Assembly (NCBI GenBank): GCA_001797315.1
Contig: MGPC01000029.1
Coordinates: 62,001 to 126,000, forward strand
DNA from: Curvibacter sp. GWA2_64_110
GTDB taxonomy: Bacteria > Pseudomonadota > Gammaproteobacteria > Burkholderiales > Burkholderiaceae_C
Reading direction: 5' to 3'
Length of the DNA stretch: 64,000 nt
Part shown: piece by piece, positions 1-64,000 of the stretch
How the letters are laid out: every line of letters begins with the position of its first letter
Numbering within the stretch: the first letter of the stretch is position 1
Made by a program: the position numbers and the translations under genes
Notes under the pieces: model-generated
Database searches by the model: none
Told to the model about the DNA's origin: nothing
The model's input: the letters and a program-made list of their open reading frames with translations, nothing else

Positions 1-127
1 CGCCGCTGCGCAAAGCCACCAGCAGCGTATTGAGCGCCGCCTGCGCCCCGTCATGCGGGAAGAAAAAGGCCGGATCAGGCGTGATCGAAAATGGCGCTTC
101 TCGCAGGGAAAAATGCCTCAGGTACAT
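1..127 (-). CDS. mshM: MSHA biogenesis ATPase MshM (5' end only, cut by window edge)
   Basis: Only the first ~42 codons lie inside the window. They start at an ATG read leftward from position 127, 22 bp after the mshL stop. The visible N-terminus begins MYLRHFSLREAPF and continues with ITPDPAFFFP and a leucine-rich ALNTLLVAL stretch. This is the characteristic start of the ExeA/GspA/MshM family of AAA ATPases, which act at the inner membrane on peptidoglycan or pilus assembly. The Walker motifs lie outside the window. The position directly after the secretin gene matches the mshL-mshM order of Vibrio MSHA loci. Family identity is seen; function is inferred from family and synteny. Confidence 0.85.
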   Translation of the reverse strand, partial: MYLRHFSLREAPFSITPDPAFFFPHDGAQAALNTLLVALRSG

Positions 128-149
128 CGTCAGGGCCTGTTCCCGCTAC

Positions 150-1970
150 TCACTGCGCCGGGTTCCTGGACGGGGATTCCGGCACGCCGCCATCCAGACG
201 GATTACCCGGTTGCGGGAGGTGTCCATCTCATCCAAGGCTGCACGCACTTTCCGGTTCTGTTGCTCCCAGTCCTGCTCTGTGCGGATGATGGACGGCTTG
301 ATCAGCACCACCAACTCCTTTTTACGCCCCGTGCTGGCCCGGTTGCCAAACAGGGCGGAAAATGTCCCCATGCCCGTGGTACCGGGTACGCCAGAGGCAT
401 TGCGGGCGGACTCCATCTGCATCAGGCCGCCAATGGCCACGATGCGCCCATCCTGGATGCGAACCAGGGTATCGGTTTCGTTCACACTGCTCGACGCCAG
501 GGGAAGCCGGTAGCTACCGACGCTGCCCAGGTCAACCAGCTTGGTCTTCTCGGTCACCGAGGTTACCGAAGGGTGGATGTGCAGCATGATGGTATGGCCG
601 TCATCGATCTGGGGCGTCACATCAAGCGCAATACCGGAGAAGAACGGGGTCAGCGTCACGGTCGGCATGGTGGTCGAACCGGTCGTTCCAACCACCGTGC
701 TGGTTGCAATCGATCCGCCGGTGACGTTGGTGATGAAATAGTCGTCGGAACCGACCTTGAGCACGGCTTTCTGGTTATTGAGCGTCGCCACGCGCGGGCT
801 GGAAAGGGTTTGCACGTCGCCCTGGGTTTCCAGAAAACCCAGCACGGCGGCAAACTGGCTGGTCGCCAGCGCCAGGCCGAACAGGCCACCGCCGGCTGCC
901 ACCGAAGGCGGCGAGACGACACCCGACACCGCGGTTCCGCCCTGCAACAGCGGGCTGGTGATACTGGAGGTGGCCAGCGTGCTGCCAAGCACACCGATGG
1001 CTTGGGTCGAGTTCGCACTGGAAGAGAATGCCGCCCAGTTCACGCCGCTCTGATAACCGTCGCGCAACTCCACCTCGACGATCTTGGCCTCCAGCATCAC
1101 CTGCCGCTCCACCGCACCCTGGGTGGCCTTGAGGAATTTCTCCACCTCGCGCAGTTCATCGGGCATGGCGCGCACGGCCAGGATGCCGGCCTGCGGGCTT
1201 GCGATCACGCTGCGCCCCCCGCTGGTACCAATCAGGCTGCGCACAGCGTCCGTCATTTCGGTCCAGAAATCGGTACGGGATGTGGTGGATACACGGCTGC
1301 TGGAAGTCTGAGCGGCAGTGGGAGTTGCGCCCGGGGCCGGAGCAGTTGCCGTTGTCGCAGTACCCGGCGTACCTGCCACCCCCGTGATGGAGGGCGTGGA
1401 GCCCGCAGCCACGCGCAGATCGCTCGTGCCCAGGCGCTGGGAATGCGGGTAGTTGATCGAGAAAATGCGGGTCTGCATGGCCGGACCGTAGATGGTGATG
1501 CGCCGGCCATTCACCTTGAAATCGTAGCCGTAGACATCGCGTATGGCCTCAAGAGCCTCCAGCACCGTCACGCCACGCAAGGTCACGGAAATCGTGCCGC
1601 TCACGTCCGGGTGCATCAGCATGCTGTAGCGCGTGTCGGCCACGATGGCCAGAAACACCTCGCGCGCCTGCGCATTGTTCACCAGCAGATCAAGCCGTGG
1701 CTCGGGCGGTGGCGGCATCAGCGGCGGAGCCGGCTCGGCCAGTGCCTCGCTGATGCGCGCCGGTACAGCCGTCTGTTTCGTTGCGGCGGCGGCATCCAGC
1801 TCGGCACGTACTGCGGCACTCACATCGGGCGTGCGCAAGGGCCGCTCGGCGGCACAGCCGGCGAGCAGCCCCAAGCCCAGGAACAGGGGTACGAATCTCG
1901 CTTGCATCATCCAGCCTGGCGGCCGTCTTGATGGGCCCATGGTGCTCATGCGGTCACTGTTCTGATTCAT
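150..1970 (-). CDS. mshL: MSHA pilus secretin MshL
   Basis: Outer-membrane secretin through which the MSHA pilus is extruded. The start at 1970 (MNQNSDRM) gives 606 residues and follows the mshK stop by 13 bp; a longer frame would run back through mshK. A lipoprotein signal with lipobox LAGC puts the acylated cysteine near residue 39. Then comes a periplasmic part with an STN/N0-like segment (reading YSMLMHPDVSGTISVTL, near residue 110) and a Ser/Thr/Ala-rich linker. The C-terminal half carries secretin signatures: VMLEAKIVEVEL, LSSPRVATLNNQKA and a final GGLMQ followed by LFGNR. It belongs to the PilQ/GspD secretin superfamily and forms an oligomeric ring. The start between 1970 and the MM at 1910 is not certain. 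Confidence 0.93.
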   Translation of the reverse strand: MNQNSDRMSTMGPSRRPPGWMMQARFVPLFLGLGLLAGCAAERPLRTPDVSAAVRAELDAAAATKQTAVPARISEALAEPAPPLMPPPPEPRLDLLVNNAQAREVFLAIVADTRYSMLMHPDVSGTISVTLRGVTVLEALEAIRDVYGYDFKVNGRRITIYGPAMQTRIFSINYPHSQRLGTSDLRVAAGSTPSITGVAGTPGTATTATAPAPGATPTAAQTSSSRVSTTSRTDFWTEMTDAVRSLIGTSGGRSVIASPQAGILAVRAMPDELREVEKFLKATQGAVERQVMLEAKIVEVELRDGYQSGVNWAAFSSSANSTQAIGVLGSTLATSSITSPLLQGGTAVSGVVSPPSVAAGGGLFGLALATSQFAAVLGFLETQGDVQTLSSPRVATLNNQKAVLKVGSDDYFITNVTGGSIATSTVVGTTGSTTMPTVTLTPFFSGIALDVTPQIDDGHTIMLHIHPSVTSVTEKTKLVDLGSVGSYRLPLASSSVNETDTLVRIQDGRIVAIGGLMQMESARNASGVPGTTGMGTFSALFGNRASTGRKKELVVLIKPSIIRTEQDWEQQNRKVRAALDEMDTSRNRVIRLDGGVPESPSRNPAQ

Positions 1971-1983
1971 AGAGAGATCGACG

Positions 1984-2427
1984 TCACGGTTGGACCTTGG
2001 TACATGAGCCGTTGCGCGGCAAGCCTTTAGAGGAAGCGGATGACGGGGCTGTACCTGCCGCACACCCCGGTGCCACGGAGGGTAGGACGCTACGGCGCTC
2101 AACCCCCTGGTAACGGGGAACTTTGCGCAGCACAGCCCCTTCACGCAACCAGATCTCGGTCTCTGTGATGCGTTCGATACGCGCTTGTCCCAACTTCTGT
2201 CCTGGCGCATAAAGACGCGTGCCCATTATCACATGAGGTCGTCCGTCTACCACGATAACGGACAAGGGCAACACGTCGGCGCCGGAAGCGCCCTCTCCAG
2301 CCGGAACGCCCCCCATCTGAGGCGGTTCGGCCGTCGGATCGCGCCAAGCCTGGGCATACCCTTCCAGAGCGTACGTCCATAAGATCACGGCCGCCAGCAG
2401 CCGCATCAACCGACTTGCGAGGTTCAT
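1984..2427 (-). CDS. mshK: MshK-like pilus assembly protein
   Basis: A 147-residue protein with an N-terminal signal peptide (hydrophobic LMRLLAAVILWTYALEGYAQA, cleavage probably after AQA). A short central beta-rich segment reads VIMGTRLYAPGQKLGQARIERI, of the kind seen in MshK/PilP/GspC-like periplasmic adaptor proteins. The C-terminal third is low complexity and Ser/Pro-rich. It overlaps the preceding mshJ stop by 4 bp (ATGA) and precedes the secretin, the place MshK holds in Vibrio. It probably helps connect the inner-membrane complex to MshL. Sequence similarity alone is weak; the assignment leans on position. Confidence 0.7.
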   Translation of the reverse strand: MNLASRLMRLLAAVILWTYALEGYAQAWRDPTAEPPQMGGVPAGEGASGADVLPLSVIVVDGRPHVIMGTRLYAPGQKLGQARIERITETEIWLREGAVLRKVPRYQGVERRSVLPSVAPGCAAGTAPSSASSKGLPRNGSCTKVQP

Positions 2428-3068
2428 GACGGCGCCCCCAACCAGAACACCTGCATGGTCAGCGATGGTGCCGTCTTGCCGCTGCTGAGTTTCATGACGC
2501 CCCAGCGCAAGGTGGGCAACTCCTGCTCCAGTGTCTGCACATAACGCATCAATTCGCCGTAAGGGCCCGACACCGTGAACTCCATGCCATGTCGAAGCTG
2601 GGACACAGATACCGCTTCGGCACCAGCCTGGGCCGGTTTGGCAGCTGCCTCGGGGGTCAGCGTCGCGGTCCGCTCCAGTGTCAAGCCGTCATAACGCCGC
2701 AAGATATGCAGCAGCACCCGCGGCAACGAATCGGACTCGCCACCCAGCCGCGACAGCTTGGCAATTTCGCGGTCAACACCATCAATGCGGCTTTGCAACA
2801 AGGTCATTTCCCCTCGAACCATCTGCGCCGCATTGGCCGCAACCGGCTCGGCCTTTCTGGCGCCAAGCTGCGCGCGCAAGGCCTGCAGTTCAGCACTTTG
2901 CTGCTTGACATTGACCGCCAGCCGTTGCTGCCTGAGTTGCGCAGGCGCCAGCCAGAGCCGGTCCCCCAGCACCAGGCCACAAATTAGCAACGACCAGAAA
3001 AGCAAGGCCCGCTCACGCAGGCTCAAGGCATCGATGCGCCCCGCGAGAATTTTCCAGAGGGCTTTCAT
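2424..3068 (-). CDS. mshJ: MshJ-like inner-membrane assembly protein (PilO/GspM type)
   Basis: The start at 3068 (MKALWKILAGR) leaves a 4-bp overlap with the upstream PilN-like gene, so the longer frame back to 3266 is rejected. The 214-residue protein has a short cytoplasmic N-terminus, one membrane segment (ALLFWSLLICGLVLGDRLWL, about residues 20-40), and a heptad-rich coiled-coil region (LAVNVKQQSAELQALRAQLG). It ends in a small periplasmic domain with FTVSGPYGELMRYVQTLEQELPTLRW-type ferredoxin-like topology, typical of PilO/GspM/MshJ. It should pair with the PilN-like protein encoded just upstream. Topology and synteny are clear; sequence identity to Vibrio MshJ could not be tested. Confidence 0.75.
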   Translation of the reverse strand: MKALWKILAGRIDALSLRERALLFWSLLICGLVLGDRLWLAPAQLRQQRLAVNVKQQSAELQALRAQLGARKAEPVAANAAQMVRGEMTLLQSRIDGVDREIAKLSRLGGESDSLPRVLLHILRRYDGLTLERTATLTPEAAAKPAQAGAEAVSVSQLRHGMEFTVSGPYGELMRYVQTLEQELPTLRWGVMKLSSGKTAPSLTMQVFWLGAPS

Positions 3069-3739
3069 GGCCGACCTCCCGGACCGATGGCCGGCATGTT
3101 CACCGCCCGACTGACCAGGGTGAATGACCAGCTGGGCCTTGCACGCGCACCCGTGGCGACCGTGCTCCCCACAGCAGGCGGGGCCTCGGCATGCACGTGT
3201 TCGACCTTGATGGCCGACAGGGTATGCCCCTTGAGCAGCGGGTGCGCCTCCAATCGGGCGACCCATTGGTTGAGCGCTGCCGGGTCGAGCGTATAACCAT
3301 GAACCTCCATTTGCCGTTCATCAGCACGCACCTCCGTGACCCAGACCTCGGCAGGAATGGTCTGGGCCACCAGACGCAGGCGCGCCGCGTGCCCCTGCCC
3401 CTCGCGCAGCAGGCCACGGTTGAGTTCGGCCAGGACCTGCTCGCGCTGCTGCAACAAGGTCTGGCGCGCCTGCAGCGCCTGCATCAAGCCGGTTTCAGCC
3501 GGCAAGGCACTGGCCTGCTGCTCCTTGATGGCCGCCTGCAGCCGTTCCCGCTCCTTGGCATAGCCGCTCAAGGTACGGGTGAGCTCGGCGCTGTTCGCCC
3601 CCAGGCTCCATACCCAATAGGCGCACAAGGTGGCACTGAACAGGCCGATGACAGCCAGGGACACAGCCATGGTACTGGCAGAAAAGTAATGCTTTTGCGT
3701 CAGCAGTATCGGGGTGCGAAGATTGATTTGCTGCGGCAT
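3065..3739 (-). CDS. PilN-like inner-membrane protein (MshI2-like)
   Basis: A 224-residue bitopic inner-membrane protein. The N-terminus MPQQINLRTP resembles the conserved INL motif with which PilN-family proteins contact the actin-like PilM/MshI. A single transmembrane helix (AVSLAVIGLFSATLCAYWVW, about residues 24-44) is followed by a long coiled coil and a periplasmic PilN fold ending in SWSFTLVSRA. It starts 6 bp after mshI and overlaps mshJ by 4 bp, giving the PilM-PilN-PilO order of type IV pilus alignment complexes. In Vibrio this part belongs to MshI or a second MshI-like protein, so I give no symbol. Confidence 0.78.
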   Translation of the reverse strand: MPQQINLRTPILLTQKHYFSASTMAVSLAVIGLFSATLCAYWVWSLGANSAELTRTLSGYAKERERLQAAIKEQQASALPAETGLMQALQARQTLLQQREQVLAELNRGLLREGQGHAARLRLVAQTIPAEVWVTEVRADERQMEVHGYTLDPAALNQWVARLEAHPLLKGHTLSAIKVEHVHAEAPPAVGSTVATGARARPSWSFTLVSRAVNMPAIGPGGRP

Positions 3740-3745
3740 GGTTGA

Positions 3746-4771
3746 TCAGAGGTTGCGTTCCTCGGTGCGAAGCAGGATGCCGAGCAGAGGCAGGCACAGC
3801 ATCCGTTCCTGCGCTGAACGGCTTTCGAACCCGGGGAAAAACGAGTCCACATTCAGGGTCCTCACGGTAAAGCCCAATTCCTGACTCAACCAGGCAGCCA
3901 TTTCTCCGGTACGAGCGCCAACATCCACCCACAAACCATCGAGCGGCAAGTCGGACCAGGTGCGATCCCACACATCCAGCGAACGCTGCACCTCCACAAC
4001 GAAACGCTGCGTCACATCATCATCCGCAGATCCGGCGGCAGAGGCTGGCGCATATTCCAGCGTGTTCGCGGGAGCCGAGCCCCCCTCGCCGTTCTCACGC
4101 GCAAGCGTATGCCCCCAGGTCTTTTCCATGAAGCCGGGACCCAGATCAATCCGTCGGGTGTAATACAACTCCCCGTTGGCGGAGATGGTCAGAAGCACCT
4201 GATGCTCGTTGACCAGCATCAGTGCGGCATGGGCACGTTCAACCCGGCCTTCATGCTGCGCCACCATCGTCTGCAGGTTGCGCTGTGCAGTCTCCTGAAT
4301 ATCCACCACCGGCACATCCCACTGCAGGCTTTGCCCCAGGCGCAGCACGTCGGTGAGCATCGCATTGCCGGCCACCACCACAAACAATTGTCCAGACGAA
4401 CCCACCTTGCCGCCGCCAACGCGCATCACATCCAGCGTGATGTCGTCCATGTGCATGTCCACCATGTCGCGGATCTGCCAACGCGCCGCCGAACGCACCT
4501 CTTCCGGGGCAACCGCCGGGGCATCGATTTGCAGCAGCTGGTATTGCTCGGGTCGCAGCATGACATGCGCGTTGAACCCCTTGAGTCCCAAGCCTTGCAG
4601 GCGCCGGACAAACTCCTCCACGCCATCCTGCCCTTGCTGCTCCACGCCCGACTGCAACACTTCATATACCCCATCCTGGCGCAAATGGGCGCGCACATAC
4701 GCCAGGATCTGTCCTGACCATGACACGACAAACGAGTCACTCAGTTTGCGACGCTTCCAGGGCCAATGCAT
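3746..4771 (-). CDS. mshI: MshI, actin-like (PilM-type) assembly protein
   Basis: Cytoplasmic actin-fold protein of about 341 residues that should bind the PilN-like partner encoded next. The ATG at 4771 (MHWPWKRRK) is preferred over two in-frame TTG codons just upstream. Visible features include the opening beta strand FVVSWSGQILAYVRA, the middle ALMLVNEHQVLLTISANGELYYTRRIDLG strand pair typical of the PilM/EpsL/MshI ASKHA fold, and a C-terminal GLWVDVGART segment. It is the first gene of the platform block (I, PilN-like, J, K, L, M), which follows mshQ after 137 bp and might have its own promoter there. Confidence 0.85.
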   Translation of the reverse strand: MHWPWKRRKLSDSFVVSWSGQILAYVRAHLRQDGVYEVLQSGVEQQGQDGVEEFVRRLQGLGLKGFNAHVMLRPEQYQLLQIDAPAVAPEEVRSAARWQIRDMVDMHMDDITLDVMRVGGGKVGSSGQLFVVVAGNAMLTDVLRLGQSLQWDVPVVDIQETAQRNLQTMVAQHEGRVERAHAALMLVNEHQVLLTISANGELYYTRRIDLGPGFMEKTWGHTLARENGEGGSAPANTLEYAPASAAGSADDDVTQRFVVEVQRSLDVWDRTWSDLPLDGLWVDVGARTGEMAAWLSQELGFTVRTLNVDSFFPGFESRSAQERMLCLPLLGILLRTEERNL

Positions 4772-4908
4772 CAACAATCCATGCTCAGTTGAGTTTTCAT
4801 CAAAACGACGCCTTGATTTTCAGAGGCGCCCCTCCATTTCGTCATGCTGGCTTTCCCGCACAACGGGCTTGCATTTCGATTGTCCCCGAAGATCCAGCCC
4901 ATTTCTGC

Positions 4909-7900
4909 TCAATAGTTTTCACGCCGGTAAATCAGCGGAGACTTGTAAACACCAAAACTGGCGCGAGCGGTCGGATTACGGTCGTTGGCCGCACCACACC
5001 ACTGGCCGCTCAAATAGGCAAGCCCTGCTGAAGTCGACGTACCGCTGGACAAGCCGGCGCAGTTGCTGGGCAAGCCCGTACTCCCCAGATTGACCACCAG
5101 GTCCACGCTGCCCGTGGCATGGACGGTAGGCGCCAGCGTGATGGTGCCGCGCCCGGCGCTGATGGCCCCGACCGTCACTGTACCCACGTTGCTGGCACTC
5201 AGAAGCGGCGGCACGGCCTTTGGAGGACTCTGATAATTGTCCAGGGCAATATTGGCGGACCCGAAGCTGGTGCAGCTGTCCCGGAAATTCCGGATGAACG
5301 CCTGGCTTTCCCAGTATTGCGTCTCCCACACCATGGGCAAGGACAGGCGCTCGGAGCCATAGGCATTGAGCAGGCGCAGGCGGCCATAGCGCATGCGTTG
5401 CGGGCTGCCCGAAAATTTCTTGTAGGTAAAGGCCGTACCACCGGCCACGGCCGGATTCATGTCAGCCCCCGTCACCAGCGGTACGGTGCTGACATCGCTG
5501 TCGGTCACCGTCAAGCCGATGTCAAGCGCGTCATACGGACCTGTAGGCGTGGTGGACCGCGTGAAGGTGACAGCTGTCGCGCTATCTGTCAGGATGTACT
5601 CACCGGCCACCCAGCTACCTGACAGCGCTAGGCCGGTCCCCGTGAACACCAGCGAGTCCTTCAGATCCGTGCCGCTGTCCGCGTTTTCGGCACCGAAAGT
5701 CACCGTGCCTGGCGCATAAGGCGCTGCGTAATTGGTCGTTACGCCATTGGCTGCATTCCTCGCCTGAACCACCCCCGCGGGAGAGAGCGTAAAAGACTGC
5801 CCCATGTAGGTGTAGCTGCCGGCGGCACAGGCTGGCGCAAGTGCCCCCACCACGGTGAAATGGTCTGGAACAAAACGGCCAAAGGGTCCGGCTGCCGCTG
5901 AACCAAACTTGCATGAGTACTTGCCGCCAGCCAGGGTGTTGCTGAAACCGCTGGTGCAGTCGCCATTGGACGAGTCCACAGTGGCAAACGTGTCATCGTA
6001 CACCGCGTTGTCCTGCAGGCTGAAGTTCCCCACCTCACCGTACTTGAACGTGCTACCGGTCGACACCCCGGCGCTGGCCGCAACAAAGGTCGCGCCCGTG
6101 AAAGTGCCGGCGTTGGGCGATCCCGTCGCCAGGGTGGCATCGAACTTGGGCGTGCCGGTATAGCCGGTGGTGGTGGTGCCGCTATAGACCGCGGTGGCCG
6201 TCACGGAAAAGGCATCCGTGCCGGCACGAAACACCGGCGTGCCACTGCTCCCCGTATTGGTCGCGCTGCTTGTCACGGTGTACGCCTGGGGACGGATGGT
6301 GAAGTTGTCGCTCGAACAGGAGACCTTGGGGGTTGGGTTGTCGTCGTTGGTCATGCGGAACCGGGCATTGGCCACCGCATTGGCGTAGGCAAAGCTAAAG
6401 ATTTTTGTCGGGTTACCGCTGTTGAAGGTCTCAGGCAAACCCAGTGCCGTGCTGTAGTCCTGCAGTTGCATATGCCCGGTGCAACCGGTACTGCCGGTGT
6501 CGGCATTGACCAGTTCCACCTTGACGATTTTCTGCGAGCCACCACCGAGATGCTTGCCATCCAGCTGGAAAGTAACGTTCGCCAGCTTGGTGTAGATGTG
6601 AGTGTACGCTGCTGCTCCGACCTCGACCATGTCCAGGATGCAGGAATCGACCATCAAGCTGCAGGTTTCGGTGCCCCCGGTGAAACAGCGGGTCGGGTTG
6701 CCCGTCGTCGGCGAGGTGGCCGTGCCCCCCAGCGTTCTGGCCCCGGTTGTGGTGACAGTCAGCGTTAACGCGGCAGCCCCGCCGGTAAAGGTGACCGGGT
6801 CGCTCGACCAGGTGCCGTTGGTGACGGCGTCCAGATCCACTGTCACGCTGCCGGTGTAATAGGACGTGCAGTTGGCGTCGCCGCAGGCCTGGACCGCGAT
6901 CGATGTCGGGTTGGAGGTGCAAGCCGAGCCCGGATGCGCTAACCGGATATGGTGCAGCGCTGCGGCACTGGTGGTTGGCTCGCCCACGGCAAACTCGCCC
7001 AAGCCGGTCAAACTGGTGGCTTGGGTCGAATAAGTAGTCCTCGTCCCCACCGTGGGCAAGGTCCAGGTGCCCGATGCCTTGCGGGCCACAATGAAATTGC
7101 TGGTGTTCGCGCCGGTGTCGACCTCGGAGGGTGAAGCACACGAGCCCGTGCTGGCGCAGAACCGGAAGGTGGCCGAGTAGCTGGTGTAGGCAATGGTCGG
7201 CGTGCCGGCTGACAGGGTCCAGTAGTGGTTGGCGCTCTTTGCAGCATCAACACCGGAATAACCGGCCGTTGAATCAGGGTGATCACCGGCGTCAACCCGG
7301 CCAACCACCGGCCCGGCGGTCGTGACAGAGGTCATCGTCACCGTGATGGGGGCATAGCCCGTGCTGTCGCCCACATGGAAGTCGCAGGTGGTGCTGCCCG
7401 TGGGGAATCTCAGCGACAGATCGCCGATGATGTGGCCACTGGTCCAGCTGTAACTTCCCGGGCAACTGGCCGACAGCGTCAGCATGTACCCACCGGTGGC
7501 AATGTTGCCGCTGGTGAGCGTGAGAACGCCACCCACCGTGACATTGCCGCCCAGGGTTTTACCGCCCCCGCCACTAACGCCGACATTGTTGTAGGTCGTG
7601 TAAGCGCCCATGATCTGGGCTCCGCTGCCATTGAAATTAATGATGCCAGTACCGCTAGTGGAAAGCGTGCCACCATTGGTGAAATCCCCGCCAACATTTA
7701 CCGTACTTGCCCCGGTTGAGACAAAGACAGCACTGTCCGGGATTCCGGAGAAAGCGATGGAGCCAGTCACGTTGATGGTGCCCGTGCTCACGGTGACTTG
7801 AGATATCCGGTTGGTACCGGTTCCACCAGGAATTGAAATGCTTGCCGCATTCAGGGTTCCCGCGCCTACAGCAAGAACGCTGGTCTTGTTGTTTCTGGTA

Positions 7901-8265
7901 ACAAGCGGTAGCGTCACGGCATTGGCGACCGTCAGCGTGTTCGTGCCGTTAATAGTCAACCCGTAGGGACCCGAGCTGCCGCTGGGATCCTCCAGGGTAA
8001 GCGACAAGGCCGCCGAGGCGGCATCCACCGTCACGGTATCGTTGGCCGAAATGATCACCGTATCGGCCGATCCCGGCGTGCCAGGCACGCTGCCATTGCC
8101 CGTCGCACAACCAGACCATGTCGTTGCCACATTCCAGCTGGTTGATGCCACGGAGGTACACGTTGCCCCCCACGCACTCAAAGTACACATCAACAAGCTG
8201 CCGGCAATGCCGATGAACCAGCGATACAAGGGCATCTTCCACGCAAGAAGAGTCATCGCACTCAC
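4909..8265 (-). CDS. mshQ: MshQ-like surface protein (DUF6701 type)
   Basis: Very large secreted protein, 1118 residues. A signal peptide (WFIGIAGSLLMCTLSAWGA) is followed by a long Gly/Ser/Thr/Asn-rich region of beta-strand character, with TWSGCATGNG-like segments and repeated VTVD/LTLT strands, as in bacterial adhesins. Paired cysteines are spread along the chain. The C-terminal third (from about 650) has the layout of MshQ-type proteins: SCSSDNFTIRPQAYT, then CSDNF-like and FVPDHFTV blocks, ending FGVYKSPLIYRREN. The frame is uninterrupted. It overlaps mshP by 4 bp and closes the minor-pilin block, so it is probably exposed on or with the pilus. Adhesive function is inference. Confidence 0.85.
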   Translation of the reverse strand: MSAMTLLAWKMPLYRWFIGIAGSLLMCTLSAWGATCTSVASTSWNVATTWSGCATGNGSVPGTPGSADTVIISANDTVTVDAASAALSLTLEDPSGSSGPYGLTINGTNTLTVANAVTLPLVTRNNKTSVLAVGAGTLNAASISIPGGTGTNRISQVTVSTGTINVTGSIAFSGIPDSAVFVSTGASTVNVGGDFTNGGTLSTSGTGIINFNGSGAQIMGAYTTYNNVGVSGGGGKTLGGNVTVGGVLTLTSGNIATGGYMLTLSASCPGSYSWTSGHIIGDLSLRFPTGSTTCDFHVGDSTGYAPITVTMTSVTTAGPVVGRVDAGDHPDSTAGYSGVDAAKSANHYWTLSAGTPTIAYTSYSATFRFCASTGSCASPSEVDTGANTSNFIVARKASGTWTLPTVGTRTTYSTQATSLTGLGEFAVGEPTTSAAALHHIRLAHPGSACTSNPTSIAVQACGDANCTSYYTGSVTVDLDAVTNGTWSSDPVTFTGGAAALTLTVTTTGARTLGGTATSPTTGNPTRCFTGGTETCSLMVDSCILDMVEVGAAAYTHIYTKLANVTFQLDGKHLGGGSQKIVKVELVNADTGSTGCTGHMQLQDYSTALGLPETFNSGNPTKIFSFAYANAVANARFRMTNDDNPTPKVSCSSDNFTIRPQAYTVTSSATNTGSSGTPVFRAGTDAFSVTATAVYSGTTTTGYTGTPKFDATLATGSPNAGTFTGATFVAASAGVSTGSTFKYGEVGNFSLQDNAVYDDTFATVDSSNGDCTSGFSNTLAGGKYSCKFGSAAAGPFGRFVPDHFTVVGALAPACAAGSYTYMGQSFTLSPAGVVQARNAANGVTTNYAAPYAPGTVTFGAENADSGTDLKDSLVFTGTGLALSGSWVAGEYILTDSATAVTFTRSTTPTGPYDALDIGLTVTDSDVSTVPLVTGADMNPAVAGGTAFTYKKFSGSPQRMRYGRLRLLNAYGSERLSLPMVWETQYWESQAFIRNFRDSCTSFGSANIALDNYQSPPKAVPPLLSASNVGTVTVGAISAGRGTITLAPTVHATGSVDLVVNLGSTGLPSNCAGLSSGTSTSAGLAYLSGQWCGAANDRNPTARASFGVYKSPLIYRRENY

Positions 8266-8672
8266 CGCAGTTCAAGCAAAGTCGAGACACTGCGCTCGAC
8301 ATAGGAAATACCGCCGACCGCGGTACCGCAGGGTCCCGGCTGGCAAGCCAGCGAGGTGATACTCACCATCGTCGCCGTCACGCCCTCATTGAAGCTGGAA
8401 GTGACGCACGTGGTTTGCACCGTGAACGAATTCACCACAAAGGTCGGTGTAGCGGCGGGACAACTGTTGGTTTCAAAGATCTGTGGAATGGCCCAGCCCA
8501 GCCCAGCCCGGGCCGCCCAGTACGCCTGTGTACCCCGCACATCCCGGGCCGACGTCAGCTGTTCCGTGTTGGAAAACGTCACCATGAATGCCCCCAGGGC
8601 GGTCAGCACCACCAGCAGGAACAGCGCCGAGATCGCGGCGACCCCCTGATGCGCGGATCTAAGCTGCCTCAT
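8262..8672 (-). CDS. mshP: MshP, minor pilus-associated protein
   Basis: A 136-residue protein with a type IV pilin-like N-terminus lacking the canonical GFTLIE motif. HQGVAAISALFLLVVLTALGAFMVTF gives a G|V cleavage context and a long hydrophobic helix, followed by a small globular part with four cysteines. This is the PilX/MshP arrangement of minor pilins with the sequence AAISALFLLVVL. It overlaps mshO upstream and mshQ downstream by 4 bp each, so all three are probably translationally coupled. Confidence 0.85.
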   Translation of the reverse strand: MRQLRSAHQGVAAISALFLLVVLTALGAFMVTFSNTEQLTSARDVRGTQAYWAARAGLGWAIPQIFETNSCPAATPTFVVNSFTVQTTCVTSSFNEGVTATMVSITSLACQPGPCGTAVGGISYVERSVSTLLELR

Positions 8673-9541
8673 GGTGAATTGTCCACATGAACCTCGTGAT
8701 ACAGGCGCACTGTTTCGCCGCTGGCATCGGTCAGTGAGAGCGTCATCTGGACCAGCCCGTTGCGCTGCAGGTCCGAGCCGTTATAGACAAACGTGCAGCT
8801 GGCATTTTTTGCCAGCATGGCAATCGTACCGCCCCCGGCAATGGATGTAGAGCAAGCCGTGGCATCGGCAATCGACGTGGGATAGGTGTAATTCGCCTTG
8901 CGCCAGAGATGACCTCCCGAACACAGGAATGAAACGATCTTTTCGCTGCCGGGAATCACATGGAAGCGATTGCTGCCTGAAGGCAGAGGAAACTTGCGGG
9001 CGGCAATGCCGATATGCGTTTCGTTCGCCAGGGTTCCCGTGCCGCTGGCCACGCTGGTCACAGCCGCTGTGTTGATGCTCCCCCCCGTGCTGATGTAGGC
9101 ATCTGAGCCGGGAATTCCCAGGTTGTAAACGACGATCATGTCATCGACCGATATCTGCTGGTTGGCAGGCAGTGCGCTGTTGAGACCCAGCATGTTGAAA
9201 CCGGTATCGGCTGCTGCGAAATCGAGCGGATCGCCGCCGCCGCTGCTGTCGGCGGCCGTTCGGTAGCGTCCCCCGGTTTTCGTCGGAATGAACTCAATGC
9301 ATTGATCATCCGGGTTGCGAACGCTGTTGGGCAAGGCTTTGCGAATGTCGCGCGCCATGCGGCGCACGGCGGTGTCCGCGGTATCCGTCAGGGCCGTACG
9401 TCGCGCCGTGTCAAAGTAGGCATCGATCGGCGCCCGCATGAACACGGCAACCATGGCGCTGACGATGCCGATGATGACCATCACCATCACCATCTCGACC
9501 AAAGTGAAGCCGCTCTCGCTCGCCGCTATGGGTTTGAGCAT
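8669..9541 (-). CDS. mshO: MshO, minor pilin
   Basis: A 290-residue prepilin. The type III cleavage site is seen as ESG|FTLVEMVMVMVIIGIVSAMV, with Glu at mature position 5. The long globular domain includes RRMARDIRKALPNSVR, a segment shared with PilW/GspJ-like minor pilins, and ends in SLTDASGETVRLYHEVHVDNSP. It lies 2 bp after mshD and overlaps mshP. Its role is likely priming or a tip position in the MSHA pilus (known for homologues, inferred here). Confidence 0.9.
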   Translation of the reverse strand: MLKPIAASESGFTLVEMVMVMVIIGIVSAMVAVFMRAPIDAYFDTARRTALTDTADTAVRRMARDIRKALPNSVRNPDDQCIEFIPTKTGGRYRTAADSSGGGDPLDFAAADTGFNMLGLNSALPANQQISVDDMIVVYNLGIPGSDAYISTGGSINTAAVTSVASGTGTLANETHIGIAARKFPLPSGSNRFHVIPGSEKIVSFLCSGGHLWRKANYTYPTSIADATACSTSIAGGGTIAMLAKNASCTFVYNGSDLQRNGLVQMTLSLTDASGETVRLYHEVHVDNSP

Positions 9542-9543
9542 GG

Positions 9544-9981
9544 CTAATAGTTCCCCCTATAGCCGGTCAATGTGATGCTTTCTCTACCGTGGCTCACCGT
9601 AACCCGGACCCGTTTGGCCGTGACGCCATTCAGGGGAGCTGGTGCATCCACCACGATGGTGATCAGGTAGGAGGCCAGTGCGGGCGGCAAATCCGTGAAC
9701 GTGCTGTTGGTCTTGCCGTTGTAGTCATCCACGTCGTCGAAGGTGGCACGCGTGGTTTCGTCGGACGTGCCGTGTGGATCGGCATATTCCTTCTGCAGGA
9801 TCTCCTCCAGGATGGAGTCTGCCAGCGCCAGCGCTTGCTTGCGCACCATCGGGTCGGCACTCGATGCCACCACGGTGTTCATGACCAGCAGAATGCCCGC
9901 CACGCCTACCGAGAGAATGACAATGAAGAGCACCAGTTCAACCAGGGTAAAACCGGACTGGCGTCGGATACCGTTATTCAT
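9544..9981 (-). CDS. mshD: MshD, minor pilin
   Basis: The start at 9981 (MNNGIRRQSG) places the prepilin leader directly before QSG|FTLVELVLFIVILSVGVAG, so the longer frame is rejected. The precursor has 145 residues. After the hydrophobic helix, the PMVRKQALALADSILEEILQ segment is characteristic of MshD/GspI-type minor pilins. It overlaps the mshC stop by 8 bp and ends 2 bp before mshO. Confidence 0.88.
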   Translation of the reverse strand: MNNGIRRQSGFTLVELVLFIVILSVGVAGILLVMNTVVASSADPMVRKQALALADSILEEILQKEYADPHGTSDETTRATFDDVDDYNGKTNSTFTDLPPALASYLITIVVDAPAPLNGVTAKRVRVTVSHGRESITLTGYRGNY

Positions 9982-10441
9982 GGACGTAGCCGGTGCCGGC
10001 CTCAACAGTGATGCTGCGGCCCACACCCTGCACCTGGATGGTCTGGGCGGCAGTTGGCTGGCCCAGCGCATCAAAACTGACTGCCGCCGGCAAACTGCCG
10101 TATGTCACGCCACTGCGGGCGGTGACCGTGCCAGGCGAATCCCCCCGGGGACCTGCCAGATTGGCTTCGCATCCGGCACTACTGTCGTTGTCCACCTTCA
10201 GCGTGGCACTGCTGAGGGTAAAGGCAACACAGACGGTACGCCGCTGGGCAATCGCTGTTTTTTGCGCATAACGCAAAAACGCGAGGGTTTCGTCATGAAA
10301 ACCTCGCGCATTAAAAGCTGCTGAATCGAACAGGCGGGGTGCCGCGAAGATCGCCAACACCCCCACCAGAACGATCACCATGACCAGTTCGATCAGGGTA
10401 AAGCCATGCGCCAAAGTCCGGGAAACACGACCAGAACTCAA
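9974..10441 (-). CDS. mshC: MshC, minor pilin
   Basis: A 155-residue prepilin with leader ending AHG|FTLIELVMVIVLVGVLAIFAAPRLF, then a GspH/FimT-like domain (FLRYAQKTAIAQRRTVCVAF). Two cysteines are seen in the mature part. The assigned start at 10441 is a TTG preceded by a G-rich stretch (GGTGGGGGC). A second in-frame TTG nine codons later would shorten the leader to MAHG. It follows the major pilin gene by 24 bp. Confidence 0.88.
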   Translation of the reverse strand: MSSGRVSRTLAHGFTLIELVMVIVLVGVLAIFAAPRLFDSAAFNARGFHDETLAFLRYAQKTAIAQRRTVCVAFTLSSATLKVDNDSSAGCEANLAGPRGDSPGTVTARSGVTYGSLPAAVSFDALGQPTAAQTIQVQGVGRSITVEAGTGYVHE

Positions 10442-10465
10442 GCCCCCACCGTCAGGGTATGACGA

Positions 10466-10870
10466 TCAAGGCACCGCAATGGCCGTGAACGACGCGGTCA
10501 CAGTCGAACCACTGGTCGGCACAAGTTGCAAGACGCACGCATTGGCCGAACCCGCTGTGGTGACAAAAGTACCAGTACCCATGGCCGCAGAATAGGTGCC
10601 GCCACTGGTCGGGTACGCACCGCCCAGCAACGTGCCCTTGGTTGCATCGCAACTGTCGACCGTCACGTCTTCCGTGATTCTGCCGGATGCGTAAATCGCA
10701 TAGTTGATTGCCGCACCAGACGCCAGACCGCCGGCCACACCTTGAACAGCCGCCTGGTTGGCATCGGCTCTCAAGTCCACAAATCGAGGAATCGCCACGG
10801 CAGCCAGGATGCCGAGAATCACGATCACCATCACCAGTTCAATCAAGGTAAAACCGCGTTGCTGTTTCAT
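10466..10870 (-). CDS. mshA: MshA, major MSHA pilin
   Basis: Type IVa prepilin of 134 residues starting at 10870, where MKQQRG|FTLIELVMVIVILGILAAVAI gives a six-residue leader; an upstream extension would destroy the leader. The start is preceded by AGAGG at -12. The mature part has about 128 residues, with the alpha1 helix (AIPRFVDLRADANQAAVQGVAGGLASGAAINYA), a Gly/Thr-rich beta domain and two cysteines (in SCDAT and NACVLQ) that should form the D-region disulfide. It is the structural subunit of the pilus. A 196-bp gap upstream, containing a repeat copy, probably also holds a pilin promoter, although I could not identify one confidently. Confidence 0.92.
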   Translation of the reverse strand: MKQQRGFTLIELVMVIVILGILAAVAIPRFVDLRADANQAAVQGVAGGLASGAAINYAIYASGRITEDVTVDSCDATKGTLLGGAYPTSGGTYSAAMGTGTFVTTAGSANACVLQLVPTSGSTVTASFTAIAVP

Positions 10871-10930
10871 ATTCTTAACCTCTGCTGCATATTGGAAAAT
10901 GGAGGCGCACCACCAGCGCGCTCTGCACAT

Positions 10931-10991
10931 CTCAAAACCATTCTCTTTAACGACTTCCTTTGTAAATGGTAACAGCTTCAGTTTTGATAGC
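10931..10991 (-). repeat. Interspersed ~60-bp repeat, copy upstream of mshA (divergent)
   Basis: Read on the minus strand from 10991, it opens GCTATCAAAACTGAAGCTG and ends in AATGGTTTTGAG. This aligns with the other copies at the GCTAT opening and the AGCTG block, but has lost most of the CGCA and AAGGGC blocks. It lies in the mshF-mshA gap. It is the most diverged of the seven copies. Confidence 0.55.
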
Positions 10992-11066
10992 AAGCCATCC
11001 ACCCCATCAATCGCCAGACATCTTGCCCGCCTGTGCTTCTGGCACCACAGCAAGGACCATCGTTCA

Positions 11067-11591
11067 TCAACTCAGCGCCTCCCCTTTCCAGACATAGGTT
11101 TCCCGCGGAATCAACTGCAAGGGACCAGGGGCACGCACCACATCAAACCAGAGAATGCCCGCACCGCTCGGGCTGCTCAACCACTCTGGGTAAAGCGGTC
11201 GGTAGCCAATGCAGGTGCATACCGGATCAAACAACCAGCTGCCAGGAGGCAAGTTTTCCACCTCCTCTGCACGCATCTCACCCACATAGTTGGCAGGCAT
11301 CCGGTGGAGCAGCAAAAAAGGATTGATTTGCACCGCCGCACGCGGCTGGGCCGGCATGACGCCCTGCGGAACAGCCACCTGTTGCGCCAGGTAATCGACC
11401 ACGAAAGCCGTGCGCAGACCGCCCAGATTCGTCTTGATTGCAGAACCTTCAACCTGGGCCTGCACGTCACCAAAATCGCGCTGGCCGGACTGCACCACCA
11501 GCACCGACATTGTGCCGGCCGTCATGCAAACCATCAACAGCTGACGCCTCAGACTGGACGGGGCCTTTGCGAACAAGGAGCGCGCGCTCAT
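11067..11591 (-). CDS. MshF-like hypothetical pilus protein
   Basis: A 174-residue protein starting at 11591 (MSARSLFAKA), 2 bp after the mshG stop. It has a basic N-terminus, one membrane segment (QLLMVCMTAGTMSVLVVQSG) and a periplasmic domain with no motif I recognise. The domain has a CTCIGYRPLYPEWL segment and a WFDVVRAPGPLQLIPRE ending. MshF sits between mshG and the pilin genes in Vibrio and has the same bitopic layout. The symbol is withheld because position is the main evidence. Confidence 0.65.
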   Translation of the reverse strand: MSARSLFAKAPSSLRRQLLMVCMTAGTMSVLVVQSGQRDFGDVQAQVEGSAIKTNLGGLRTAFVVDYLAQQVAVPQGVMPAQPRAAVQINPFLLLHRMPANYVGEMRAEEVENLPPGSWLFDPVCTCIGYRPLYPEWLSSPSGAGILWFDVVRAPGPLQLIPRETYVWKGEALS

Positions 11592-11593
11592 GC

Positions 11594-12847
11594 TCAGCCA
11601 CCCCGCCCCATGGCCGCCTGCCCCATGTTCCACAAAGGCATGAAAATGCCAAGCGCCATCACCAGCATCAGTGCGGAAATGATGGCCAGCAAGATCGGTT
11701 CAATGGCGGCTGACAGCCCCTTGATGCTTTGGTCCACTTCACGCTCGTACATTTCTGCAATTTCAAACAGCATCGAATCCAACTCTCCGGTTTCCTCGCC
11801 CACGGTAATCATCTGCATGACGACCGGGGTAAAAATACCGACGCTGGCAGCACAACTTGCAATACTTGCGCCCCGTTCGATGCCATCACGCATCTGCTCG
11901 ATGCGGCTGCCAATATAGGCATTGTCTACGGTTTTGGCAACCACGGTCAATGCGGGAACCAAAGGCATGCCGCTTTGACTGGACAGGGCGAAGCTGCGTG
12001 CAAAACGCGACAGTGTGGCTTTGAGAATGATGTTGCCGACAATCGGCAAACCCAGCTTGCGACGGTCCCAGCGGTAGCGCCCATTCGGCGTCCTCAGATA
12101 GGCGCGCCAAGCCAATGCAGCACCGACAACCGCCCCGATCAACGCGAGCCACCACTGCTGCATCCAGCCGGAAAAGCCGAGCAGCATGCGCGTCACCAAA
12201 GGCAATTGAGTATTGAAACCGGCAAATACCTTGGCAAACACCGGAAGCACAAATACATTGAGAAGAACCAAGGCAAGCGACATGGCAATGAGAACGAACG
12301 ATGGGTAGCGCAAAGCCTGGCGTATACGGTCGCGCACGTCACGCTCGAACGCCAGGTGCTCGGACAGCCGCAAATACACCTCGGTCAGCCGGCCGGACAT
12401 CTCGCCCACACGGACCATGGCAATGTAAAAAGCGCCGAAAACCCCAGGGTGCTGAGCCAACGACGCCGAGAGTTCGCGCCCCTGGCTCAGGCTTTCCCGC
12501 ACGTCCTTGAGCACCTCCACCATGGCAGGCTTGGCCGTTGATGCCTCGAGGCCAGAGAAGGCCCGCAGGATCGGGACACCCGCCTTGTCCAGGGTGTACA
12601 TCTGGCGAGAGAAAAGCTCGACATCCTCACTGGTCACCGCCTGTCCGCTCAAGCGCAGCCACACCGACTGAAGAAAGCGATGGGTGCTGTGCGCGCCATT
12701 GGCAACACCAACCGACGCTTCAATATGAACCGGCGTGATATTGATGGCCAGCAACTGGTCAGCCACCGACGTTTCGGTCAGAGCCTCCATGCTCCCTTTG
12801 ATCAGTTCGCCCCGGGTATTGCGCCCTTGCCACGCGAAGACAGCCAT
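11594..12847 (-). CDS. mshG: MshG, inner-membrane platform protein (GspF/PilC family)
   Basis: A 417-residue polytopic inner-membrane protein. The N-terminus MAVFAWQGRNTRGELIKGSMEA and two tandem T2SSF domains (about residues 70-195 and 270-400) are clear. Conserved pieces are FSRQMYTLDKAGVPILRAF in the first domain and FARSFALSSQSGMPL in the second, with VGEETGELDSMLFEIAEMYE near the end. Three membrane helices are visible. It is the platform through which MshE transmits ATP hydrolysis to pilin extraction. It follows mshE by 6 bp. Confidence 0.94.
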   Translation of the reverse strand: MAVFAWQGRNTRGELIKGSMEALTETSVADQLLAINITPVHIEASVGVANGAHSTHRFLQSVWLRLSGQAVTSEDVELFSRQMYTLDKAGVPILRAFSGLEASTAKPAMVEVLKDVRESLSQGRELSASLAQHPGVFGAFYIAMVRVGEMSGRLTEVYLRLSEHLAFERDVRDRIRQALRYPSFVLIAMSLALVLLNVFVLPVFAKVFAGFNTQLPLVTRMLLGFSGWMQQWWLALIGAVVGAALAWRAYLRTPNGRYRWDRRKLGLPIVGNIILKATLSRFARSFALSSQSGMPLVPALTVVAKTVDNAYIGSRIEQMRDGIERGASIASCAASVGIFTPVVMQMITVGEETGELDSMLFEIAEMYEREVDQSIKGLSAAIEPILLAIISALMLVMALGIFMPLWNMGQAAMGRGG

Positions 12848-12853
12848 GAAGGT

Positions 12854-14617
12854 TTATCCCAGCTCGTCGACATCCTGGCCTACGCGCAGGGCTTCTGCCA
12901 ACGATGTGCGCCCCTGACGCACCAGTTCCAAGGCATGAAAAGACAACGTATGCCCTTTCATACGGGCTCGCGCCGCCTGCATGAAAGCCACCGGATCGGC
13001 CCGGGTCGCCGCCTGAGTGAGTGCGACATCCATCTCCAGCAGCTCATACACCCCATGCCGCCCCGCATAACCCGTGCCATTACAAGCCGAACAACCCAGG
13101 CCACGCATGGCCTTCACCGGCGCATCGCCTGGCATCAGCATGGTATCCAGCCAAGCCTGCTCCTGCGCCGTGGGTTCACGCGGTTCGCTGCAAACCTCGC
13201 AATTCACCCGCACCAGACGCTGCGCAATCACAGCCTGCAAGGAGGTCGCCACCATAAACGGCGGAACCCCCATGTCGAGCAGGCGAAAGGGCGTGCTGAT
13301 GGTATCCCGCGTATGCAGGGTCGACAACACCAAATGCCCGGTGATGGCGGCACGCAAACCGATCTCGGCCGTTTCCGCATCGCGCATTTCGCCGACCAGG
13401 ATGATGTCCGGGTCCTGGCGCAGGGAACCGCGCAGCACCCGGGCAAAAGTCAGGTCGATTTTTTCATTGACCTGAACCTGCGTCACGCCCGGCAGGCGGT
13501 ACTCCACCGGATCCTCCACGGTGATGATCTTGAGTTCGCTCGAGTTGATTTCGGAGAGTGCCGCATAAAGCGTCGTGGTTTTGCCCGAGCCGGTCGGACC
13601 GGTGACCAGCACCATGCCGGAAATCCGACCCAGCACTTCCCGAAAGCGTTTCAGCATCTCATCGGGCATGCCGATGAGGTCCAGCCGGCGCAGCACGCTA
13701 TTCTGATTGAGCAAGCGCATCACGACCGACTCGCCGTAGCTGGTCGGCATGGTGGACAGACGCACATCGATCGTCTGTTCCCGCACCCGGACACTGAAGC
13801 GTCCATCCTGGGGCAAACGCTTTTCCGATATATCGATGCCCGCCATCAGCTTGAGACGTTGCGACAAAGGGCCGGCAACCCGATTTTCAGCCAGTGTCTG
13901 CGTGTGGAGCACGCCGTCCACACGCACGCGGATCTGCAGACCCGTTTCCTGCGGTTCGATGTGGATATCCGATGCACCGATCTGGACCGCATCTTCAAAA
14001 ATCGACTGCAGCAACTTGACGATGGGCGCGCCTTCCTGCCCAACGGTATTGGCCAGTTCGCCAAAATCGACTTCGTCACTGAGGCTGAGATCCTTTTCCA
14101 CCGCACGCGCAAAACCGCTGATTTCCTCGGTTCGCCGGTAGAGCCGGTCGAAAGCCAGGGTCAGCTGCGTTTCCGGCGCCACGGCCATGGCAATGTTGCG
14201 CTTGGTCAGTCGGCTGACTTCATCGAAGGCAAAGAGGTCGAGCGGATCGGCAAAGGCAACCAGAAGATTGTGATCCTTGTCTTCAAGAACCAGCGCCCGG
14301 AAGCGGCGCGCCGCCGACTCCGGCAACAGCCTGACCAGCTCGGCACGAAACGGGAAGGTCTTGAGATTGACAAATGGAATGCGCAACTGCCGCGCCAAGC
14401 CATTGGCCAAGCCTTCTTCGGTAATGACACCACTCTCGATCAGCAGTCGCCCCAGCTTCTTGCCGGTCTTGTGCTGCAAGTCCAGCGTCTGCTGCAGCTG
14501 CTCCTGCGAAATCAGGCGCTGTTGGAGCAGCACGTCACCCAAACGCAGTTTTGGACGCCGCTCGGATGAGGCGCTCGGACCAGCTTGCGCAGGGGGATCT
14601 GCAGCGACCATGTTCAT
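12854..14617 (-). CDS. mshE: MshE, pilus assembly ATPase with c-di-GMP-binding MshEN domain
   Basis: A 587-residue GspE/PilB family hexameric ATPase. Two tandem 24-residue MshEN motifs are visible: RLGDVLLQQRLI..., residues 25-48, and KLGRLLIESGVI..., residues 54-77, separated by five residues. In Vibrio MshE this tandem binds c-di-GMP. Here the first motif has Arg34 where Gly is usual, and the second begins with Lys for Arg. Catalytic core: Walker A GPTGSGKT (340-347), Asp box DPVEYR, Walker B ILVGEMRDAETA, His box STLHTRDT, and a four-cysteine zinc site (CEVC...CSAC). It is the first gene of the MSHA run. The RBS is AAGG upstream of ATG 14617. Confidence 0.96.
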   Translation of the reverse strand: MNMVAADPPAQAGPSASSERRPKLRLGDVLLQQRLISQEQLQQTLDLQHKTGKKLGRLLIESGVITEEGLANGLARQLRIPFVNLKTFPFRAELVRLLPESAARRFRALVLEDKDHNLLVAFADPLDLFAFDEVSRLTKRNIAMAVAPETQLTLAFDRLYRRTEEISGFARAVEKDLSLSDEVDFGELANTVGQEGAPIVKLLQSIFEDAVQIGASDIHIEPQETGLQIRVRVDGVLHTQTLAENRVAGPLSQRLKLMAGIDISEKRLPQDGRFSVRVREQTIDVRLSTMPTSYGESVVMRLLNQNSVLRRLDLIGMPDEMLKRFREVLGRISGMVLVTGPTGSGKTTTLYAALSEINSSELKIITVEDPVEYRLPGVTQVQVNEKIDLTFARVLRGSLRQDPDIILVGEMRDAETAEIGLRAAITGHLVLSTLHTRDTISTPFRLLDMGVPPFMVATSLQAVIAQRLVRVNCEVCSEPREPTAQEQAWLDTMLMPGDAPVKAMRGLGCSACNGTGYAGRHGVYELLEMDVALTQAATRADPVAFMQAARARMKGHTLSFHALELVRQGRTSLAEALRVGQDVDELG

Positions 14618-14688
14618 GGAGCCTTTCTGGAACTGATGACTCCGAAAATGATAGCACGCCGCATCAGTCAGCAGCGCACCCGCCGTCC

Positions 14689-15321
14689 TTAGTGCAGATG
14701 CCGAGGTTTGCGACCACCGCCATGAGCCGCGCCACCATGCCCACCCCCGGAACCGCGCGGCGGCTTACCGAGTTCCAACGAACTGACCAGGGCATCAAAA
14801 CGCTGCGCAAAAAGTTTGTCCACCTCGGCCACCACCCCCCCGAGTTCGGCCGCATCGAAGTGGCGCTCCATCATGTTGATCACATCCTGCACCAGCAAGT
14901 CGCGCTGTACTTGCATGATGGCGGCCGGCGTGGGACCGACAAACAGCATCATGAAGTCGTCACGCGATTGCGCATCCGGCGCTTCTTCCTCTTCGTCAAA
15001 CTCGGTATCGTAGAACGTGACCTCGATCGGTGCACCCGCCTGCGACAACTCGTTAAGGCTCATGCACATCTCGTCGAGCGACTGGCGAAAATCCTCATCA
15101 CCGGCTACGGTCCAGCACATCTGCAGCAGATGCTCGTGCGCGTCAAAACGAATGCCCGGCTCCTCTTCATAGGCACTGTGAGAACCGGCAGCCAGGGAAC
15201 GCGCACCAGCGTATTTCCACAAAGGTTTGAGAGCTTCCTGCAATTGCTCGAACGTCACATCCGCGCGCAATGGCACTTGGCCATGGACGTGGATCTCAAA
15301 AGGAGCGTTGTAACTTGCCAT
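14689..15321 (-). CDS. Conserved hypothetical protein with Gly/His-rich tail
   Basis: A 210-residue protein with a GAGAGAG-type RBS before ATG 15321. It begins MASYNAPFEIHVHGQVPL and has no signal peptide. An acidic middle (FDEEEEAPDA) and a hydrophobic FMMLFVGPTPAAIMQVQRDLLVQDVINMMERHF segment follow; the latter resembles a soluble helical domain rather than a membrane span. The last ~20 residues are Gly/His/Arg-rich (GGGHGG, HGGG, HLH), possibly able to bind metal. It lies between tRNA-Leu and mshE, in the same direction. I do not recognise its function. It could be a DUF6806-type protein, which I recall only vaguely. Confidence 0.8.
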   Translation of the reverse strand: MASYNAPFEIHVHGQVPLRADVTFEQLQEALKPLWKYAGARSLAAGSHSAYEEEPGIRFDAHEHLLQMCWTVAGDEDFRQSLDEMCMSLNELSQAGAPIEVTFYDTEFDEEEEAPDAQSRDDFMMLFVGPTPAAIMQVQRDLLVQDVINMMERHFDAAELGGVVAEVDKLFAQRFDALVSSLELGKPPRGSGGGHGGAAHGGGRKPRHLH

Positions 15322-15360
15322 GATGAACTCTCTCTATGCTGCCGTCGCTGCACTGTCTGG

Positions 15361-15454
15361 TGGTGCCTCGAACCGGGGTCGAACCGGTACGCCCCTTATG
15401 CAGGAAAGCGGCGGATTTTAAGTCCGCTGTGTCTACCAATTTCACCATCGAGGC
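15361..15454 (-). tRNA. tRNA-Leu (anticodon UAA)
   Basis: Class II tRNA with encoded CCA. The acceptor GCCTCGA pairs with TCGAGGC. Anticodon stem GCGGA/TCCGC encloses the loop CTTAAAA, so the anticodon is TAA. There is a long variable arm, and the T-loop GGTTCGACCC. It is last of the four-tRNA cluster. Confidence 0.97.
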
Positions 15455-15563
15455 ATGCAGTTCCGCATTGTCCCGCAAAAACTGGAGAAGTTATCCCCAT
15501 TGCAGATCTCGACGCCTGCGAACAGGCTGCTGCGCCTGCGAGGCCGATGCACCGGGGCATGAA

Positions 15564-15639
15564 TGGAGCGGGAGAAGAGTCTCGAACTCTCGACCTCAAC
15601 CTTGGCAAGGTTGCGCTCTACCAACTGAGCTACTCCCGC
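15564..15639 (-). tRNA. tRNA-Gly (anticodon GCC), second copy
   Basis: A 76-nt class I tRNA with encoded CCA, acceptor GCGGGAG/CTCCCGC and anticodon loop TTGCCAA (GCC). It is nearly identical to the tRNA-Gly at 15800-15875, differing mainly by compensatory changes in the acceptor stem. Confidence 0.97.
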
Positions 15640-15647
15640 TTGGAGTC

Positions 15648-15721
15648 TGGAGGCGCGGGCCGGAGTCGAACCGACCTACACGGATTTGCAATCCGGTGCA
15701 TAACCGCTTTGCTACCGCGCC
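15648..15721 (-). tRNA. tRNA-Cys (anticodon GCA)
   Basis: A 74-nt tRNA with encoded CCA. The acceptor GGCGCGG pairs with CCGCGCC. The anticodon loop TTGCAAA gives GCA. It sits 8 bp upstream of the second tRNA-Gly in the direction of transcription. Confidence 0.97.
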
Positions 15722-15760
15722 AGAATTTTTCACAACCGGCCAAGACCGGCTATTGCCTCA

Positions 15761-15790
15761 ATAAAAAAGGGAAGCTTTTGCTTCCCTTTT
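15761..15790 (-). terminator. Hairpin terminator inside the tRNA cluster
   Basis: A perfect 10-bp inverted repeat (AAAAGGGAAG / CTTCCCTTTT) with a six-base loop, followed on the minus strand by TTTTTTAT. It lies between the first tRNA-Gly and tRNA-Cys. Because it is nearly symmetrical it could act on either strand. Confidence 0.7.
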
Positions 15791-15799
15791 CTCGGAATC

Positions 15800-15875
15800 T
15801 GGAGCGGGAAAAGAGTCTCGAACTCTCGACCTCAACCTTGGCAAGGTTGCGCTCTACCAACTGAGCTATTCCCGC
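15800..15875 (-). tRNA. tRNA-Gly (anticodon GCC), first copy
   Basis: A 76-nt tRNA with encoded CCA, acceptor GCGGGAA/TTCCCGC and anticodon loop TTGCCAA. It is first of the cluster, 14 bp after a TATAAT box. Confidence 0.97.
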
Positions 15876-15889
15876 GTTTCAAGCCTCAA

Positions 15890-15929
15890 ATTATAGCGGC
15901 ATTTTTTTGCTTTTGCAAAAAGGCCGCTA
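15890..15929 (-). promoter_or_regulatory. tRNA-cluster promoter (-10 TATAAT) embedded in a hairpin after lon
   Basis: A consensus TATAAT (15895-15890, minus strand) lies 14 bp before the first tRNA-Gly. TTGCAA about 18 bp upstream is a possible -35. The box overlaps the 3' arm of an inverted repeat (TAGCGGC/GCCGCTA, 15894-15929, with inner GCAAAAA/TTTTTGC) that may also serve as the lon terminator. Confidence 0.65.
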
Positions 15930-15946
15930 AAAATTTTGCGTCGTCG

Positions 15947-18391
15947 TCAATGCTTGACCGATCCACGCGCCGTCGTGGCGGACTCGGCCGCCGGCGTCGA
16001 TGGCACGGCCGCCCCCACCTCGTCGTCCGGCAAAGGCGTCGGCTGACGCTCCAGCGCGATCTCAAGCACCTTGTCGATCCACTTGACTGGCACGATTTCC
16101 AGACCGTTCTTCACGTTCTCGGGAATCTCCTGCAGATCCTTGGTGTTTTCCTCCGGGATCAGCACCGTCTTGATGCCACCACGCAAGGCCGCCAGCAGCT
16201 TCTCCTTCAAACCGCCAATGGCCGTGACTTCGCCGCGCAGCGTGATCTCGCCCGTCATGGCCACGTCGCCGCGCACCGGGATGCCGGTCAAGGCCGACAC
16301 CATGGCGGTGGTCATGGCAGCACCCGCGCTCGGCCCGTCCTTCGGCGTGGCGCCATCAGGCACGTGGACGTGCATGTCCTTTTTCTCGAAGAACTCATCG
16401 GGAATGCCAAGATGACGCGCCCGGCTGCGCACCACGGTGCGCGCAGCTTCCACCGACTCCTTCATCACATCGCCCAGCGAACCGGTGCGCGTGATCACGC
16501 CCTTACCCGGCATCAGCGCGGCCTCGATGGTCAGCAGATCGCCGCCCACCTCCGTCCAGGCCAGACCGACCACCTGGCCGACCTGATTCTGCTGTTCGGC
16601 GCGGCCGTAGGTGAACTTGCGCACACCCAGGAAATCGTTGAGATTGTCCGCGGTGACCTTCACCTGCGGCGTCATCTTCTTGAGCTGCAGACCCTTGACG
16701 ACCTTGCGGCAGATCTTGGAGATCTCGCGTTCGAGCGAGCGCACGCCGGCCTCACGCGTGTAGTAGCGAACCACATCACGCACCGCCTCTTCCGTCACCT
16801 CCAGCTCGCTGTCCTTCACGCCATTGTTCTTCAGCTGCTTGGGCAGCAGATAGCGCATGGCGATGTTGGTCTTTTCGTCCTCGGTGTAACCCGACAGGCG
16901 AATCACCTCCATCCGGTCCAGCAGCGCCGGCGGAATGTTCATGGAGTTGGACGTCGCCACGAACATCACATCGCTGAGGTCGAAATCAACCTCCACGTAG
17001 TGATCGGCGAACTTGTTGTTCTGCTCCGGATCCAGCACCTCCAGCAAGGCGCTGGAAGGGTCGCCGCGGAAATCGGTACCCAGCTTGTCGATCTCGTCGA
17101 GCAGGAACAGCGGATTACGCGTACCCGCCTTGGACAGGCTTTGCAGCACCTTGCCCGGCATGGCACCGATGTAGGTACGGCGGTGGCCGCGGATTTCGGC
17201 CTCGTCACGCATGCCGCCCAGCGCCATGCGCACGTACTTGCGGCCGGTGGCCTTGGCCACCGACTGCCCCAACGAGGTCTTGCCCACGCCCGGCGGGCCG
17301 ACCAGGCACAGGATCGGCGCCTTCACCTTGTCCACGCGCTGCTGCACAGCAAGGTATTCCAGGATGCGGTCCTTGACCTTGTCCAGGCCGTAGTGGTCCT
17401 CGTTGAGCACTTCCTCGGCATGGGTCAGGTCGTGCTTGATCTTGGTCTTCTTGCTCCAGGGCAGGCCGATCAGCGTGTCGATGTAGTTGCGCACCACGGT
17501 GGCCTCGGCCGACATGGGCGACATCAGCTTGAGCTTCTTGAGTTCGGCATCGGCCTTCTTGCGCGCCTCGGCCGGCATACGGGCCGCCTTGATCTTCTTC
17601 TCGATCTCTTCGATGTCAGCACCGTCTTCGCCCTCGCCCAGTTCCTTCTGGATGGCCTTGACCTGCTCGTTCAGGTAGAAATCGCGCTGATTCTTCTCCA
17701 TCTGGCGCTTGACGCGGCCGCGGATCTTCTTGTCGACGTTGAGGATGTCGACCTCGCGCTCAAGCTGCTCGAACAGATTTTCCAGCCGGTCGCGCACATT
17801 GGACAGGCTCAGCACCGCCTGCTTGTTGTCCAGCTTGAGCGGCAGATGGGCGGCGATGGTGTCAGCCAGTCGGCCCGGGTCGTCGATGCTGGCGATCGAG
17901 GTCAGGATTTCCGGCGGAATCTTCTTGTTGAGCTTGACGTACTGGTCGAACTGCTGCATCACGGCACGGCGCAGCGCCTCGATCTCGCTGGCCTGGACGG
18001 CGGCAGCGGGTTCGGTGTCAGCGGGCAGTTCCACCGGTGTGACGTCGGCCGTGAAATGCGACTCGCCTTCGACGATCTTGTTCACCTGGGCGCGCTGCTG
18101 GCCTTCGACCAGCACCTTGACCGTGCCGTCAGGCAATTTCAGCATCTGCAGGATGGTGGAGACGCAGCCGACGTCGAACATGTCGGACACCTGCGGCTCA
18201 TCCTTGGCGGCGGCCTTCTGCGCCACCAGCATGATGCGGCGCTCGGCCTCCATCGCGGCTTCCAGTGCCTTGATGCTCTTGGGGCGGCCCACGAACAGCG
18301 GGATCACCATGTGGGGGAAAATCACCACGTCGCGCAAGGGCAGCAGCGGCAACTCGATCGGGGTAGCAGGCAGAGGGGTATGACCAGACAT
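15947..18391 (-). CDS. lon: ATP-dependent Lon protease (LonA)
   Basis: Cytoplasmic AAA+ protease that degrades misfolded and regulatory proteins. The start at 18391 (MSGHTPLP) follows an AAAAGG RBS; a 13-codon longer frame exists. It gives 814 residues, in the usual LonA range. Order: N-terminal LAN substrate domain beginning ELPLLPLRDVVIFPHMVIPLFVGR, coiled linker, AAA+ module with Walker A GPPGVGKTS and Walker B FLLDEIDK, and the LonC protease domain with the Ser-Lys dyad at about Ser688 (KDGPSAG) and Lys731 (GGLKEK). The C-terminus has an extra Ala/Thr-rich tail. It lies downstream of clpX in the conserved tig-clpP-clpX-lon order. Confidence 0.98.
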   Translation of the reverse strand: MSGHTPLPATPIELPLLPLRDVVIFPHMVIPLFVGRPKSIKALEAAMEAERRIMLVAQKAAAKDEPQVSDMFDVGCVSTILQMLKLPDGTVKVLVEGQQRAQVNKIVEGESHFTADVTPVELPADTEPAAAVQASEIEALRRAVMQQFDQYVKLNKKIPPEILTSIASIDDPGRLADTIAAHLPLKLDNKQAVLSLSNVRDRLENLFEQLEREVDILNVDKKIRGRVKRQMEKNQRDFYLNEQVKAIQKELGEGEDGADIEEIEKKIKAARMPAEARKKADAELKKLKLMSPMSAEATVVRNYIDTLIGLPWSKKTKIKHDLTHAEEVLNEDHYGLDKVKDRILEYLAVQQRVDKVKAPILCLVGPPGVGKTSLGQSVAKATGRKYVRMALGGMRDEAEIRGHRRTYIGAMPGKVLQSLSKAGTRNPLFLLDEIDKLGTDFRGDPSSALLEVLDPEQNNKFADHYVEVDFDLSDVMFVATSNSMNIPPALLDRMEVIRLSGYTEDEKTNIAMRYLLPKQLKNNGVKDSELEVTEEAVRDVVRYYTREAGVRSLEREISKICRKVVKGLQLKKMTPQVKVTADNLNDFLGVRKFTYGRAEQQNQVGQVVGLAWTEVGGDLLTIEAALMPGKGVITRTGSLGDVMKESVEAARTVVRSRARHLGIPDEFFEKKDMHVHVPDGATPKDGPSAGAAMTTAMVSALTGIPVRGDVAMTGEITLRGEVTAIGGLKEKLLAALRGGIKTVLIPEENTKDLQEIPENVKNGLEIVPVKWIDKVLEIALERQPTPLPDDEVGAAVPSTPAAESATTARGSVKH

Positions 18392-18524
18392 GGGAAAACC
18401 TTTTCGTGACCTGTTGAATATGGACTTCAAGTGCGGATTTTCAACCCGCAGCCGATTATGGATCGGGCGGGCGCTTCAAAACCATGAAGGAACAGCTGGA
18501 ATACCGGCCGAATCGGGCCTTCGG

Positions 18525-19790
18525 TCAGGCCTTTTTGGCGGCTTCGCGGTAAACCAGCAGCGGAAGCTTGTTTTCCTCGATGGTGGATTCGTCCACCACG
18601 ACTTTTTCGACGTTGTCCTGGTTGGGCAAATCGAACATGGTGTCGATCAGCGCCTGCTCCAGGATGGAGCGCAGGCCGCGTGCGCCGGTCTTGCGCGTCA
18701 GCGCCTTCTTGGCAATGGCCTTGAGCGCGCCGGGGCGAAGCTCAAGGTCGACACCCTCCATGGCAAACAGCTTGGCGTACTGCTTGACCAGGGCATTCTT
18801 GGGCTCGGTCAGTATCTGCACCATGGCATCCTCGCTGAGCTCAGCCAGCGTGGCCACCACCGGCATGCGGCCGACCAGCTCGGGAATCAAGCCGAACTTG
18901 ATCAGATCCTCCGGCTCGACTTCCTTGAACACCTCGGTCAGGCTGCGCTGCTGCTTGCTGCGCACGGCAGCACCGAAACCGATGCCGGACGACTCGGTCC
19001 GGTTTTCGATGACCTTTTCCAGCCCGGCGAAAGCACCGCCACAGATGAACAGGATGTTGGTCGTGTCGATCTGGATGAAGTCCTGATTCGGGTGCTTGCG
19101 CCCGCCCTGCGGCGGCACGCTGGCCATGGTGCCTTCGATCAGCTTGAGCAAGGCCTGCTGCACGCCCTCGCCCGACACGTCGCGCGTGATGGAGGGGTTG
19201 TCGGACTTGCGGGAAATCTTGTCGATCTCGTCGATGTAGACAATGCCGCGCTGGGCGCGCTCGACTTCGTAATTGCAGCTCTGCAGCAGCTTGGCGACGA
19301 TGTTCTCGACGTCCTCGCCGACGTAACCGGCTTCGGTCAGCGTGGTGGCATCGGCCATCACAAACGGCACGTTGAGCTGGCGCGCCAGCGTCTGTGCCAG
19401 CAGCGTCTTGCCCGAGCCGGTGGGACCGATGAGCAGGATGTTGCTCTTGGCCAGCTCCACATCGTCCTTGCGCGCTTTTTCCTTGTGCTGCAGTCGCTTG
19501 TAGTGGTTGTAAACGGCCACCGCCAGCGTGCGCTTGGCAACCTCCTGGCCGATCACATAGTTGTCCAGATTGGCCTTGATTTCGGCTGGCGTCGGCAGAT
19601 CGCCACGCGCTTCCGCACCTTCGGTGCCGGAGGGCAGCTCATCGCGGATGATTTCGTTGCACAGCTCGATGCATTCGTCGCAGACGAACACCGAGGGACC
19701 GGCAATCAGTTTCTTGACCTCGTGCTGACTCTTGCCGCAAAAAGAGCAATACAGTGTTTTTTCGCTGGAAGAGCCTTTTTTCTCGGCCAT
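18525..19790 (-). CDS. clpX: ClpX, ATPase and specificity subunit of ClpXP
   Basis: A 421-residue AAA+ unfoldase. The N-terminal zinc-binding domain has Cys15, Cys18, Cys37 and Cys40. The ATPase has Walker A GPTGSGKT (about 117-124), Walker [11 protein letters not shown], the pore loop GYVGED, sensor 2 region GARGLRSI, and the IGF-type ClpP-docking loop seen as SGIGFGAAV. It unfolds tagged substrates and feeds them to ClpP, encoded 121 bp upstream in the same direction. Confidence 0.98.
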
Positions 19791-19911
19791 GTGAAGAATG
19801 CCTTTTGCGGAGATTTACCGAATATTTACCAAATGATACCGAAATGGCCGGCCACCCCCGCGCCACCGCGCGGCAGGTGTCTACCATCAACAAATAACCG
19901 GCCTGAGCCGC

Positions 19912-20544
19912 TCAGGGCCGCTTGGCAATGACCTGGTCGACCAGGCCGTACTCTTTCGCTTCGTCGGCCGAGAGGTAGTAGTCCCGTTCGGTATCGCGCT
20001 CGATCTTGTCCAGCGGCTGGCCGGTACGTTCGGCCAGGATCTTGTTGAGCTGCTCGCGGGTCTTGAGGATCTCGCGCGCATGGATCTCGATCTCGGTGGC
20101 CTGTCCCTGGGTGCCGCCCAGCGGCTGATGGATCATGACCTTGGAGTTGGGCAGCGAGAAACGCTTGCCCTTGGCGCCCGCCGCCAGCAGAAACGCGCCC
20201 ATGCTGGCCGCCATGCCCACGCACAGCGTCGACACATCCGCCTTGATGAAATTCATGGTGTCAAAAATCGCCATGCCGGCGCTGACCGAACCGCCCGGGG
20301 AATTGATATAGAACGAAATGTCCTTGTCCGGGTTCTCACTCTCCAGGAACAACAGCTGCGCCACCACCAGGTTGGCGGTCTGGTCGTTGACCGGGCCGAC
20401 CAGGAAAATCACCCGCTCCTTGAGCAGGCGCGAGTAGATGTCGTACGAGCGTTCGCCGCGACCGGACTGCTCGATCACCATCGGGATCATGCCAAGGGCC
20501 TGGGTATCCAGGGCACCGTTGTAGGCGCTGTTGCGCAGGTTCAT
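19912..20544 (-). CDS. clpP: ClpP, ATP-dependent Clp protease proteolytic subunit
   Basis: A 210-residue serine peptidase forming the tetradecameric chamber of ClpXP/ClpAP. The catalytic triad is Ser114 (GMAASMG), His139 (VMIHQP) and Asp188 (RDTERD), with the family's spacing. The N-terminus [41 protein letters not shown] includes a short propeptide. It lies between tig and clpX, with an apparent terminator on the tig side. Confidence 0.98.
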
Positions 20545-20597
20545 GAAATGGGCTCCAGAGAATAGACGTATGACGTAATTTAGCGAAGATTATGGTC

Positions 20598-20650
20598 CAC
20601 AAAGCAAGTGGGGCTTGTTGCCCGGACTGCAAGCCCGGCACAAGCCCCAC
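20598..20650 (-). terminator. Hairpin between tig and clpP
   Basis: A 10-bp perfect stem GTGGGGCTTG/CAAGCCCCAC (20608-20617 with 20641-20650), extended by inner TGCC/GGCA pairs. On the minus strand it is followed by the moderately T-rich TTGCTTTGT. It probably attenuates or ends transcription after tig, which would give clpP its own promoter. Confidence 0.6.
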
Positions 20651-20674
20651 ATTGCTCGGAAGTTCAGACCGGAA

Positions 20675-21985
20675 TCAGGCCTGGCCCATCAGTTCGTCAA
20701 AGGAAATCGCCTTCTCGGTCACCTTGGCCTTGGACAGCACAAAATCGGTCACGTTGTTCTCGATCACCACGGCCTCGATTTCGGCCAGGCGGCGGTTGTC
20801 GCCGAAGTACCAGCGCACCACGTCTTCCGGCTTCTCGTAGCTGGCCGCCATTTCCTCGACATGGGCCTTGAGGGACTCGGGCGTGGCGTGCAGGTTGTTG
20901 GCGCGCACCAGCTCGGCCACCACCAGACCCAGGCGCACGCGCTGCTCGGCCTGCGGGCGGAAGATCTCCTCGGGGATCGGAGCCTTGTCGGCGTCCTTGA
21001 TGCCGCGCTGCTTGAGGTCGGCGCGGGCGCCTTCGACCAGGCGGTCCACTTCAGACTGCACTACCGACTTGGGCAGGTCGAGCTCGGCCTTGGCCACCAG
21101 CGCATCCATCACAGCCTGCTTGTTGCGGCCCATCAGGCGCGACTTCACTTCGCGTTCCAGGTTCTTCTTGATGTCGGCGCGCAGGGCCTCGACCGTGCCT
21201 TCAGCAATGCCGAGCGACTTGGCCAGCGCCTCGTTGACTTCCGGCAGGTGGGCGGCTTCGATCTTCTTGAGCGTGACCATGAAATCAGCCGTCTTGCCGG
21301 CCACGTCCTTGCCATGGTAGTCAGCCGGGAAGGCCAGCGGGAAGGTCTTGCTTTCGCCCGCCTTCATGCCGCGCACGGCGTCTTCGAATTCCTTCAGCAT
21401 CTGGCCTTCGCCGACCAGGAACTGGAAACCGTCAGCCTTGCCGCCGGCAAAGGGTTCGCCGTCGATCTTGCCTTCGAAATCCACCGTCACGCGGTCGCCG
21501 TCCTGGGCCGGCGCATCCACGGCGCGCTGGGCAAAGGTACGGCGCTGCTTGCGCAGGATCTCGACCGTCTTGTCGATGGCACCATCGTCCACCGCAGCGC
21601 TCAGCTTCTCGACTTCGGCCGTGGCCAGATCGCCGATCTTGACTTCCGGATAGACCTCGAACACGGCATCAAACGCCACTTCGCCTTCCGCGGCGCCTTC
21701 CTTCTCGCTGATGCGCGGCTGGCCGGCCACACGCAGCTTGGCTTCGTTGGCGGCACTGGCGAAGGCCTCGCCGACCTTGTCGTTCAGCACTTCGTAGTGC
21801 ACGGAATAGCCGTAGCGCTGGGTCACCACGTTCATCGGCACCTTGCCGGGACGGAAACCGTCCATCTTCACGGTACGGGCCAGCTTCTTGAGTCGCGAAT
21901 CGACTTCGGACTGGATGGCGGCGACGGGCAGCGTCAGCGTGATCTTGCGTTCCAGCTTCTCGAGGGTTTCAACATTAACGGCCAT
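20675..21985 (-). CDS. tig: Trigger factor
   Basis: A 436-residue ribosome-bound chaperone and peptidyl-prolyl isomerase. The N-terminal ribosome-binding domain includes [14 protein letters not shown], near the family's GFRxGKxP ribosome signature. The FKBP-type PPIase domain is seen at [19 protein letters not shown]...FPLAFPADY (about 165-245). The C-terminal helical arms complete the fold. It is the first protein gene of the tig-clpP-clpX-lon block, downstream of tRNA-Leu. Confidence 0.97.
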
Positions 21986-22066
21986 GATTCACTCACTCCA
22001 AAAAATTCAAAAAATCGGCTTGCGCCATCGGCACTGCGGCTGTTTCTTCGCGTATGCCGCCTTGTA

Positions 22067-22153
22067 TGGTGCGCGGGGGGGGACTCGAACCCCCACACCA
22101 TTGCTGGCGTCAGGACCTAAACCTGGTGCGTCTACCAATTTCGCCACCCGCGC
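22067..22153 (-). tRNA. tRNA-Leu (anticodon UAG)
   Basis: An 87-nt class II tRNA with encoded CCA. Acceptor GCGCGGG/CCCGCGC. The anticodon stem CCAGG/CCTGA-type encloses TTTAGGT, giving TAG. The long variable arm is GCCAGCAATGGTG-like. It lies between the efflux operon terminator and tig. Confidence 0.97.
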
Positions 22154-22155
22154 GA

Positions 22156-22190
22156 CAAAACAAAATGGGGAGGTCTGGACAGACCTCCCC
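22156..22190 (-). terminator. Rho-independent terminator of the RND efflux operon
   Basis: A perfect 10-bp stem GGGGAGGTCT/AGACCTCCCC with a four-base loop, followed on the minus strand by ATTTTGTTTTG. It begins 23 bp after the permease stop and ends 2 bp before the tRNA-Leu 5' end, so the tRNA promoter must overlap it or the tRNA must be processed from read-through. Confidence 0.85.
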
Positions 22191-22213
22191 ATGAAATCGG
22201 TCAACTTTCTATT

Positions 22214-25200
22214 TTAACCTGCTGGCGAAACCCCCGGCGTTTCGCGCTTCACCCTGAACCATGCCGCGTACATGGCCGGCAGCGCCAGCAAGGTCAAGAG
22301 GGTAGCGACGATCAGGCCGCCCATGATGGCCACGGCCATCGGGCCCCAGAACACCGAGCGCGACAGCGGGATCATGGCCAGCACGGCGGCGGCGGCGGTC
22401 AGCACGATCGGACGCATGCGGCGCACCGCGCTTTCCACGATGGCGTCCCAGGCCGGAATGCCCTTGGCGCGGTCCTGTTCGATCTGGTCGATCAGGATCA
22501 CCGAGTTGCGCTGGATCATGCCCATGAGCGCAATCACGCCCAGCAGCGCGACGAAGCCGAACGGCCGCCCCAGCGCCAGCAGCGCGCCGGCCACGCCGGC
22601 CATGCCCAGCGGGCCGGTCAGGAACACCAGCATGGCGCGGCTGAAGCTCTGCAGCTGCAGCATCAGCAGCGTGAAGGTGATGAACAGCATGACGGGCACG
22701 CCGGCGGCGATCGAGCCCTGGCCCTTGCTGCTCTCCTCCACCGCGCCGGCCACGTCGATGCGGTAGGCCGTCAGGCCGGCCGCTTTCCACCTGGCCTCCA
22801 GCGCACGCAAGCTGGGCAACAGCTCGGCCGTCACGGTGGCGCCCTGCAGGCCCTCGACCACGTCGCTCTGCACCGTGATGCCGTAATCGCGGTTCTCGCG
22901 CCACATCACGCCCGGCTCCCAGGTGAATACCGGCTTGGCAATCTGCGTCAGCGGAATCGACCGTCCCGAAGCCGTCGGCAGATAGGCATTGCCCAGGTCG
23001 GTGATGGCGTTGCGCTCGTCAAGCGGCTGGCGCATCACGATGTCGATCAGCTTGTCGCCTTCGCGGTACTGCCCCACCGTCATGCCGCTGAGCAGCGTGC
23101 GCGAGGCCTGGGCGATGGACTGGCTGGTCACGCCCAAAGCGCGTGCCTTGGCCTGGTCGATCTCCAGGCGCAGCACCTTGACCGATTCGTTCCAGTTGTC
23201 GTTGACGCCGCGCGTGTTGGGGCTCTCACGCAACACAGCCTTGACCTCGTCGGCGCGCTCGCGCAGCACCGCCGGGTCGGTGCCGACCACGCGGAACTGC
23301 ACCGGGTACGGCACCGGCGGCCCGTTGGGCAACAGCTTGACGCGGCCACGCACCTCGGGGAACTCTTGCGCCAGCAAGGCCGGCAGCTTGATGCGCAGCG
23401 CCTCGCGCGTCTTCAGATCCACCGGCATGACGATCAGCTGCGACACATTGGTCTGCGGGAACACCTGGTCCAGCGGCAGGTAAAAGCGCGGCACCCCCGA
23501 GCCGACCCAGGTGCTGACGGATGCCACACCGGCCTCCGCCATGAGGCGCCGCTCGGCGCGCTGGGTCACTTCTTCGTTGGCCGCAAACGAGGTGCCTTCC
23601 GGCGACCAGAGTTCAACCAGGATCTCCGGGCGGCTCGAATCGGGGAAGAACTGCTGCTGAACACGGCCCATGCCCACCATGCCCAGCACGAAGGTCAGCA
23701 GGGTGATGCCGATGGTCAGCCAGCGGTGCTCCACGCACCAGTTGAGCAGCCGGCGGAAATAGACATAAAACGGGCCATCGAACAGCTCGTGCGGATGTTC
23801 ATGCGCTTTCGGCTTGGCCCGCAAGAGGATGTTGCCCAGGTAGGGCACGAAGTAGACCGACACCAGCCAGCTCAGCACCAGCGCCAGCGTGGTAACGCCG
23901 AAGATGGCAAAGGTGTACTCGCCCACGCCCGATTTGGCCATGCCGATGGGCAGGAAGCCGGCCGCCGTGATGAGCGTGCCGGTCAGCATGGGCATGGCGG
24001 TGATCTCGTAGGCGAAGGTGGCGGCGCGCACCTTGTCGTAGCCCTCCTCGATCTTGTGCACCATCATCTCCACCGCGATGATGGCGTCGTCCACCAGCAG
24101 GCCCAGCGCGATGATGAGCGAGCCGAGCGAGATCTTGTGCAGGCCGATGCCCCAGTACTGCATGCCGAGGAAGGTCAGCGCCAGCACCAGCGGAATGGTG
24201 ATGGCCACCACCAGCCCAGGACGAATGTCCACGTAGTAACGCTTCCACAGCCGGGGTTCGCCGTCGCGCTTGTGAAAGCCCAGGCTGACAAAGCTCACCA
24301 GCAGCACGATCACCACGGCCTCGACCAGCACGCCGACGAATTCGTTGACCGAGCGCGCCACCGCCTGGGGCTGGTCCTGCAGCTGCACCAGCTTGATACC
24401 GGCCGGCAGCGTGGCCTCGATCTGGGCCGTCGCGCTTTTCAGCGACTTGCCCAGGCGGATGATGTCGCCGCCCTTGGCCATGGAGATGCCGAGCGCAATG
24501 ACCTGCTTGCCCTGGTGCCGCACCTTGATGGAAGCCGGATCGATATAACCGCGCTTGACCTCGGCAATGTCGCCCAGGCGCAGCTGGCTGCCCGAGCTGC
24601 CGCGGATCGGCATGGCGCGCAGCTGTTCAATCGCCTCGAACTGGCCGGCCACCCGCACCTGCACCACGTCCAGCGGTGTCTGCACCGCACCGGCGCTCTC
24701 CACCGCGTTCTGCTGGCCGAGCTGGGCCAGCATCTGGTTCATGTCCAGGCCCAGCTGGGCCAGGCGCTTTTGCGAAATCTCGATGTAGAGTTTTTCGTCC
24801 TGCACGCCGAACAGTTCGACCTTGGCCACATCGGTCACGCGCAGCAGCTGCTGGCGCACGTCATCGGCAAAGCGTTTGACTTCGGCGTTGCTGAAACCAT
24901 CGGCTTCCAGCGCGTAGATCACGCCGTAGACATCACCGAACTCGTCGTTGAAGAACGGGCCCTGGGTACCGGCCGGCAAGGTGTAGCGCATGTCGCCCAC
25001 CTTCTTGCGGACCGTGTACCAGAGGTCGGCGACTTCGCCCGGCTTGGTCGAATCCTTGACCTGGAAAATGATCTGCGACTCGCCCGGCTTGGAGTAGCTG
25101 CGGATCTTGTCGGCGTGGGGCACTTCCTGCAGCGTGCGTTCGATCTTGTCGGTCACCTGCTCGGCCACCTGCTGCGCCGTGGCGCCGGGCCAGTAGGTGC

Positions 25201-25378
25201 GCACCACCATGGCGCGGAAAGTGAACGGCGGGTCCTCGTCCTGCCCCAACTGGAAATAGGAAGCAAAACCCAGCAGCATGAGGACCAGCATCAGGTAGCG
25301 CGTCAGCGCCGGGTGCTCCAGCGCCCAGCGCGACAGGTTGAAGCCGGCCTTCCCGTTTTGTTCTTGTGTCTGCGTCAT
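22214..25378 (-). CDS. RND multidrug efflux permease (HAE1/AcrB-like)
   Basis: Inner-membrane proton-driven efflux pump of 1054 residues. The start at 25378 (MTQTQEQ) follows a GAGG RBS and leaves 7 bp after the adaptor gene. Features: first helix LTRYLMLVLMLLGFASYF; porter domain with QDEDPPFTFRAMVVRTYWPGATAQQVAEQV; and TM4 GLLVDDAIIAVEMM with the two Asp residues of the proton relay (about residue 430). A second six-helix bundle ends in MYAAWF. The substrate cannot be read from the sequence. No outer-membrane factor gene is adjacent, so it probably borrows a TolC-like channel encoded elsewhere. Confidence 0.94.
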   Translation of the reverse strand: MTQTQEQNGKAGFNLSRWALEHPALTRYLMLVLMLLGFASYFQLGQDEDPPFTFRAMVVRTYWPGATAQQVAEQVTDKIERTLQEVPHADKIRSYSKPGESQIIFQVKDSTKPGEVADLWYTVRKKVGDMRYTLPAGTQGPFFNDEFGDVYGVIYALEADGFSNAEVKRFADDVRQQLLRVTDVAKVELFGVQDEKLYIEISQKRLAQLGLDMNQMLAQLGQQNAVESAGAVQTPLDVVQVRVAGQFEAIEQLRAMPIRGSSGSQLRLGDIAEVKRGYIDPASIKVRHQGKQVIALGISMAKGGDIIRLGKSLKSATAQIEATLPAGIKLVQLQDQPQAVARSVNEFVGVLVEAVVIVLLVSFVSLGFHKRDGEPRLWKRYYVDIRPGLVVAITIPLVLALTFLGMQYWGIGLHKISLGSLIIALGLLVDDAIIAVEMMVHKIEEGYDKVRAATFAYEITAMPMLTGTLITAAGFLPIGMAKSGVGEYTFAIFGVTTLALVLSWLVSVYFVPYLGNILLRAKPKAHEHPHELFDGPFYVYFRRLLNWCVEHRWLTIGITLLTFVLGMVGMGRVQQQFFPDSSRPEILVELWSPEGTSFAANEEVTQRAERRLMAEAGVASVSTWVGSGVPRFYLPLDQVFPQTNVSQLIVMPVDLKTREALRIKLPALLAQEFPEVRGRVKLLPNGPPVPYPVQFRVVGTDPAVLRERADEVKAVLRESPNTRGVNDNWNESVKVLRLEIDQAKARALGVTSQSIAQASRTLLSGMTVGQYREGDKLIDIVMRQPLDERNAITDLGNAYLPTASGRSIPLTQIAKPVFTWEPGVMWRENRDYGITVQSDVVEGLQGATVTAELLPSLRALEARWKAAGLTAYRIDVAGAVEESSKGQGSIAAGVPVMLFITFTLLMLQLQSFSRAMLVFLTGPLGMAGVAGALLALGRPFGFVALLGVIALMGMIQRNSVILIDQIEQDRAKGIPAWDAIVESAVRRMRPIVLTAAAAVLAMIPLSRSVFWGPMAVAIMGGLIVATLLTLLALPAMYAAWFRVKRETPGVSPAG

Positions 25379-25385
25379 GCCGGCC

Positions 25386-26594
25386 TCACTTGCCATTCGC
25401 GGAAGCGGCCTGCACTGACGCCTGCGCCGGAGATGCTACTGAATTGATAGCTGTCTGCGCAGGACTGGAAAGGGGTTTAACCGCTTTTTCCTGGTAGATC
25501 ATGACCTTCTGACCCGGCGACAGCACATGCACACCGGCCGCCACCACCAGCGTACCCGGCAGCAGGCCGCTGGCCACCACGGCCTCATTGCCGTCGGCCG
25601 TGGCAATCTGCACCGGCTGCGACTTCACCGTCATGCTGGCCCGGTCGAGCACCCAGACCGCCGTGGCCGGCCCTTCCTGGCGCAGCGCGCTGGTTGGCAG
25701 CTTGATCACTTGCGCACTCTGCGCCTCCTGCGACTGCGGCAACACCGTCACGGTGGCGCCCAGCGGCGGCACATCTTTCGCATCCTTCACCTCCAGCCCC
25801 ACCTTGACCTGGTAAGTCCGCGTCACCGGGTCGGCGCTGGCCGACACTTCGCGCACCTTGCCGTCCAGCAGGGTCTGGCCCGGCCAGACCCGCACGCCGA
25901 CCGGCGCACCCGGGCGGACGGCGGCAATCTTGTCCTCCGGCACCGAGAACACGGCATCGCGCGGCCCGTCCTGGGCCACCCGCACCACCGGCAAGCCGGC
26001 ACTCACCACCTGCCCCGGTTCGGCCTCGACGGCCGTGACCAGGCCCGCCGCATCGGCCACCAGCGTGGTGTAGGCCCCCTGGTTGCGTTGTGTGGACAAC
26101 TGGGCCTTGGCCTGGTCGACCTGGGCCTGCGCCGCCTTGAGCGTGGCCTCGCGCCGCTCCAGCTCGGCACCGCTGATGAAGTTCTGCTCCTTCAGTTCCT
26201 TGAAGCGCTTGAAGTCGGCCGCCGCCAGGTCGCGGTTGGTCACCGCCGCCCCCAGCTGCGCCTGCGCCGCGTCAGCCGCCAGCTGGTAATCCTGCGGGTC
26301 AAGCTGCGCCAGCACCTGGCCGGCCTTGACGCGCTGGCCCAGTTCCACATAACGCTTGGTCAATTTGCCGGCCACGCGAAAGCCCAACCGCGACTCGATG
26401 CGCGGCCGCACCTCACCCGAGAACTCCAGCGCCGACTGCATGTTGCCGGCACCGACCGTCAGCACCTTGACCGAGCGCACCGGCTCTTCGGCCGGCGCGG
26501 GACGGGAACAGGCCGTCAGCACGCCTGTCGATGCAGCAGAGACCGCCAAGAGCAGCGTCAGCCGCCGGAACGAGGAAAAATATGAGATGGACAT
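25386..26594 (-). CDS. RND efflux periplasmic adaptor lipoprotein (MFP)
   Basis: A 402-residue membrane fusion protein with a lipoprotein signal (lipobox LTAC, Cys29). The hairpin/lipoyl/barrel order is visible: FSGEVRPRIESRLGFRVAGKLTKRYVELGQRVKAGQVLAQLD, a coiled hairpin (about 90-160), the second lipoyl half LVTAVEAEPGQVVSAGLPVVRVA, and the beta-barrel part VRVWPGQTLLDGKVREV. The last ~40 residues are Ala/Ser/Pro-rich and include the segment encoded by an interspersed repeat (25435-25491), so that tail is probably dispensable. It is first in the operon, behind the palindrome at 26619-26640. Confidence 0.94.
   Translation of the reverse strand: MSISYFSSFRRLTLLLAVSAASTGVLTACSRPAPAEEPVRSVKVLTVGAGNMQSALEFSGEVRPRIESRLGFRVAGKLTKRYVELGQRVKAGQVLAQLDPQDYQLAADAAQAQLGAAVTNRDLAAADFKRFKELKEQNFISGAELERREATLKAAQAQVDQAKAQLSTQRNQGAYTTLVADAAGLVTAVEAEPGQVVSAGLPVVRVAQDGPRDAVFSVPEDKIAAVRPGAPVGVRVWPGQTLLDGKVREVSASADPVTRTYQVKVGLEVKDAKDVPPLGATVTVLPQSQEAQSAQVIKLPTSALRQEGPATAVWVLDRASMTVKSQPVQIATADGNEAVVASGLLPGTLVVAAGVHVLSPGQKVMIYQEKAVKPLSSPAQTAINSVASPAQASVQAASANGK
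25435..25491 (+). repeat. Interspersed ~60-bp repeat, copy in efflux adaptor gene
   Basis: On the plus strand it starts GCTACTGAATTGATAGCTG, then TGCGCAG and AAAGGGG. It lies antisense within the adaptor gene and encodes part of the low-complexity C-terminal tail (PLSSPAQTAINSVA) without breaking the frame. Confidence 0.75.
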
Positions 26595-26618
26595 GGTGAA
26601 GCTGACCTAAATCAATAA

Positions 26619-26640
26619 TTAATGACCAATTGGTTAGTAA
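26619..26640. promoter_or_regulatory. Operator-like palindrome upstream of the efflux operon
   Basis: A perfect 10-bp palindrome ACCAATTGGT centred in an imperfect 22-bp dyad (TTAATGACCAA / TTGGTTAGTAA), 25 bp upstream of the adaptor start in an AT-rich stretch. Size and placement fit a TetR/AcrR-type repressor site on an RND efflux promoter. No regulator gene is adjacent. Confidence 0.55.
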
Positions 26641-26723
26641 TTTAGATGAAAGCCATTTCCCTGTCAAGCGAGGGATCGGCCTTTATCACCCCCCCCCTCG
26701 ATCCCTGGGCGACAATCGCCGGC

Positions 26724-27575
26724 GTGAACACATCCCCCGCGCCCCAGCCGATCGAGCACTACGAAAACTTCCCGGTCGCCTCCTGGCTCTGCCCGCCCCG
26801 GCTGCGCGCGCCGATTGCCGCCATCTACCACTTCGCCCGCACCGCCGACGACATCGCCGACGAGGGCGACGCTTCGGCACAACAGCGGCTGGACGATCTG
26901 GCGACCTACCGCGCCGACCTGCTGGCCATGGCCACCGGCCAGCCGGCCAGCGGCCGCTGGCCGCTGGTGTTCGGGCCGCTACAGGCCATGCTGCAAGCCT
27001 TTCAGTTGCCGCTGCCGCTGCTGACCGACCTGCTCGACGCCTTCACGCAGGACGTGCGCAAGACGCGCAACCACGCCAGCTACGCCGATCAGGCCGAACT
27101 GCTGGACTACTGCCGCCGCTCGGCCAACCCGGTGGGCCGCCTGCTGCTGCATCTCTACGGCGTGCAGGACGAGGCGGCCTTGACGCAAAGCGACGCCATC
27201 TGCAGCGCGCTGCAGTTGATCAACTTCTGGCAGGACCTGAGCCGCGACATCCCGCGCGGTCGCCACTACCTGACGGACGCGGACTGCGAGGCGTTCGGCG
27301 TCACGCGCGCCGAGCTGCAGGCCTTGCAGCAGACACCAAACGCTACCAAATTGATAGCTGCTCAGGTAAAGATGGCAAGGGCCATGATGCAAAAAGGCAC
27401 TGAACTCGTGCACCACCTGCCGGGCCGCGCCGGCTGGGAGCTGCGCCTGGTGGTGCAAGGCGGCCTGCGCATCCTGGACAAGATCGAGGCGCTGGACTAC
27501 GCCACGCTGCAGACCCGGCCCACCTTGAAGTCATGGGATGCAGCCGTGATGCTGTGGCGCGCGCTGTGGATGTGA
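26724..27575 (+). CDS. hpnC: HpnC, squalene synthase family (hydroxysqualene-forming)
   Basis: One of three enzymes (HpnD, HpnC, HpnE) that convert farnesyl diphosphate to squalene; HpnC converts presqualene diphosphate to hydroxysqualene. I prefer the GTG at 26724 (MNTSPAPQPIEHYENFP, 283 residues) to the ATG at 26646. The extra 26 residues look unlike family members, and the ATG lacks an RBS. First Asp-rich motif: ARTADDIADE (Asp42, Asp43, Asp46). Second: NFWQDLSRDIPRGR. Conserved end: LPGRAGWELRLVVQGGLRILDKIEA. A repeat copy (27342-27404) encodes residues ~207-227 in frame, at nearly the family length. It is divergent from the efflux operon. Confidence 0.93.
   Translation: MNTSPAPQPIEHYENFPVASWLCPPRLRAPIAAIYHFARTADDIADEGDASAQQRLDDLATYRADLLAMATGQPASGRWPLVFGPLQAMLQAFQLPLPLLTDLLDAFTQDVRKTRNHASYADQAELLDYCRRSANPVGRLLLHLYGVQDEAALTQSDAICSALQLINFWQDLSRDIPRGRHYLTDADCEAFGVTRAELQALQQTPNATKLIAAQVKMARAMMQKGTELVHHLPGRAGWELRLVVQGGLRILDKIEALDYATLQTRPTLKSWDAAVMLWRALWM
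27342..27404 (+). repeat. Interspersed ~60-bp repeat, copy inside hpnC
   Basis: It starts GCTACCAAATTGATAGCTG, followed by a diverged middle and GCAAGGGCCATGATGC then AAAAAGGC. It is read sense in hpnC as NATKLIAAQ...MMQKG without a stop. Base composition is visibly more AT-rich than the flanking codons. Confidence 0.75.
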
Positions 27576-27618
27576 CGGCTGGTCACGACGGCGCCTTGAA
27601 GCAGCGACAATCAAGCCC

Positions 27619-28458
27619 ATGACGCCCGAGCAGTACGTTCAGCAAAAAGCCGCCGCCTCCGGCAGCAGCTTCTATTACGCCTTTCTCTTTTTGCCCAAGC
27701 CGCGGCGCGCCGCCATCACCGCCTTCTATGCCTTCTGCCGCGAGGTCGACGATGTGGTGGATGAGGTGACTGACCCCGGCGTGGCACAGACCAAGCTGGC
27801 CTGGTGGCAGGCCGAGGTGGCACGCGCCTATGCCGGCGAACCGACCCACCCTGTCACCCAAGCGCTGATGCCACTGGCGGCCGACTACGGCATCGAGGCG
27901 CGCCACCTGCTGGCCGTCATCGAAGGCTGCCAGATGGACCTGCAGCAGACGCGTTACCTCGACTACCCGGCCCTGCAGCGCTACTGCCATCTGGTGGCCG
28001 GCGTGGTGGGCGAAGTCGCCGCGCGCATCTTCGGCCAGACGCAGGCACAGACCACCGAGTACGCGCACACGCTGGGCCAGGCCTTCCAGCTCACCAACAT
28101 CATCCGTGACGTCGGCGAAGATGCCCTGCGCGGGCGCATCTACCTGCCGGTGAGCGAACTGCAGCAGTTCGATGTGAAAGCGCACGAGTTGCTGAAGCGC
28201 CAGTATTCGGAGCGATTCATCGCACTGATGAAGTTCCAGGCCGAGCGCGCCCACCGCCTGTACGACCAGGCGCTGGCCCTGCTGCCCGAGGGCGACCGCC
28301 GTGCACAAAAACCCGGCCTGATGATGGCCAGCATCTACCGCACCCTGCTGCGCGAAATCGAGCGCGACAACTTCCAGGTGCTGCACCAGCGCATCAGCCT
28401 GACACCCTTGCGCAAGCTCTGGCTGGCCTGGCGTGTCCAGGCTTTAGGCAAGATGTGA
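27619..28458 (+). CDS. hpnD: HpnD, presqualene diphosphate synthase
   Basis: A 279-residue squalene/phytoene synthase family enzyme that condenses two farnesyl diphosphates to presqualene diphosphate. The first Asp-rich motif is FYAFCREVDDVVDE (Asp44, Asp45, Asp48). The second is TNIIRDVGEDALRGRIYLP. The conserved GVVGEVAARIFG and MMASIYRTLL segments are present. It starts 43 bp after hpnC. Together with hpnC and hpnE it forms the bacterial three-step route to squalene, the hopanoid precursor. Confidence 0.95.
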   Translation: MTPEQYVQQKAAASGSSFYYAFLFLPKPRRAAITAFYAFCREVDDVVDEVTDPGVAQTKLAWWQAEVARAYAGEPTHPVTQALMPLAADYGIEARHLLAVIEGCQMDLQQTRYLDYPALQRYCHLVAGVVGEVAARIFGQTQAQTTEYAHTLGQAFQLTNIIRDVGEDALRGRIYLPVSELQQFDVKAHELLKRQYSERFIALMKFQAERAHRLYDQALALLPEGDRRAQKPGLMMASIYRTLLREIERDNFQVLHQRISLTPLRKLWLAWRVQALGKM

Positions 28459-28480
28459 TGCCGATGTCGGTGCGGGCTTC

Positions 28481-29779
28481 ATGAAACTGGCTGTCATCGG
28501 CGCCGGCTGGGCCGGGCTGGCCGCCGCGGTGCAGGCCACACGCGACGGCCACCAGGTCACGGTATTCGAGGCCGCCCGCACCCTGGGCGGGCGGGCTCGC
28601 GCCGTGCCGGGCACGCTGCCCGATGGCCGGGATGTCCTGCTCGACAACGGCCAGCACATCCTGATCGGCGCCTACACCGATACCCTGCGCCTGATGCGCG
28701 ACGTTGGCGTGGATCCGCAGGCCGCGCTGCGGCGCGGGCCGCTGACGCTGCAGTTCCCCGACGGAAGCGGCCTGCGCCTGCCGCGCCTGCCGGCCCCGCT
28801 CGACGCCTTGATCGGCATCGCGCTGGCACGCGGCTGGCCACTGGGCGCGCGCCTGGGGCTGCTGCGCGAGGCGCTGCGCTGGCAGATGGCAGGTTTCCAG
28901 TGCGCCCCCGCGCTGTCGGTGGCGCAGCTGTGCCAGCGCCTGGCGCCGCCGGTGCGGCAGGAACTGATCGAGCCGCTATGCGTCTCGGCCCTCAACACGC
29001 CGGCCGCGCAGGCCAGTGCCCAGGTGTTTCTGCGCGTGCTGCAGGACGCGCTGTTCGGCATCCCTGGCGGCTCGCACCTGCTGCTGCCGCGGCAGGATCT
29101 CACCGCCTTGTTCCCTACTGCTGCCGCAAGCTGGCTGCAGCAACACGGCGGCACAGTGCATGCCGGCACCCGTGTCATGCAGCTGCGTGCCGAAGGCCCA
29201 CGCTGGCAGCTCGACGGCCTGCCCTTCGATGCCGTGCTGCTCGCCGCCTCGGCATCAGAATCGTCCCGGCTCCTTGTGGAATCTGCGTCAACCGCTCCCA
29301 ATTTAATAGCACCCAGCATGCACACCTGGGCCGCCACGGCCAGCGCGTTGCGTTACGAGGCGATCACCACCGTCTATGCCTGGGACCACAACGCCGCCCT
29401 GGCCACGCCCATGCTGGCCCTGCGTTGCACACCTGACGCGCCGGCGCAGTTCGTGTTCGACCGCGGCCAGCTCGGCGGCCCGGCCGGCCTCCTGGCCTTT
29501 GTCGTCAGCGCCAGCGACGCGGAACGCGAAGTACTGCAAGGCCAGGTGCTGCAACAGGCCCGCACACAGCTGGGCCTGAACCTGCAAGCGGTGCAGACCG
29601 TGGTGGAAAAACGCGCCACCTTCGCCTGCACGCCCGGCCTGCAGCGTCCGCCGCAAGCCATCGCCCCCGGCCTGCTGGCCTGCGGCGACTATGTGGCCGG
29701 CCCCTACCCGGCCACGCTGGAAGGCGCCGTGCGCAGCGGCCTGCAGGCTGTCGCGCGCTTGCCGCGGACCGGCACCTGA
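28481..29779 (+). CDS. hpnE: HpnE, hydroxysqualene dehydroxylase (FAD-dependent)
   Basis: A 432-residue amine-oxidase-like flavoprotein that reduces hydroxysqualene to squalene. The N-terminal dinucleotide fold is VIGAGWAGLAAAVQATRDGHQVTVFEA (residues 4-30), followed by GGRAR. LLDNGQHILIGAY is an HpnE signature. The C-terminal FAD contact is LLACGDYVAGPYPATLEGAVRSGLQAV. It is 22 bp after hpnD. The segment RLLVESASTAPNLIAPS (about 264-280) is encoded by an interspersed repeat and joins two conserved parts. Confidence 0.94.
   Translation: MKLAVIGAGWAGLAAAVQATRDGHQVTVFEAARTLGGRARAVPGTLPDGRDVLLDNGQHILIGAYTDTLRLMRDVGVDPQAALRRGPLTLQFPDGSGLRLPRLPAPLDALIGIALARGWPLGARLGLLREALRWQMAGFQCAPALSVAQLCQRLAPPVRQELIEPLCVSALNTPAAQASAQVFLRVLQDALFGIPGGSHLLLPRQDLTALFPTAAASWLQQHGGTVHAGTRVMQLRAEGPRWQLDGLPFDAVLLAASASESSRLLVESASTAPNLIAPSMHTWAATASALRYEAITTVYAWDHNAALATPMLALRCTPDAPAQFVFDRGQLGGPAGLLAFVVSASDAEREVLQGQVLQQARTQLGLNLQAVQTVVEKRATFACTPGLQRPPQAIAPGLLACGDYVAGPYPATLEGAVRSGLQAVARLPRTGT
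29251..29310 (-). repeat. Interspersed ~60-bp repeat, copy inside hpnE
   Basis: Read on the minus strand from 29310 it starts GCTATTAAATTGGGAGC, then GACGCAGATTCCACAAGG. The CGCAGATTCCACA core is identical to the copy in the DUF349 gene. It is antisense to hpnE and keeps the frame open. Confidence 0.75.
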
Positions 29780-29845
29780 ACGTGGACGGCACGCGGTGAC
29801 TCACGCACAATCGGAGCCACTTTTGCTGTCACTCCCCAGGTGCCC

Positions 29846-32287
29846 ATGAAACGTGCTCTCAAGTTTCTCCTCATCACGCTGACCGTGCTGCTGACCGTGG
29901 CCGTGATTGCTGCGGCCGCCGCCTTCACCTGGCATGCCAGAAGCAAGTTGCCGCAGCGCAGCGGCACGCTGAACCTGCGGCAACTCCAGGCCCCCGTCAG
30001 CGTGGCCTATGACGAGCGCGGCGTGCCCCACATCCGTGCCCAGCACGAGGCCGACCTCTACCGTGCCCTGGGTTATGTGCATGCGCAGGACCGCCTGTTC
30101 CAGATGGAAATGGTGCGCCGTCTGGCACGCGGCGAACTGGCGGAAATCATCGGCCCCAAGCTGCTCGACACCGACCGCCTGTTCCGTACCCTCGGCCTGC
30201 GTGCCCATGCCGAGACCGTGGTGGCACGTGCCGACCACGGCAGCCCGGGCTGGCAGGCGCTGGCCGCCTACCTCGACGGCATCAACCAGTACCAGGCCAG
30301 CCGGCCGCTGCCGCTGGAATTCGAAATTCTCGGCATCAAGCCGCGTCCGTTCACGCCGGTCGACACCATTGCCGTCTCGGGCTACCTGGCCTACAGCTTC
30401 GCTGCCGCCTTTCGCACCGAACCGGTCTTGACCTTCGTACGCGACCGACTCGGGCCGGCGTACCTGAAGGCGTTCGACCTCGAATGGCATCCGCTGGGTG
30501 TGGTCGGCCCGGTGGCGGAGGCTGCGCTCATGGCCCAGTCGTCCCCGCGCCTGACGCCGGCCGACTGGCAGGGTCTGAACCAGTTGGCCCAGCTCAGCGA
30601 CCAGGCCCTGGCGCTGGCCGGCGTACCGCAGTTCGAAGGCAGCAATGCCTGGGTGATCTCGGGCCGGCGCACCGCCAGCGGCAAGCCGCTGCTGGCCGGC
30701 GATCCGCACATCAGCTTTGCCGCGCCCTCGGTGTGGTACGAGGCACACCTGATGGCGCCGGGTTTCGAACTCTACGGCCACCATCAGGCGCTCAACCCGA
30801 TGGCCCTGCTCGGCCACAACCCGCAGTTCGGCTGGAGCCTGACCATGTTCCAGAACGACGACCTCGACCTGATCGCCGAGAAGGTCAACCCGGCCAACCC
30901 GAACCAGGTCTGGCACCAGGGCCAGTGGGTCGATCTGCAAAGCCGCACCGAGACCATCGCCGTCAAGGGCGCGGCGCCGGTGACGCTCACGCTGCGCCGC
31001 TCGCCGCACGGCCCGCTCGTCAACGACGCCTTTGCCGACAGCCTGGGCAAGACGCCGATCGCCATGTGGTGGGCCTGGTCCGAGACCGAAAACCCGACCC
31101 TTGACGCCTTCTACGAACTCAACCGCGCCGACACGCGCGAGAAAGCCCGCAATGCCGCCAGCAAGATCCATGCGCCCGGCCTCAACGTCGTCTGGGCCAA
31201 TGCGGCCGGCGACATCGGCTGGTGGGCTGCCGCCAAATTGCCGCAGCGCCCGGAGGGTGTCAACCCGGCCTTCATCCTCGACGGCAGCCAAAGCGAGGCC
31301 GACAAGCTGGGCTTCTACCGCTTTCAGGACAACCCGCAGGAGGAAAACCCGGCGCGCGGCTACATCGTCTCGGCCAACCACCAGCCCGCCCCGGCCAGCG
31401 GCCTGCCGGTGCCGGGTTACTACAACCTGTACGAACGAGCACAACGGATCGACCAGTTGCTGCGTGAATCCAGCGCAAAGTGGGACCTGCCCAAGAACCA
31501 GATGCTGCAAAGCGACGACCGCACCGCCTACGGGCCGCGCGTGCTCCGTCCCCTGCTGCCCGAGCTGCGCACCGTGGTGATCGATGCCACCGAGCGCGCC
31601 CTGCTGGAGCAGTTGGCCGAGTGGGACGGCAGCTACGGCACGGCCAGCATCGCGCCCACGCTGTTCCAGCAGTTCGTCTACGAACTGGCCCGCGCGGCAA
31701 TGGCGGACGATCTGGGCGAAGTGCCGCTGGGCAACCTGCTGCGCACCCGGGCCTTCGACTTCGCCCTGCCGCGCCTGGCGGCCGATGCCAGCTCGCCCTG
31801 GTGGGACCAGCGCGGTACGCCGGCGGTGGAAAAACGGCACGACATCCTGCAGCTCGCCTGGCGCGCCACCATCACGCACCTGGAAACCACCCTGGGCAAG
31901 ACGCCAACCAACTGGGTCTGGGGCAAGGCTCACACGCTGACCCACAAGCACCCGCTGGGCCAGCAAAAGCCCTTGAACCTGCTGTTCGACATCGGCCCCT
32001 TCGAGGCCCCGGGCGGCCGCGAGGTGATCAACAACCTGGCCCATACCGTCGGGCCGGCACCCTGGGCCGTGGGCTACGGCCCGTCCACCCGGCGTTTGAT
32101 CGACTTTGCCGATGCCGGCAAGGGCCTGGGCATCAACCCGGCGGGGCAAAGCGGCGTGCTGTTCGATGCGCACCACCACGACCAGGCCGAGGCCTATGTG
32201 GCCGGCCAGTACCAGCCCATGCACCTGGGTGCCGCCGATGTGGCAGCCCACACGCGCAGCATGCTGGTGCTGCAACCTCAGCGTTAA
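29846..32287 (+). CDS. Penicillin acylase family (Ntn-hydrolase) protein
   Basis: An 813-residue exported or membrane-anchored amidase. The ATG at 29846 is preferred over a GTG six bases upstream. An N-terminal hydrophobic helix (FLLITLTVLLTVAVIAAAAAF) is followed by the alpha-subunit part (VSVAYDERGVPHIRAQHEADLYRALGYVHAQDRLFQMEM). The autocatalytic maturation site appears at FEGSNAWVISG; the Ser there would become the N-terminal nucleophile of the beta chain. LLAGDPHISFAAPSVWYEAHL and GHNPQFGWSLT are family blocks. Substrates of such enzymes include N-acyl homoserine lactones as well as beta-lactams; nothing here decides which. Its stop codon overlaps that of the convergent HAD gene. Confidence 0.92.
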   Translation: MKRALKFLLITLTVLLTVAVIAAAAAFTWHARSKLPQRSGTLNLRQLQAPVSVAYDERGVPHIRAQHEADLYRALGYVHAQDRLFQMEMVRRLARGELAEIIGPKLLDTDRLFRTLGLRAHAETVVARADHGSPGWQALAAYLDGINQYQASRPLPLEFEILGIKPRPFTPVDTIAVSGYLAYSFAAAFRTEPVLTFVRDRLGPAYLKAFDLEWHPLGVVGPVAEAALMAQSSPRLTPADWQGLNQLAQLSDQALALAGVPQFEGSNAWVISGRRTASGKPLLAGDPHISFAAPSVWYEAHLMAPGFELYGHHQALNPMALLGHNPQFGWSLTMFQNDDLDLIAEKVNPANPNQVWHQGQWVDLQSRTETIAVKGAAPVTLTLRRSPHGPLVNDAFADSLGKTPIAMWWAWSETENPTLDAFYELNRADTREKARNAASKIHAPGLNVVWANAAGDIGWWAAAKLPQRPEGVNPAFILDGSQSEADKLGFYRFQDNPQEENPARGYIVSANHQPAPASGLPVPGYYNLYERAQRIDQLLRESSAKWDLPKNQMLQSDDRTAYGPRVLRPLLPELRTVVIDATERALLEQLAEWDGSYGTASIAPTLFQQFVYELARAAMADDLGEVPLGNLLRTRAFDFALPRLAADASSPWWDQRGTPAVEKRHDILQLAWRATITHLETTLGKTPTNWVWGKAHTLTHKHPLGQQKPLNLLFDIGPFEAPGGREVINNLAHTVGPAPWAVGYGPSTRRLIDFADAGKGLGINPAGQSGVLFDAHHHDQAEAYVAGQYQPMHLGAADVAAHTRSMLVLQPQR

Positions 32288-32988
32288 GCAGCTGCCCGCA
32301 GCAAGGCGCAGAGCTGCGCCATGTCGTCCACCGTGGCATGCGGGCGCAGCGTCTCGTGCGTCCAGTCGTGGCTGGCGCGGTTGACCCAGACCGTCTGCAT
32401 GCCGGCACCCAAGCCACCGAGTACATCGAGCGCGGCATCGTCGCCCACATGCAGCACCTCGTGCGGCTGCACGCCGGCGGCCTGCGCCGCGGCATGGAAG
32501 ATGCGCGCATCGGGCTTGCCGACACCAAAACTCTGTGCGCTCAAACCAGCATGGAAATATTCACCCAGGCCAACGCGGTGTAGATCGGCATTGCCGTTGG
32601 ACAGCGCCACCAGCGGGTAACGCGCCGCCAGCCAGGTGAGCGCCGGGCGGGCATCCTCGAACAGGTCCACACGCATGCGCTCGGCGATGAACACCTCGTA
32701 GGCAGGCGCCACCAGCGCCGTGTCTTCGCCATGGCGCTGCAGGCCCTGCCGGATGAGCTCCTGGCGCAAGGCGCGCAGATCGTGGCCGATGTCGGGCCGC
32801 TGCTGCTGCACCTGGCGCCGCAAGGCCAGGCGCTGCTCGGCATCGGCCAGCAACGCCGCCGTCTGCGGCGCCTGGGGGCGCAGCCAGTCCTGCAGCGCCT
32901 GTTCGGCGCGCGCGATCACCGGCCAGATCGGCCACAGGGTGTCATCGAGGTCGAGGGATATTGCCCGTATCTTTGTCGTATCCAACAT
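32284..32988 (-). CDS. HAD superfamily hydrolase (subfamily IA)
   Basis: A 234-residue phosphatase-type protein starting at 32988 ([11 protein letters not shown]). HAD motif I is DLDDTLWP with both aspartates, motif [11 protein letters not shown], the conserved Lys in GKPDARIFH, and motif [13 protein letters not shown] helical cap domain lies between motifs I and II. It resembles YigB/Gph-like phosphatases; the substrate is unknown. Start codons of this gene and hemH are only 19 bp apart and divergent, and its stop shares a TTAA tetranucleotide with the acylase stop. Confidence 0.92.
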
Positions 32989-33007
32989 AGCTGGGCGAGA
33001 ATACCGC

Positions 33008-34099
33008 ATGGCATTCAAACAAGAACCCGCGTACACCCATGGCCAGGCGCCGTCTACGGCCATTCTGCTGTGCAACCTGGGCACACCCGATGCGCCCACG
33101 CCGGCGGCGCTGCGCCGCTACCTGGCCGAGTTCCTGGGCGACCAGCGCGTGGTGGAGATCCCCAAACCGATCTGGTGGCTGATCCTGCACGGCATCATCC
33201 TGCGCGTGCGCCCAGCCAAGTCGGCCGCCAAGTACGCCAGCATCTGGACACCGGAAGGCTCACCGCTGAAGGTCTGGACCGAGAAACAGGCACAAGGGCT
33301 GCAAGCCTGGCTGCAGAACCAGGGCCACCACGTCACTGTGCGCTACGCCATGCGCTACGGCAACCCGTCGATCGCCACGCAACTCGATGCCCTCAAGGCC
33401 GAGGGCACCACGCGCGTGCTGGTGCTGCCGGCTTACCCGCAGTATTCCGGCACCACCACCGCCAGCGTGGCCGATGCCGTCTACCACTGGGCCGCGCAGG
33501 TGCGCAGCCTCCCGGAGTTGCGCTTCGTCAACCGCTACCACGACGACGCCGGCTACATCGCCGCCCTCGCCCAGCGCATCCGTGCTCACTGGCAGGCCCA
33601 CGGCCAGCCCGCCAAGCTGGTGATGAGCTTCCACGGCGTGCCCGCGCGCACGCTGACACTTGGCGACCCCTACCACTGCGAATGCCTGAAGACGGCGCGC
33701 CTGCTGGCGCAGCAGCTGGGCCTGCACCCGGAGCAGTACCAGGTCACGTTCCAGTCGCGCTTCGGCAAGGCCAAGTGGCTGGAGCCCTATACCGAGCCGA
33801 CGCTGATCGCGCTGGCCAAGGCCGGCGTCCAGCGCATCGACGTGGTGTGCCCCGGCTTCACCAGCGACTGCCTGGAGACGCTGGAAGAAATTGCGCAGGA
33901 AGCGCGCCAGGCTTTCCTGATGGCCGGCGGCCAGGAATTCCACTACATCCCCTGCCTGAACGACAGCCCCGAGGCCATCGCCGCGCTGGGCGGCGTCGCA
34001 TTGCAGCACCTGGCCGGCTGGCCGACGCAGCGCACGCCCGACGCCCAGGCACTGGCCGCTTCGCGCGCCGCCGCCCTGGCGCTGGGTGCCCGCAACTGA
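33008..34099 (+). CDS. hemH: Ferrochelatase
   Basis: Last step of protoheme synthesis: inserts ferrous iron into protoporphyrin IX. It has 363 residues from ATG 33008; the upstream extension is antisense to the HAD gene and is rejected. Conserved parts: [54 protein letters not shown], the catalytic-His region [57 protein letters not shown] and the final [17 protein letters not shown] hexamer five bases before the ATG suggests a leaderless or very short-leader transcript. Confidence 0.97.
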
Positions 34100-34109
34100 A
34101 GCCCAGAAT

Positions 34110-34171
34110 GCTATCGTTTCAGTAGCTGCCAGCGAATATCCAGCAAGGGCCAGAGGCCAATCTGGTTTGAA
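34110..34171 (+). repeat. Interspersed ~60-bp repeat, intergenic copy after hemH
   Basis: It starts GCTATCGTTTCAGTAGCTG, continues CAGCGAATATCCAGCAAGGGC and ends CAGAGGCC...GGTTTGAA. This is the most complete copy, lying in the convergent gap between hemH and the glutathione S-transferase gene, where it is free of coding constraint. Confidence 0.8.
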
Positions 34172-34175
34172 GTTT

Positions 34176-34826
34176 CTAGCGCTGACGGCGCAGCGTCTCG
34201 TAGGCCGGCCGCCCCAGGCACTGGGCCAGCCAGGCACTGACCAGCGGGTGCTGGGCCAGCAGTTCACGCGCCGGTTTCACCCACAGCATGACGCTGGCCA
34301 CGCACAGGTCGGCCACCGTGAAACGCGCAGCGGCGATGTAGTCCTCACCGCGCGCCTGCTGCTGCGCCAGGTGTTGCTCCAGCACGCGCAGCGGCACCTG
34401 CAGGCGCCGCTCGGCCGCCTCAGCCAGCTCATGCTTGCGCTGCTCGGCCGGCATCACCATGCGGTGCATCAGCACGGTCAACGCATCCTTCTCGACTTCG
34501 GTCACGGTCCAGAAACTCCAGCGCAAGGCCTCGGCGTCCTCGCGCGGCGTGGCCGGCACCAAGTTCACGCCGTCGGGCTGGCCGTGATGGCGCGCAATGT
34601 AGAGCGCGCAGGCCATGCTCTCCCACACCGTCACGTCGCCTTCCGGGCGATGGTCGACGATGACCGGGATGTGGCCGTTGGGGTTGAGTGCCTGGAACTC
34701 GGGTGTGCGCGTCACGCCCGTCTTGTAGTCCGTGGGCTGATGCTCGAAATCGAGTCCGAGTTCGGTCGCCACCCACAAGGGACGGACCGCGCGCGACGCG
34801 ATGATGCCGTAGATCGTCAAGGCCAT
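34176..34826 (-). CDS. Glutathione S-transferase family protein
   Basis: A 216-residue cytosolic GST starting at 34826 (MALTIYGIIASRAVRP) behind a GGAGCAGGC RBS. The thioredoxin-fold N-domain has the cis-Pro in NPNGHIPVIVD and WESMACALYIARHH, the usual glutathione-binding edge. The C-domain is all-helical with FTVADLCVASVMLW, the N-capping box of GSTs. The Ser in SRAVRP is the likely catalytic residue. The substrate is unknown. It lies 85 bp downstream of the alpha/beta hydrolase and may be read with the liv operon. Confidence 0.93.
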   Translation of the reverse strand: MALTIYGIIASRAVRPLWVATELGLDFEHQPTDYKTGVTRTPEFQALNPNGHIPVIVDHRPEGDVTVWESMACALYIARHHGQPDGVNLVPATPREDAEALRWSFWTVTEVEKDALTVLMHRMVMPAEQRKHELAEAAERRLQVPLRVLEQHLAQQQARGEDYIAAARFTVADLCVASVMLWVKPARELLAQHPLVSAWLAQCLGRPAYETLRRQR

Positions 34827-34911
34827 GCCTGCTCCAAAGAATGAAGCCTGCATTCTGCCAAGCTCCGCTCCGGCGCTGGCCGCCGCACGGCCGGTATCTG
34901 TCGCCGGCTTG

Positions 34912-35781
34912 TCAGGCGGCGCGACGGATGAAGTCCAGCACGGCGTCGAGCTGCGCCGGCACATTAAGCGCCGGCGCGTGGCCGCAGTCCGGCACCTCGA
35001 TGGTCTGCAACTGCCCGCGGCGGCCCGGGCCGCAGGTTTGCATCTGCGCGGCCGTGGCGGGCTGCACCAGATCGGACTCGGCGCCGCGCAGCAGCAGCAC
35101 CGGAATCTCCATCTGCTCGTAATGGTCCCAGATCAGGTAGTCGTCCGGATGGTGCACGAACTGCTGCACCATGGCCGGGTCGTAATGCGGCGTCACGCGG
35201 CCGTTGGGCAGACGGCGGGTGGAGGTCTCGGTCAGGCGGCGCCACTGCGCGTCGCTGAGCCAGCCGTAGGGCTTGTAGGCCTGGCGGAAGAAGGCCTCCA
35301 GCTCGCGCACGGTCTCGAACGCCGGCGGGTTGCCGGCATAAGCACGGATGCGCTCGATGGCGGCCGCCGCCAGCTCGGGCGCGTTGTCGTTGAGCACCAG
35401 GCTGCAAATGCGTGCCTTGAGTTGCGGCTGGAACAGGCCGGAGGCGCAGACGGTACCGATGGCGCCCCCCATCGAGGTGCCGACCCAGTGCGCACGCTCG
35501 ATCTTCAACTGCTCGAACAGTTCGGCCGCCAGGCGCGCATAGAACGCCAGGCAATACTCCTGCTGCGGCAACGGGCTCCACTGGCTCAGGCCGCGGCCCA
35601 GCGTGTCGGGGCAGATCACGCGGTAGCCGTGGGTGCTCAGATGCACGGCCAGCTCGTCCATGTCGCGCCCGGTACGCGCCAGGCCGTGCCAGGCAATCAC
35701 CGGCTCGGCATCCGGCGCGCCCCACGCCATGTAGTGGATCTCACGGCCAGCCAGGGTCAGGTAATTCGAAGTGGGGTTCAT
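34912..35781 (-). CDS. Alpha/beta hydrolase attached to the liv operon
   Basis: A 289-residue alpha/beta hydrolase starting at 35781, overlapping the livM stop by 4 bp, so it is very probably co-translated with the transporter. The oxyanion region reads VIAWHGLARTGRDMD, the nucleophile elbow GTSMGGAIG, an acid candidate is in LLLRGAESDLV, and the catalytic His is in DCGHAPALN. Genes of this type in a liv operon commonly act on the imported compound (an ester or amide), but the substrate is unknown. Confidence 0.92.
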   Translation of the reverse strand: MNPTSNYLTLAGREIHYMAWGAPDAEPVIAWHGLARTGRDMDELAVHLSTHGYRVICPDTLGRGLSQWSPLPQQEYCLAFYARLAAELFEQLKIERAHWVGTSMGGAIGTVCASGLFQPQLKARICSLVLNDNAPELAAAAIERIRAYAGNPPAFETVRELEAFFRQAYKPYGWLSDAQWRRLTETSTRRLPNGRVTPHYDPAMVQQFVHHPDDYLIWDHYEQMEIPVLLLRGAESDLVQPATAAQMQTCGPGRRGQLQTIEVPDCGHAPALNVPAQLDAVLDFIRRAA

Positions 35782-36851
35782 CGCGCGCCTCCTTGGGCCG
35801 CCGCGCGCAGGCGCCCGACCACCCCGGTGGGAAAGTAATAGACCGACAGCACAAACAGCAGGCCGAGCCAGAGCAGCCAGCGGTCGGGCGACAGCAGGGC
35901 CGACAGCTGCGGCACGGCGGAGGCGGCCTCGCTGGCCAGGCGCAGCAGGTCCTGCAGATAACTTTGCGCCACCACGAACAGCGCCGCGCCGAGGGCCGAG
36001 CCGTAGATCGTGCCCATGCCGCCGATGACCACGATCAGCAGCACGTCCATCATGATCTCGAACGAGAGCGACGTATCGGGCCCGTTGTAGCGCAGCCAGA
36101 GCGCCAGCATGGCACCGGCCAGGCAGGCGAACAGCGCCGACAGCACGCTGGACAGCGTGCGGTACACCACCACGCGGTAGCCGATGGCCTCGGCACGGAA
36201 CTCGTTTTCGCGGATGGCCTGCAGCACGCGGCCAAACGGCGAGTTGACGATGCGCAGCAGCGCCAGCAGCAGCACCAGTGCCGCGACGAACAGCAGGTAG
36301 TAGCAGATCAGCCGGCCGTCGAGCACGACACCCAGCACCGGCTCTTCCAGCAGCTCGAAGCTGGGCGACAGCCACTCCGGCAGCTTGAAGCTCAAGCCGT
36401 CCTCGCCGCCGGTGAATTCCGACAGCTGCGAGGCCAGGGTCTGGAAGGCCGAGGCCACCGCCAGCGTGATCATGGCGAAGAAGATGGCGCGCACGCGCAG
36501 CGAAAACAGGCCAATGGCCAGCGCCAGCAGCAGCGACAGCCCCAGCGCCGCCAGCAGCCCCACGCCCAGCGCGCCCCAGGTGGGCCCCAGCAGGGTGCTG
36601 GCAATGGCGATGCCGTAGGCCCCGATGCCGAAGAACATGGTGTGCGCGAAGCTGACGATGCCGGTGTAACCCAGCAGCAGGTCGAAGCTGGCCACCAGCA
36701 CGACGAAGATCAGCACCTTGGCCGCGACGTTGAGTGCCTTCACGCCCGGCGCGATGAAGGGCGCAAAGGCCAACGCCAGCAGCAGCAGGACCAGCAGCAC
36801 CGCCAAGATGCGGCTGCGCGGCAGGTCGTTGGAAATGATTCTGGTCAGCAC
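35778..36851 (-). CDS. livM: LivM-type ABC permease
   Basis: Branched-chain amino acid/urea/short-amide type ABC permease of 357 residues. I place the start at a GTG (36851) eight bases after a GGAG RBS; the longer frame runs into a palindromic repeat and encodes a Pro-rich leader unlike the family. Many transmembrane helices are seen (ILAVLLVLLLLALAFAPFI first), with the family's LLLGYTGIVSFAHTMFFGIGAYG and the EAA-like loop QAIRENEFRAEAIGYRVVVYR. Its partner permease is LivH. Confidence 0.93.
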   Translation of the reverse strand: MLTRIISNDLPRSRILAVLLVLLLLALAFAPFIAPGVKALNVAAKVLIFVVLVASFDLLLGYTGIVSFAHTMFFGIGAYGIAIASTLLGPTWGALGVGLLAALGLSLLLALAIGLFSLRVRAIFFAMITLAVASAFQTLASQLSEFTGGEDGLSFKLPEWLSPSFELLEEPVLGVVLDGRLICYYLLFVAALVLLLALLRIVNSPFGRVLQAIRENEFRAEAIGYRVVVYRTLSSVLSALFACLAGAMLALWLRYNGPDTSLSFEIMMDVLLIVVIGGMGTIYGSALGAALFVVAQSYLQDLLRLASEAASAVPQLSALLSPDRWLLWLGLLFVLSVYYFPTGVVGRLRAAAQGGAR

Positions 36852-36867
36852 GATAACTCCAGCACCG

Positions 36868-36998
36868 CACGTGACCTGCGGCGAATGAGGGGGAGCAAAC
36901 GGGAAACGCCGTGGAACCGGCTTGGCCGGGCCACTGGCGTTGCCCCCTTGAGGGGGGTGGCGTAGCGACACGAAGTGCGCGAAGCCTGGGGGTGCTTC
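36868..36998 (-). repeat. Palindromic intergenic repeat between livH and livM
   Basis: About 130 bp with the G/C-run palindrome CCCCCCTCAAGGGGG and further inverted segments (GGCCCGGCCAAGCCGG-like), separating livH from livM. It resembles a repeat I recall from other Comamonadaceae genomes. It provides the only sizeable gap between the two permease genes. Confidence 0.6.
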
Positions 36999-36999
36999 A

Positions 37000-37980
37000 T
37001 CATCTGTTCGCCACGGGGTAAACCCCTTGCGGCCGCCACAGCAGGATGGAAACCATCAGCGCGATGTTGGAAAACAGCGCCACCTTCGGCACCAGGAAGC
37101 CGGTGTAGTTGGCCATCAGCCCGACCAGCAGCGAACCGATCAGCGCGCCGCCGGTGGACCCCAGGCCGCCGATGATGATGACGATGAAGATCAGCACGTT
37201 GACCTGCGCCCCCATCTGCGGCACCACGTTCTGCTGGTACAGGCCCCACATCACGCCGCCCAGACCGGCCAGCGCGCTGCCCATGACGAACACACCGACG
37301 AACAGGCGGCGGATGCGGTAGCCCAGCGCCTCGACCATCTCACGGTCCTGCACGCCGGCGCGGATCAGCAGGCCGATCTTGGTGCGCGACAGCGTCCAGG
37401 CCTGCACGGCAAACACCGCCAGCCCCACCACCACCGCAATCACGCGGTACTTCTCGATCGAGGCCTCGCCCAGCGCGAGCGCGCCGCGCATGCCCTCGGG
37501 CAGCGGCAACGGGATCTGCAGCGGGCCCCAGATCACCTTGATCAGCTCCTCGCCGATGATCATGCCGCCCATGGTGATGAGGATCTGCTTGAGGTGCTGG
37601 CCGTAGACCGGCCGCACGATGAAGCGCTCAAACGCCAGGCCGAGCGCACCGGCCACCGCCATCGCCACCAGCATGGCCGGCAACACCGCCAGCAGGTTGC
37701 GCCACAGCTCGGTCGAGCCAGTCCAGTCACCCATGGCGCCCAGCACGCTGGTGGCCACAAAGGCGCCGAGCGCGATGAAGACACCGTGACCGAAATTGAG
37801 CACGTCCATCAGGCCGAACACCAGCGTCAGGCCGGAGGCGATGATGAAAACGATCATGCCCATGGCCAACCCCGCCACGGTGAGCGTGAGCCAGGTCGAG
37901 CCCGAGCCGATCAGCGGCAAGGCGGCCAGCGCTAGCAGGGGCACCAGCAGCAGCGGCTTGTAGTCGAAATCCTTGCTCAT
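37000..37980 (-). CDS. livH: LivH-type ABC permease
   Basis: A 326-residue inner-membrane permease of the branched-chain amino acid ABC family. It has multiple helices; the GLTLVFGLMDVLNFGHGVFIALGAF block and the cytoplasmic loop MVEALGYRIRRLFVGVFVMGSALAGLGGVMWG are characteristic. An extra periplasmic/membrane stretch after the second helix makes it slightly longer than E. coli LivH (308). It overlaps livF by 4 bp. Confidence 0.94.
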   Translation of the reverse strand: MSKDFDYKPLLLVPLLALAALPLIGSGSTWLTLTVAGLAMGMIVFIIASGLTLVFGLMDVLNFGHGVFIALGAFVATSVLGAMGDWTGSTELWRNLLAVLPAMLVAMAVAGALGLAFERFIVRPVYGQHLKQILITMGGMIIGEELIKVIWGPLQIPLPLPEGMRGALALGEASIEKYRVIAVVVGLAVFAVQAWTLSRTKIGLLIRAGVQDREMVEALGYRIRRLFVGVFVMGSALAGLGGVMWGLYQQNVVPQMGAQVNVLIFIVIIIGGLGSTGGALIGSLLVGLMANYTGFLVPKVALFSNIALMVSILLWRPQGVYPVANR

Positions 37981-38702
37981 AGCGCCAACCCCAGCAGCGA
38001 CTGCTGCAAAACCTCGTCTTCGGCCAGCGCCTGCATGGCACCGGCATGCACCACGCGGCCGTCGTCCATCACGGCAACACGGTCACCGAGGCGCTTGGCA
38101 AAGTTGATGTTCTGTTCCACCAGCAGGATGGTCACGCCGCTGGCCTTGAGCTGCTGGAAGGCGGTGATCATGTTGTCGATCATCACCGGCGCCAGGCCCT
38201 TGCTCGGCTCGTCGACGATCAGCAGGCGGCGCGGCTCGACGATGGCGCGTGACACCGCCAGCATCTGCTTCTGCCCGCCCGACAGCTTGCCGGCAGGGTG
38301 GTTCCAGAACTTCTCCACCGCCGGAAAGAGCTTGAAGATCCACTGCAGGCGTTCCTCGTCCATGTCGCGGGCATGCCTGGCCTGGCGCGCGGCCAGCAGC
38401 ATGTTCTCCTTCACCGTGAGGTCGGCGAAGATGCCCATGTTCTCCGGTACGTAGGCGATGTCCAGCGCAGCGATGGCCGGCGTGTGCCGGTGCGTGATGT
38501 CCTGGCCATTGAAGGTGATGCGGCCCTGCGAGGTCTGCCACAAACCCATGATGGTGCGCAGCGTGGTGGTCTTGCCGGCGCCGTTGCGCCCCAACAGCAT
38601 CGTGAGCTGACCACGCGGCACCTGCAGGTCCACGCCGTGCAGGATGTGGTACGCGCCGATGTGGGTGTGCACGCCTTCGAGCGTGAGAAGGTTCTCGTTC
38701 AT
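37977..38702 (-). CDS. livF: LivF-type ABC ATPase
   Basis: A 241-residue nucleotide-binding subunit. Walker A is GRNGAGKTT, the signature is LSGGQKQMLA and Walker B LLIVDEPSKGL. The H-loop is ILLVEQNINF. It overlaps livG upstream and livH downstream by 4 bp each. Confidence 0.96.
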   Translation of the reverse strand: MNENLLTLEGVHTHIGAYHILHGVDLQVPRGQLTMLLGRNGAGKTTTLRTIMGLWQTSQGRITFNGQDITHRHTPAIAALDIAYVPENMGIFADLTVKENMLLAARQARHARDMDEERLQWIFKLFPAVEKFWNHPAGKLSGGQKQMLAVSRAIVEPRRLLIVDEPSKGLAPVMIDNMITAFQQLKASGVTILLVEQNINFAKRLGDRVAVMDDGRVVHAGAMQALAEDEVLQQSLLGLAL

Positions 38703-39529
38703 TGGTCTTCCCTCCTTCCCCCTCGAGGGGGAAGGTCGGATTGGGGGGGAGCCACGTTCTGCGCCGAGGCGTCCTGGGGACTGGCCCCCAGGTACGCTTC
38801 CTGCACCACCGGCGAAGCAATCACCTCGGCCGGCTCGCCATCGGCCACCAGCGTGCCGTTGTGCAGCACGATGATGCGGTCGGCCAGCTCGCGCACCACG
38901 TCCATCTTGTGTTCCACCAGCAGGATGGTCTTGGTCTTGTCCCGCTTGAGCGCGCGGATCAGGTTCAGGATCACCGGCGCCTCGTCGTGGCTCATGCCGG
39001 CGGTCGGTTCGTCAAACATGTAGACCTGCGGGTCGAGCGCCATCAGCAGCGCCACTTCGAGCTTGCGCTGGTCGCCGTGCGGCAGGCTGGCCACCGGCGC
39101 ATCCTGCTGGCGCGCCATCGCCACCGATTCGAGGATGGCATGCGCCCGCTCGGTCAGCCGCGCGTGGTCGCTCCAGATGCTCCACAGGTTCAGGCCGCGG
39201 CGATGCGGTCCGTCCAGCGAAGCCTGCACCGCCAGCCGGATGTTCTCCAGCACGCTCAGGTTCGGGAACAGGTTGGTCAGCTGGAAGGCCCGCCCCAGGC
39301 CGGCACGCGTGCGTGCAGAGGCCGGCAGGGACGACAAGTCTTCCCCATTGAGCAGCACCGCCCCCTCGCTCGCCGGCAGCTGGCCCGAGATCAGGTTGAA
39401 GTAGGTGGTCTTGCCGGCACCGTTGGGGCCGACGATGGCCGTCAGCGTGCCCGGTGCAAAGCTGCACGAGACAGCATTGACCGCCACGTGCCCGCCGAAG
39501 CGGATCGTGAGATCCCGAGTTTCAAGCAT
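38699..39529 (-). CDS. livG: LivG-type ABC ATPase
   Basis: A 276-residue ATP-binding subunit starting at 39529 (MLETRDLTIRFGG); the longer frame is repeat-derived. Walker A is GPNGAGKTT. The usual LSGG-type signature is replaced by the less canonical LPHGDQRKLE, common in LivG. Walker B is VYMFDEPTAGM and the H-loop LLVEHKMDVV. The last ~20 residues (from about APPQSDLPPRGGRRE) are encoded by a 22-bp palindromic repeat and look appended. Confidence 0.95.
   Translation of the reverse strand: MLETRDLTIRFGGHVAVNAVSCSFAPGTLTAIVGPNGAGKTTYFNLISGQLPASEGAVLLNGEDLSSLPASARTRAGLGRAFQLTNLFPNLSVLENIRLAVQASLDGPHRRGLNLWSIWSDHARLTERAHAILESVAMARQQDAPVASLPHGDQRKLEVALLMALDPQVYMFDEPTAGMSHDEAPVILNLIRALKRDKTKTILLVEHKMDVVRELADRIIVLHNGTLVADGEPAEVIASPVVQEAYLGASPQDASAQNVAPPQSDLPPRGGRREDQ
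38714..38735. repeat. 22-bp perfect palindrome at the livG/livF junction
   Basis: Two arms, CCTTCCCCCTC and GAGGGGGAAGG, form a perfect inverted repeat inside the last codons of livG, just before the livF start. In RNA it could fold into a strong hairpin covering the livF ribosome-binding region. Confidence 0.85.
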
Positions 39530-39534
39530 GTTGA

Positions 39535-39683
39535 AGAATCGACAAGGAATTGAGGGAGCGGCGTAGCGAGCGCGCCGAGGGCAAGGCGCACAGCGCGCAG
39601 AAACCGGAACGTACTTGCGGTACGTGAGGATTTCGAGCACTGCGCAACGCGGCCATCGGCGCGCGCAGTAGCCGAGCACCCAA
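39535..39683 (-). repeat. Intergenic repeat between livK and livG
   Basis: About 150 bp filling the livK-livG gap. It contains the inverted repeat ACGTACCGCAAGTACGT-like and GC-rich CGGCGCGC/GCGCGCCG elements. I recall very similar intergenic sequence from other Comamonadaceae genomes. No reading frame of note. Confidence 0.6.
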
Positions 39684-40883
39684 TCAACGTTTGTTGCGGA
39701 TGGGGATGGTCATTTCTTCCGCCTTGATCTCGCGCACCAGCTCCGGCACACCCCAGGCAAAGGCCGGATCGACCTTGATCCTGAAGTGGTACATGTTCTG
39801 CATCGCCTGGTGGTCTTCCTTGCGGAAGGTCATCTTCCCCTTGGGCGTGTCGAAGCTCATGCCTTCCATGGTCTTGATCAGGGTGTTGGTGGCGGTGTCG
39901 CCATTGGTCTTCTTCAGGGCCGTGACCACGGCCATGGCGGCACTGAAACCGCCGGCGGTGAAGAAGTCCGGCGGCGCCTTCAACTGCCTGTAGTGCATGG
40001 ACACCAGGGCCTCGTTGACCGGGTTCTTCGGAATGCCGAAGTAGTAGTAGGCCGCGCCTTCCATGCCGGGGAACTGCTTGTAGGCCGTCATGGCCGGCAG
40101 GATGTTGCCGCCGGTGGCGATCTCGATGCCGTGGCGCTTCAAGTCCATGTCGGCGATCTTGAACGGGTTGCCGCCGGCCCAGATGATGAAGATCACCTTG
40201 CGGCCCGGCAGACCCTTGAGCTTGTCGAGCATGCGCTGACCGCCGGCGGTGAAGTCGGTGGTGGCCGGCGGCAGGTATTCCTCGTGCACCAGCCGGGCCT
40301 TCTTCAGCGCTTCCTTGAAGGCCTTGACGCCATCACGGCCGAAGGCCGAGTCCTGCGCCATGGTGACGATGCTGATGCCTTCCTTGTCCAGCGCCACGGC
40401 GTTGGCAATCGCGTCCTGGCTGCTGTTGCGGCCGGTGCGGAAGATGTACTTGTTCCACTTGTCGCCGGTGATGGAGTCGGCCACGGCCGGCTCCACCAGC
40501 AGCACCTTCTTGTATTCCTCGGCCACCGGCAGCATGGCCAGCGCCACCGGCGAGGCGGTGGGACCAACGGCCAGATCGACCTTGTCATCGCCGTAGGCGG
40601 CGGCCAGCAGGCTCTTGCCCAGATCGGGCTTGCCCTGGTCGTCTTTTTCCATCACCACGATCTTGCGGCCGGCCACGCTCATGGTGCCGCCGGTGGCGTA
40701 GTCCAGGCCCATCATGAAACCGGTCTGGGTCTGCTTGCCATAGGCTTCCAGCGGGCCGGTCTTGCTGTAGATGTGGGCAATGCGAATGTCCTTGCCCTGC
40801 GCATGAACGCCGGCACCGAACACGGTGGCGGCAATGGCTGTGGCCAGCAGGCTGGCGCGGGCGACCCAGGTGCGTCGTTGCAT
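39684..40883 (-). CDS. livK: LivK-type periplasmic substrate-binding protein
   Basis: A 399-residue type I periplasmic binding protein. The start at 40883 (MQRRTWVARASLL) has a near-consensus AAGGAGA RBS; an 18-codon longer frame would run through the sigma-54 promoter. The signal peptide is cleaved probably after VHAQ. The mature part begins KDIRIAHIYSKTGPLEAYGKQTQTGFMMGLDYATGG, typical of Peripla_BP_6 proteins that bind branched-chain amino acids, amides or related carboxylates. It is first gene of the operon and would be the most highly expressed. Confidence 0.94.
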   Translation of the reverse strand: MQRRTWVARASLLATAIAATVFGAGVHAQGKDIRIAHIYSKTGPLEAYGKQTQTGFMMGLDYATGGTMSVAGRKIVVMEKDDQGKPDLGKSLLAAAYGDDKVDLAVGPTASPVALAMLPVAEEYKKVLLVEPAVADSITGDKWNKYIFRTGRNSSQDAIANAVALDKEGISIVTMAQDSAFGRDGVKAFKEALKKARLVHEEYLPPATTDFTAGGQRMLDKLKGLPGRKVIFIIWAGGNPFKIADMDLKRHGIEIATGGNILPAMTAYKQFPGMEGAAYYYFGIPKNPVNEALVSMHYRQLKAPPDFFTAGGFSAAMAVVTALKKTNGDTATNTLIKTMEGMSFDTPKGKMTFRKEDHQAMQNMYHFRIKVDPAFAWGVPELVREIKAEEMTIPIRNKR

Positions 40884-40920
40884 GGATGTCTCCTTGTTAT
40901 GAATGCGAACAAGGCATGAC

Positions 40921-40936
40921 AGCACGGATCGTGCCA
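40921..40936 (-). promoter_or_regulatory. Sigma-54 (-24/-12) promoter of the liv operon
   Basis: Minus-strand TGGCACGATCCGTGCT matches the consensus TGGCAC-N5-TTGCW, with GG and GC separated by exactly 10 bp. Transcription would start near 40910, about 27 nt before the livK ATG and just ahead of its RBS. Confidence 0.8.
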
Positions 40937-40987
40937 AACGGCAAGTGCTTGATTTGATTGGGAAACCCTGTGGTCACCCTTACCGAA

Positions 40988-41046
40988 TGTCTAAAACAAA
41001 TACAAATAAATGTGTTTATTTCAGACAAATGATTATTTTTCAGACA
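40988..41046. promoter_or_regulatory. Candidate activator-binding sites (UAS) for the sigma-54 regulator
   Basis: Three TGTCT-A/G-AAA half-sites: minus-strand TGTCTGAAA at 41046-41038 and 41027-41019, and plus-strand TGTCTAAAA at 40988-40996, the last two forming a wide inverted repeat in AT-rich DNA. They lie about 50-110 bp upstream of the -24 element. The first one includes the stop codon of the regulator gene. Confidence 0.6.
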
Positions 41047-42503
41047 ATTGAATCGAGCCGTTCGTACAGGGTCGCGCGGGAGATCCCCAGCAGCTTGGCC
41101 GCCGCCACCTTGTTGCCGCCGCTGGCTGCCATGGCGGCAGCGATGGCGGCGCGCTCCAGCTGCGCCACCTGCTCGGCCAACGGGCGGATCGGTACCGACG
41201 CCGCTGGCAGCGGCACGCCCTCGGCCAGCGTCGGCTCCAGCTGCTCGATGCCGGTCTCGCGCAGCACCTTCTCGATCTGCGCGCGGTCGATGCGGCTGGA
41301 GTCGCCCAGCATGGCGGCCTGCTCCAGCACATTGCGCAGCTCGCGCACATTACCGCGCCAGACCTGGGCCGACAGCAGGTCCATGGCGTCTGCCGTCAAC
41401 TCAGGTTGCGGCAGGCCGCTGCGCAGGGCAATGTCCTCGCCCAAGGCCTCGGCCAGCGCCGGGATGTCGGCGCGGCGCTCGCGCAGCGGCGGCACCCGGA
41501 TCGGCAGCACATTCAGACGGTAGTACAGGTCCTCGCGGAACCTGCCCTCGCGCACCAGGCGGCCGAGGTCGCGCGAGGTGGCGGCAATCACCTTGGCATC
41601 GAAGCGCATCAGGCGGTTGGAGCCCAGCGGCTCGAACTCGCCTTCCTGCAGCGCGCGCAGCAGCTTGGACTGCAGCCCCAGCGGCATGTCGCCAATCTCG
41701 TCCAGGAACAGCGTGCCACCGTCGGCCAGCTTGAGCTTGCCGTCGCGCCCCTTGCGCTCGGCACCGGTGTAGGCGCCGGGTGCCACGCCGAAAAACTCCG
41801 CCTCCAGCAGGGTGTCGGGCACAGCGGCGATGTTGACGCTGACGAAAGAACGCCCTGCGCGTGCCGACACCGCATGGATGGCATGCGCCAGCAGCTCCTT
41901 GCCGGTGCCGGTCTCGCCCAGCAGCAGCACGGTGCTGCTGGACTGCGCGGCGCGGCGTGCCAGCCGTTTGACCTCCACCACCGCCGGGCTGGCGCCGACG
42001 AAACTGGCGAAGGTGTACTTGGCCTGGCGCTGCCCGCTGCGCTGGCTGGCCAGTTCGCGGCGGGCATCGTCCAGCTCGCGCTGCAAGGCGGCGAACTTGG
42101 TGATCAACGGCTGCAGATTGGTCTCGGGGTGGTCGAACAGCACGATGCCCAGGGCGCCGATGACCTCGCCCGAGCTGTCGCGCAGCGGAATGCGGCTGAC
42201 ACCGAAGGTGCCGGCGCGGTTGCTCAGCAGGTCGATCAGGATCGGCTTGCCGGTTTCGATCACGTGGTGCATCTGCGTGTTCTGCACCACGCTGGCCACC
42301 GGATGGCCGACAAAATCCTCGACCCGCTCGAAACCCAGCGCCGGCAGGAAGCGCTTGTACTGCTCGTTGATCCAGACCACCTTGCCCTGGCGGTCGACCA
42401 GCAGCATGCCCTCGCTGGCGTTGGCGAACAGGTCGAACATGGAGCGTGCGGCCAGCTCCAGAATGCTCTGGGCATCGCGCGGCAGGGTGTCCGTTTTTTC
42501 CAT
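41040..42503 (-). CDS. Sigma-54-dependent PAS/AAA+ transcriptional activator
   Basis: A 487-residue activator starting at 42503 (MEKTDTLPRD). N-terminal PAS sensor (about 25-125, ANASEGMLLVDRQGKVVWINEQY). Short coiled linker. Central AAA+ domain with Walker A GETGTGKE (196-203), the sigma-54-contact loop in the variant form GAYTGA (243-248; GAFTGA is usual), Walker B GGTLFLDEIGDMP and the Arg fingers FREDLYYRLNVL. C-terminal Fis-type helix-turn-helix NKVAAAKLLGISRATLYERL. It lies directly upstream of the liv operon and its sigma-54 promoter and so is its likely activator. The PAS ligand is unknown. Confidence 0.93.
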   Translation of the reverse strand: MEKTDTLPRDAQSILELAARSMFDLFANASEGMLLVDRQGKVVWINEQYKRFLPALGFERVEDFVGHPVASVVQNTQMHHVIETGKPILIDLLSNRAGTFGVSRIPLRDSSGEVIGALGIVLFDHPETNLQPLITKFAALQRELDDARRELASQRSGQRQAKYTFASFVGASPAVVEVKRLARRAAQSSSTVLLLGETGTGKELLAHAIHAVSARAGRSFVSVNIAAVPDTLLEAEFFGVAPGAYTGAERKGRDGKLKLADGGTLFLDEIGDMPLGLQSKLLRALQEGEFEPLGSNRLMRFDAKVIAATSRDLGRLVREGRFREDLYYRLNVLPIRVPPLRERRADIPALAEALGEDIALRSGLPQPELTADAMDLLSAQVWRGNVRELRNVLEQAAMLGDSSRIDRAQIEKVLRETGIEQLEPTLAEGVPLPAASVPIRPLAEQVAQLERAAIAAAMAASGGNKVAAAKLLGISRATLYERLDSIV

Positions 42504-42565
42504 GCGCCAATGGTACAGTGGGCCCAGCGGGGGCCACATGGAGAGCCCACCGCCGTCACCGACTT

Positions 42566-42967
42566 ATGGAACAACTGCGCATCGACAAATGGCTGTGGGC
42601 CGCCCGCTTCTACAAGACGCGTTCGCTGGCCTGCGAGGAAATCAGCAAGGGCCGCGTGCTGGTCAATGAGCAGGTGGCCAAGCCGTCACGCGAGGTCCGT
42701 GCCGGCGATCTCGTCGCACTGCGCCAGGGCCCTGTCACGCGCACCGTGCAAGTGAAAGGCGTGAGCCACCAGCGCGGCCCGGCGCCGGTGGCGCAGCAGC
42801 TCTACGAGGAAACCGAAGCCAGCCGGCTGGCGCGCGAGCAGGCGGCCGAGCAGCGCCGCCTGGCCGCCGAACCGGCGCTGAGCATCGAGCACGGACGGCC
42901 CACCAAACGCGACCGGCGCCGGATGGAAAACACCTGGGATGCGCGCTGGAGCGCATCGGTCGAGTAA
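42566..42967 (+). CDS. S4-domain RNA-binding protein (Hsp15/HslR-like)
   Basis: A 133-residue protein starting at 42566 (MEQLRIDKWLWAARFYKTRSLA). The S4 fold occupies residues ~3-65 (RIDKWLWAARFYKTRSLACEEISKGRVLVNEQVAKPSREVRAGD). A basic, Arg-rich C-terminus follows. Hsp15 family members bind 50S subunits carrying nascent chains after heat stress. It is divergent from the regulator by 62 bp and convergent with the diguanylate cyclase. Confidence 0.93.
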   Translation: MEQLRIDKWLWAARFYKTRSLACEEISKGRVLVNEQVAKPSREVRAGDLVALRQGPVTRTVQVKGVSHQRGPAPVAQQLYEETEASRLAREQAAEQRRLAAEPALSIEHGRPTKRDRRRMENTWDARWSASVE

Positions 42968-43000
42968 CGCTGCGGGTAGCCCGCCTGGGCCGGCCGCCAC

Positions 43001-44056
43001 TCACTCGATGCTGACGCGGTTCTTGCCGTCCAGCTTGCTGCGGTAGAGCGCGCGATCCGCGCGCCCGACGGCCACGCTGAGCGTCTCGCCCGCCAACAGT
43101 TGCGTAACACCAAACGACAGCGTGCAGAGGATCTCGCCGGCAGAGAAGATGACCGGCGTGCGCTCCACCACCTGGCGGAAGCGCTCCGCCACGGCCAGGG
43201 CTTCAGCGGCATCGATGCCCGGCATCAGCAGGACGAACTCCTCCCCGCCCCAGCGTGCCAGCGTGTCCATCTCGCGCGACCCTTGCTTGAGCGAGCGGGC
43301 AATCGAGATCAGCACCAGGTCGCCGGTCTCATGACCGTAAGTGTCATTGATCGTCTTGAAGAAATCGATGTCCATGATCAGCAGGGAGGCACTGCTGCCG
43401 GTGCGACGGCAACGGCCCAGTTCCTGCTCCGCCATCTGCTGGAAATAGCGCCGGTTGTACAGGCCGGTCAATGCGTCCTGCGTCGCCTGCGCGTGCAGGG
43501 AACGCTCGGCCTGGAATATCTTCTGCCGGTAATAACTTGCCAGCGACGAGAACATGGTGACGAAGATCGTGATGTTCAGCCACTTCAGCGCGGTCAGGGC
43601 GCTGGCCGACAGCGGTGCCAGCGGCCCCAGGTCGCGCGCCAGGAAATCCAGCGCCCCCAGGAACACCAGCAAGGCGACGACAAAGGCGCGTGCCTTCCGG
43701 CGCGAGTTGGTCAGGATGACCGAGGGGATGAACATCAGCAGCAGGTAGTGAAAACCACTCTCCCAGCCCGTCATCAGCGTGCCAATGGCGGCATGCGGGA
43801 ACGCCTCCAGCCAGATCAGCAGCGCCGCCCCATGCAGCTTCTGCCGGCGTGCAAGCCGGTAGGCCATGGCATACATGGCCACGCTGACCACATTGATCCA
43901 GGCCAGCCAGGGCGAACCGACTGCCAGGAAAAACAGGAAATAGAGGCCGTCCACGCCAGCGGCCAGCAGGGCCACACGCGCCATGGACGAGGCGATCGCG
44001 GCCCGGGCGATCGGGCTGTTCAGGGATCGGAGAGCAGGGATGGCGGGCGATGTCAC
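43001..44056 (-). CDS. Membrane-bound GGDEF diguanylate cyclase
   Basis: A 351-residue protein with six or so N-terminal transmembrane helices (about 25-175), of the MASE type, and a C-terminal GGDEF domain (about 190-350). The active site is intact as GGEEF (270-274), preceded by a product-inhibition I-site RxxD (Arg261-Asp264) five residues upstream. DALTGLYNRRYF is the domain opening. It should make c-di-GMP from GTP, under feedback control. The start is a GTG (44056) six bases after a TAGAAT hexamer. The sensed signal is unknown. Confidence 0.95.
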   Translation of the reverse strand: MTSPAIPALRSLNSPIARAAIASSMARVALLAAGVDGLYFLFFLAVGSPWLAWINVVSVAMYAMAYRLARRQKLHGAALLIWLEAFPHAAIGTLMTGWESGFHYLLLMFIPSVILTNSRRKARAFVVALLVFLGALDFLARDLGPLAPLSASALTALKWLNITIFVTMFSSLASYYRQKIFQAERSLHAQATQDALTGLYNRRYFQQMAEQELGRCRRTGSSASLLIMDIDFFKTINDTYGHETGDLVLISIARSLKQGSREMDTLARWGGEEFVLLMPGIDAAEALAVAERFRQVVERTPVIFSAGEILCTLSFGVTQLLAGETLSVAVGRADRALYRSKLDGKNRVSIE

Positions 44057-44198
44057 CGGCCGATTCTAGTGGGAGCGTTGGCGGGGAAGCGCGAGAAATA
44101 CAGTCTTCGCCGGGGCCGGATCGGCCCTTCTGCGGGCCGCACAAGGAATGGTTGGAATGGTTCGAAATTCGTCAGGCACGAATTCTTGGGGCGGCGCC

Positions 44199-44226
44199 AA
44201 AAACAAAGCCCCGCACGAGGCGGGGC
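44199..44226 (-). terminator. Terminator of tRNA-Ser
   Basis: GCCCCGC/GCGGGGC stem with a short loop, followed on the minus strand by TTTGTTTTT. It begins 8 bp after the tRNA CCA end. Confidence 0.9.
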
Positions 44227-44233
44227 TTGTTAT

Positions 44234-44326
44234 TGGCGGAGACGGAGGGATTCGAACCCTCGATGAGGCTCTACACCCCATACTCCCTTAGCAGGGGAGC
44301 ACCTTCGGCCACTCGGTCACGTCTCC
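44234..44326 (-). tRNA. tRNA-Ser (anticodon GCU)
   Basis: A 93-nt class II tRNA with encoded CCA, acceptor GGAGACG/CGTCTCC, anticodon stem CTCCC/GGGAG around CTGCTAA (GCT), and a long variable arm. It lies in the 345-bp gap between the diguanylate cyclase start and the lysC stop, which otherwise holds only its terminator. Confidence 0.97.
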
Positions 44327-44401
44327 AAAGGTCAGGCGGAATTATCGCACGAATCGGGCCGCTTCAGCGGCGCTTCTCGTGCGAATCTCCCTGCACGCCG
44401 G

Positions 44402-45670
44402 TCAGGCCGGCGGCTGGTCCAGATCGAAGGCCTTGTGCAGCGCGCGCACGGCCAGTTCCATGTACTTCTCGTCGATCACGACGGAGGTCTTGATCTCGCT
44501 GGTAGAAATCATCTGGATGTTGATGCCCTCTTCGCTCAGGGAGCGGAACATCTTGCTGGCAATGCCGACGTGGCTGCGCATGCCGATGCCGACGATGGAC
44601 ACCTTGCAGATCTTGGTATCGCCCTGCACTTCCTGCGCGCCCAGCACGGGCACGACCTTTTCCTTGAGCAGGTCGATGGCGCGGGCGTAGTCGTTGCGGT
44701 TGACGGTGAAGCTGAAGTCGGTCAAGCCACCCTTGCTGATGTTCTGGATGATCATGTCGACTTCGATGTTGGCATCGGCCACGGCCCCCAGGATCTGGTA
44801 GGCAATGCCTGGCTTGTCGGGCACGCCGACCACGGAAATCTTGGCTTCGTCGCGATTGAATGCAATGCCGGAAACAATGGCTTGTTCCATTTTTTCGTCT
44901 TCCTCAAAAGTGATCAAGGTACCGGACTTGGCTTCCTCGTTGATGTCGATGTCCCAGGGCGTGAAGCTGGAGAGCACGCGCAGCGGCACCTTGTACTTGC
45001 CGGCGAATTCGACCGAACGGATCTGCAGCACCTTGGAGCCCATCGATGCCATCTCCAGCATCTCCTCGAAACTCACGGTATGCAGGCGGCGCGCCTCGGG
45101 CACGACGCGCGGGTCGGTAGTGTAGACGCCGTCGACGTCGGTGTAGATCAGGCATTCATGCGCCTTCATCGCCGCTGCCACGGCCACGGCCGAGGTGTCG
45201 GAGCCGCCACGGCCCAGCGTGGTGATGTTGCCCTGCTCGTCGATGCCCTGGAAGCCGGTCACGATCACCACCTTGCCTGCAGCCAGGTCGGCCCGCACGC
45301 GCTTGTCGTCGATCGATTCGATGCGTGCCTTGGTATAGGCGCTGTTGGTCAGGATCGGCACCTGCCAGCCGGCGTAGCTGACCGACGCCATGCCTTCGGC
45401 CTGCAGCGCAATCGCCAGCAAGGCACTCGACGCCTGCTCGCCGGTAGCCGCCAGCATGTCGAGTTCGCGGTTGGTGGCGTCATTCGCCTTGGCCGGCGCC
45501 AGCTCCTTGGCCAGGCCCAGCAGGCGATTGGTTTCGCCGCTCATGGCGGAGGGCACCACCACCATCTGGTGGCCGGCGCGCGCCCATTTGGCGACGCGTT
45601 TGGCAACATTGCGGATGCGCTCGGTGGAGCCCATCGACGTGCCGCCGTATTTGTGAACGATCAATGCCAT
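44402..45670 (-). CDS. lysC: Aspartokinase
   Basis: First enzyme of the aspartate family pathway (Lys, Thr, Met, diaminopimelate): phosphorylates aspartate. It has 422 residues from ATG 45670 (MALIVHKYGGTSMG), with the kinase signature KYGGTSMG, TLGRGGSDTSAVAVAAAM, and YTDVDGVYTTDPRVVPEA. Two C-terminal ACT domains (about 265-420) include MIIQNISKGGLTDFSFTV and SIVGIGMRSHVGIASKMF, implying feedback control by Lys/Thr. It resembles the monofunctional class with an internal beta-subunit-like region. Confidence 0.97.
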   Translation of the reverse strand: MALIVHKYGGTSMGSTERIRNVAKRVAKWARAGHQMVVVPSAMSGETNRLLGLAKELAPAKANDATNRELDMLAATGEQASSALLAIALQAEGMASVSYAGWQVPILTNSAYTKARIESIDDKRVRADLAAGKVVIVTGFQGIDEQGNITTLGRGGSDTSAVAVAAAMKAHECLIYTDVDGVYTTDPRVVPEARRLHTVSFEEMLEMASMGSKVLQIRSVEFAGKYKVPLRVLSSFTPWDIDINEEAKSGTLITFEEDEKMEQAIVSGIAFNRDEAKISVVGVPDKPGIAYQILGAVADANIEVDMIIQNISKGGLTDFSFTVNRNDYARAIDLLKEKVVPVLGAQEVQGDTKICKVSIVGIGMRSHVGIASKMFRSLSEEGINIQMISTSEIKTSVVIDEKYMELAVRALHKAFDLDQPPA

Positions 45671-45772
45671 TGAATTTGTCGGATTGGGTGGCAGGCCGTC
45701 GCGCATGCACTACGGGCCGCCGGTGTCAACACGGTGTGGGTCTTGCCGCGGTGGCGATTCCACGGGCGAAAC

Positions 45773-46723
45773 CTAGGGATTGTACCAAGCCAGCACCGCC
45801 CCCTGGCGTTCGACAAAGCCGCTGCCGACCTTGAGGCGGATGCGATGGCCGCGCGTGGTGCAGGCGGCGATCTGGTCCAGCAGTTCATTCAACTGGGCCG
45901 CACTGGGTACGGTGCCGTGGGCACTGCGCAGCCAGTGGCGCAGCACATTGGCCTGGCGCGCCCGGCTCAGACGCTGCAGAAGTGCGATCTGCAGCGGTTG
46001 GCCAAGCTGCACCAGATCGTCGACCGCCACCTCGTTGAGCAGCCGCTGCGCTTCGGCGGCATGCGCGGCACTGCGGGCAAAGGTGTCGCGGAACTGCGGA
46101 AAGGCCTCATCGAGTGCCGGCAGCAGGCGCGCGCGGATACGGTTGCGCGTGAACTGCTGGTCGGCATTGGTGGGGTCCTCGATCCAGGTTTCACCGCGTT
46201 CGCGCAGCCAGCGGCGCAGCTCGGCCCCCGGCACGTCGAGCAGGGGGCGGTAATAGCGGATGCCATCGCGCGTCCACTGCGCCGGCATGGCGCTCAGGCC
46301 CGGCAGGCCGGCACCGCGGCTCAAGGCCAGCAGCAGGGTCTCGGCCTGATCGTCAGCCTGCTGCGCAACTGCTATGTTTTTAATAGCATGAGGCGCAGTA
46401 TCGGAAAGGGCGATATCGCGAAAAGCCTCGTAACGGGCACGGCGCGCCGCCTCTTCCGGGCTCTGCCCTGGCGCAGGGTGCGCATCGACCCGGCGTACTT
46501 GCAGCGGCACACCCAGTCGCGCGCAGAAGGCACGGCAGTGCTGCTCGAAGGCGTCCGCCGCCGCCTGCAGGCCGTGGTGGATGTGAATGGCACTGACCTG
46601 GCCCGGCCACTTTTCGGCACAGGCCAGCAGCAGCGCCGTGGAGTCGGCGCCGCCGCTGTAGGCCACAGCCAGAGGCAAGCCGGGCTCGAACCCGCCCATG
46701 GCTTGCGCCAGCGTCTTGCTCAT
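45773..46723 (-). CDS. tilS: tRNA(Ile)-lysidine synthase TilS, short form
   Basis: Converts C34 of tRNA-Ile(CAU) to lysidine. The N-type ATP pyrophosphatase PP-loop is YSGGADST (Ser23-Thr29). RRARYEAF precedes a repeat-encoded segment (LSDTAPHAIKNIA), then AQQADDQAETLLLAL, where His is common before or at the QQ positions. TRNRIRARLLPALDEAFP follows. At 316 residues it lacks the C-terminal TilS_C domains of E. coli TilS (432), a known shorter form. It is 48 bp after accA. Confidence 0.93.
   Translation of the reverse strand: MSKTLAQAMGGFEPGLPLAVAYSGGADSTALLLACAEKWPGQVSAIHIHHGLQAAADAFEQHCRAFCARLGVPLQVRRVDAHPAPGQSPEEAARRARYEAFRDIALSDTAPHAIKNIAVAQQADDQAETLLLALSRGAGLPGLSAMPAQWTRDGIRYYRPLLDVPGAELRRWLRERGETWIEDPTNADQQFTRNRIRARLLPALDEAFPQFRDTFARSAAHAAEAQRLLNEVAVDDLVQLGQPLQIALLQRLSRARQANVLRHWLRSAHGTVPSAAQLNELLDQIAACTTRGHRIRLKVGSGFVERQGAVLAWYNP
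46371..46427 (+). repeat. Interspersed ~60-bp repeat, copy inside tilS
   Basis: It starts GCTATGTTTTTAATAGC, then GGCGCAGTATCGGAAAGGGC. Antisense to tilS; it encodes DIALSDTAPHAIKNIA immediately before the ADDQAET motif, keeping the frame and adding only a few residues relative to typical TilS. Confidence 0.75.
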
Positions 46724-46771
46724 CGGACGGCCTCCGCGCCGCGCGCGACGGTGCGCGCCGGGCCGGCGGCC

Positions 46772-47749
46772 TTACTTGCCGCTGGTCTTGGTGTCGGTGA
46801 AACGGCCATAGCTCTGCAGGCGCTCGTAGCGGCGCTCCAGCAACTCCTTGGCCTTGAGGTCAGCCACCTGACGGTAGGCCTCGTTGAGGGCGCGCTTGAG
46901 GAAGGCCGCCATCTGCTTGTGGTCGCGGTGCGCGCCGCCGACCGGCTCGTTGACGATCTTGTCGATCAGCCCCAACGCCTTGAGGCGATGCGCGGTGATG
47001 CCCAGCGCCTCGGCCGCATCGGACGCCTTGTCCGCCGTCTTCCACAGAATGGAGGCGCAACCCTCGGGGCTGATCACCGAGTAGATCGAATACTGCAGCA
47101 TCAGCAACTGGTCGCCGACCGAGATCGCCAGCGCGCCGCCGGAGCCGCCTTCGCCGATGATGGTGGTGATGATCGGCACTTCCAGCTGCGCCATCTCGAA
47201 GATGTTGCGGCCGATGGCTTCGGACTGGCCGCGCTCCTCGGCGTCGATGCCGGGGTAGGCTCCTGGCGTGTCGACGAAGGTGAACACCGGCAGCTTGAAC
47301 TTCTCGGCTGTCTTCATCAGGCGCAGCGCCTTGCGGTAGCCTTCGGGCTTGCTCATGCCGAAGTTGCGCATGCCGCGCTCCTTGGTGTCGCGCCCCTTCT
47401 GCTGACCGATCACCATGCAGGCATTGCCGTTGAAGCGCGCCAGGCCGCCAACGATGCTGAGGTCGTCGGCAAAGTGACGGTCGCCGTGCAGCTCGACGAA
47501 ATCGGTGAACAGCTCATTGACGTAGTCCAGCGTGTAGGGACGCTCCGGGTGGCGTGCGATCTTGGTGATCTGCCACGACGTCAGGTTGCTGTAGACATCC
47601 TTGGTCAGCTGCAGGCTCTTCTTGCCCAGCTGGTCGATTTCCGCGGTGATGTCCACCGCCGACTCGTTCTGCACATAGCGCAGCTCTTCAATCTTGGCTT
47701 CGAGTTCGGCAATCGGTTGCTCGAAATCGAGGAATGTTTTTTTCGCCAT
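46772..47749 (-). CDS. accA: Acetyl-CoA carboxylase carboxyltransferase subunit alpha
   Basis: A 325-residue subunit transferring carboxyl from carboxybiotin to acetyl-CoA in fatty acid synthesis. It starts [24 protein letters not shown] behind a consensus AAGGAG RBS. Signature parts: [76 protein letters not shown], and [10 protein letters not shown]. Its beta partner AccD is not in the window. Confidence 0.97.
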
Positions 47750-47828
47750 CGACTAACTCCTTGTTCTCTGCGCTGGCCCCTGGGCTGCGGATCGCCTGCA
47801 TCCAGGCAGGTGCCGCTCGGGCCAACGG

Positions 47829-48479
47829 CTAATACTCCACCGGCACGGGGTCGAGGGAGCGCCAAATATACCAAGTCGCCACGCTGCAATACGGCGCCCA
47901 GGCCGCGGCCACTTCGCGGGCGTCGCTGCGGCTCACCGACTCACCGGAAAAATAGTTTCGGCTGATGCCGTTGATCAGGCCCACATCGTCCAGCGGCAGC
48001 ACATTGGGCCGCATCAGGTGGAAGATCAGGAACATCTCGGCCGTCCAGCGGCCGATGCCGCGGATGTCCACCAGTTCGGCAATGATGGCCTCGTCATCCA
48101 TGCCCGCCCAGTCGGCCACCTGCACCAGGCCATTGTCGAAGTGCAGCGCCAGATCCACCAGGTACTCGACCTTGCGCACACTCAGACCGGCGGCACGCAT
48201 GTCGTCGACCTTGAGCTTGAGCACGTTGGCCGGCGTGACCTTGCGCGGCAGCTTGACGAAACGATCCCACACCGTCTGCGCCGCCTTGACCGAAATCTGC
48301 TGGCCCACGATGCTGCGCGCCAGCGTGGTGAAGGCATCGCCCCGGGTCTGCAGGCAGGCGTCGCCATGCTGCGGAATGAGCCGCTTCATCACCCGGTCTT
48401 TCTTCATCAGGTGCTTGCAGGCTTCGTCCCAGTAGTCGGGCGTGAAGACCTTGGGCGCTATGCTTTTGGTCGCTGCCAC
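47829..48479 (-). CDS. DNA-3-methyladenine glycosylase (HhH-GPD, AlkA-like)
   Basis: A 216-residue base-excision glycosylase beginning at a GTG (48479) with AAAGG nine bases before it. The helix-hairpin-helix is seen at LVDIRGIGRWTAEMFLIFHLMRPNVLPLDD, with the catalytic Asp in LPLDDVG. ARSIVGQQISVKAA is the family opening of the core. It lacks the N-terminal AlkA domain, so it is closer to short MAG/AlkA2-type enzymes. It is 45 bp after cysS and precedes accA. Confidence 0.93.
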   Translation of the reverse strand: MAATKSIAPKVFTPDYWDEACKHLMKKDRVMKRLIPQHGDACLQTRGDAFTTLARSIVGQQISVKAAQTVWDRFVKLPRKVTPANVLKLKVDDMRAAGLSVRKVEYLVDLALHFDNGLVQVADWAGMDDEAIIAELVDIRGIGRWTAEMFLIFHLMRPNVLPLDDVGLINGISRNYFSGESVSRSDAREVAAAWAPYCSVATWYIWRSLDPVPVEY

Positions 48480-48524
48480 ATCACGCCTTTCGGGGTTGGA
48501 AGAAAAAAACCATCATGCCAGCCT

Positions 48525-49901
48525 TCACTGCGCCGCCTCCCAGGTGGTCCCGGTGGGCGAATCCTTGAGCACGATGCCCAGGCTCAGCAAGTCGTTGCGG
48601 ATGCGGTCGGCCTCGGCGAAGTTCTTCGCCTGCTTGGCCGTGACGCGTTGTTCGATCAAGGCACGGATTGCCGCCTCGTCCAGGCTGGAGCCGGCCTTGA
48701 GGAATTTCTCGGGGTCGTCCTGCAGCAGCCCCAGGCAGCCACCCAGCGCCCTGAGCAGGCCGGCCACCTGGGCCGAGCCGGTCTTGTTGACTTCGGTCGC
48801 CAGCTCGAACAGCACCGCGATGGCCTCGGGCGTGCCGAAATCCTCGTCCATGGCCGCCTTGAAGCGGGCGGCGTATGAATTGAGCCAGTCGATTTCAACC
48901 GCAGCCGGCTTGACGCTGTGCAGCGCGGTGTACAGGCGCTTGAGCGCGCCGCGCGCGTCGTCCAGGTGGGCGTCGCTGTAGTTCAACGGGCTGCGGTAGT
49001 GGGCACGGATGATGAAAAAGCGCACCGTCTCCGGATCGTACTGGGCCAGGATCTCGCGGATGGTGAAGAAGTTGCCCAGCGACTTGGACATCTTCTCGTT
49101 GTCCACGCGCACGAAGCCGTTGTGCATCCAGACACTGGCCAGCGGCTTGCCGGTGGCGCCTTCGCTCTGGGCAATCTCGTTCTCGTGGTGCGGGAACTGC
49201 AGGTCGGCGCCGCCGCCGTGGATGTCGAAGCTCTCGCCCAGCATCTCGCAGCTCATGGCCGAGCATTCAATGTGCCAGCCCGGACGGCCGGGGCCGTAGG
49301 CGCTGTCCCACTTGGCTTCGGCCGGCTCGGTCGGCTTGGCCGACTTCCACAGCACGAAATCGAGCGGGTCCTCCTTGCCGTCCAGTACCGCCACGCGCTC
49401 GCCGGCACGCAACTCGTCGAGCGACTTGCCGGACAGCTTGCCGTAGCCGGGAAACTTGCGTACCGCATAGTTGACGTCGCCATTGCCGGCGCGGTAGGCC
49501 AGTCCTTTTTGCTCCAGGGTACCGATCAGGCTCAGCATCTGCGGCACGTAGTCGGTGGCGCGCGGCTCGTGGGTCGGGCGCTCGATGCCCAGCGCATCGG
49601 CGTCCTGGTGCAGCGCGTCGACCATGCGGTCGGTCAGCGAACGGATGGTCTCGCCGTTGTCCAGCGAGCGCCTGATGATCTTGTCGTCGATGTCGGTGAC
49701 GTTGCGCACGTAGGTCACCCGGTAACCGCTGCTTTTCAGCCAGCGCTGCACCACGTCGAACGCCACCATGGCACGGGCATGGCCCAGGTGGCACAGGTCA
49801 TAGACCGTCATGCCGCAGACGTACATGCGGACATGGCCGGGCTCGATCGGGGAAAAAGGTTCCAGCGCACGCGACAGCGTGTTGTATATGCGCAAACTCA
49901 T
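48525..49901 (-). CDS. cysS: Cysteinyl-tRNA synthetase
   Basis: Class I aminoacyl-tRNA synthetase, 458 residues from ATG 49901 ([16 protein letters not shown]). Zinc ligands include Cys29 (YVCGMTVYD). The HIGH motif appears as HLGH (38-41). GWHIECSAM and [20 protein letters not shown] are characteristic. KMSKS is intact in [12 protein letters not shown]. It is first of the cysS-glycosylase-accA-tilS-lysC run and divergent from the TPR gene. Confidence 0.97.
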
Positions 49902-49969
49902 GAATATTTCTAAAGCGGGCCAAACCACCGGCGTGACCGGTCGGCTACTTTGGCAGGGCTACAATCCAA

Positions 49970-49975
49970 CGCAGT
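49970..49975 (+). promoter_or_regulatory. -10 box (TACAAT) for the TPR gene
   Basis: TACAAT lies 49 bp before the ATG of the TPR protein gene, in the 123-bp divergent gap with cysS. No convincing -35 is seen; a start near 49982 would give a ~43-nt leader. Confidence 0.4.
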
Positions 49976-50024
49976 ATAAAGCCCCATCCAGCCCATTCTG
50001 TGCGGGCTTCCATCCTTGACATCT

Positions 50025-51062
50025 ATGAAGTACGGTAGCGCCCAAATCTCCCATCTCCTCCGGCTGGTCGCCCTGGCCGGCAGCTTGGCCCTCACCGCCG
50101 TCCATGCCGATGACTACAGCGACGTCACCCTGCTGGTGCGCAACGGCAAGCTGGCCGAAGCCCAGGCCAAGGCCGACCAGTACCTCGCCGCCAAGCCGCG
50201 CGACCCGCAGATGCGTTTCCTCAAGGGCGTGATCCAGCGCGAAACCGGCAAGACCGGTGACGCCATCGCCACTTTCACCAAGCTGACCGAAGACTACCCC
50301 GAGCTGCCCGAGCCCTACAACAACCTGGCCGTGCTCTATGCGGGCCAGGGCCAGTACGACAAGGCACGCGCTGCGCTGGAAATGGCCATCCGCACCAACC
50401 CGAGCTACTCGACGGCGCACGAAAACCTGGGCGACGTCTATGCCAAGCTCGCCAGCCAGGCCTACAACAAGGCGTTGCAGCTCGACGGCACCACCACGGC
50501 CCAGCCCAAGCTGGCCCTGATCCGCGAACTGTTCGACCCCACGGCCAAGGGCCAGCGTCCGAACGCGGCGCCACCGGCCACGACACCGGCGGCTCCCGCC
50601 ACGCCACCCGCCCCCGCTGCCGCCCCTGCCCCCAAACCGGCGGTGGTGGCCGCCGCGCCGGTCGCCGCCAATGCAACGCCGGCGGCCCCGGCCGCTGCCG
50701 CCAAGCCGGTCGCCGCCAACCATGCCAGCAAAGAGGTGGAAAGCGCCGTGCGCGCCTGGGCCAAGGCCTGGGCCGCCAAGGACATGAATGGCTATCTCGG
50801 CGCCTATGGCAAGGACTTCGATCCGCCGGGCAAACAGTCGCGCAGCAGTTGGGAGAGCGAGCGCCGCCTGCGCATCACCAGCAAAGCGAACATCAGCGTC
50901 CGGCTGGAAAACCTGAGCGTGAGCGTCAACGGGACCAAGGCAGTGGCAAAATTCCGCCAGGACTACAAGGCCGATACGCTGGCAGTCTCCAGCCGAAAAA
51001 CGCTCGATCTGGTCAAATCGGGTGAACGCTGGCTGATCGTCAAAGAGTCGACGGGAACCTGA
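50025..51062 (+). CDS. Exported TPR protein with C-terminal NTF2-like (Cds6-type) domain
   Basis: A 345-residue protein from ATG 50025 (MKYGSAQ); a TTG nine bases upstream is less likely. The signal peptide (VALAGSLALTAVHA) is followed by three or so TPRs (about 30-145; FLKGVIQRETGKTGDAIATFTKLTEDYPELPEPYNNLAVLY and the next repeats). An Ala/Pro-rich linker (about 170-230) connects to an NTF2-like domain (about 235-345; VRAWAKAWAAKDMNGYLGAY). That domain resembles the C-terminus of the neighbouring L,D-transpeptidase. It may act as a periplasmic adaptor for it. Function is inferred. Confidence 0.9.
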   Translation: MKYGSAQISHLLRLVALAGSLALTAVHADDYSDVTLLVRNGKLAEAQAKADQYLAAKPRDPQMRFLKGVIQRETGKTGDAIATFTKLTEDYPELPEPYNNLAVLYAGQGQYDKARAALEMAIRTNPSYSTAHENLGDVYAKLASQAYNKALQLDGTTTAQPKLALIRELFDPTAKGQRPNAAPPATTPAAPATPPAPAAAPAPKPAVVAAAPVAANATPAAPAAAAKPVAANHASKEVESAVRAWAKAWAAKDMNGYLGAYGKDFDPPGKQSRSSWESERRLRITSKANISVRLENLSVSVNGTKAVAKFRQDYKADTLAVSSRKTLDLVKSGERWLIVKESTGT

Positions 51063-51123
51063 AGCCATGATCCGGGTCCCATCTGGCATACCCGCGGGCC
51101 CCCAACATTGCTTTTGAACTGAC

Positions 51124-52365
51124 ATGACCCAAGGATTTTTTGCCTTTTTGCTCATTGCTGCCACCAGTCTGTTCACGGTGTCGGCCAGCGCAGACGCCGG
51201 CAAAAAAAGCCAGAAAACCAATCCGCTTCCCCTCGCCCGCGACAACGCCACCAATGACGGCATGGCCGAGGCCCGGCTGATCGAGGTCTATCGCCTGACC
51301 GGCAGCGGCAAAACGCGCGAAGCCCTGGCGCGGGCCGAAAGCCTGGTGCGCGACTACCCCCATTTCCAGCTGGCCCAGCTGGTCTATGGCGATCTGCTGA
51401 CCGCGCGTACGCGCGCGCTGCGCAAATTCGGCGATGTGCCCGACAGCCTGGCCCACAGCGCCGGCGCCACCATGGCCGAGCTGCGCGATGAATCGCAGAT
51501 GCGTCTGAAGGCCCTGCGCGAGCGCCCGCCGGCCGGCACCATTCCCTCGCAGTTCCTGGCCCTGTCGCCGCGCAACAAGCATGCAATTGCGGTGGACGCC
51601 TCGCGCTCGCGTCTGTACCTGTTCGAGAACAGCGAGCGCGGGCTGAATCTGGTGGCCGACTACTACATCTCGGTCGGCAAGTCCGGCATCGAGAAAGCGG
51701 TCGAGGGCGATGCGCGCACGCCGCTGGGCGTGTATTTCATCACCAGCAACCTTGACCCCAAGTCCCTGCGCGACTTCTACGGCTCGGGCGCCCTGCCGAT
51801 CAATTACCCCAATGTGCTCGACAGCAAGCGCGGCAAGACCGGCCGCGGCATCTGGCTGCACGGCACGCCGCCCAACCAGTTCTCGCGCCCACCGCTGGCC
51901 ACCGACGGCTGCGTCGTGATGGCCAATCCCGATCTGGACCGCATCATCCGCACGGTCGAGGTCCGCACCACGCCGGTGGTGATCTCCCAGCGGATCGACT
52001 GGGTGGCACCGCACAGCGCCCGCGCGCAGAGCAAGACCTTCGAGGAAGCCCTGGCCGCCTGGCGCAACGCCAAGTCCAGCGGCAACGTCGATCAGTTGCT
52101 GAGCTTCTACGCGGCCGACTTCAACAGCCACGGCAAGACCCTGCGCGAATGGGCACCGGCCCTGCGCAGCGAGGTCGACCGCGTGCGCGGTCGCGCCATC
52201 CAGCTCAAGGACCTGTCCTACCTGCGCTGGACCGACGCTGCCGACACCATGGTCGTGACCTTCGGCGAAGTGCCCGACGGCACACGCACCGGCCCGACCA
52301 AGCGCCAGTACTGGATCCGCGAAGGCAGTCAGTGGAAGATTTTTTACGAAGGCAACCTCGGATGA
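51124..52365 (+). CDS. L,D-transpeptidase (YkuD) with C-terminal Cds6-type domain
   Basis: Periplasmic peptidoglycan-modifying enzyme, 413 residues. A signal peptide (FFAFLLIAATSLFTVSASA) is followed by a helical region and the YkuD domain (about 150-285). The catalytic motif HGTP...DGCVVM gives His246 and Cys263. SVGKSGIEKAVEGDARTPLGVYFI is a typical YkuD strand set. The C-terminal NTF2-like domain (about 300-413) resembles that of the preceding TPR protein. Members cross-link peptidoglycan or anchor lipoproteins. It overlaps the next gene by 4 bp. Confidence 0.94.
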   Translation: MTQGFFAFLLIAATSLFTVSASADAGKKSQKTNPLPLARDNATNDGMAEARLIEVYRLTGSGKTREALARAESLVRDYPHFQLAQLVYGDLLTARTRALRKFGDVPDSLAHSAGATMAELRDESQMRLKALRERPPAGTIPSQFLALSPRNKHAIAVDASRSRLYLFENSERGLNLVADYYISVGKSGIEKAVEGDARTPLGVYFITSNLDPKSLRDFYGSGALPINYPNVLDSKRGKTGRGIWLHGTPPNQFSRPPLATDGCVVMANPDLDRIIRTVEVRTTPVVISQRIDWVAPHSARAQSKTFEEALAAWRNAKSSGNVDQLLSFYAADFNSHGKTLREWAPALRSEVDRVRGRAIQLKDLSYLRWTDAADTMVVTFGEVPDGTRTGPTKRQYWIREGSQWKIFYEGNLG

Positions 52366-52946
52366 CCTCCCAGCCCTCCTCCCTCCTGCGGCGCGTCCTG
52401 CTGGCCGGCGCAGTTGCCCTGCTGCTGCACGGCACGGCGTCAGCCCAGACCGCACCGCGCGTCAAGCTCGCCACCAGCGCAGGCGACATCGTGCTCGAGC
52501 TCCATCCGGACAAGGCCCCGAAGACGGTGGCCAACTTCCTGCAGTACGTGGCCGAGCGCCAGTACGACGGCACCATCTTCCACCGCGTCATGGACGGCTT
52601 CATGATCCAGGGCGGCGGCTTCACGCCCGACATGCAGCAAAAGCCCACGCGCGAGCCGATCCCGCTGGAGGCCAGCAACGGCCTGAAGAACGACCGCGGC
52701 ACCATTGCCATGGCACGCACCGGCAACCCGAATTCGGCCACGGCACAGTTCTTCATCAACGTGGTCGACAACCGCGGCCTCAACGCCCCCATGCCCGACG
52801 GCTACGGCTATGCCGTCTTCGGCAAGGTAGTGGCCGGCATGGACGTGGTCGACCGGATCCGCACCACGGCCACCGGCAACAAGGGCATGCACCAGAACGT
52901 GCCACTCACCCCCATCCTCATCAACTCTGCGACCCTGCTGAAATAA
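52362..52946 (+). CDS. Periplasmic cyclophilin-type peptidyl-prolyl isomerase
   Basis: A 194-residue exported cyclophilin starting at 52362 within ATGA overlap with the transpeptidase gene. The signal peptide is VLLAGAVALLLHGTASA. Catalytic cyclophilin features: [16 protein letters not shown], the Arg in IFHRV, and AQFFINVVDN. It should assist folding of exported proteins (PpiA-like). Confidence 0.95.
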   Translation: MTSQPSSLLRRVLLAGAVALLLHGTASAQTAPRVKLATSAGDIVLELHPDKAPKTVANFLQYVAERQYDGTIFHRVMDGFMIQGGGFTPDMQQKPTREPIPLEASNGLKNDRGTIAMARTGNPNSATAQFFINVVDNRGLNAPMPDGYGYAVFGKVVAGMDVVDRIRTTATGNKGMHQNVPLTPILINSATLLK

Positions 52947-52958
52947 GAAAGCTGCCCC

Positions 52959-53468
52959 ATGAGCAACCCTCAAGTCGAACTCCACATCGCCGACCTCGGC
53001 GTCATCACGCTCGAACTCGATGCCGCCAAGGCACCGAAATCGGTGGAAAACTTCCTGGCCTATGTCAACAAGGGCCACTACGACCGCACCATCTTCCACC
53101 GCGTCATCCCCGGCTTCATGATCCAGGGCGGCGGCTTCGAGCCCGGCATGAGCCAGAAGGCCAGCGACAAACCGATCGAGAACGAAGCCAACAACGGCCT
53201 GAAGAACGACAAGTACACCATTGCCATGGCCCGTACCAACGACCCGCACTCGGCCTCGTCGCAGTTCTTCATCAACGTGGCCGACAACGGCTTCCTCAAC
53301 CACACCGCCCCCTCGGCCCAGGGCTGGGGTTATGCCGTGTTCGGCAAGGTGGTTGCCGGCACGGACGTGGTCGACAAGATCGCCGCCGTCAAGACCGGCC
53401 AGAAGGGCTACCACGGTGATGTGCCGAAGGACGACGTGGTGATCGAGAAGGCCGTGGCCCTGGCCTGA
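52959..53468 (+). CDS. ppiB: Cytoplasmic cyclophilin PpiB
   Basis: A 169-residue peptidyl-prolyl cis-trans isomerase without a signal peptide, 12 bp after the exported paralogue and strongly similar to it (shared [13 protein letters not shown] and QFFINV segments). The pair probably arose by tandem duplication with gain or loss of the signal peptide. Confidence 0.95.
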
Positions 53469-53490
53469 AGGCCGGCCTGACCGCCACCCC

Positions 53491-54303
53491 ATGAACCCGA
53501 CCCCCCCCCGGATCGCGGAGCTCACCGCTCCTGCGGCTTGGCGGGTGGTCGATTTCATTTCCGACCTGCACCTGCAGGCCAGCGAGCCCGCCACGGTAGC
53601 GGCGTGGGAACGCTACATGGCGCACACCCGTGCTGACGCGGTGTTCATCCTGGGCGACCTGTTCGAGGTCTGGGTCGGCGACGATGTGCTGGGCACCAAC
53701 GATACGGAAGCGCAGTTCGAAACGCACTGCGCGCACATCCTGCGCGCCACCGCCGAGCGCAGTGCCGTCTTCTTCATGCACGGCAACCGCGACTTCCTGC
53801 TCGGCGCCGCGTTCGCCCAGGCCGCAGGCCTGCAACTGCTGGCCGACCCCACGGCCCTGAGCTTCGGCCAGCAGCGCTGGCTGCTGACGCACGGCGATGC
53901 GCTGTGCCTGGACGACACCGACTACCTGCAATTCCGTGCCCAGGTGCGCAGCGCCGAATGGCAGGCGACTTTTCTGGCCCAGCCGCTGGCCGAGCGGCGC
54001 GCCATTGCGCGTGGCCTGCGCGCCCAGAGCGAGGCGCGCAAAAGAAGTGGTGCCGTTTACGCCGATGTGGACGCCGCGGCCGCCCGCGACTGGCTGCAAG
54101 CCGCCCAGGCGCGCGAACTGATCCACGGCCACACCCACAAGCCGGCCGACCATGCATTCGGTACGGACCTGCAGCGCCGCGTGCTGAGCGACTGGGACGC
54201 CGCCGCTACACCGCCACGGGCCGAAGTGCTGCGCCTGCGGCTGGGCGGTGATGTCGTGCAGGTCCAGCGCCTGGCCGCCAGCCAGGCCGTGCTGGACCAC
54301 TGA
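53491..54303 (+). CDS. lpxH: UDP-2,3-diacylglucosamine diphosphatase
   Basis: Fourth step of lipid A synthesis: hydrolyses UDP-2,3-diacylglucosamine to lipid X. A 270-residue calcineurin-like metallophosphoesterase with FISDLHLQ (Asp25, His27), GDLFEVWVGDD, MHGNRDFLLG, LTHGDALCLDD and HGHTHKPA, together the two-Mn binding site. It lies 22 bp after ppiB. Confidence 0.95.
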   Translation: MNPTPPRIAELTAPAAWRVVDFISDLHLQASEPATVAAWERYMAHTRADAVFILGDLFEVWVGDDVLGTNDTEAQFETHCAHILRATAERSAVFFMHGNRDFLLGAAFAQAAGLQLLADPTALSFGQQRWLLTHGDALCLDDTDYLQFRAQVRSAEWQATFLAQPLAERRAIARGLRAQSEARKRSGAVYADVDAAAARDWLQAAQARELIHGHTHKPADHAFGTDLQRRVLSDWDAAATPPRAEVLRLRLGGDVVQVQRLAASQAVLDH

Positions 54304-54305
54304 AC

Positions 54306-55109
54306 ATGTGGGGCTGGCTGCGGCGCTTGGGGCGCAGCGCCCGCGCACACCGCGGCATTCCGGATGCGCTGTGGCAAACCACCCTGGGCAATTACCCGTT
54401 TCTGGCTGCTTGCTCCCCGGCAGAGCTGCAGCGCCTGCGCGAGCTCAGCGCCCTCTTCCTGGCCGAGAAAGAGTTTCATGGTGCCCAGGGACTGGCCATT
54501 ACGGATGCCATGGCAGTGGCGATTGCCGCCCAGGCCTGTCTGCCGGTGCTGCACTTCGGCCCCGGCCGCCAGCCGCTGGACTGGTACGACGATTTCGTCG
54601 GCATCGTCGTGCATCCGGACGAAGTGCTGGCGCAACGCGAAGTGATGGATGAGGACGGCGTGGTGCACCACTACGACGAAGTGCTGGCCGGCGAGGCGAT
54701 GCAAGGCGGCCCGGTGATGCTGAGCTGGCAGGATGTGGCTGCCGCCTCCAGCGAGAGCGGCTACAACGTGGTCATCCATGAGTTCGTGCACAAGCTCGAC
54801 CTGCGTGATGGCCAGCCCGACGGCTGCCCGCCTCTGGGCGCCGGCTTCCTGGGAGCCGCCAGTGCGCGCCAGGCACGCGAACACTGGCTGACCACGCTGC
54901 AAGCCAGCTTTGAGGATTTCCACGAACAGGTGATCAAGGCCGAGCGCTTTGGGGCGCCGCCGCCCTGGCTCGACCCTTATGGGGCCGAGGCCATCGACGA
55001 GTTCTTCGCCGTGACCAGCGAAGCCTATTTCGTCAACCGCCCGCAGTTTGCCCGCGACTTCACCGCGCTCGTGCCGCTGTTCGACGCCTTCTACCGGCCC
55101 GGCGCCTGA
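54306..55109 (+). CDS. mtfA: MtfA-family zinc peptidase
   Basis: A 267-residue cytosolic metallopeptidase matching E. coli MtfA (265), which interacts with the glucose-PTS repressor Mlc. The zinc motif is HEFVH (158-162), in VVIHEFVHKLDLRDG. The third ligand is probably the Glu in DEFFAVTSEAYF (about 240). It starts 2 bp after lpxH. The regulatory partner Mlc is not obvious in this group, so the role may differ. Confidence 0.92.
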   Translation: MWGWLRRLGRSARAHRGIPDALWQTTLGNYPFLAACSPAELQRLRELSALFLAEKEFHGAQGLAITDAMAVAIAAQACLPVLHFGPGRQPLDWYDDFVGIVVHPDEVLAQREVMDEDGVVHHYDEVLAGEAMQGGPVMLSWQDVAAASSESGYNVVIHEFVHKLDLRDGQPDGCPPLGAGFLGAASARQAREHWLTTLQASFEDFHEQVIKAERFGAPPPWLDPYGAEAIDEFFAVTSEAYFVNRPQFARDFTALVPLFDAFYRPGA

Positions 55110-55127
55110 CGACGCCGGTCGTGAAGA

Positions 55128-57734
55128 TCAGCGGCGCAACAAGACCTTGAGCACGTTCTGCAGGCGCCGCGCCTGCTCAGGCTCGAAGGCCGAACCCAGC
55201 ACGCGTGCTGCATCCTGGCCCCAGGTCTGCACCGGCGTCGGGTCGTTGCGTCGGGTGAGCAACTGCAGTTGCAGAGCACGACGGGCGTCCAGCGCAGCCG
55301 CCGGTGTCGGCACCTCGGCCGCAATCTCCAGGCGCAGCAAGGCGGTAGCCGCCTCGCCGGAAGCCGCTGCCGACAAGGCTTGGCTCCACAGCGCGCGCAC
55401 CGCCGGCGCGACCCGGCTGCCGAGTTCCTGCGCCGTCGGCAACTGGGCCGCATCGCGCTGCTCCCAGGCTGAGAGCAGATGCGTCAGTGATTCGCCATGC
55501 GCCTGCGCCGCCAGCTTCTTCAGCGCCAGTTGGGCATGCTCCAGCGCCTCGCGCTGGGCACGGAAAGCGGCATCACCCAGACGCGGCTGATCACGGTAGG
55601 ACTCGCGTGGTTCACGCCGGCCACCGCGCTCTGCGCCACGCTCGTCCCGGCGGCCCCCCTCGCGCCGCTCGCCAGGCCGGCCACGGCCCGCCGGTGCGGC
55701 CGGCTCGGCCTTTTTCATGCCGGGACGGTCGTCACCACGCACGGCCACCACCGGCTTGCGCGGTTTGGGCGGCTCGGCAGCGGGTGCCACGGCTTCGCCC
55801 GGCGCTTCTTCCGCTCCTGTTTCTGTAGCAGCTGGCGCAGATTCCACATGGGCTTGAGCCTTTTTTTCCTCTGGAACCGGAGCACCCTCCGAAGCACGCA
55901 GTGCGCTCTCCAGCGCATTCATGGCCGCCCGGATGGTCTGCGCATCACCACCGGCGTTGGCCGCTTCCAGCGCCTTGGCCGCTTCCATCACCTGGCGGTC
56001 GCGCTCGCTCATGGCACTGGTAGCCTTCTCGCGCTCGGCCGTCTTGCGGTTGAAAGCGTCGTCGATCGGCTTGCGGAAAGCATCCCACAGCTTCTGCTCC
56101 TGGCGTCGCTCCAGCGGCACGGCATGGGCTTCGGCCTGCCAGCGCTGCTGCAAGGCCTTGACGGCGTCGATGCGCAACACCGGTGCAGCCCCCAGCACGG
56201 CAGCTTCCTCGATCATGGCCTGGCGGCGCTGCAGACTGGCCTTTTGCACCGCCTCCAGCGGCGCCGCCGCCGCTGCCATGGTGGTTTTCCACAGCGGCTG
56301 CAGCTCGGCAAAGGCCTTTTCGCTCAGGTGGCCGGCCTCGCGCCAGCGCTCGGCAAACTGATGCAGCTCGCGATTGAAGCCTTTCCAGTCATCGCCCGCC
56401 GCGGTCGTGTTCGCCGCCGCCCAGGCCTTCAATTCCTCCACCAGGGCCAGTCGCTTGGCCCGGTGCTCGGCCGCCTCGGCCCGCACCTTGTCCAGCCAGG
56501 CCTCGACCACCTTGTGCGCCTGGTTGCAGGCCTCGTCGAAGCGCTTCCACAGCGCATGGTTGGGCACGCCGCCCTGGTCGGTCTGTTTCCACTGCTCACG
56601 CAAGGCGCGCAGGGTTTCCTGCATCTTGCGCCCGCCCAGGGCCTGGCCCTCGGGCCGGTTCAGCAGCGCTTCGGCCTTGCCCACCAGTTCCTCGCGCAAC
56701 TGGTCGGCGCGCCAGCGCTGCCAGCCTTCGAGTTCGCCGGCCGCCGCCAGGGCCGCATGGACCTGCTTGTCGAGCGCGTCATCGATGTGGCGGCCATGCT
56801 CCTTGAGCGCCTGGCGCAAGTTGGCGGCCGCACCGGTGCTGGCCTTGCCGTGGCCTTCGGCCACTTCCTGCTCCAGTTTTGAGAGCGCCTCGCGCACAGC
56901 CGACGTGGCCTGGGCACGGATTTGAGGGTCAACTTTCAGTTTGGCCGGCTGCGGCGCCGCTTCAGGCGGCAGGCCGCGCGCCTGGCGCAGCTCGTCGGCC
57001 CAGACCGGCACTTGCGGCAAGGTCACCGTTGCATCAGCCGCCGCGGCCACGGCCTGCGCCAGCGCCGCGCTGAAGGCCTCCCACACCAGCGTCAGCTGCC
57101 CGCGCGAGGTTTCCAGCTGCGGCGGAAAACGCGCATCAACGCTGGGCCAGTTGGCATCGCTCGGCAAGGCCGCCGCCTGTTCCTGCCAGTTGGTCACGTC
57201 GGTACGCAAGGCGTCAGCCGCGGCCTGGGCGTCCTTCCACGACTTGGTGGACAGCACCTCGATGCGCTGGGCCAGCAGCACCGCGGCCTCGCGCTGCACC
57301 TGCACGCGATGCTGCAGGTCTTCGATCACCTTGACCCGCTCCGCCAGCTGCACCTTGAGGCCGGCCAGCGGCTCGCGGCTCAGCGGCGCACCGGCCTTGG
57401 CGGCGTCACGCTGCCAGGCCAGGGCATCGGCGATGTTGAGCTTGCCGGCCTCCAGCAGCGCCTGTGCCTTGGCAGACCATTCGGCGGCCATCGCCTCCTG
57501 TCCCTTGGCACGGCGGATGTCGTCCAGGCGCTCGCGCAACAGCTTGGCCGCGCCCTTGTCCTTGACACTGAGTTCCTTGTAGACCGCTTGCAGTTGCTCA
57601 GGTGCCGGTTCGCCGGCCAGCCATTCGCGCACGCGCGCCGCGCGCTCACCCGAGGTGGCGGCAGAAAAAGCGCCGCCGGTGAGGGCGTCGAGTTGTTGAA
57701 GGTCGTTCGGTTTGGCAGGCACGGAGGAGTTCAC
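55128..57734 (-). CDS. DUF349 repeat protein
   Basis: A ~868-residue cytoplasmic protein, largely helical, composed of several DUF349 repeats (W-x-x-A-F-like units around about 230-600, e.g. LRALREQWKQTDQGGVPNHALWKRFDEACN). A charged, Arg/Gly-rich region (about 700-775) with RGRPGERREGG follows, then a C-terminal helical part. The start is unsettled: GTG 57734 is used here because of its position, with GTGs at 57806 and 57722 also possible. A repeat copy (55813-55870) lies in the low-complexity part. DUF349 proteins are conserved in Burkholderiales; function unknown. Confidence 0.85.
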   Translation of the reverse strand: MNSSVPAKPNDLQQLDALTGGAFSAATSGERAARVREWLAGEPAPEQLQAVYKELSVKDKGAAKLLRERLDDIRRAKGQEAMAAEWSAKAQALLEAGKLNIADALAWQRDAAKAGAPLSREPLAGLKVQLAERVKVIEDLQHRVQVQREAAVLLAQRIEVLSTKSWKDAQAAADALRTDVTNWQEQAAALPSDANWPSVDARFPPQLETSRGQLTLVWEAFSAALAQAVAAAADATVTLPQVPVWADELRQARGLPPEAAPQPAKLKVDPQIRAQATSAVREALSKLEQEVAEGHGKASTGAAANLRQALKEHGRHIDDALDKQVHAALAAAGELEGWQRWRADQLREELVGKAEALLNRPEGQALGGRKMQETLRALREQWKQTDQGGVPNHALWKRFDEACNQAHKVVEAWLDKVRAEAAEHRAKRLALVEELKAWAAANTTAAGDDWKGFNRELHQFAERWREAGHLSEKAFAELQPLWKTTMAAAAAPLEAVQKASLQRRQAMIEEAAVLGAAPVLRIDAVKALQQRWQAEAHAVPLERRQEQKLWDAFRKPIDDAFNRKTAEREKATSAMSERDRQVMEAAKALEAANAGGDAQTIRAAMNALESALRASEGAPVPEEKKAQAHVESAPAATETGAEEAPGEAVAPAAEPPKPRKPVVAVRGDDRPGMKKAEPAAPAGRGRPGERREGGRRDERGAERGGRREPRESYRDQPRLGDAAFRAQREALEHAQLALKKLAAQAHGESLTHLLSAWEQRDAAQLPTAQELGSRVAPAVRALWSQALSAAASGEAATALLRLEIAAEVPTPAAALDARRALQLQLLTRRNDPTPVQTWGQDAARVLGSAFEPEQARRLQNVLKVLLRR
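55813..55870 (+). repeat. Interspersed ~60-bp repeat, copy inside the DUF349 gene
   Basis: It starts GCTCCTGTTTCTGTAGC, then GGCGCAGATTCCACATGGGC. Antisense to the gene; it encodes AQAHVESAPAATETGA in the disordered region without a stop. Confidence 0.75.
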
Positions 57735-57834
57735 GTTGAGCTCGGCAGCAAGGTGGATGAATGGGTTGAACCGCGTATTGTCGCCCCGAACGGCGCCCGG
57801 CTTCACGCCTGGCGCATGTTTTTGCGTCAGGCCC

Positions 57835-60800
57835 TCACTTCATTGTCAGGCTGAGTTCGGCGTGAGGGGCCCATTTGCCGTCGGCAACTTCCATCTTGGA
57901 GGCGCCGAGGAACAGGCGATCCTGCCCCAGTTCGCGGCTGCTCAGATAGTCCTTCACCGCCACGCCGCGCGCCTGCGCCAGTTCGCGCATGCGCTCCTCG
58001 GTCACCGGAATGCTGGCCAGGAGCAGCGTCTCCATCTCGATCGGCGGCAGGTCTTTGGCCAAACCCAGCAGGTTGCGCGGCTTGGGAATCCGGGCTCGCC
58101 GGTACACCAGCTTGAGCAACTCCGGCCGCTCGGCCTCAGTGACAGGCGCCACCGTATCGGCCGGCTTGCCGGCCACCACGGCCGCACGCCGCTTTTCGGC
58201 CAGCATCAGTGCGCTCAGCTGTTCCCGTTGATACCCCTCACGTTCGGCCGCCAGGCTGGCGGTTCCGGCCACGGTCATGGTCAACGCCGGACGCTCCTTC
58301 ATCGCCTGTGCCACCTTGTCCAGGTTGGCGCGTGCTTCAGTACCGAGCACCGCCGAGCCGGGCGCGAAATTCACCGTGCCGAGCTCCTCATCTGCCCCGC
58401 CCAGGGCTGAGGCCAGCAGGGCAAACGGCGCCGTGACGGCCTTGGCGATCAGGTTCATGATCACCTTGAAAACGATGCCGCCGAAACTGAACTCGGGATC
58501 GTTGAGCGAGCCGCTGATCGGCAGGTTGATGTCGATCACGCCATTGCTGTCGGCCAGCAGCGCCACAGCCAGCCGCACCGGCAGGCTGTTGGGCGCCCCC
58601 TCGACCGGATCGCCGAAGGCCAACTGGTTGAGCACCAGCTTGTTGCTGGCCACCAGTTGCCCGTCCGGCTGAATCTGGTAGGCCACATCCATGGACAGCT
58701 TGCCGCGCTCGATGCCATGGCCAGCGTACTTCACGCTGTAGGGCGACAACGGCGGCAGTTCCAGATCGCGCATCTTGCCGGTGATGTCCAGCGCCAGCGG
58801 TTTGGCCAGCGGATTGAGCTTGCCCAGGATTTCGATCGTGGCCGTGCCTTCGGCGCGGCCACGCAACTCCAGATCGGCCATGGCCGGTGCCGTGCCGGCT
58901 TCGCCGCTGGCGGGCGCGGAAGAAAATGCGCTGAGTCGGCCGGTCAGCTCGGACAGATCGGCACTGTAATTCGGCTTGATGAAGCGGTCCGAGAACTGGA
59001 CCTTGCCATTGACCAGACTGACCGGGCCCATCTCGATCACCGGCGCCAGCGCGGCGGACTCCACGCTGGCCAGCGCATTTGACGCGGTAGCGGCCGGTGC
59101 CGCAGCAGCCGTCACCGGGGCTGCAACCTCCTCTGCCGGCTTCATGAGGTCCTGAAGATTGATACGTCCGTTCGCGTTGATGACAACACGGGCATAAAAG
59201 TCGCTCAGTGCCGTTTCGGCCACCGCCACGCGGATCGCACGCCCCGGCACGAGCGCCACGGTGAGGCCGCGCAGGCTCAGCGCCTTCCAGCTCAACAGTT
59301 CCTCGCCAACCGGCAAGTCCTGCGCCTGCAACGTCCCTGGCGCGGTGTTGGCACGCAAATCCTCCAACAGCACGTCGCCAGCCAGCCGGAAAACCGGACC
59401 CAGGGCCGTTTGCGCGTAACGGACATTGCCCTTGAAGCCGGCATCGGCCCGCAGCAAGCGGAAGTTGCTCCTGTCCCCCAGATAGGGCGACAGGGCATGC
59501 ACTGGCAAATCAACAGCCTGCACCCTTCCCTGCACCGTCAGCGGTTGCAGCCCCATCTGGCCCACAAAGCTGAATTGGCCCGGATCGCCGCGCCGGCTCC
59601 GCACCCGGGCCGAGACCTTGAGCGGTCCGGGCTTGCGGCTGTCGGTGGCGAATTCCTTGAGTTGCAGCGACAGGGCCGACACATCCAGCAGCACCGGCCG
59701 GGCCTGAGCCCGGTCGGCATAGCGGACCTGGCCACCCTCCAGGGCGGCCTCGTTCACGGCCACACGCCATGGCGCGGCGGCTTGTGAAGGCTTGGTCGCA
59801 ACGGCTGTTGCACGGCCCTCATTTGCAGGGACGCCTGCGGCCGTCTTCGCCGGCATCGTGGCCGGCTGCAACCAGCGCTCGAACATCCAGCGGCCTTCGC
59901 GGTCGCGCTCCACCGCCACGGAGGGCTGGCTGATGGCAAGTTTGGCCAGCGTCACGCTGCGCGCGTCGGGCTTGACCTCGGCACCCTGCACTTCGATCTT
60001 GCTGACCGACAGCGGCCAGTTGCGGTCCGTCCGGCTCTGGGCACCAAGGGTCAGCTGGCTGGCCTCCAGGTGGGGCACCTGCAGCTGCCACTGCGCATCC
60101 TTCCATTGCACGGCCATCTGAGCACTGAGGCGGCCCCCCAGCGTCGGCTCGATGAACTGTGCCGCATAAGGCGCCGCCAGCGCCAAGGGCAAATCCTTGA
60201 GTTCGGCACTGACCGTGGCTGCCTGCTCGGTGGCTTCGCCCTTGAAGCTCAGCCGCGCCGCGCTGGTCTTGGCGGAATGGTTGTTGCGGCCATTACCGGA
60301 TGCCCCCCCTGCCAGCGCCAACGAGCCCGTGAAGGTGGCCGGCTGACGCAAAGGCAGGGCCAATGCCGCCGCATCGAGCGCCAGATCGCGCACCTCGACC
60401 CGGGCGGCAGGCGTCACCGACGCGTCGCTCCAGCGCAGCAGGCCGCCGCGAACCGTGAACTTGGCAAGTGCCAGTTGCCAGGCATCCGCCTGGGCCGTGG
60501 GCTGCCCCTTGCCCCCCTCCTGGGCAACACCTTTCTTGGCAGCCGCCAAGTTCAGCAAATTGATGGTGCCGGCCTTGTCGCGACGGGCCTCTAGCCGCGG
60601 CCCGGTCAGTTCCACCGAGGCCAGCTTGACGATCTGCTCCAGCGGACGGACATCGACCATGTCGACCCGCAAAGCCTCCAGGTCCAGCAGGTCCTGTCCC
60701 TTGGCATCGGCCAGCTGCAAGCCCTTGAGCTCGACCACCCCGCTGAGCCGCACCGCCGGCCGCGACGTCTGTTCGAAATGCAGCCGCACATCCGCCCCCG

Positions 60801-61554
60801 CCACCCCGGCCAGCAGCTTCACTGGCAAACTGGCCGACAGGTAGGGCAGATAAGGCCGCAGATCCAGCCCCGCCAGATGGAGCGTGGCGTCTGTCTTGCG
60901 CGAAGGGGCAAAAGGCGTGGTTTGCGCACTGGAATCGAAACTGCTGCCATTGAGGCGAAAGGCCAGCCGGGGCTCGGTGACGACCTCGCGCCGTGAATCC
61001 AGGCTGCTCAGAAACGGAATGCTGAGGTTCAATTCGCGCACTTCATGCGTGCGGCCGGCACGCTGGTCCACGAAGTCGATAGAACCCGACTGCAAGGCCA
61101 GGTTGTAGAGCGCGAACCGGGGCAACGCTGCCGGCGAATCAGACGGCACCAGCAGACGCGCCAGGATGTCGTCCACGTCATAGTGCCCCGCCCCCAGATG
61201 GGTCAGCCGCAGGTTCATGCCCTCGACCCGCAGCGCATCCACCACCGGCGCCAGCCGCAGCAGAGACTGCAATTCCGCATCCAGGTAGACGCGCTTGATT
61301 TGCAGCTGCGGCGGCGCACCAGCCGCGCCGGCCAGCGTCAGGTCGTCCAGCGTCACTTCCAACGACCAGGGCCGGAACTGCACGGCCCCCAGGCTGACCT
61401 GGCGCCCCGTCTGTTCGCTGGCCAGCTTTTCCAGCTGGGTTTTGATCAGACCGGGCACGATGGCCCAGCCCAGCCCCCACAGCACCCCGATCCCGGCAGC
61501 GACCATGACGGCACGCCGCACCCAATTGTTGTTCTTCACCGATTCGAGCGTCAT
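57835..61554 (-). CDS. DUF748/AsmA-like envelope protein
   Basis: A 1239-residue protein starting at 61554 (MTLESVKNNNW). One N-terminal membrane helix (AVMVAAGIGVLWGLGWAIVPGLI) is followed by a long periplasmic beta-rich chain of AsmA/DUF748 type. Segments LGAVQFRPWSLEVTLDDLTLAG, LSPYLGDRSNFRL and the ending SPYSVKYAGHGIERGKLSMDVAYQI...SGSLNDPEFSFGGIVFKVI are characteristic. The final ~150 residues (from EELGTVNFAPGSAVL) resemble an OmpA-like peptidoglycan-binding region. Relatives span the envelope and may move lipids (known for AsmA-like proteins; inferred). The upstream structured RNA may control it. Confidence 0.9.
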   Translation of the reverse strand: MTLESVKNNNWVRRAVMVAAGIGVLWGLGWAIVPGLIKTQLEKLASEQTGRQVSLGAVQFRPWSLEVTLDDLTLAGAAGAPPQLQIKRVYLDAELQSLLRLAPVVDALRVEGMNLRLTHLGAGHYDVDDILARLLVPSDSPAALPRFALYNLALQSGSIDFVDQRAGRTHEVRELNLSIPFLSSLDSRREVVTEPRLAFRLNGSSFDSSAQTTPFAPSRKTDATLHLAGLDLRPYLPYLSASLPVKLLAGVAGADVRLHFEQTSRPAVRLSGVVELKGLQLADAKGQDLLDLEALRVDMVDVRPLEQIVKLASVELTGPRLEARRDKAGTINLLNLAAAKKGVAQEGGKGQPTAQADAWQLALAKFTVRGGLLRWSDASVTPAARVEVRDLALDAAALALPLRQPATFTGSLALAGGASGNGRNNHSAKTSAARLSFKGEATEQAATVSAELKDLPLALAAPYAAQFIEPTLGGRLSAQMAVQWKDAQWQLQVPHLEASQLTLGAQSRTDRNWPLSVSKIEVQGAEVKPDARSVTLAKLAISQPSVAVERDREGRWMFERWLQPATMPAKTAAGVPANEGRATAVATKPSQAAAPWRVAVNEAALEGGQVRYADRAQARPVLLDVSALSLQLKEFATDSRKPGPLKVSARVRSRRGDPGQFSFVGQMGLQPLTVQGRVQAVDLPVHALSPYLGDRSNFRLLRADAGFKGNVRYAQTALGPVFRLAGDVLLEDLRANTAPGTLQAQDLPVGEELLSWKALSLRGLTVALVPGRAIRVAVAETALSDFYARVVINANGRINLQDLMKPAEEVAAPVTAAAAPAATASNALASVESAALAPVIEMGPVSLVNGKVQFSDRFIKPNYSADLSELTGRLSAFSSAPASGEAGTAPAMADLELRGRAEGTATIEILGKLNPLAKPLALDITGKMRDLELPPLSPYSVKYAGHGIERGKLSMDVAYQIQPDGQLVASNKLVLNQLAFGDPVEGAPNSLPVRLAVALLADSNGVIDINLPISGSLNDPEFSFGGIVFKVIMNLIAKAVTAPFALLASALGGADEELGTVNFAPGSAVLGTEARANLDKVAQAMKERPALTMTVAGTASLAAEREGYQREQLSALMLAEKRRAAVVAGKPADTVAPVTEAERPELLKLVYRRARIPKPRNLLGLAKDLPPIEMETLLLASIPVTEERMRELAQARGVAVKDYLSSRELGQDRLFLGASKMEVADGKWAPHAELSLTMK

Positions 61555-61620
61555 GCGACTGAGTTTTGACCGGCCGGCGGCAAAGGTCAATTCTCAAGCT
61601 GAAAAAAGTTTGACGGAAGG

Positions 61621-61672
61621 TAAAAACAAGAAAGCCCGGACGGTCGGCCTGCAGCCTGCCCGCCGGGCTTGA
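61621..61672 (-). terminator. Rho-independent terminator ending the candidate RNA
   Basis: AAGCCCGG/CCGGGCTT (61663-61670 with 61632-61639), extended by a GG/CC pair, followed on the minus strand by TCTTGTTTTT. It is clearly directional to the minus strand. It lies 67 bp upstream of the DUF748 start. Confidence 0.8.
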
Positions 61673-61841
61673 CGGCTGGCACGAGGCCCATGCCGTCTGG
61701 GTGACGCATAGGGGAGAGTCGAGTCCCCCATGCGCAGGAGGCAAGAGATTGCCTCCATGAATCGCCGGGTTCTGTCAGTCCAGAACACCCCATCCGGATG
61801 TAGACCGCTTACTACCGACAAGATCGCCTGATGTGACAGGC
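61621..61841 (-). ncRNA. Candidate ~220-nt structured RNA (sRNA or leader) upstream of DUF748 gene
   Basis: Minus-strand unit between a promoter (61875-61848) and a terminator. Five well-formed hairpins follow one another: GCCTG/CAGGC (61826-61841), GTTCTG/CAGAAC (61769-61786), GGAGGCAA/TTGCCTCC with a four-base loop (61737-61756), CGCAT.GGGG/CCCC.ATGCG (61705-61734) and GACGGC/GCCGTC (61671-61697). Longer pairings such as GGGTG/CACCC would close the middle three into a multiloop. No protein is encoded. I do not recognise it as tmRNA, SRP RNA, RNase P RNA or a riboswitch I can place; 6S RNA cannot be excluded by eye. It could end as a free RNA or regulate DUF748 as a leader. Confidence 0.55.
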
Positions 61842-61847
61842 CTTCTC

Positions 61848-61875
61848 AATTTAGCCCGCCCACAGGCGATTTCAA
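61848..61875 (-). promoter_or_regulatory. Promoter of the candidate structured RNA
   Basis: Minus-strand TTGAAA (61875-61870), 16-bp spacer, TAAATT (61853-61848). Transcription would begin near 61841, exactly at the first hairpin of the RNA. Confidence 0.6.
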
Positions 61876-61965
61876 ATCGGAATTTCAATGAATCCAGGCT
61901 GCTTGATTGGCTTGCACACGTCTTTTCAAGGCTATAAAAATGAATATCAAATCAACTTTTTATTA

Positions 61966-61994
61966 TTGACTTGATATATTGAAGCACTTAAAAT
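61966..61994 (+). promoter_or_regulatory. Strong sigma-70-type promoter of the lytic transglycosylase gene
   Basis: TTGACT (61966-61971), 17-bp spacer, TAAAAT (61989-61994), in an AT-rich island (about 61925-61995) that contrasts with the GC-rich surroundings. Transcription from about 62001 would give a ~190-nt 5' UTR up to 62189. I see only weak hairpins and no reading frame in that UTR. Confidence 0.75.
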
Positions 61995-62189
61995 TCGCCC
62001 AATCCTGCCTTAAGTCAGGGACAACCCGAACTCGCTGCCGACCCCCGGCTACATCAGATCGCTGCCCTCGTTGAAGACGACTTGCAGGATTCTGATGGCG
62101 TAACCAACCCAGACGTGACGCCCGCTTTTTGACGCTGCTACCTTTACTGCAGTGCCAAAGCGCAGGCTCACGCGAGAAGAGGATGTGCT

Positions 62190-62990
62190 ATGACAGCGTT
62201 CAAAAAATTTGGTCTGGGCCTGCGAACTTTCGCCTCCGATGTCGCCCAGGGCTTTTTTGAAATTACCCACAACGGCTTTGCCCTCCTCGGGCTGGCCGTG
62301 ATGTTTGCCACGATCACCCTGGTCGCCCGCCCGGAACTGCGCCAGGCCGGCGAAGTCCAGCTCATGAGCTGGCTGCAAAGCCGTCAGATCGCCATCACCG
62401 GTTTTGCGGTGGAGGCTGATGCGATCGACCGTGCCACCGCAGCCAACCCGAAGGACCTGCCCAAACAGCAGGCTGCCGTGGCCTACTGGCTGAGCAAAAA
62501 ATACCGCGTGGCGCCCGAACCCTTGAGCGCCCTGGTCGCCGAGGCCTATGAAATCGGCAAGCGCACCCAGCTCGACCCGACGCTGCTGCTGGCCGTCATG
62601 GCCGTCGAATCCGGCTTCAACCCCTTTGCCCAAAGCCCGGTGGGTGCCCAAGGACTGATGCAGGTCATGACCCGGATCCACAGCGACAAATACGAGAGCT
62701 TTGGCGGCAAGTTTGCCGCCTTTGATCCAGTGACCAACCTGCGCGTGGGCGCCAAGGTGCTGCAGGAATGCATTGAACGCGCCGGCTCGCTTGAAGGCGG
62801 TCTGCGTTTTTATGTCGGCGCCGCCAACCTGGACGACGACAGCGGCTATGGTGCCAAGGTCATGGCCGAACATGCCCGCCTGCAGCAGGTCGCCAGCGGC
62901 CGGGCCGTACCTCTCCAGGTCCCGCAGGTCATTCCGGTCATGACACCGGCCAAACCCGACACTCCCCTGGAAAAACTCGCCCTCAGCTGA
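62190..62990 (+). CDS. Membrane-anchored lytic transglycosylase (SLT)
   Basis: A 266-residue peptidoglycan lytic transglycosylase. A GAGG RBS precedes ATG 62190. An N-terminal membrane helix ([18 protein letters not shown]) anchors the protein, with an SLT domain at about 115-235. The catalytic Glu140 is in [26 protein letters not shown], with the AQGLMQ signature. NLRVGAKVL and FYVGAAN are typical later blocks. A Pro-rich tail follows. It cleaves the MurNAc-GlcNAc bond with formation of 1,6-anhydro ends. Confidence 0.94.
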
Positions 62991-63040
62991 GGCAGGCCAA
63001 GCTGGGGCAGCTCCTGCCCCGCGCCCGTCAGCTACACTTG

Positions 63041-63180
63041 AGGGGTACGCGACTGGCGATAGGCGCGCGGCCCTTGCGGGCCGGCTGTGCTGACGTGGGA
63101 CACCACAGGGAAGCGTGCCGCGGAACCACCCTGGTTTCCGTGTTCAGCCGTTCGCCTGGGCAGCCCCCGCCCGACGGGGG
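63041..63180 (+). ncRNA. ZTP riboswitch (pfl motif) of glyA with expression platform
   Basis: It carries the conserved pfl elements in order: CGCGACTGGCGATAGG near 63047, GTGGGACACCACAGGGAAGCG near 63095-63115, and CCGTTCGCCTGGGCAG at 63148-63163. This last strand forms the pseudoknot and ligand pocket. A CCCCCG/CGGGGG hairpin (63164-63180) follows directly and sits 22 bp before the glyA ATG, where it could act as a terminator or sequester translation signals. The aptamer senses ZTP/ZMP, which accumulate when 10-formyl-tetrahydrofolate is short, and commonly raises one-carbon genes such as glyA. TACACT at 63033 is a possible -10. Confidence 0.9.
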
Positions 63181-63202
63181 ACCAGCGTTTTATCCGACTG
63201 TC

Positions 63203-64000
63203 ATGTACAACCGAAACATCCTCGTCGAACAAACCGACCCCGAACTCTGGGCAGCCATCCAGGCCGAGAACGCCCGCCAGGAACACCACATCGAGCTGAT
63301 CGCCAGCGAAAACTACGCCTCGCCCGCGGTCATGGCAGCCCAAGGCTCGCAGCTCACCAACAAATATGCCGAAGGCTACCCCGGCAAGCGCTACTACGGC
63401 GGTTGCGAACACGTCGACGTGGCCGAACAGCTGGCCATCGACCGTGTGAAAGCCATCTTCGGCGCCGATGCGGCCAACGTGCAACCGCACTGCGGCGCCT
63501 CGGCCAACGAAGCGGTTTTCCTGGCCTTCCTCAAGCCGGGCGACACCATCATGGGCATGTCGCTGGCCGAAGGCGGCCACCTGACCCACGGCATGGCCCT
63601 GAACATGAGCGGCAAGTGGTTCAACGTCGTCTCCTATGGCCTCAACGCCAAGGAAGAGATCGACTACGACGCCATGGAGAAAAAGGCGCACGAGACTCGC
63701 CCGAAACTCATCATCGCCGGCGCCTCGGCCTACAGCCTGCACATCGACTTCGCCCGTTTTGCCAAGGTGGCCAAGGACGTGGGTGCCATCTTCATGGTGG
63801 ACATGGCCCACTACGCCGGCCTGATTGCCGCCGGCGTCTATCCCAACCCGGTGCCGTTCGCCGACGTGGTGACCTCCACCACCCACAAGAGCCTGCGCGG
63901 CCCGCGCGGCGGCATCATCCTGATGAAGGCCGAGCATGAGAAGGCCATCAACAGCGCCATCTTCCCCGGCCTGCAGGGCGGCCCGCTGATGCATGTGATC
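63203..64000 (+). CDS. glyA: Serine hydroxymethyltransferase (3' end beyond window)
   Basis: First 266 codons of a PLP enzyme converting serine and tetrahydrofolate to glycine and 5,10-methylene-tetrahydrofolate. It opens [68 protein letters not shown] and the PLP lysine in [14 protein letters not shown] are all present. The segment [12 protein letters not shown] differs from the usual PHSGAQAN. It is under the ZTP riboswitch directly upstream. The frame runs off the window at 64000. Confidence 0.97.

Follow-up and report, generated by a model that had tools for sequence, protein, structure and literature searches.

A long DNA signature dispersed through Comamonadaceae genomes as a putative self-DNA uptake signal

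The window, i.e. the whole 64,000-nt stretch of a Curvibacter contig analysed here, belongs to a genome (G000) of 3.40 Mb in 41 contigs. A sequence-only reading had described a family of seven interspersed copies in it, five of them inside genes. The seven stretches have the sequences described there, and a weight matrix (PWM) built from 74 copies located elsewhere in the genome, with sites scored in bits, shows the family to be real, with six of the seven places as members (30-63 bits). Five of these six are indeed in genes. The seventh place, on the minus strand, scores below 14 bits and was ruled out as a family member. No site reached ≥14 bits in 20 first-order Markov shuffles of the window. 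The sites and the genes around them are:

10931..10991, minus strand: listed previously, non-member (PWM <14 bits)
25435..25500, plus strand: copy (PWM 52.0), antisense within the minus-strand gene 25386-26594
27342..27407, plus strand: copy (PWM 45.6), sense, within the plus-strand gene ending at 27575
29245..29310, minus strand: copy (PWM 29.8), antisense within the gene 28481-29779 (+), in a variable-length linker
33008-34099 (+) and 34176-34853 (-): convergent genes flanking the next copy
34110..34175, plus strand: copy (PWM 63.2), filling the gap between the convergent genes
46371..46436, plus strand: copy (PWM 43.7), within the minus-strand ORF 45773-46723
55813..55878, plus strand: copy (PWM 44.0), antisense within the gene 55128-57806 (-), in a variable-length segment
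56870..56935, plus strand: marginal partial copy (PWM 20.6), in the same gene as the 55813 copy (55128-57806, -)

At the 46371 copy the gene caller favoured the opposite ORF 45734-47965 over 45773-46723. Counterparts of the seven window sites exist in three further species, at an identity of about 88%. The 25435 and 55813 copies are found also in genomes G001, G010 and G023, and orthologous copies of 29245 score 40.8-45.7 bits in three relatives. In the 27342 copy host codons stand in place of the middle block GCGCA, and its orthologues score only 30.0 (G023), 25.1 (G010) and 16.1 bits (G001). The site at 56870 is uninformative because it is near-identical in all four genomes, flanks included.

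The copies had been aligned over about 40 positions; the information content reaches further, over positions about -4 to 66, which makes a signature of ~65-70 bp and about 62 bits. Its consensus in the genus is RATT-GCTAT-YR-A-tract-YR-ATAGC-TG-YTN-GCGCA-N7-CAAGGGC-YRGAGGCC-RATTTGA..GAA, and other lineages carry variants. Shape and arms were analysed in a set of 84 copies, 7 of which come from relatives. At steps 8-9, 9-10 and 52-53 TpA was observed 0 times against 10.9, 10.4 and 16.7 expected, while such depletion is absent at steps 28-29 and 29-30. This avoidance of TpA in two A-tracts is a DNA-shape signature, and the copies are best explained as instances of one long candidate recognition sequence in double-stranded DNA.

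The arms GCTAT and ATAGC can pair and GGGC..GCCC could make a second hairpin, as might be expected of an RNA-level element such as a terminator, a 3' UTR hairpin or a riboregulator. The location of 41 of 77 copies outside genes, against ~12% expected, would suit such an element as well, as would the overlap of one copy (L003) with an Rfam hit below threshold (Phe_leader, E 0.5). However, arm positions 5 and 13 covary weakly (TA 62, CA 11, TG 6, CG 4, TT 1), and genic copies show no gene-strand bias, with 11 sense and 12 antisense (one gene call is doubtful). Furthermore, no Rfam family exceeds its gathering score at any copy in the window, and an E-value scan of 14 of 30 strict-pattern loci gave sub-threshold matches only, a single one overlapping a copy. 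An RNA element is thus very unlikely.

For counts across the genome we used the strict pattern GCTATN7ATAGCTGN3GCGCAN7CAAGGGC with ≤3 mismatches, the reversed pattern serving as control, and for counts across genomes a looser left-half pattern of the signature. The strict pattern occurs at 93 places in G000 (49 on the plus and 44 on the minus strand) and its control at 0, which together with the shuffled windows bears out the excess expected of a true family; the left-half pattern occurs at 145. Six members per 64 kb extrapolate to ~320 per genome, so that the earlier estimate of hundreds holds. Relatives of the family in other Comamonadaceae, mentioned in the sequence-only reading, were found as well, with up to 641 left-half matches per genome. 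Over-representation, dispersal and presence on both strands are as in the DNA uptake sequences DUS and USS. The left-half pattern stayed at control level in 291 genomes from other Burkholderiales families. Of 26 genomes from the genus to which the window belongs, 4 hold 93-96 copies and 22 hold 0-5; within one genus, counts of 0 and 0 stand against 317-472. The signature is over-represented, confined to one family of the order and patchy within it. Acidovorax temperans DSM 7270 carries it at 439 places (control 1). A plasmid search with a G000 copy gave matches in 1796 of 72,556 plasmid records, and among 40 listed matches 36 are annotated DUF1010; a Simplicispira copy had no match among plasmids and phages. 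On viral contigs, 47 stretches bear the left-half core.

The origin of individual copies can be followed best in mutL (L043). Its 62-bp site scores 59 bits in G000 and -17 bits in G012, with a gapless alignment and 20 base differences, 17 of 20 codons being synonymous; 19 of the 20 differences are toward the motif, a count that is partly built in as G000 was chosen as the copy and this copy is among the 74 training copies. Across 33 genomes the site is graded from -72 to +68 bits, with ≥20 bits in 10. The mutL copy was built by base substitution, not insertion. The tree of this gene requires four or more label changes, of which its well-supported branches force only 1; this falls short of proving independent gains. 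It had been proposed that the family is an artefact if other genera carry identical bases at the same place. This is partly the case at mutL, where intermediate forms occur in other genera, but the family is nevertheless no artefact. The favoured reading frame noted for genic copies was right, while the related peptides (AINSVA, AIKNIA) are due to where coding sequence can take the motif, as mutL reads AINSIA with or without it.

Insertion, which the sequence-only reading had implied, does not fit the four of 12 coding copies (mutL, L057, L061 and 27342) that show no length change against repeat-poor relatives; at 27342 the length is unchanged in 16 of 17 aligned repeat-poor genomes of the same genus. 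The other 8 have indels, some of 27-45 nt, and the 46371 site is 6-12 nt longer than in five repeat-poor relatives. Whole-block absence was found in 0 of 12, and none of these 12 is a full-length in-frame insertion. For three intergenic copies (34110, L041, L046) insertion may still apply, since the entire block is missing in relatives, with edges that are blurred at such divergence; the 34110 block is absent from G007, G012 and G021, and G024 has unrelated sequence there. At another G000 site (C29:142382) the corresponding stretches of G010 and G023, which align poorly, contain no copy. Many intergenic copies occupy gaps barely wider than themselves, which means either insertion or spacers shrinking round the copies. 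These block-like absences and tight gaps, and also the patchy distribution, would agree with a mobile element of REP, MITE or RPE-like type that is non-autonomous, was moved in trans and is by now old and diverged. Rickettsia palindromic elements and REPs resemble the signature in being partly palindromic and interspersed, with some copies in coding frames, but they are insertions. Apart from the constant length in four coding copies, the nearest neighbours among the 84 copies differ at ≥5 of 41 positions, so that near-identical recent copies were not found, and the sites shared with three other species likewise argue against mobility. We consider a mobile element quite unlikely.

Because 41-mers pair only 13 of 84 copies between G000 and G001 (partner at ≤5 differences), a flank-based alignment was used for pairing. 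Between these two genomes, 18 of 273 motif positions differ against 70 of 299 variable positions in 13 coding copies (ratio 0.28), and 10 of 84 against 32 of 92 in 4 intergenic copies (0.34). For the six window copies compared with G023 and G010 the values are 27 of 252 and 55 of 276 (0.54). As the copies were chosen in G000, the contrast is inflated, and this alone could give a ratio of ~0.5; the data indicate that motif positions are conserved, only partly beyond ascertainment. Intervals below 3 kb are few: G000 has 1 among 56 (out of 60 intervals, 56 were taken) where 6.3 are expected, and G001 has 2 among 54 (no control), while evenness of spacing by variation was not significant (P 0.13). 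Slow change at motif positions, TpA avoidance as a double-strand shape signature and the scarcity of short intervals are what would be seen if a chromosome-organising or segregation protein bound here, with selection on site density maintaining hundreds of them; matS, parS and SlmA sites are examples of this kind. Selection per site would be weak among hundreds, yet in mutL most of a motif of ~60 bits was rebuilt codon-wise, and the within-genus patchiness would demand repeated loss. Neighbouring copies are on the same strand in 37 of 60 (P 0.04) and 36 of 54 cases (P 0.07), a weak clustering without clear polarity, and replication-strand polarity was dropped. We regard a chromosomal site of this type as unlikely.

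We favour a self-DNA uptake signal of Comamonadaceae as the putative function of the signature, with a probability of about 0.5. In its favour count the build-up in place at mutL, the constant length of three further coding copies, the slower change at motif positions, TpA avoidance, the lack of gene-strand bias, and the patchy distribution with variants within one family. In naturally competent members of the family the type IV pilus machinery for uptake would include a DNA receptor at the cell surface that binds the signature and prefers fragments bearing it. Imported fragments would recombine into the genome, and because of this, mutations toward the motif are proposed to gain a transmission advantage, so that copies would build up wherever protein code or spacing allows. 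The A-tracts and YR steps may help DNA to bend or kink for passage through the secretin, a role likewise proposed for the Haemophilus uptake signal (PMC7811141). Indirect evidence comes from A. temperans, with its 439 places: PMC4212676 reports transformants of this species only with own-species DNA, although the failure with sister-species DNA could reflect limits of recombination rather than of uptake. The paper also describes uptake as selective in Verminephrobacter eiseniae, a species with close free-living relatives in Acidovorax, and names no sequence.

Counted against an uptake signal are the whole-block intergenic absences, the coding indels, the partly inflated conservation contrast, the non-significant evenness of spacing, a density in the window about tenfold below that of Haemophilus, and the great length, as the signature far exceeds the known cores of 9-12 bp. 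ComEC occurs in 80 of 80 genomes (76 above the cut-off), namely in all 40 carriers (39 above) and all 40 genomes that have 0-3 matches (37 above); carrier G028 has sub-cut-off pieces only. ComP_DUS pilins were found in 70 of 72 genomes, motif-rich and motif-poor, and none in carrier G427 (422 copies). Both were rejected as the gene separating carriers from non-carriers.

The signature shares with the USS of Haemophilus and other Pasteurellaceae a dispersed family-specific motif, a core with AT-tracts, lineage variants and, as seen in mutL, point mutation in place; PMC7811141 states that uptake sequences of Haemophilus evolve by point mutation and are 'not inserted elements', and that AT-tracts are thought to ease kinking. 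The two sequences are unrelated, and Haemophilus has a 9-bp core about once per kb, compared to ~65-70 bp about once per 10 kb here; uptake bias is proven for Haemophilus and putative here. With DUS and ComP of the Neisseriaceae the signature has in common restriction to a family, lineage variants and, as proposed, self-DNA preference and type IV pili; DUS differ in their 10-12 bp and known receptor, and ComP_DUS-family pilins were found here also in genomes that lack the motif. In 2017 two motif pairs were given as separate novel motifs, listed without function and not recognised as one family: ATAGCT(N)22CAAAAG of Polaromonas naphthalenivorans (125 copies) and GCTTAT(N)5AAGCG of Acidovorax ebreus (114 copies), both mostly intergenic, genic copies being outside the target of that study (PMC5217627). 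By letters and spacing only, they correspond to signature positions 13-18/41-46 and 25-30/36-40, respectively.

As of 2020, strong self-specific uptake was attributed to two families only (PMC7811141). Tentatively, and at slightly less than even odds, Comamonadaceae may be a third family in which a self-DNA password evolved independently, here of a new type: a two-A-tract site of ~65-70 bp recognised through its DNA shape and varying between lineages. Molecular drive coupled to uptake would have written this site into hundreds of genes and spacers, and in integron gene cassettes that now reside on enterobacterial plasmids it would persist as a watermark of their origin. If true, this would account for the own-DNA preference reported in Acidovorax and Verminephrobacter, and the much longer signal and the many carrier and non-carrier lineages would let origin, loss and genome effects of uptake bias be compared directly. 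The signature may also mark mobile cassettes of Comamonadaceae origin. Whatever its reader, a motif of ~60 bits laid over codons shows with unusual clarity how a force at the level of DNA competes with protein coding.

The seven stretches singled out in the sequence-only reading match its description when read directly in the window, and six of them (25435, 27342, 29245..29310, 34110, 46371 and 55813) scored 30-63 bits with a weight matrix of 71 positions and about 62 bits, trained on 74 copies outside the window. The seventh, at 10931, had no matrix match and is ruled out as a copy of the element, while one marginal extra site was found (56870). No matches of at least 14 bits appeared in 20 Markov shuffles of the window. 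In the whole genome (G000) the full pattern occurs at 93 places with up to 3 mismatches and its reversed control at none. The signature spans about -4 to 66. Other features noted in and near the window are:

4909-11053 (-), type IV minor-pilin-like gene cluster: four genes carrying an N-terminal methylation motif, including a GspH-like one (9974-10441), plus a DUF6701 protein
63039-63168 (+), ZMP/ZTP riboswitch, 52 bits, over the Rfam gathering score
G000:C29:133610, about 7.6 kb past the window end, ComP_DUS-family pilin

Within the genus, 93-96 places were found in 4 of 26 genomes (G000 and the carriers G001, G010 and G023) and 0-5 in the other 22. Similar sequence in other Comamonadaceae had been mentioned in the sequence-only reading, and a survey of 399 genomes from 141 genera of the family with the left-half pattern (1 mismatch allowed) bears this out: the pattern occurs in 156 genomes of 68 genera, in many of them only 1-5 times, and counts reach 641 per genome, with 0-3 for reversed controls. 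Genomes of one genus can contrast completely, with 317, 368 and 472 matches vs 0 and 0 in genus group g71 and 354, 120 and 65 vs 2 and 2 in g88. Outside the family, 291 genomes of 50 other families (of 300 Burkholderiales genomes surveyed) gave 0-1 matches, the control level. When 84,980 species were scanned with a strict 26-mer, 37 stretches matched; their names are those of Comamonadaceae genera or of Burkholderiales or proteobacterial bins without further placement. Twelve genomes chosen by 26-mer bait are all carriers, rich by construction, among them Acidovorax temperans DSM 7270 (439 places), Polaromonas sp. P2-4 (422), Simplicispira metamorpha (405), Rhodoferax bucti (396) and Curvibacter delicatus (154). 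In one further genome (G309, group g125) GAGC (9) or GTGC (1) replaces the family's GCGC at 10 listed of 15 places, possibly a lineage variant; its three sister genomes have >200 standard matches each.

Two motif pairs have been catalogued as candidate new motifs with no known function (PMC5217627): ATAGCT(N)22CAAAAG, with 125 copies in Polaromonas naphthalenivorans, and GCTTAT(N)5AAGCG, with 114 copies in Acidovorax ebreus. By letters and spacing they fit element positions 13-18/41-46 and 25-30/36-40, respectively. No publication uniting both pairs, tracing their evolution or assigning a role was found in the open-access literature.

As described from the sequence alone, the first 17 bases form an inverted repeat: this 17-bp dyad, GCTAT-N7-ATAGC, makes up the left half and is followed by GCGCA, a variable stretch, CAAGGGC, GGCC and a second A-tract. 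The right half in other genera is closer to GCGC..GCGCTAGAGGCC. Among 84 copies (7 from other genomes of the genus) the dyad centre at positions 8-10 reads AAA, AAT, ATT or TTT in 82, and the first A-tract is often bordered by CA/TG steps. TpA was never observed at steps 8-9, 9-10 and 52-53 (10.9, 10.4 and 16.7 expected) and is at or above expectation at 28-29 and 29-30. Outside the genus the avoidance is weaker (4 and 4 observed vs 8.6 and 7.5 expected, 59 copies). The variable columns correlate chiefly with near neighbours and not across the dyad. The element seems to be recognised through the shape of double-stranded DNA and not to act as an RNA stem.

Placement was assigned for 77 of the 93 copies with a home-made gene caller (coding about 88% of the loci examined): 41 lie outside genes, 13 partly overlap and 23 are inside. 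Of the latter, 11 are sense and 12 antisense by these gene calls, and the preferred reading frame claimed earlier was recovered as a single phase in 9/11 and 9/12, respectively. No near-identical pairs exist among the 84 copies compared. Intervals <3 kb are scarce in G000 (1/56, 6.3 expected) and overall spacing variation is not unusual (P 0.13). On G000 contig C29 7/7 strong copies occupy one strand and two weaker copies the other, and on contig C1 of another genome (G428) 19 of 23 listed copies share a strand, in contrast to mixed strands on other contigs.

Each of the seven window-region sites, the marginal one included, has a same-place counterpart in G001, G010 and G023 (~88% identity, 16 to 64 bits); three further G000 sites on the contig had no orthologous stretch in the data, and at C29:142382 no copy is present in the G010 and G023 stretches, which align poorly. 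None of 12 coding copies compared is absent as a whole block in repeat-poor relatives: four are unchanged in length (27342, L043 in mutL, L057, L061) and eight have indels, which measure 3-12 nt in four of them and reach 27-45 nt in the other four. Intergenic copies 34110, L041 and L046 are absent as whole blocks in relatives. At the place of copy L021 the repeat-poor relative G012 (L208) keeps the left half GCTATTGTTTTAGTAGC, followed by an alignment gap, which suggests either a relic or a half-built copy.

At the mutL site G000 and G012 differ by 20 substitutions in 62 bp, 19 of them toward the motif, with 17/20 codons synonymous. Scored across 33 genomes, this site shows a gradation between -72 and +68 bits (10/33 with at least 20 bits; seven genus groups); in A. 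temperans the element is absent there. Comparison of G000 with G001 gives a difference of 6.6% at motif positions and 23.4% at variable positions for 13 coding copies; the corresponding values are 11.9% and 34.8% for 4 intergenic copies, and flanks differ by close to 14%. When the six window copies are compared with G023 and G010, motif positions differ by 10.7% and variable positions by 19.9%. Because the copies were picked in G000, this ascertainment alone would reduce divergence at motif positions by as much as half, so that the G023/G010 ratio (0.54) adds nothing and the two G001 ratios of about 0.3 indicate constraint on motif positions.

The element also occurs within DUF1010 frames of integron cassettes, on plasmid R751 beside dfrB3 (class 1 integron, 56.7 bits) and in a second cassette between dfrA12 and aadA2 (53.3 bits).

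DUF1010 (PF06231) cassette ORFs with a full copy of the element
NC_001735.4, 33502-33792, class 1 integron (L379)
NZ_CP023845.1, 51272-51562, class 1 integron (L380)

A query copy matches 1796 of 72,556 plasmid records, 59 at 80-90% and 1737 at 60-80%, the latter with E near 0.04 among matches listed. The antisense translation of the element corresponds to the first part of the Pfam DUF1010 profile, and DUF1010 was the best Pfam match (E 0.0008-0.08, below its cut-off) for 5 of 9 antisense translations of G000 copies, the nine being chosen among 35 with open frames. Since cassettes carry the element and the domain begins with its antisense translation, a Comamonadaceae origin of these cassettes is pointed to, and the published dfrB origin agrees (PMC11662351).

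Against an uptake signal count the length and low density of the element, the block-like intergenic differences and the competence genes tested (ComEC, ComP_DUS), none of which separates carriers from non-carriers. A. temperans DSM 7270 and ATCC 49665, the strain of the work on own-DNA selection, we take to be the same type strain. Selection of own DNA has been reported for two bacteria of this group (PMC4212676), one of which, A. temperans, has a genome rich in the element. Uptake sequences as described (PMC7811141; PMC1939737) are resembled in a long motif built by substitution in mutL, in intergenic preference with strand indifference, and in family specificity with lineage variants. Stepping from motif to uptake, we infer at roughly even odds (about 0.5) that the element is a self-DNA uptake signal.
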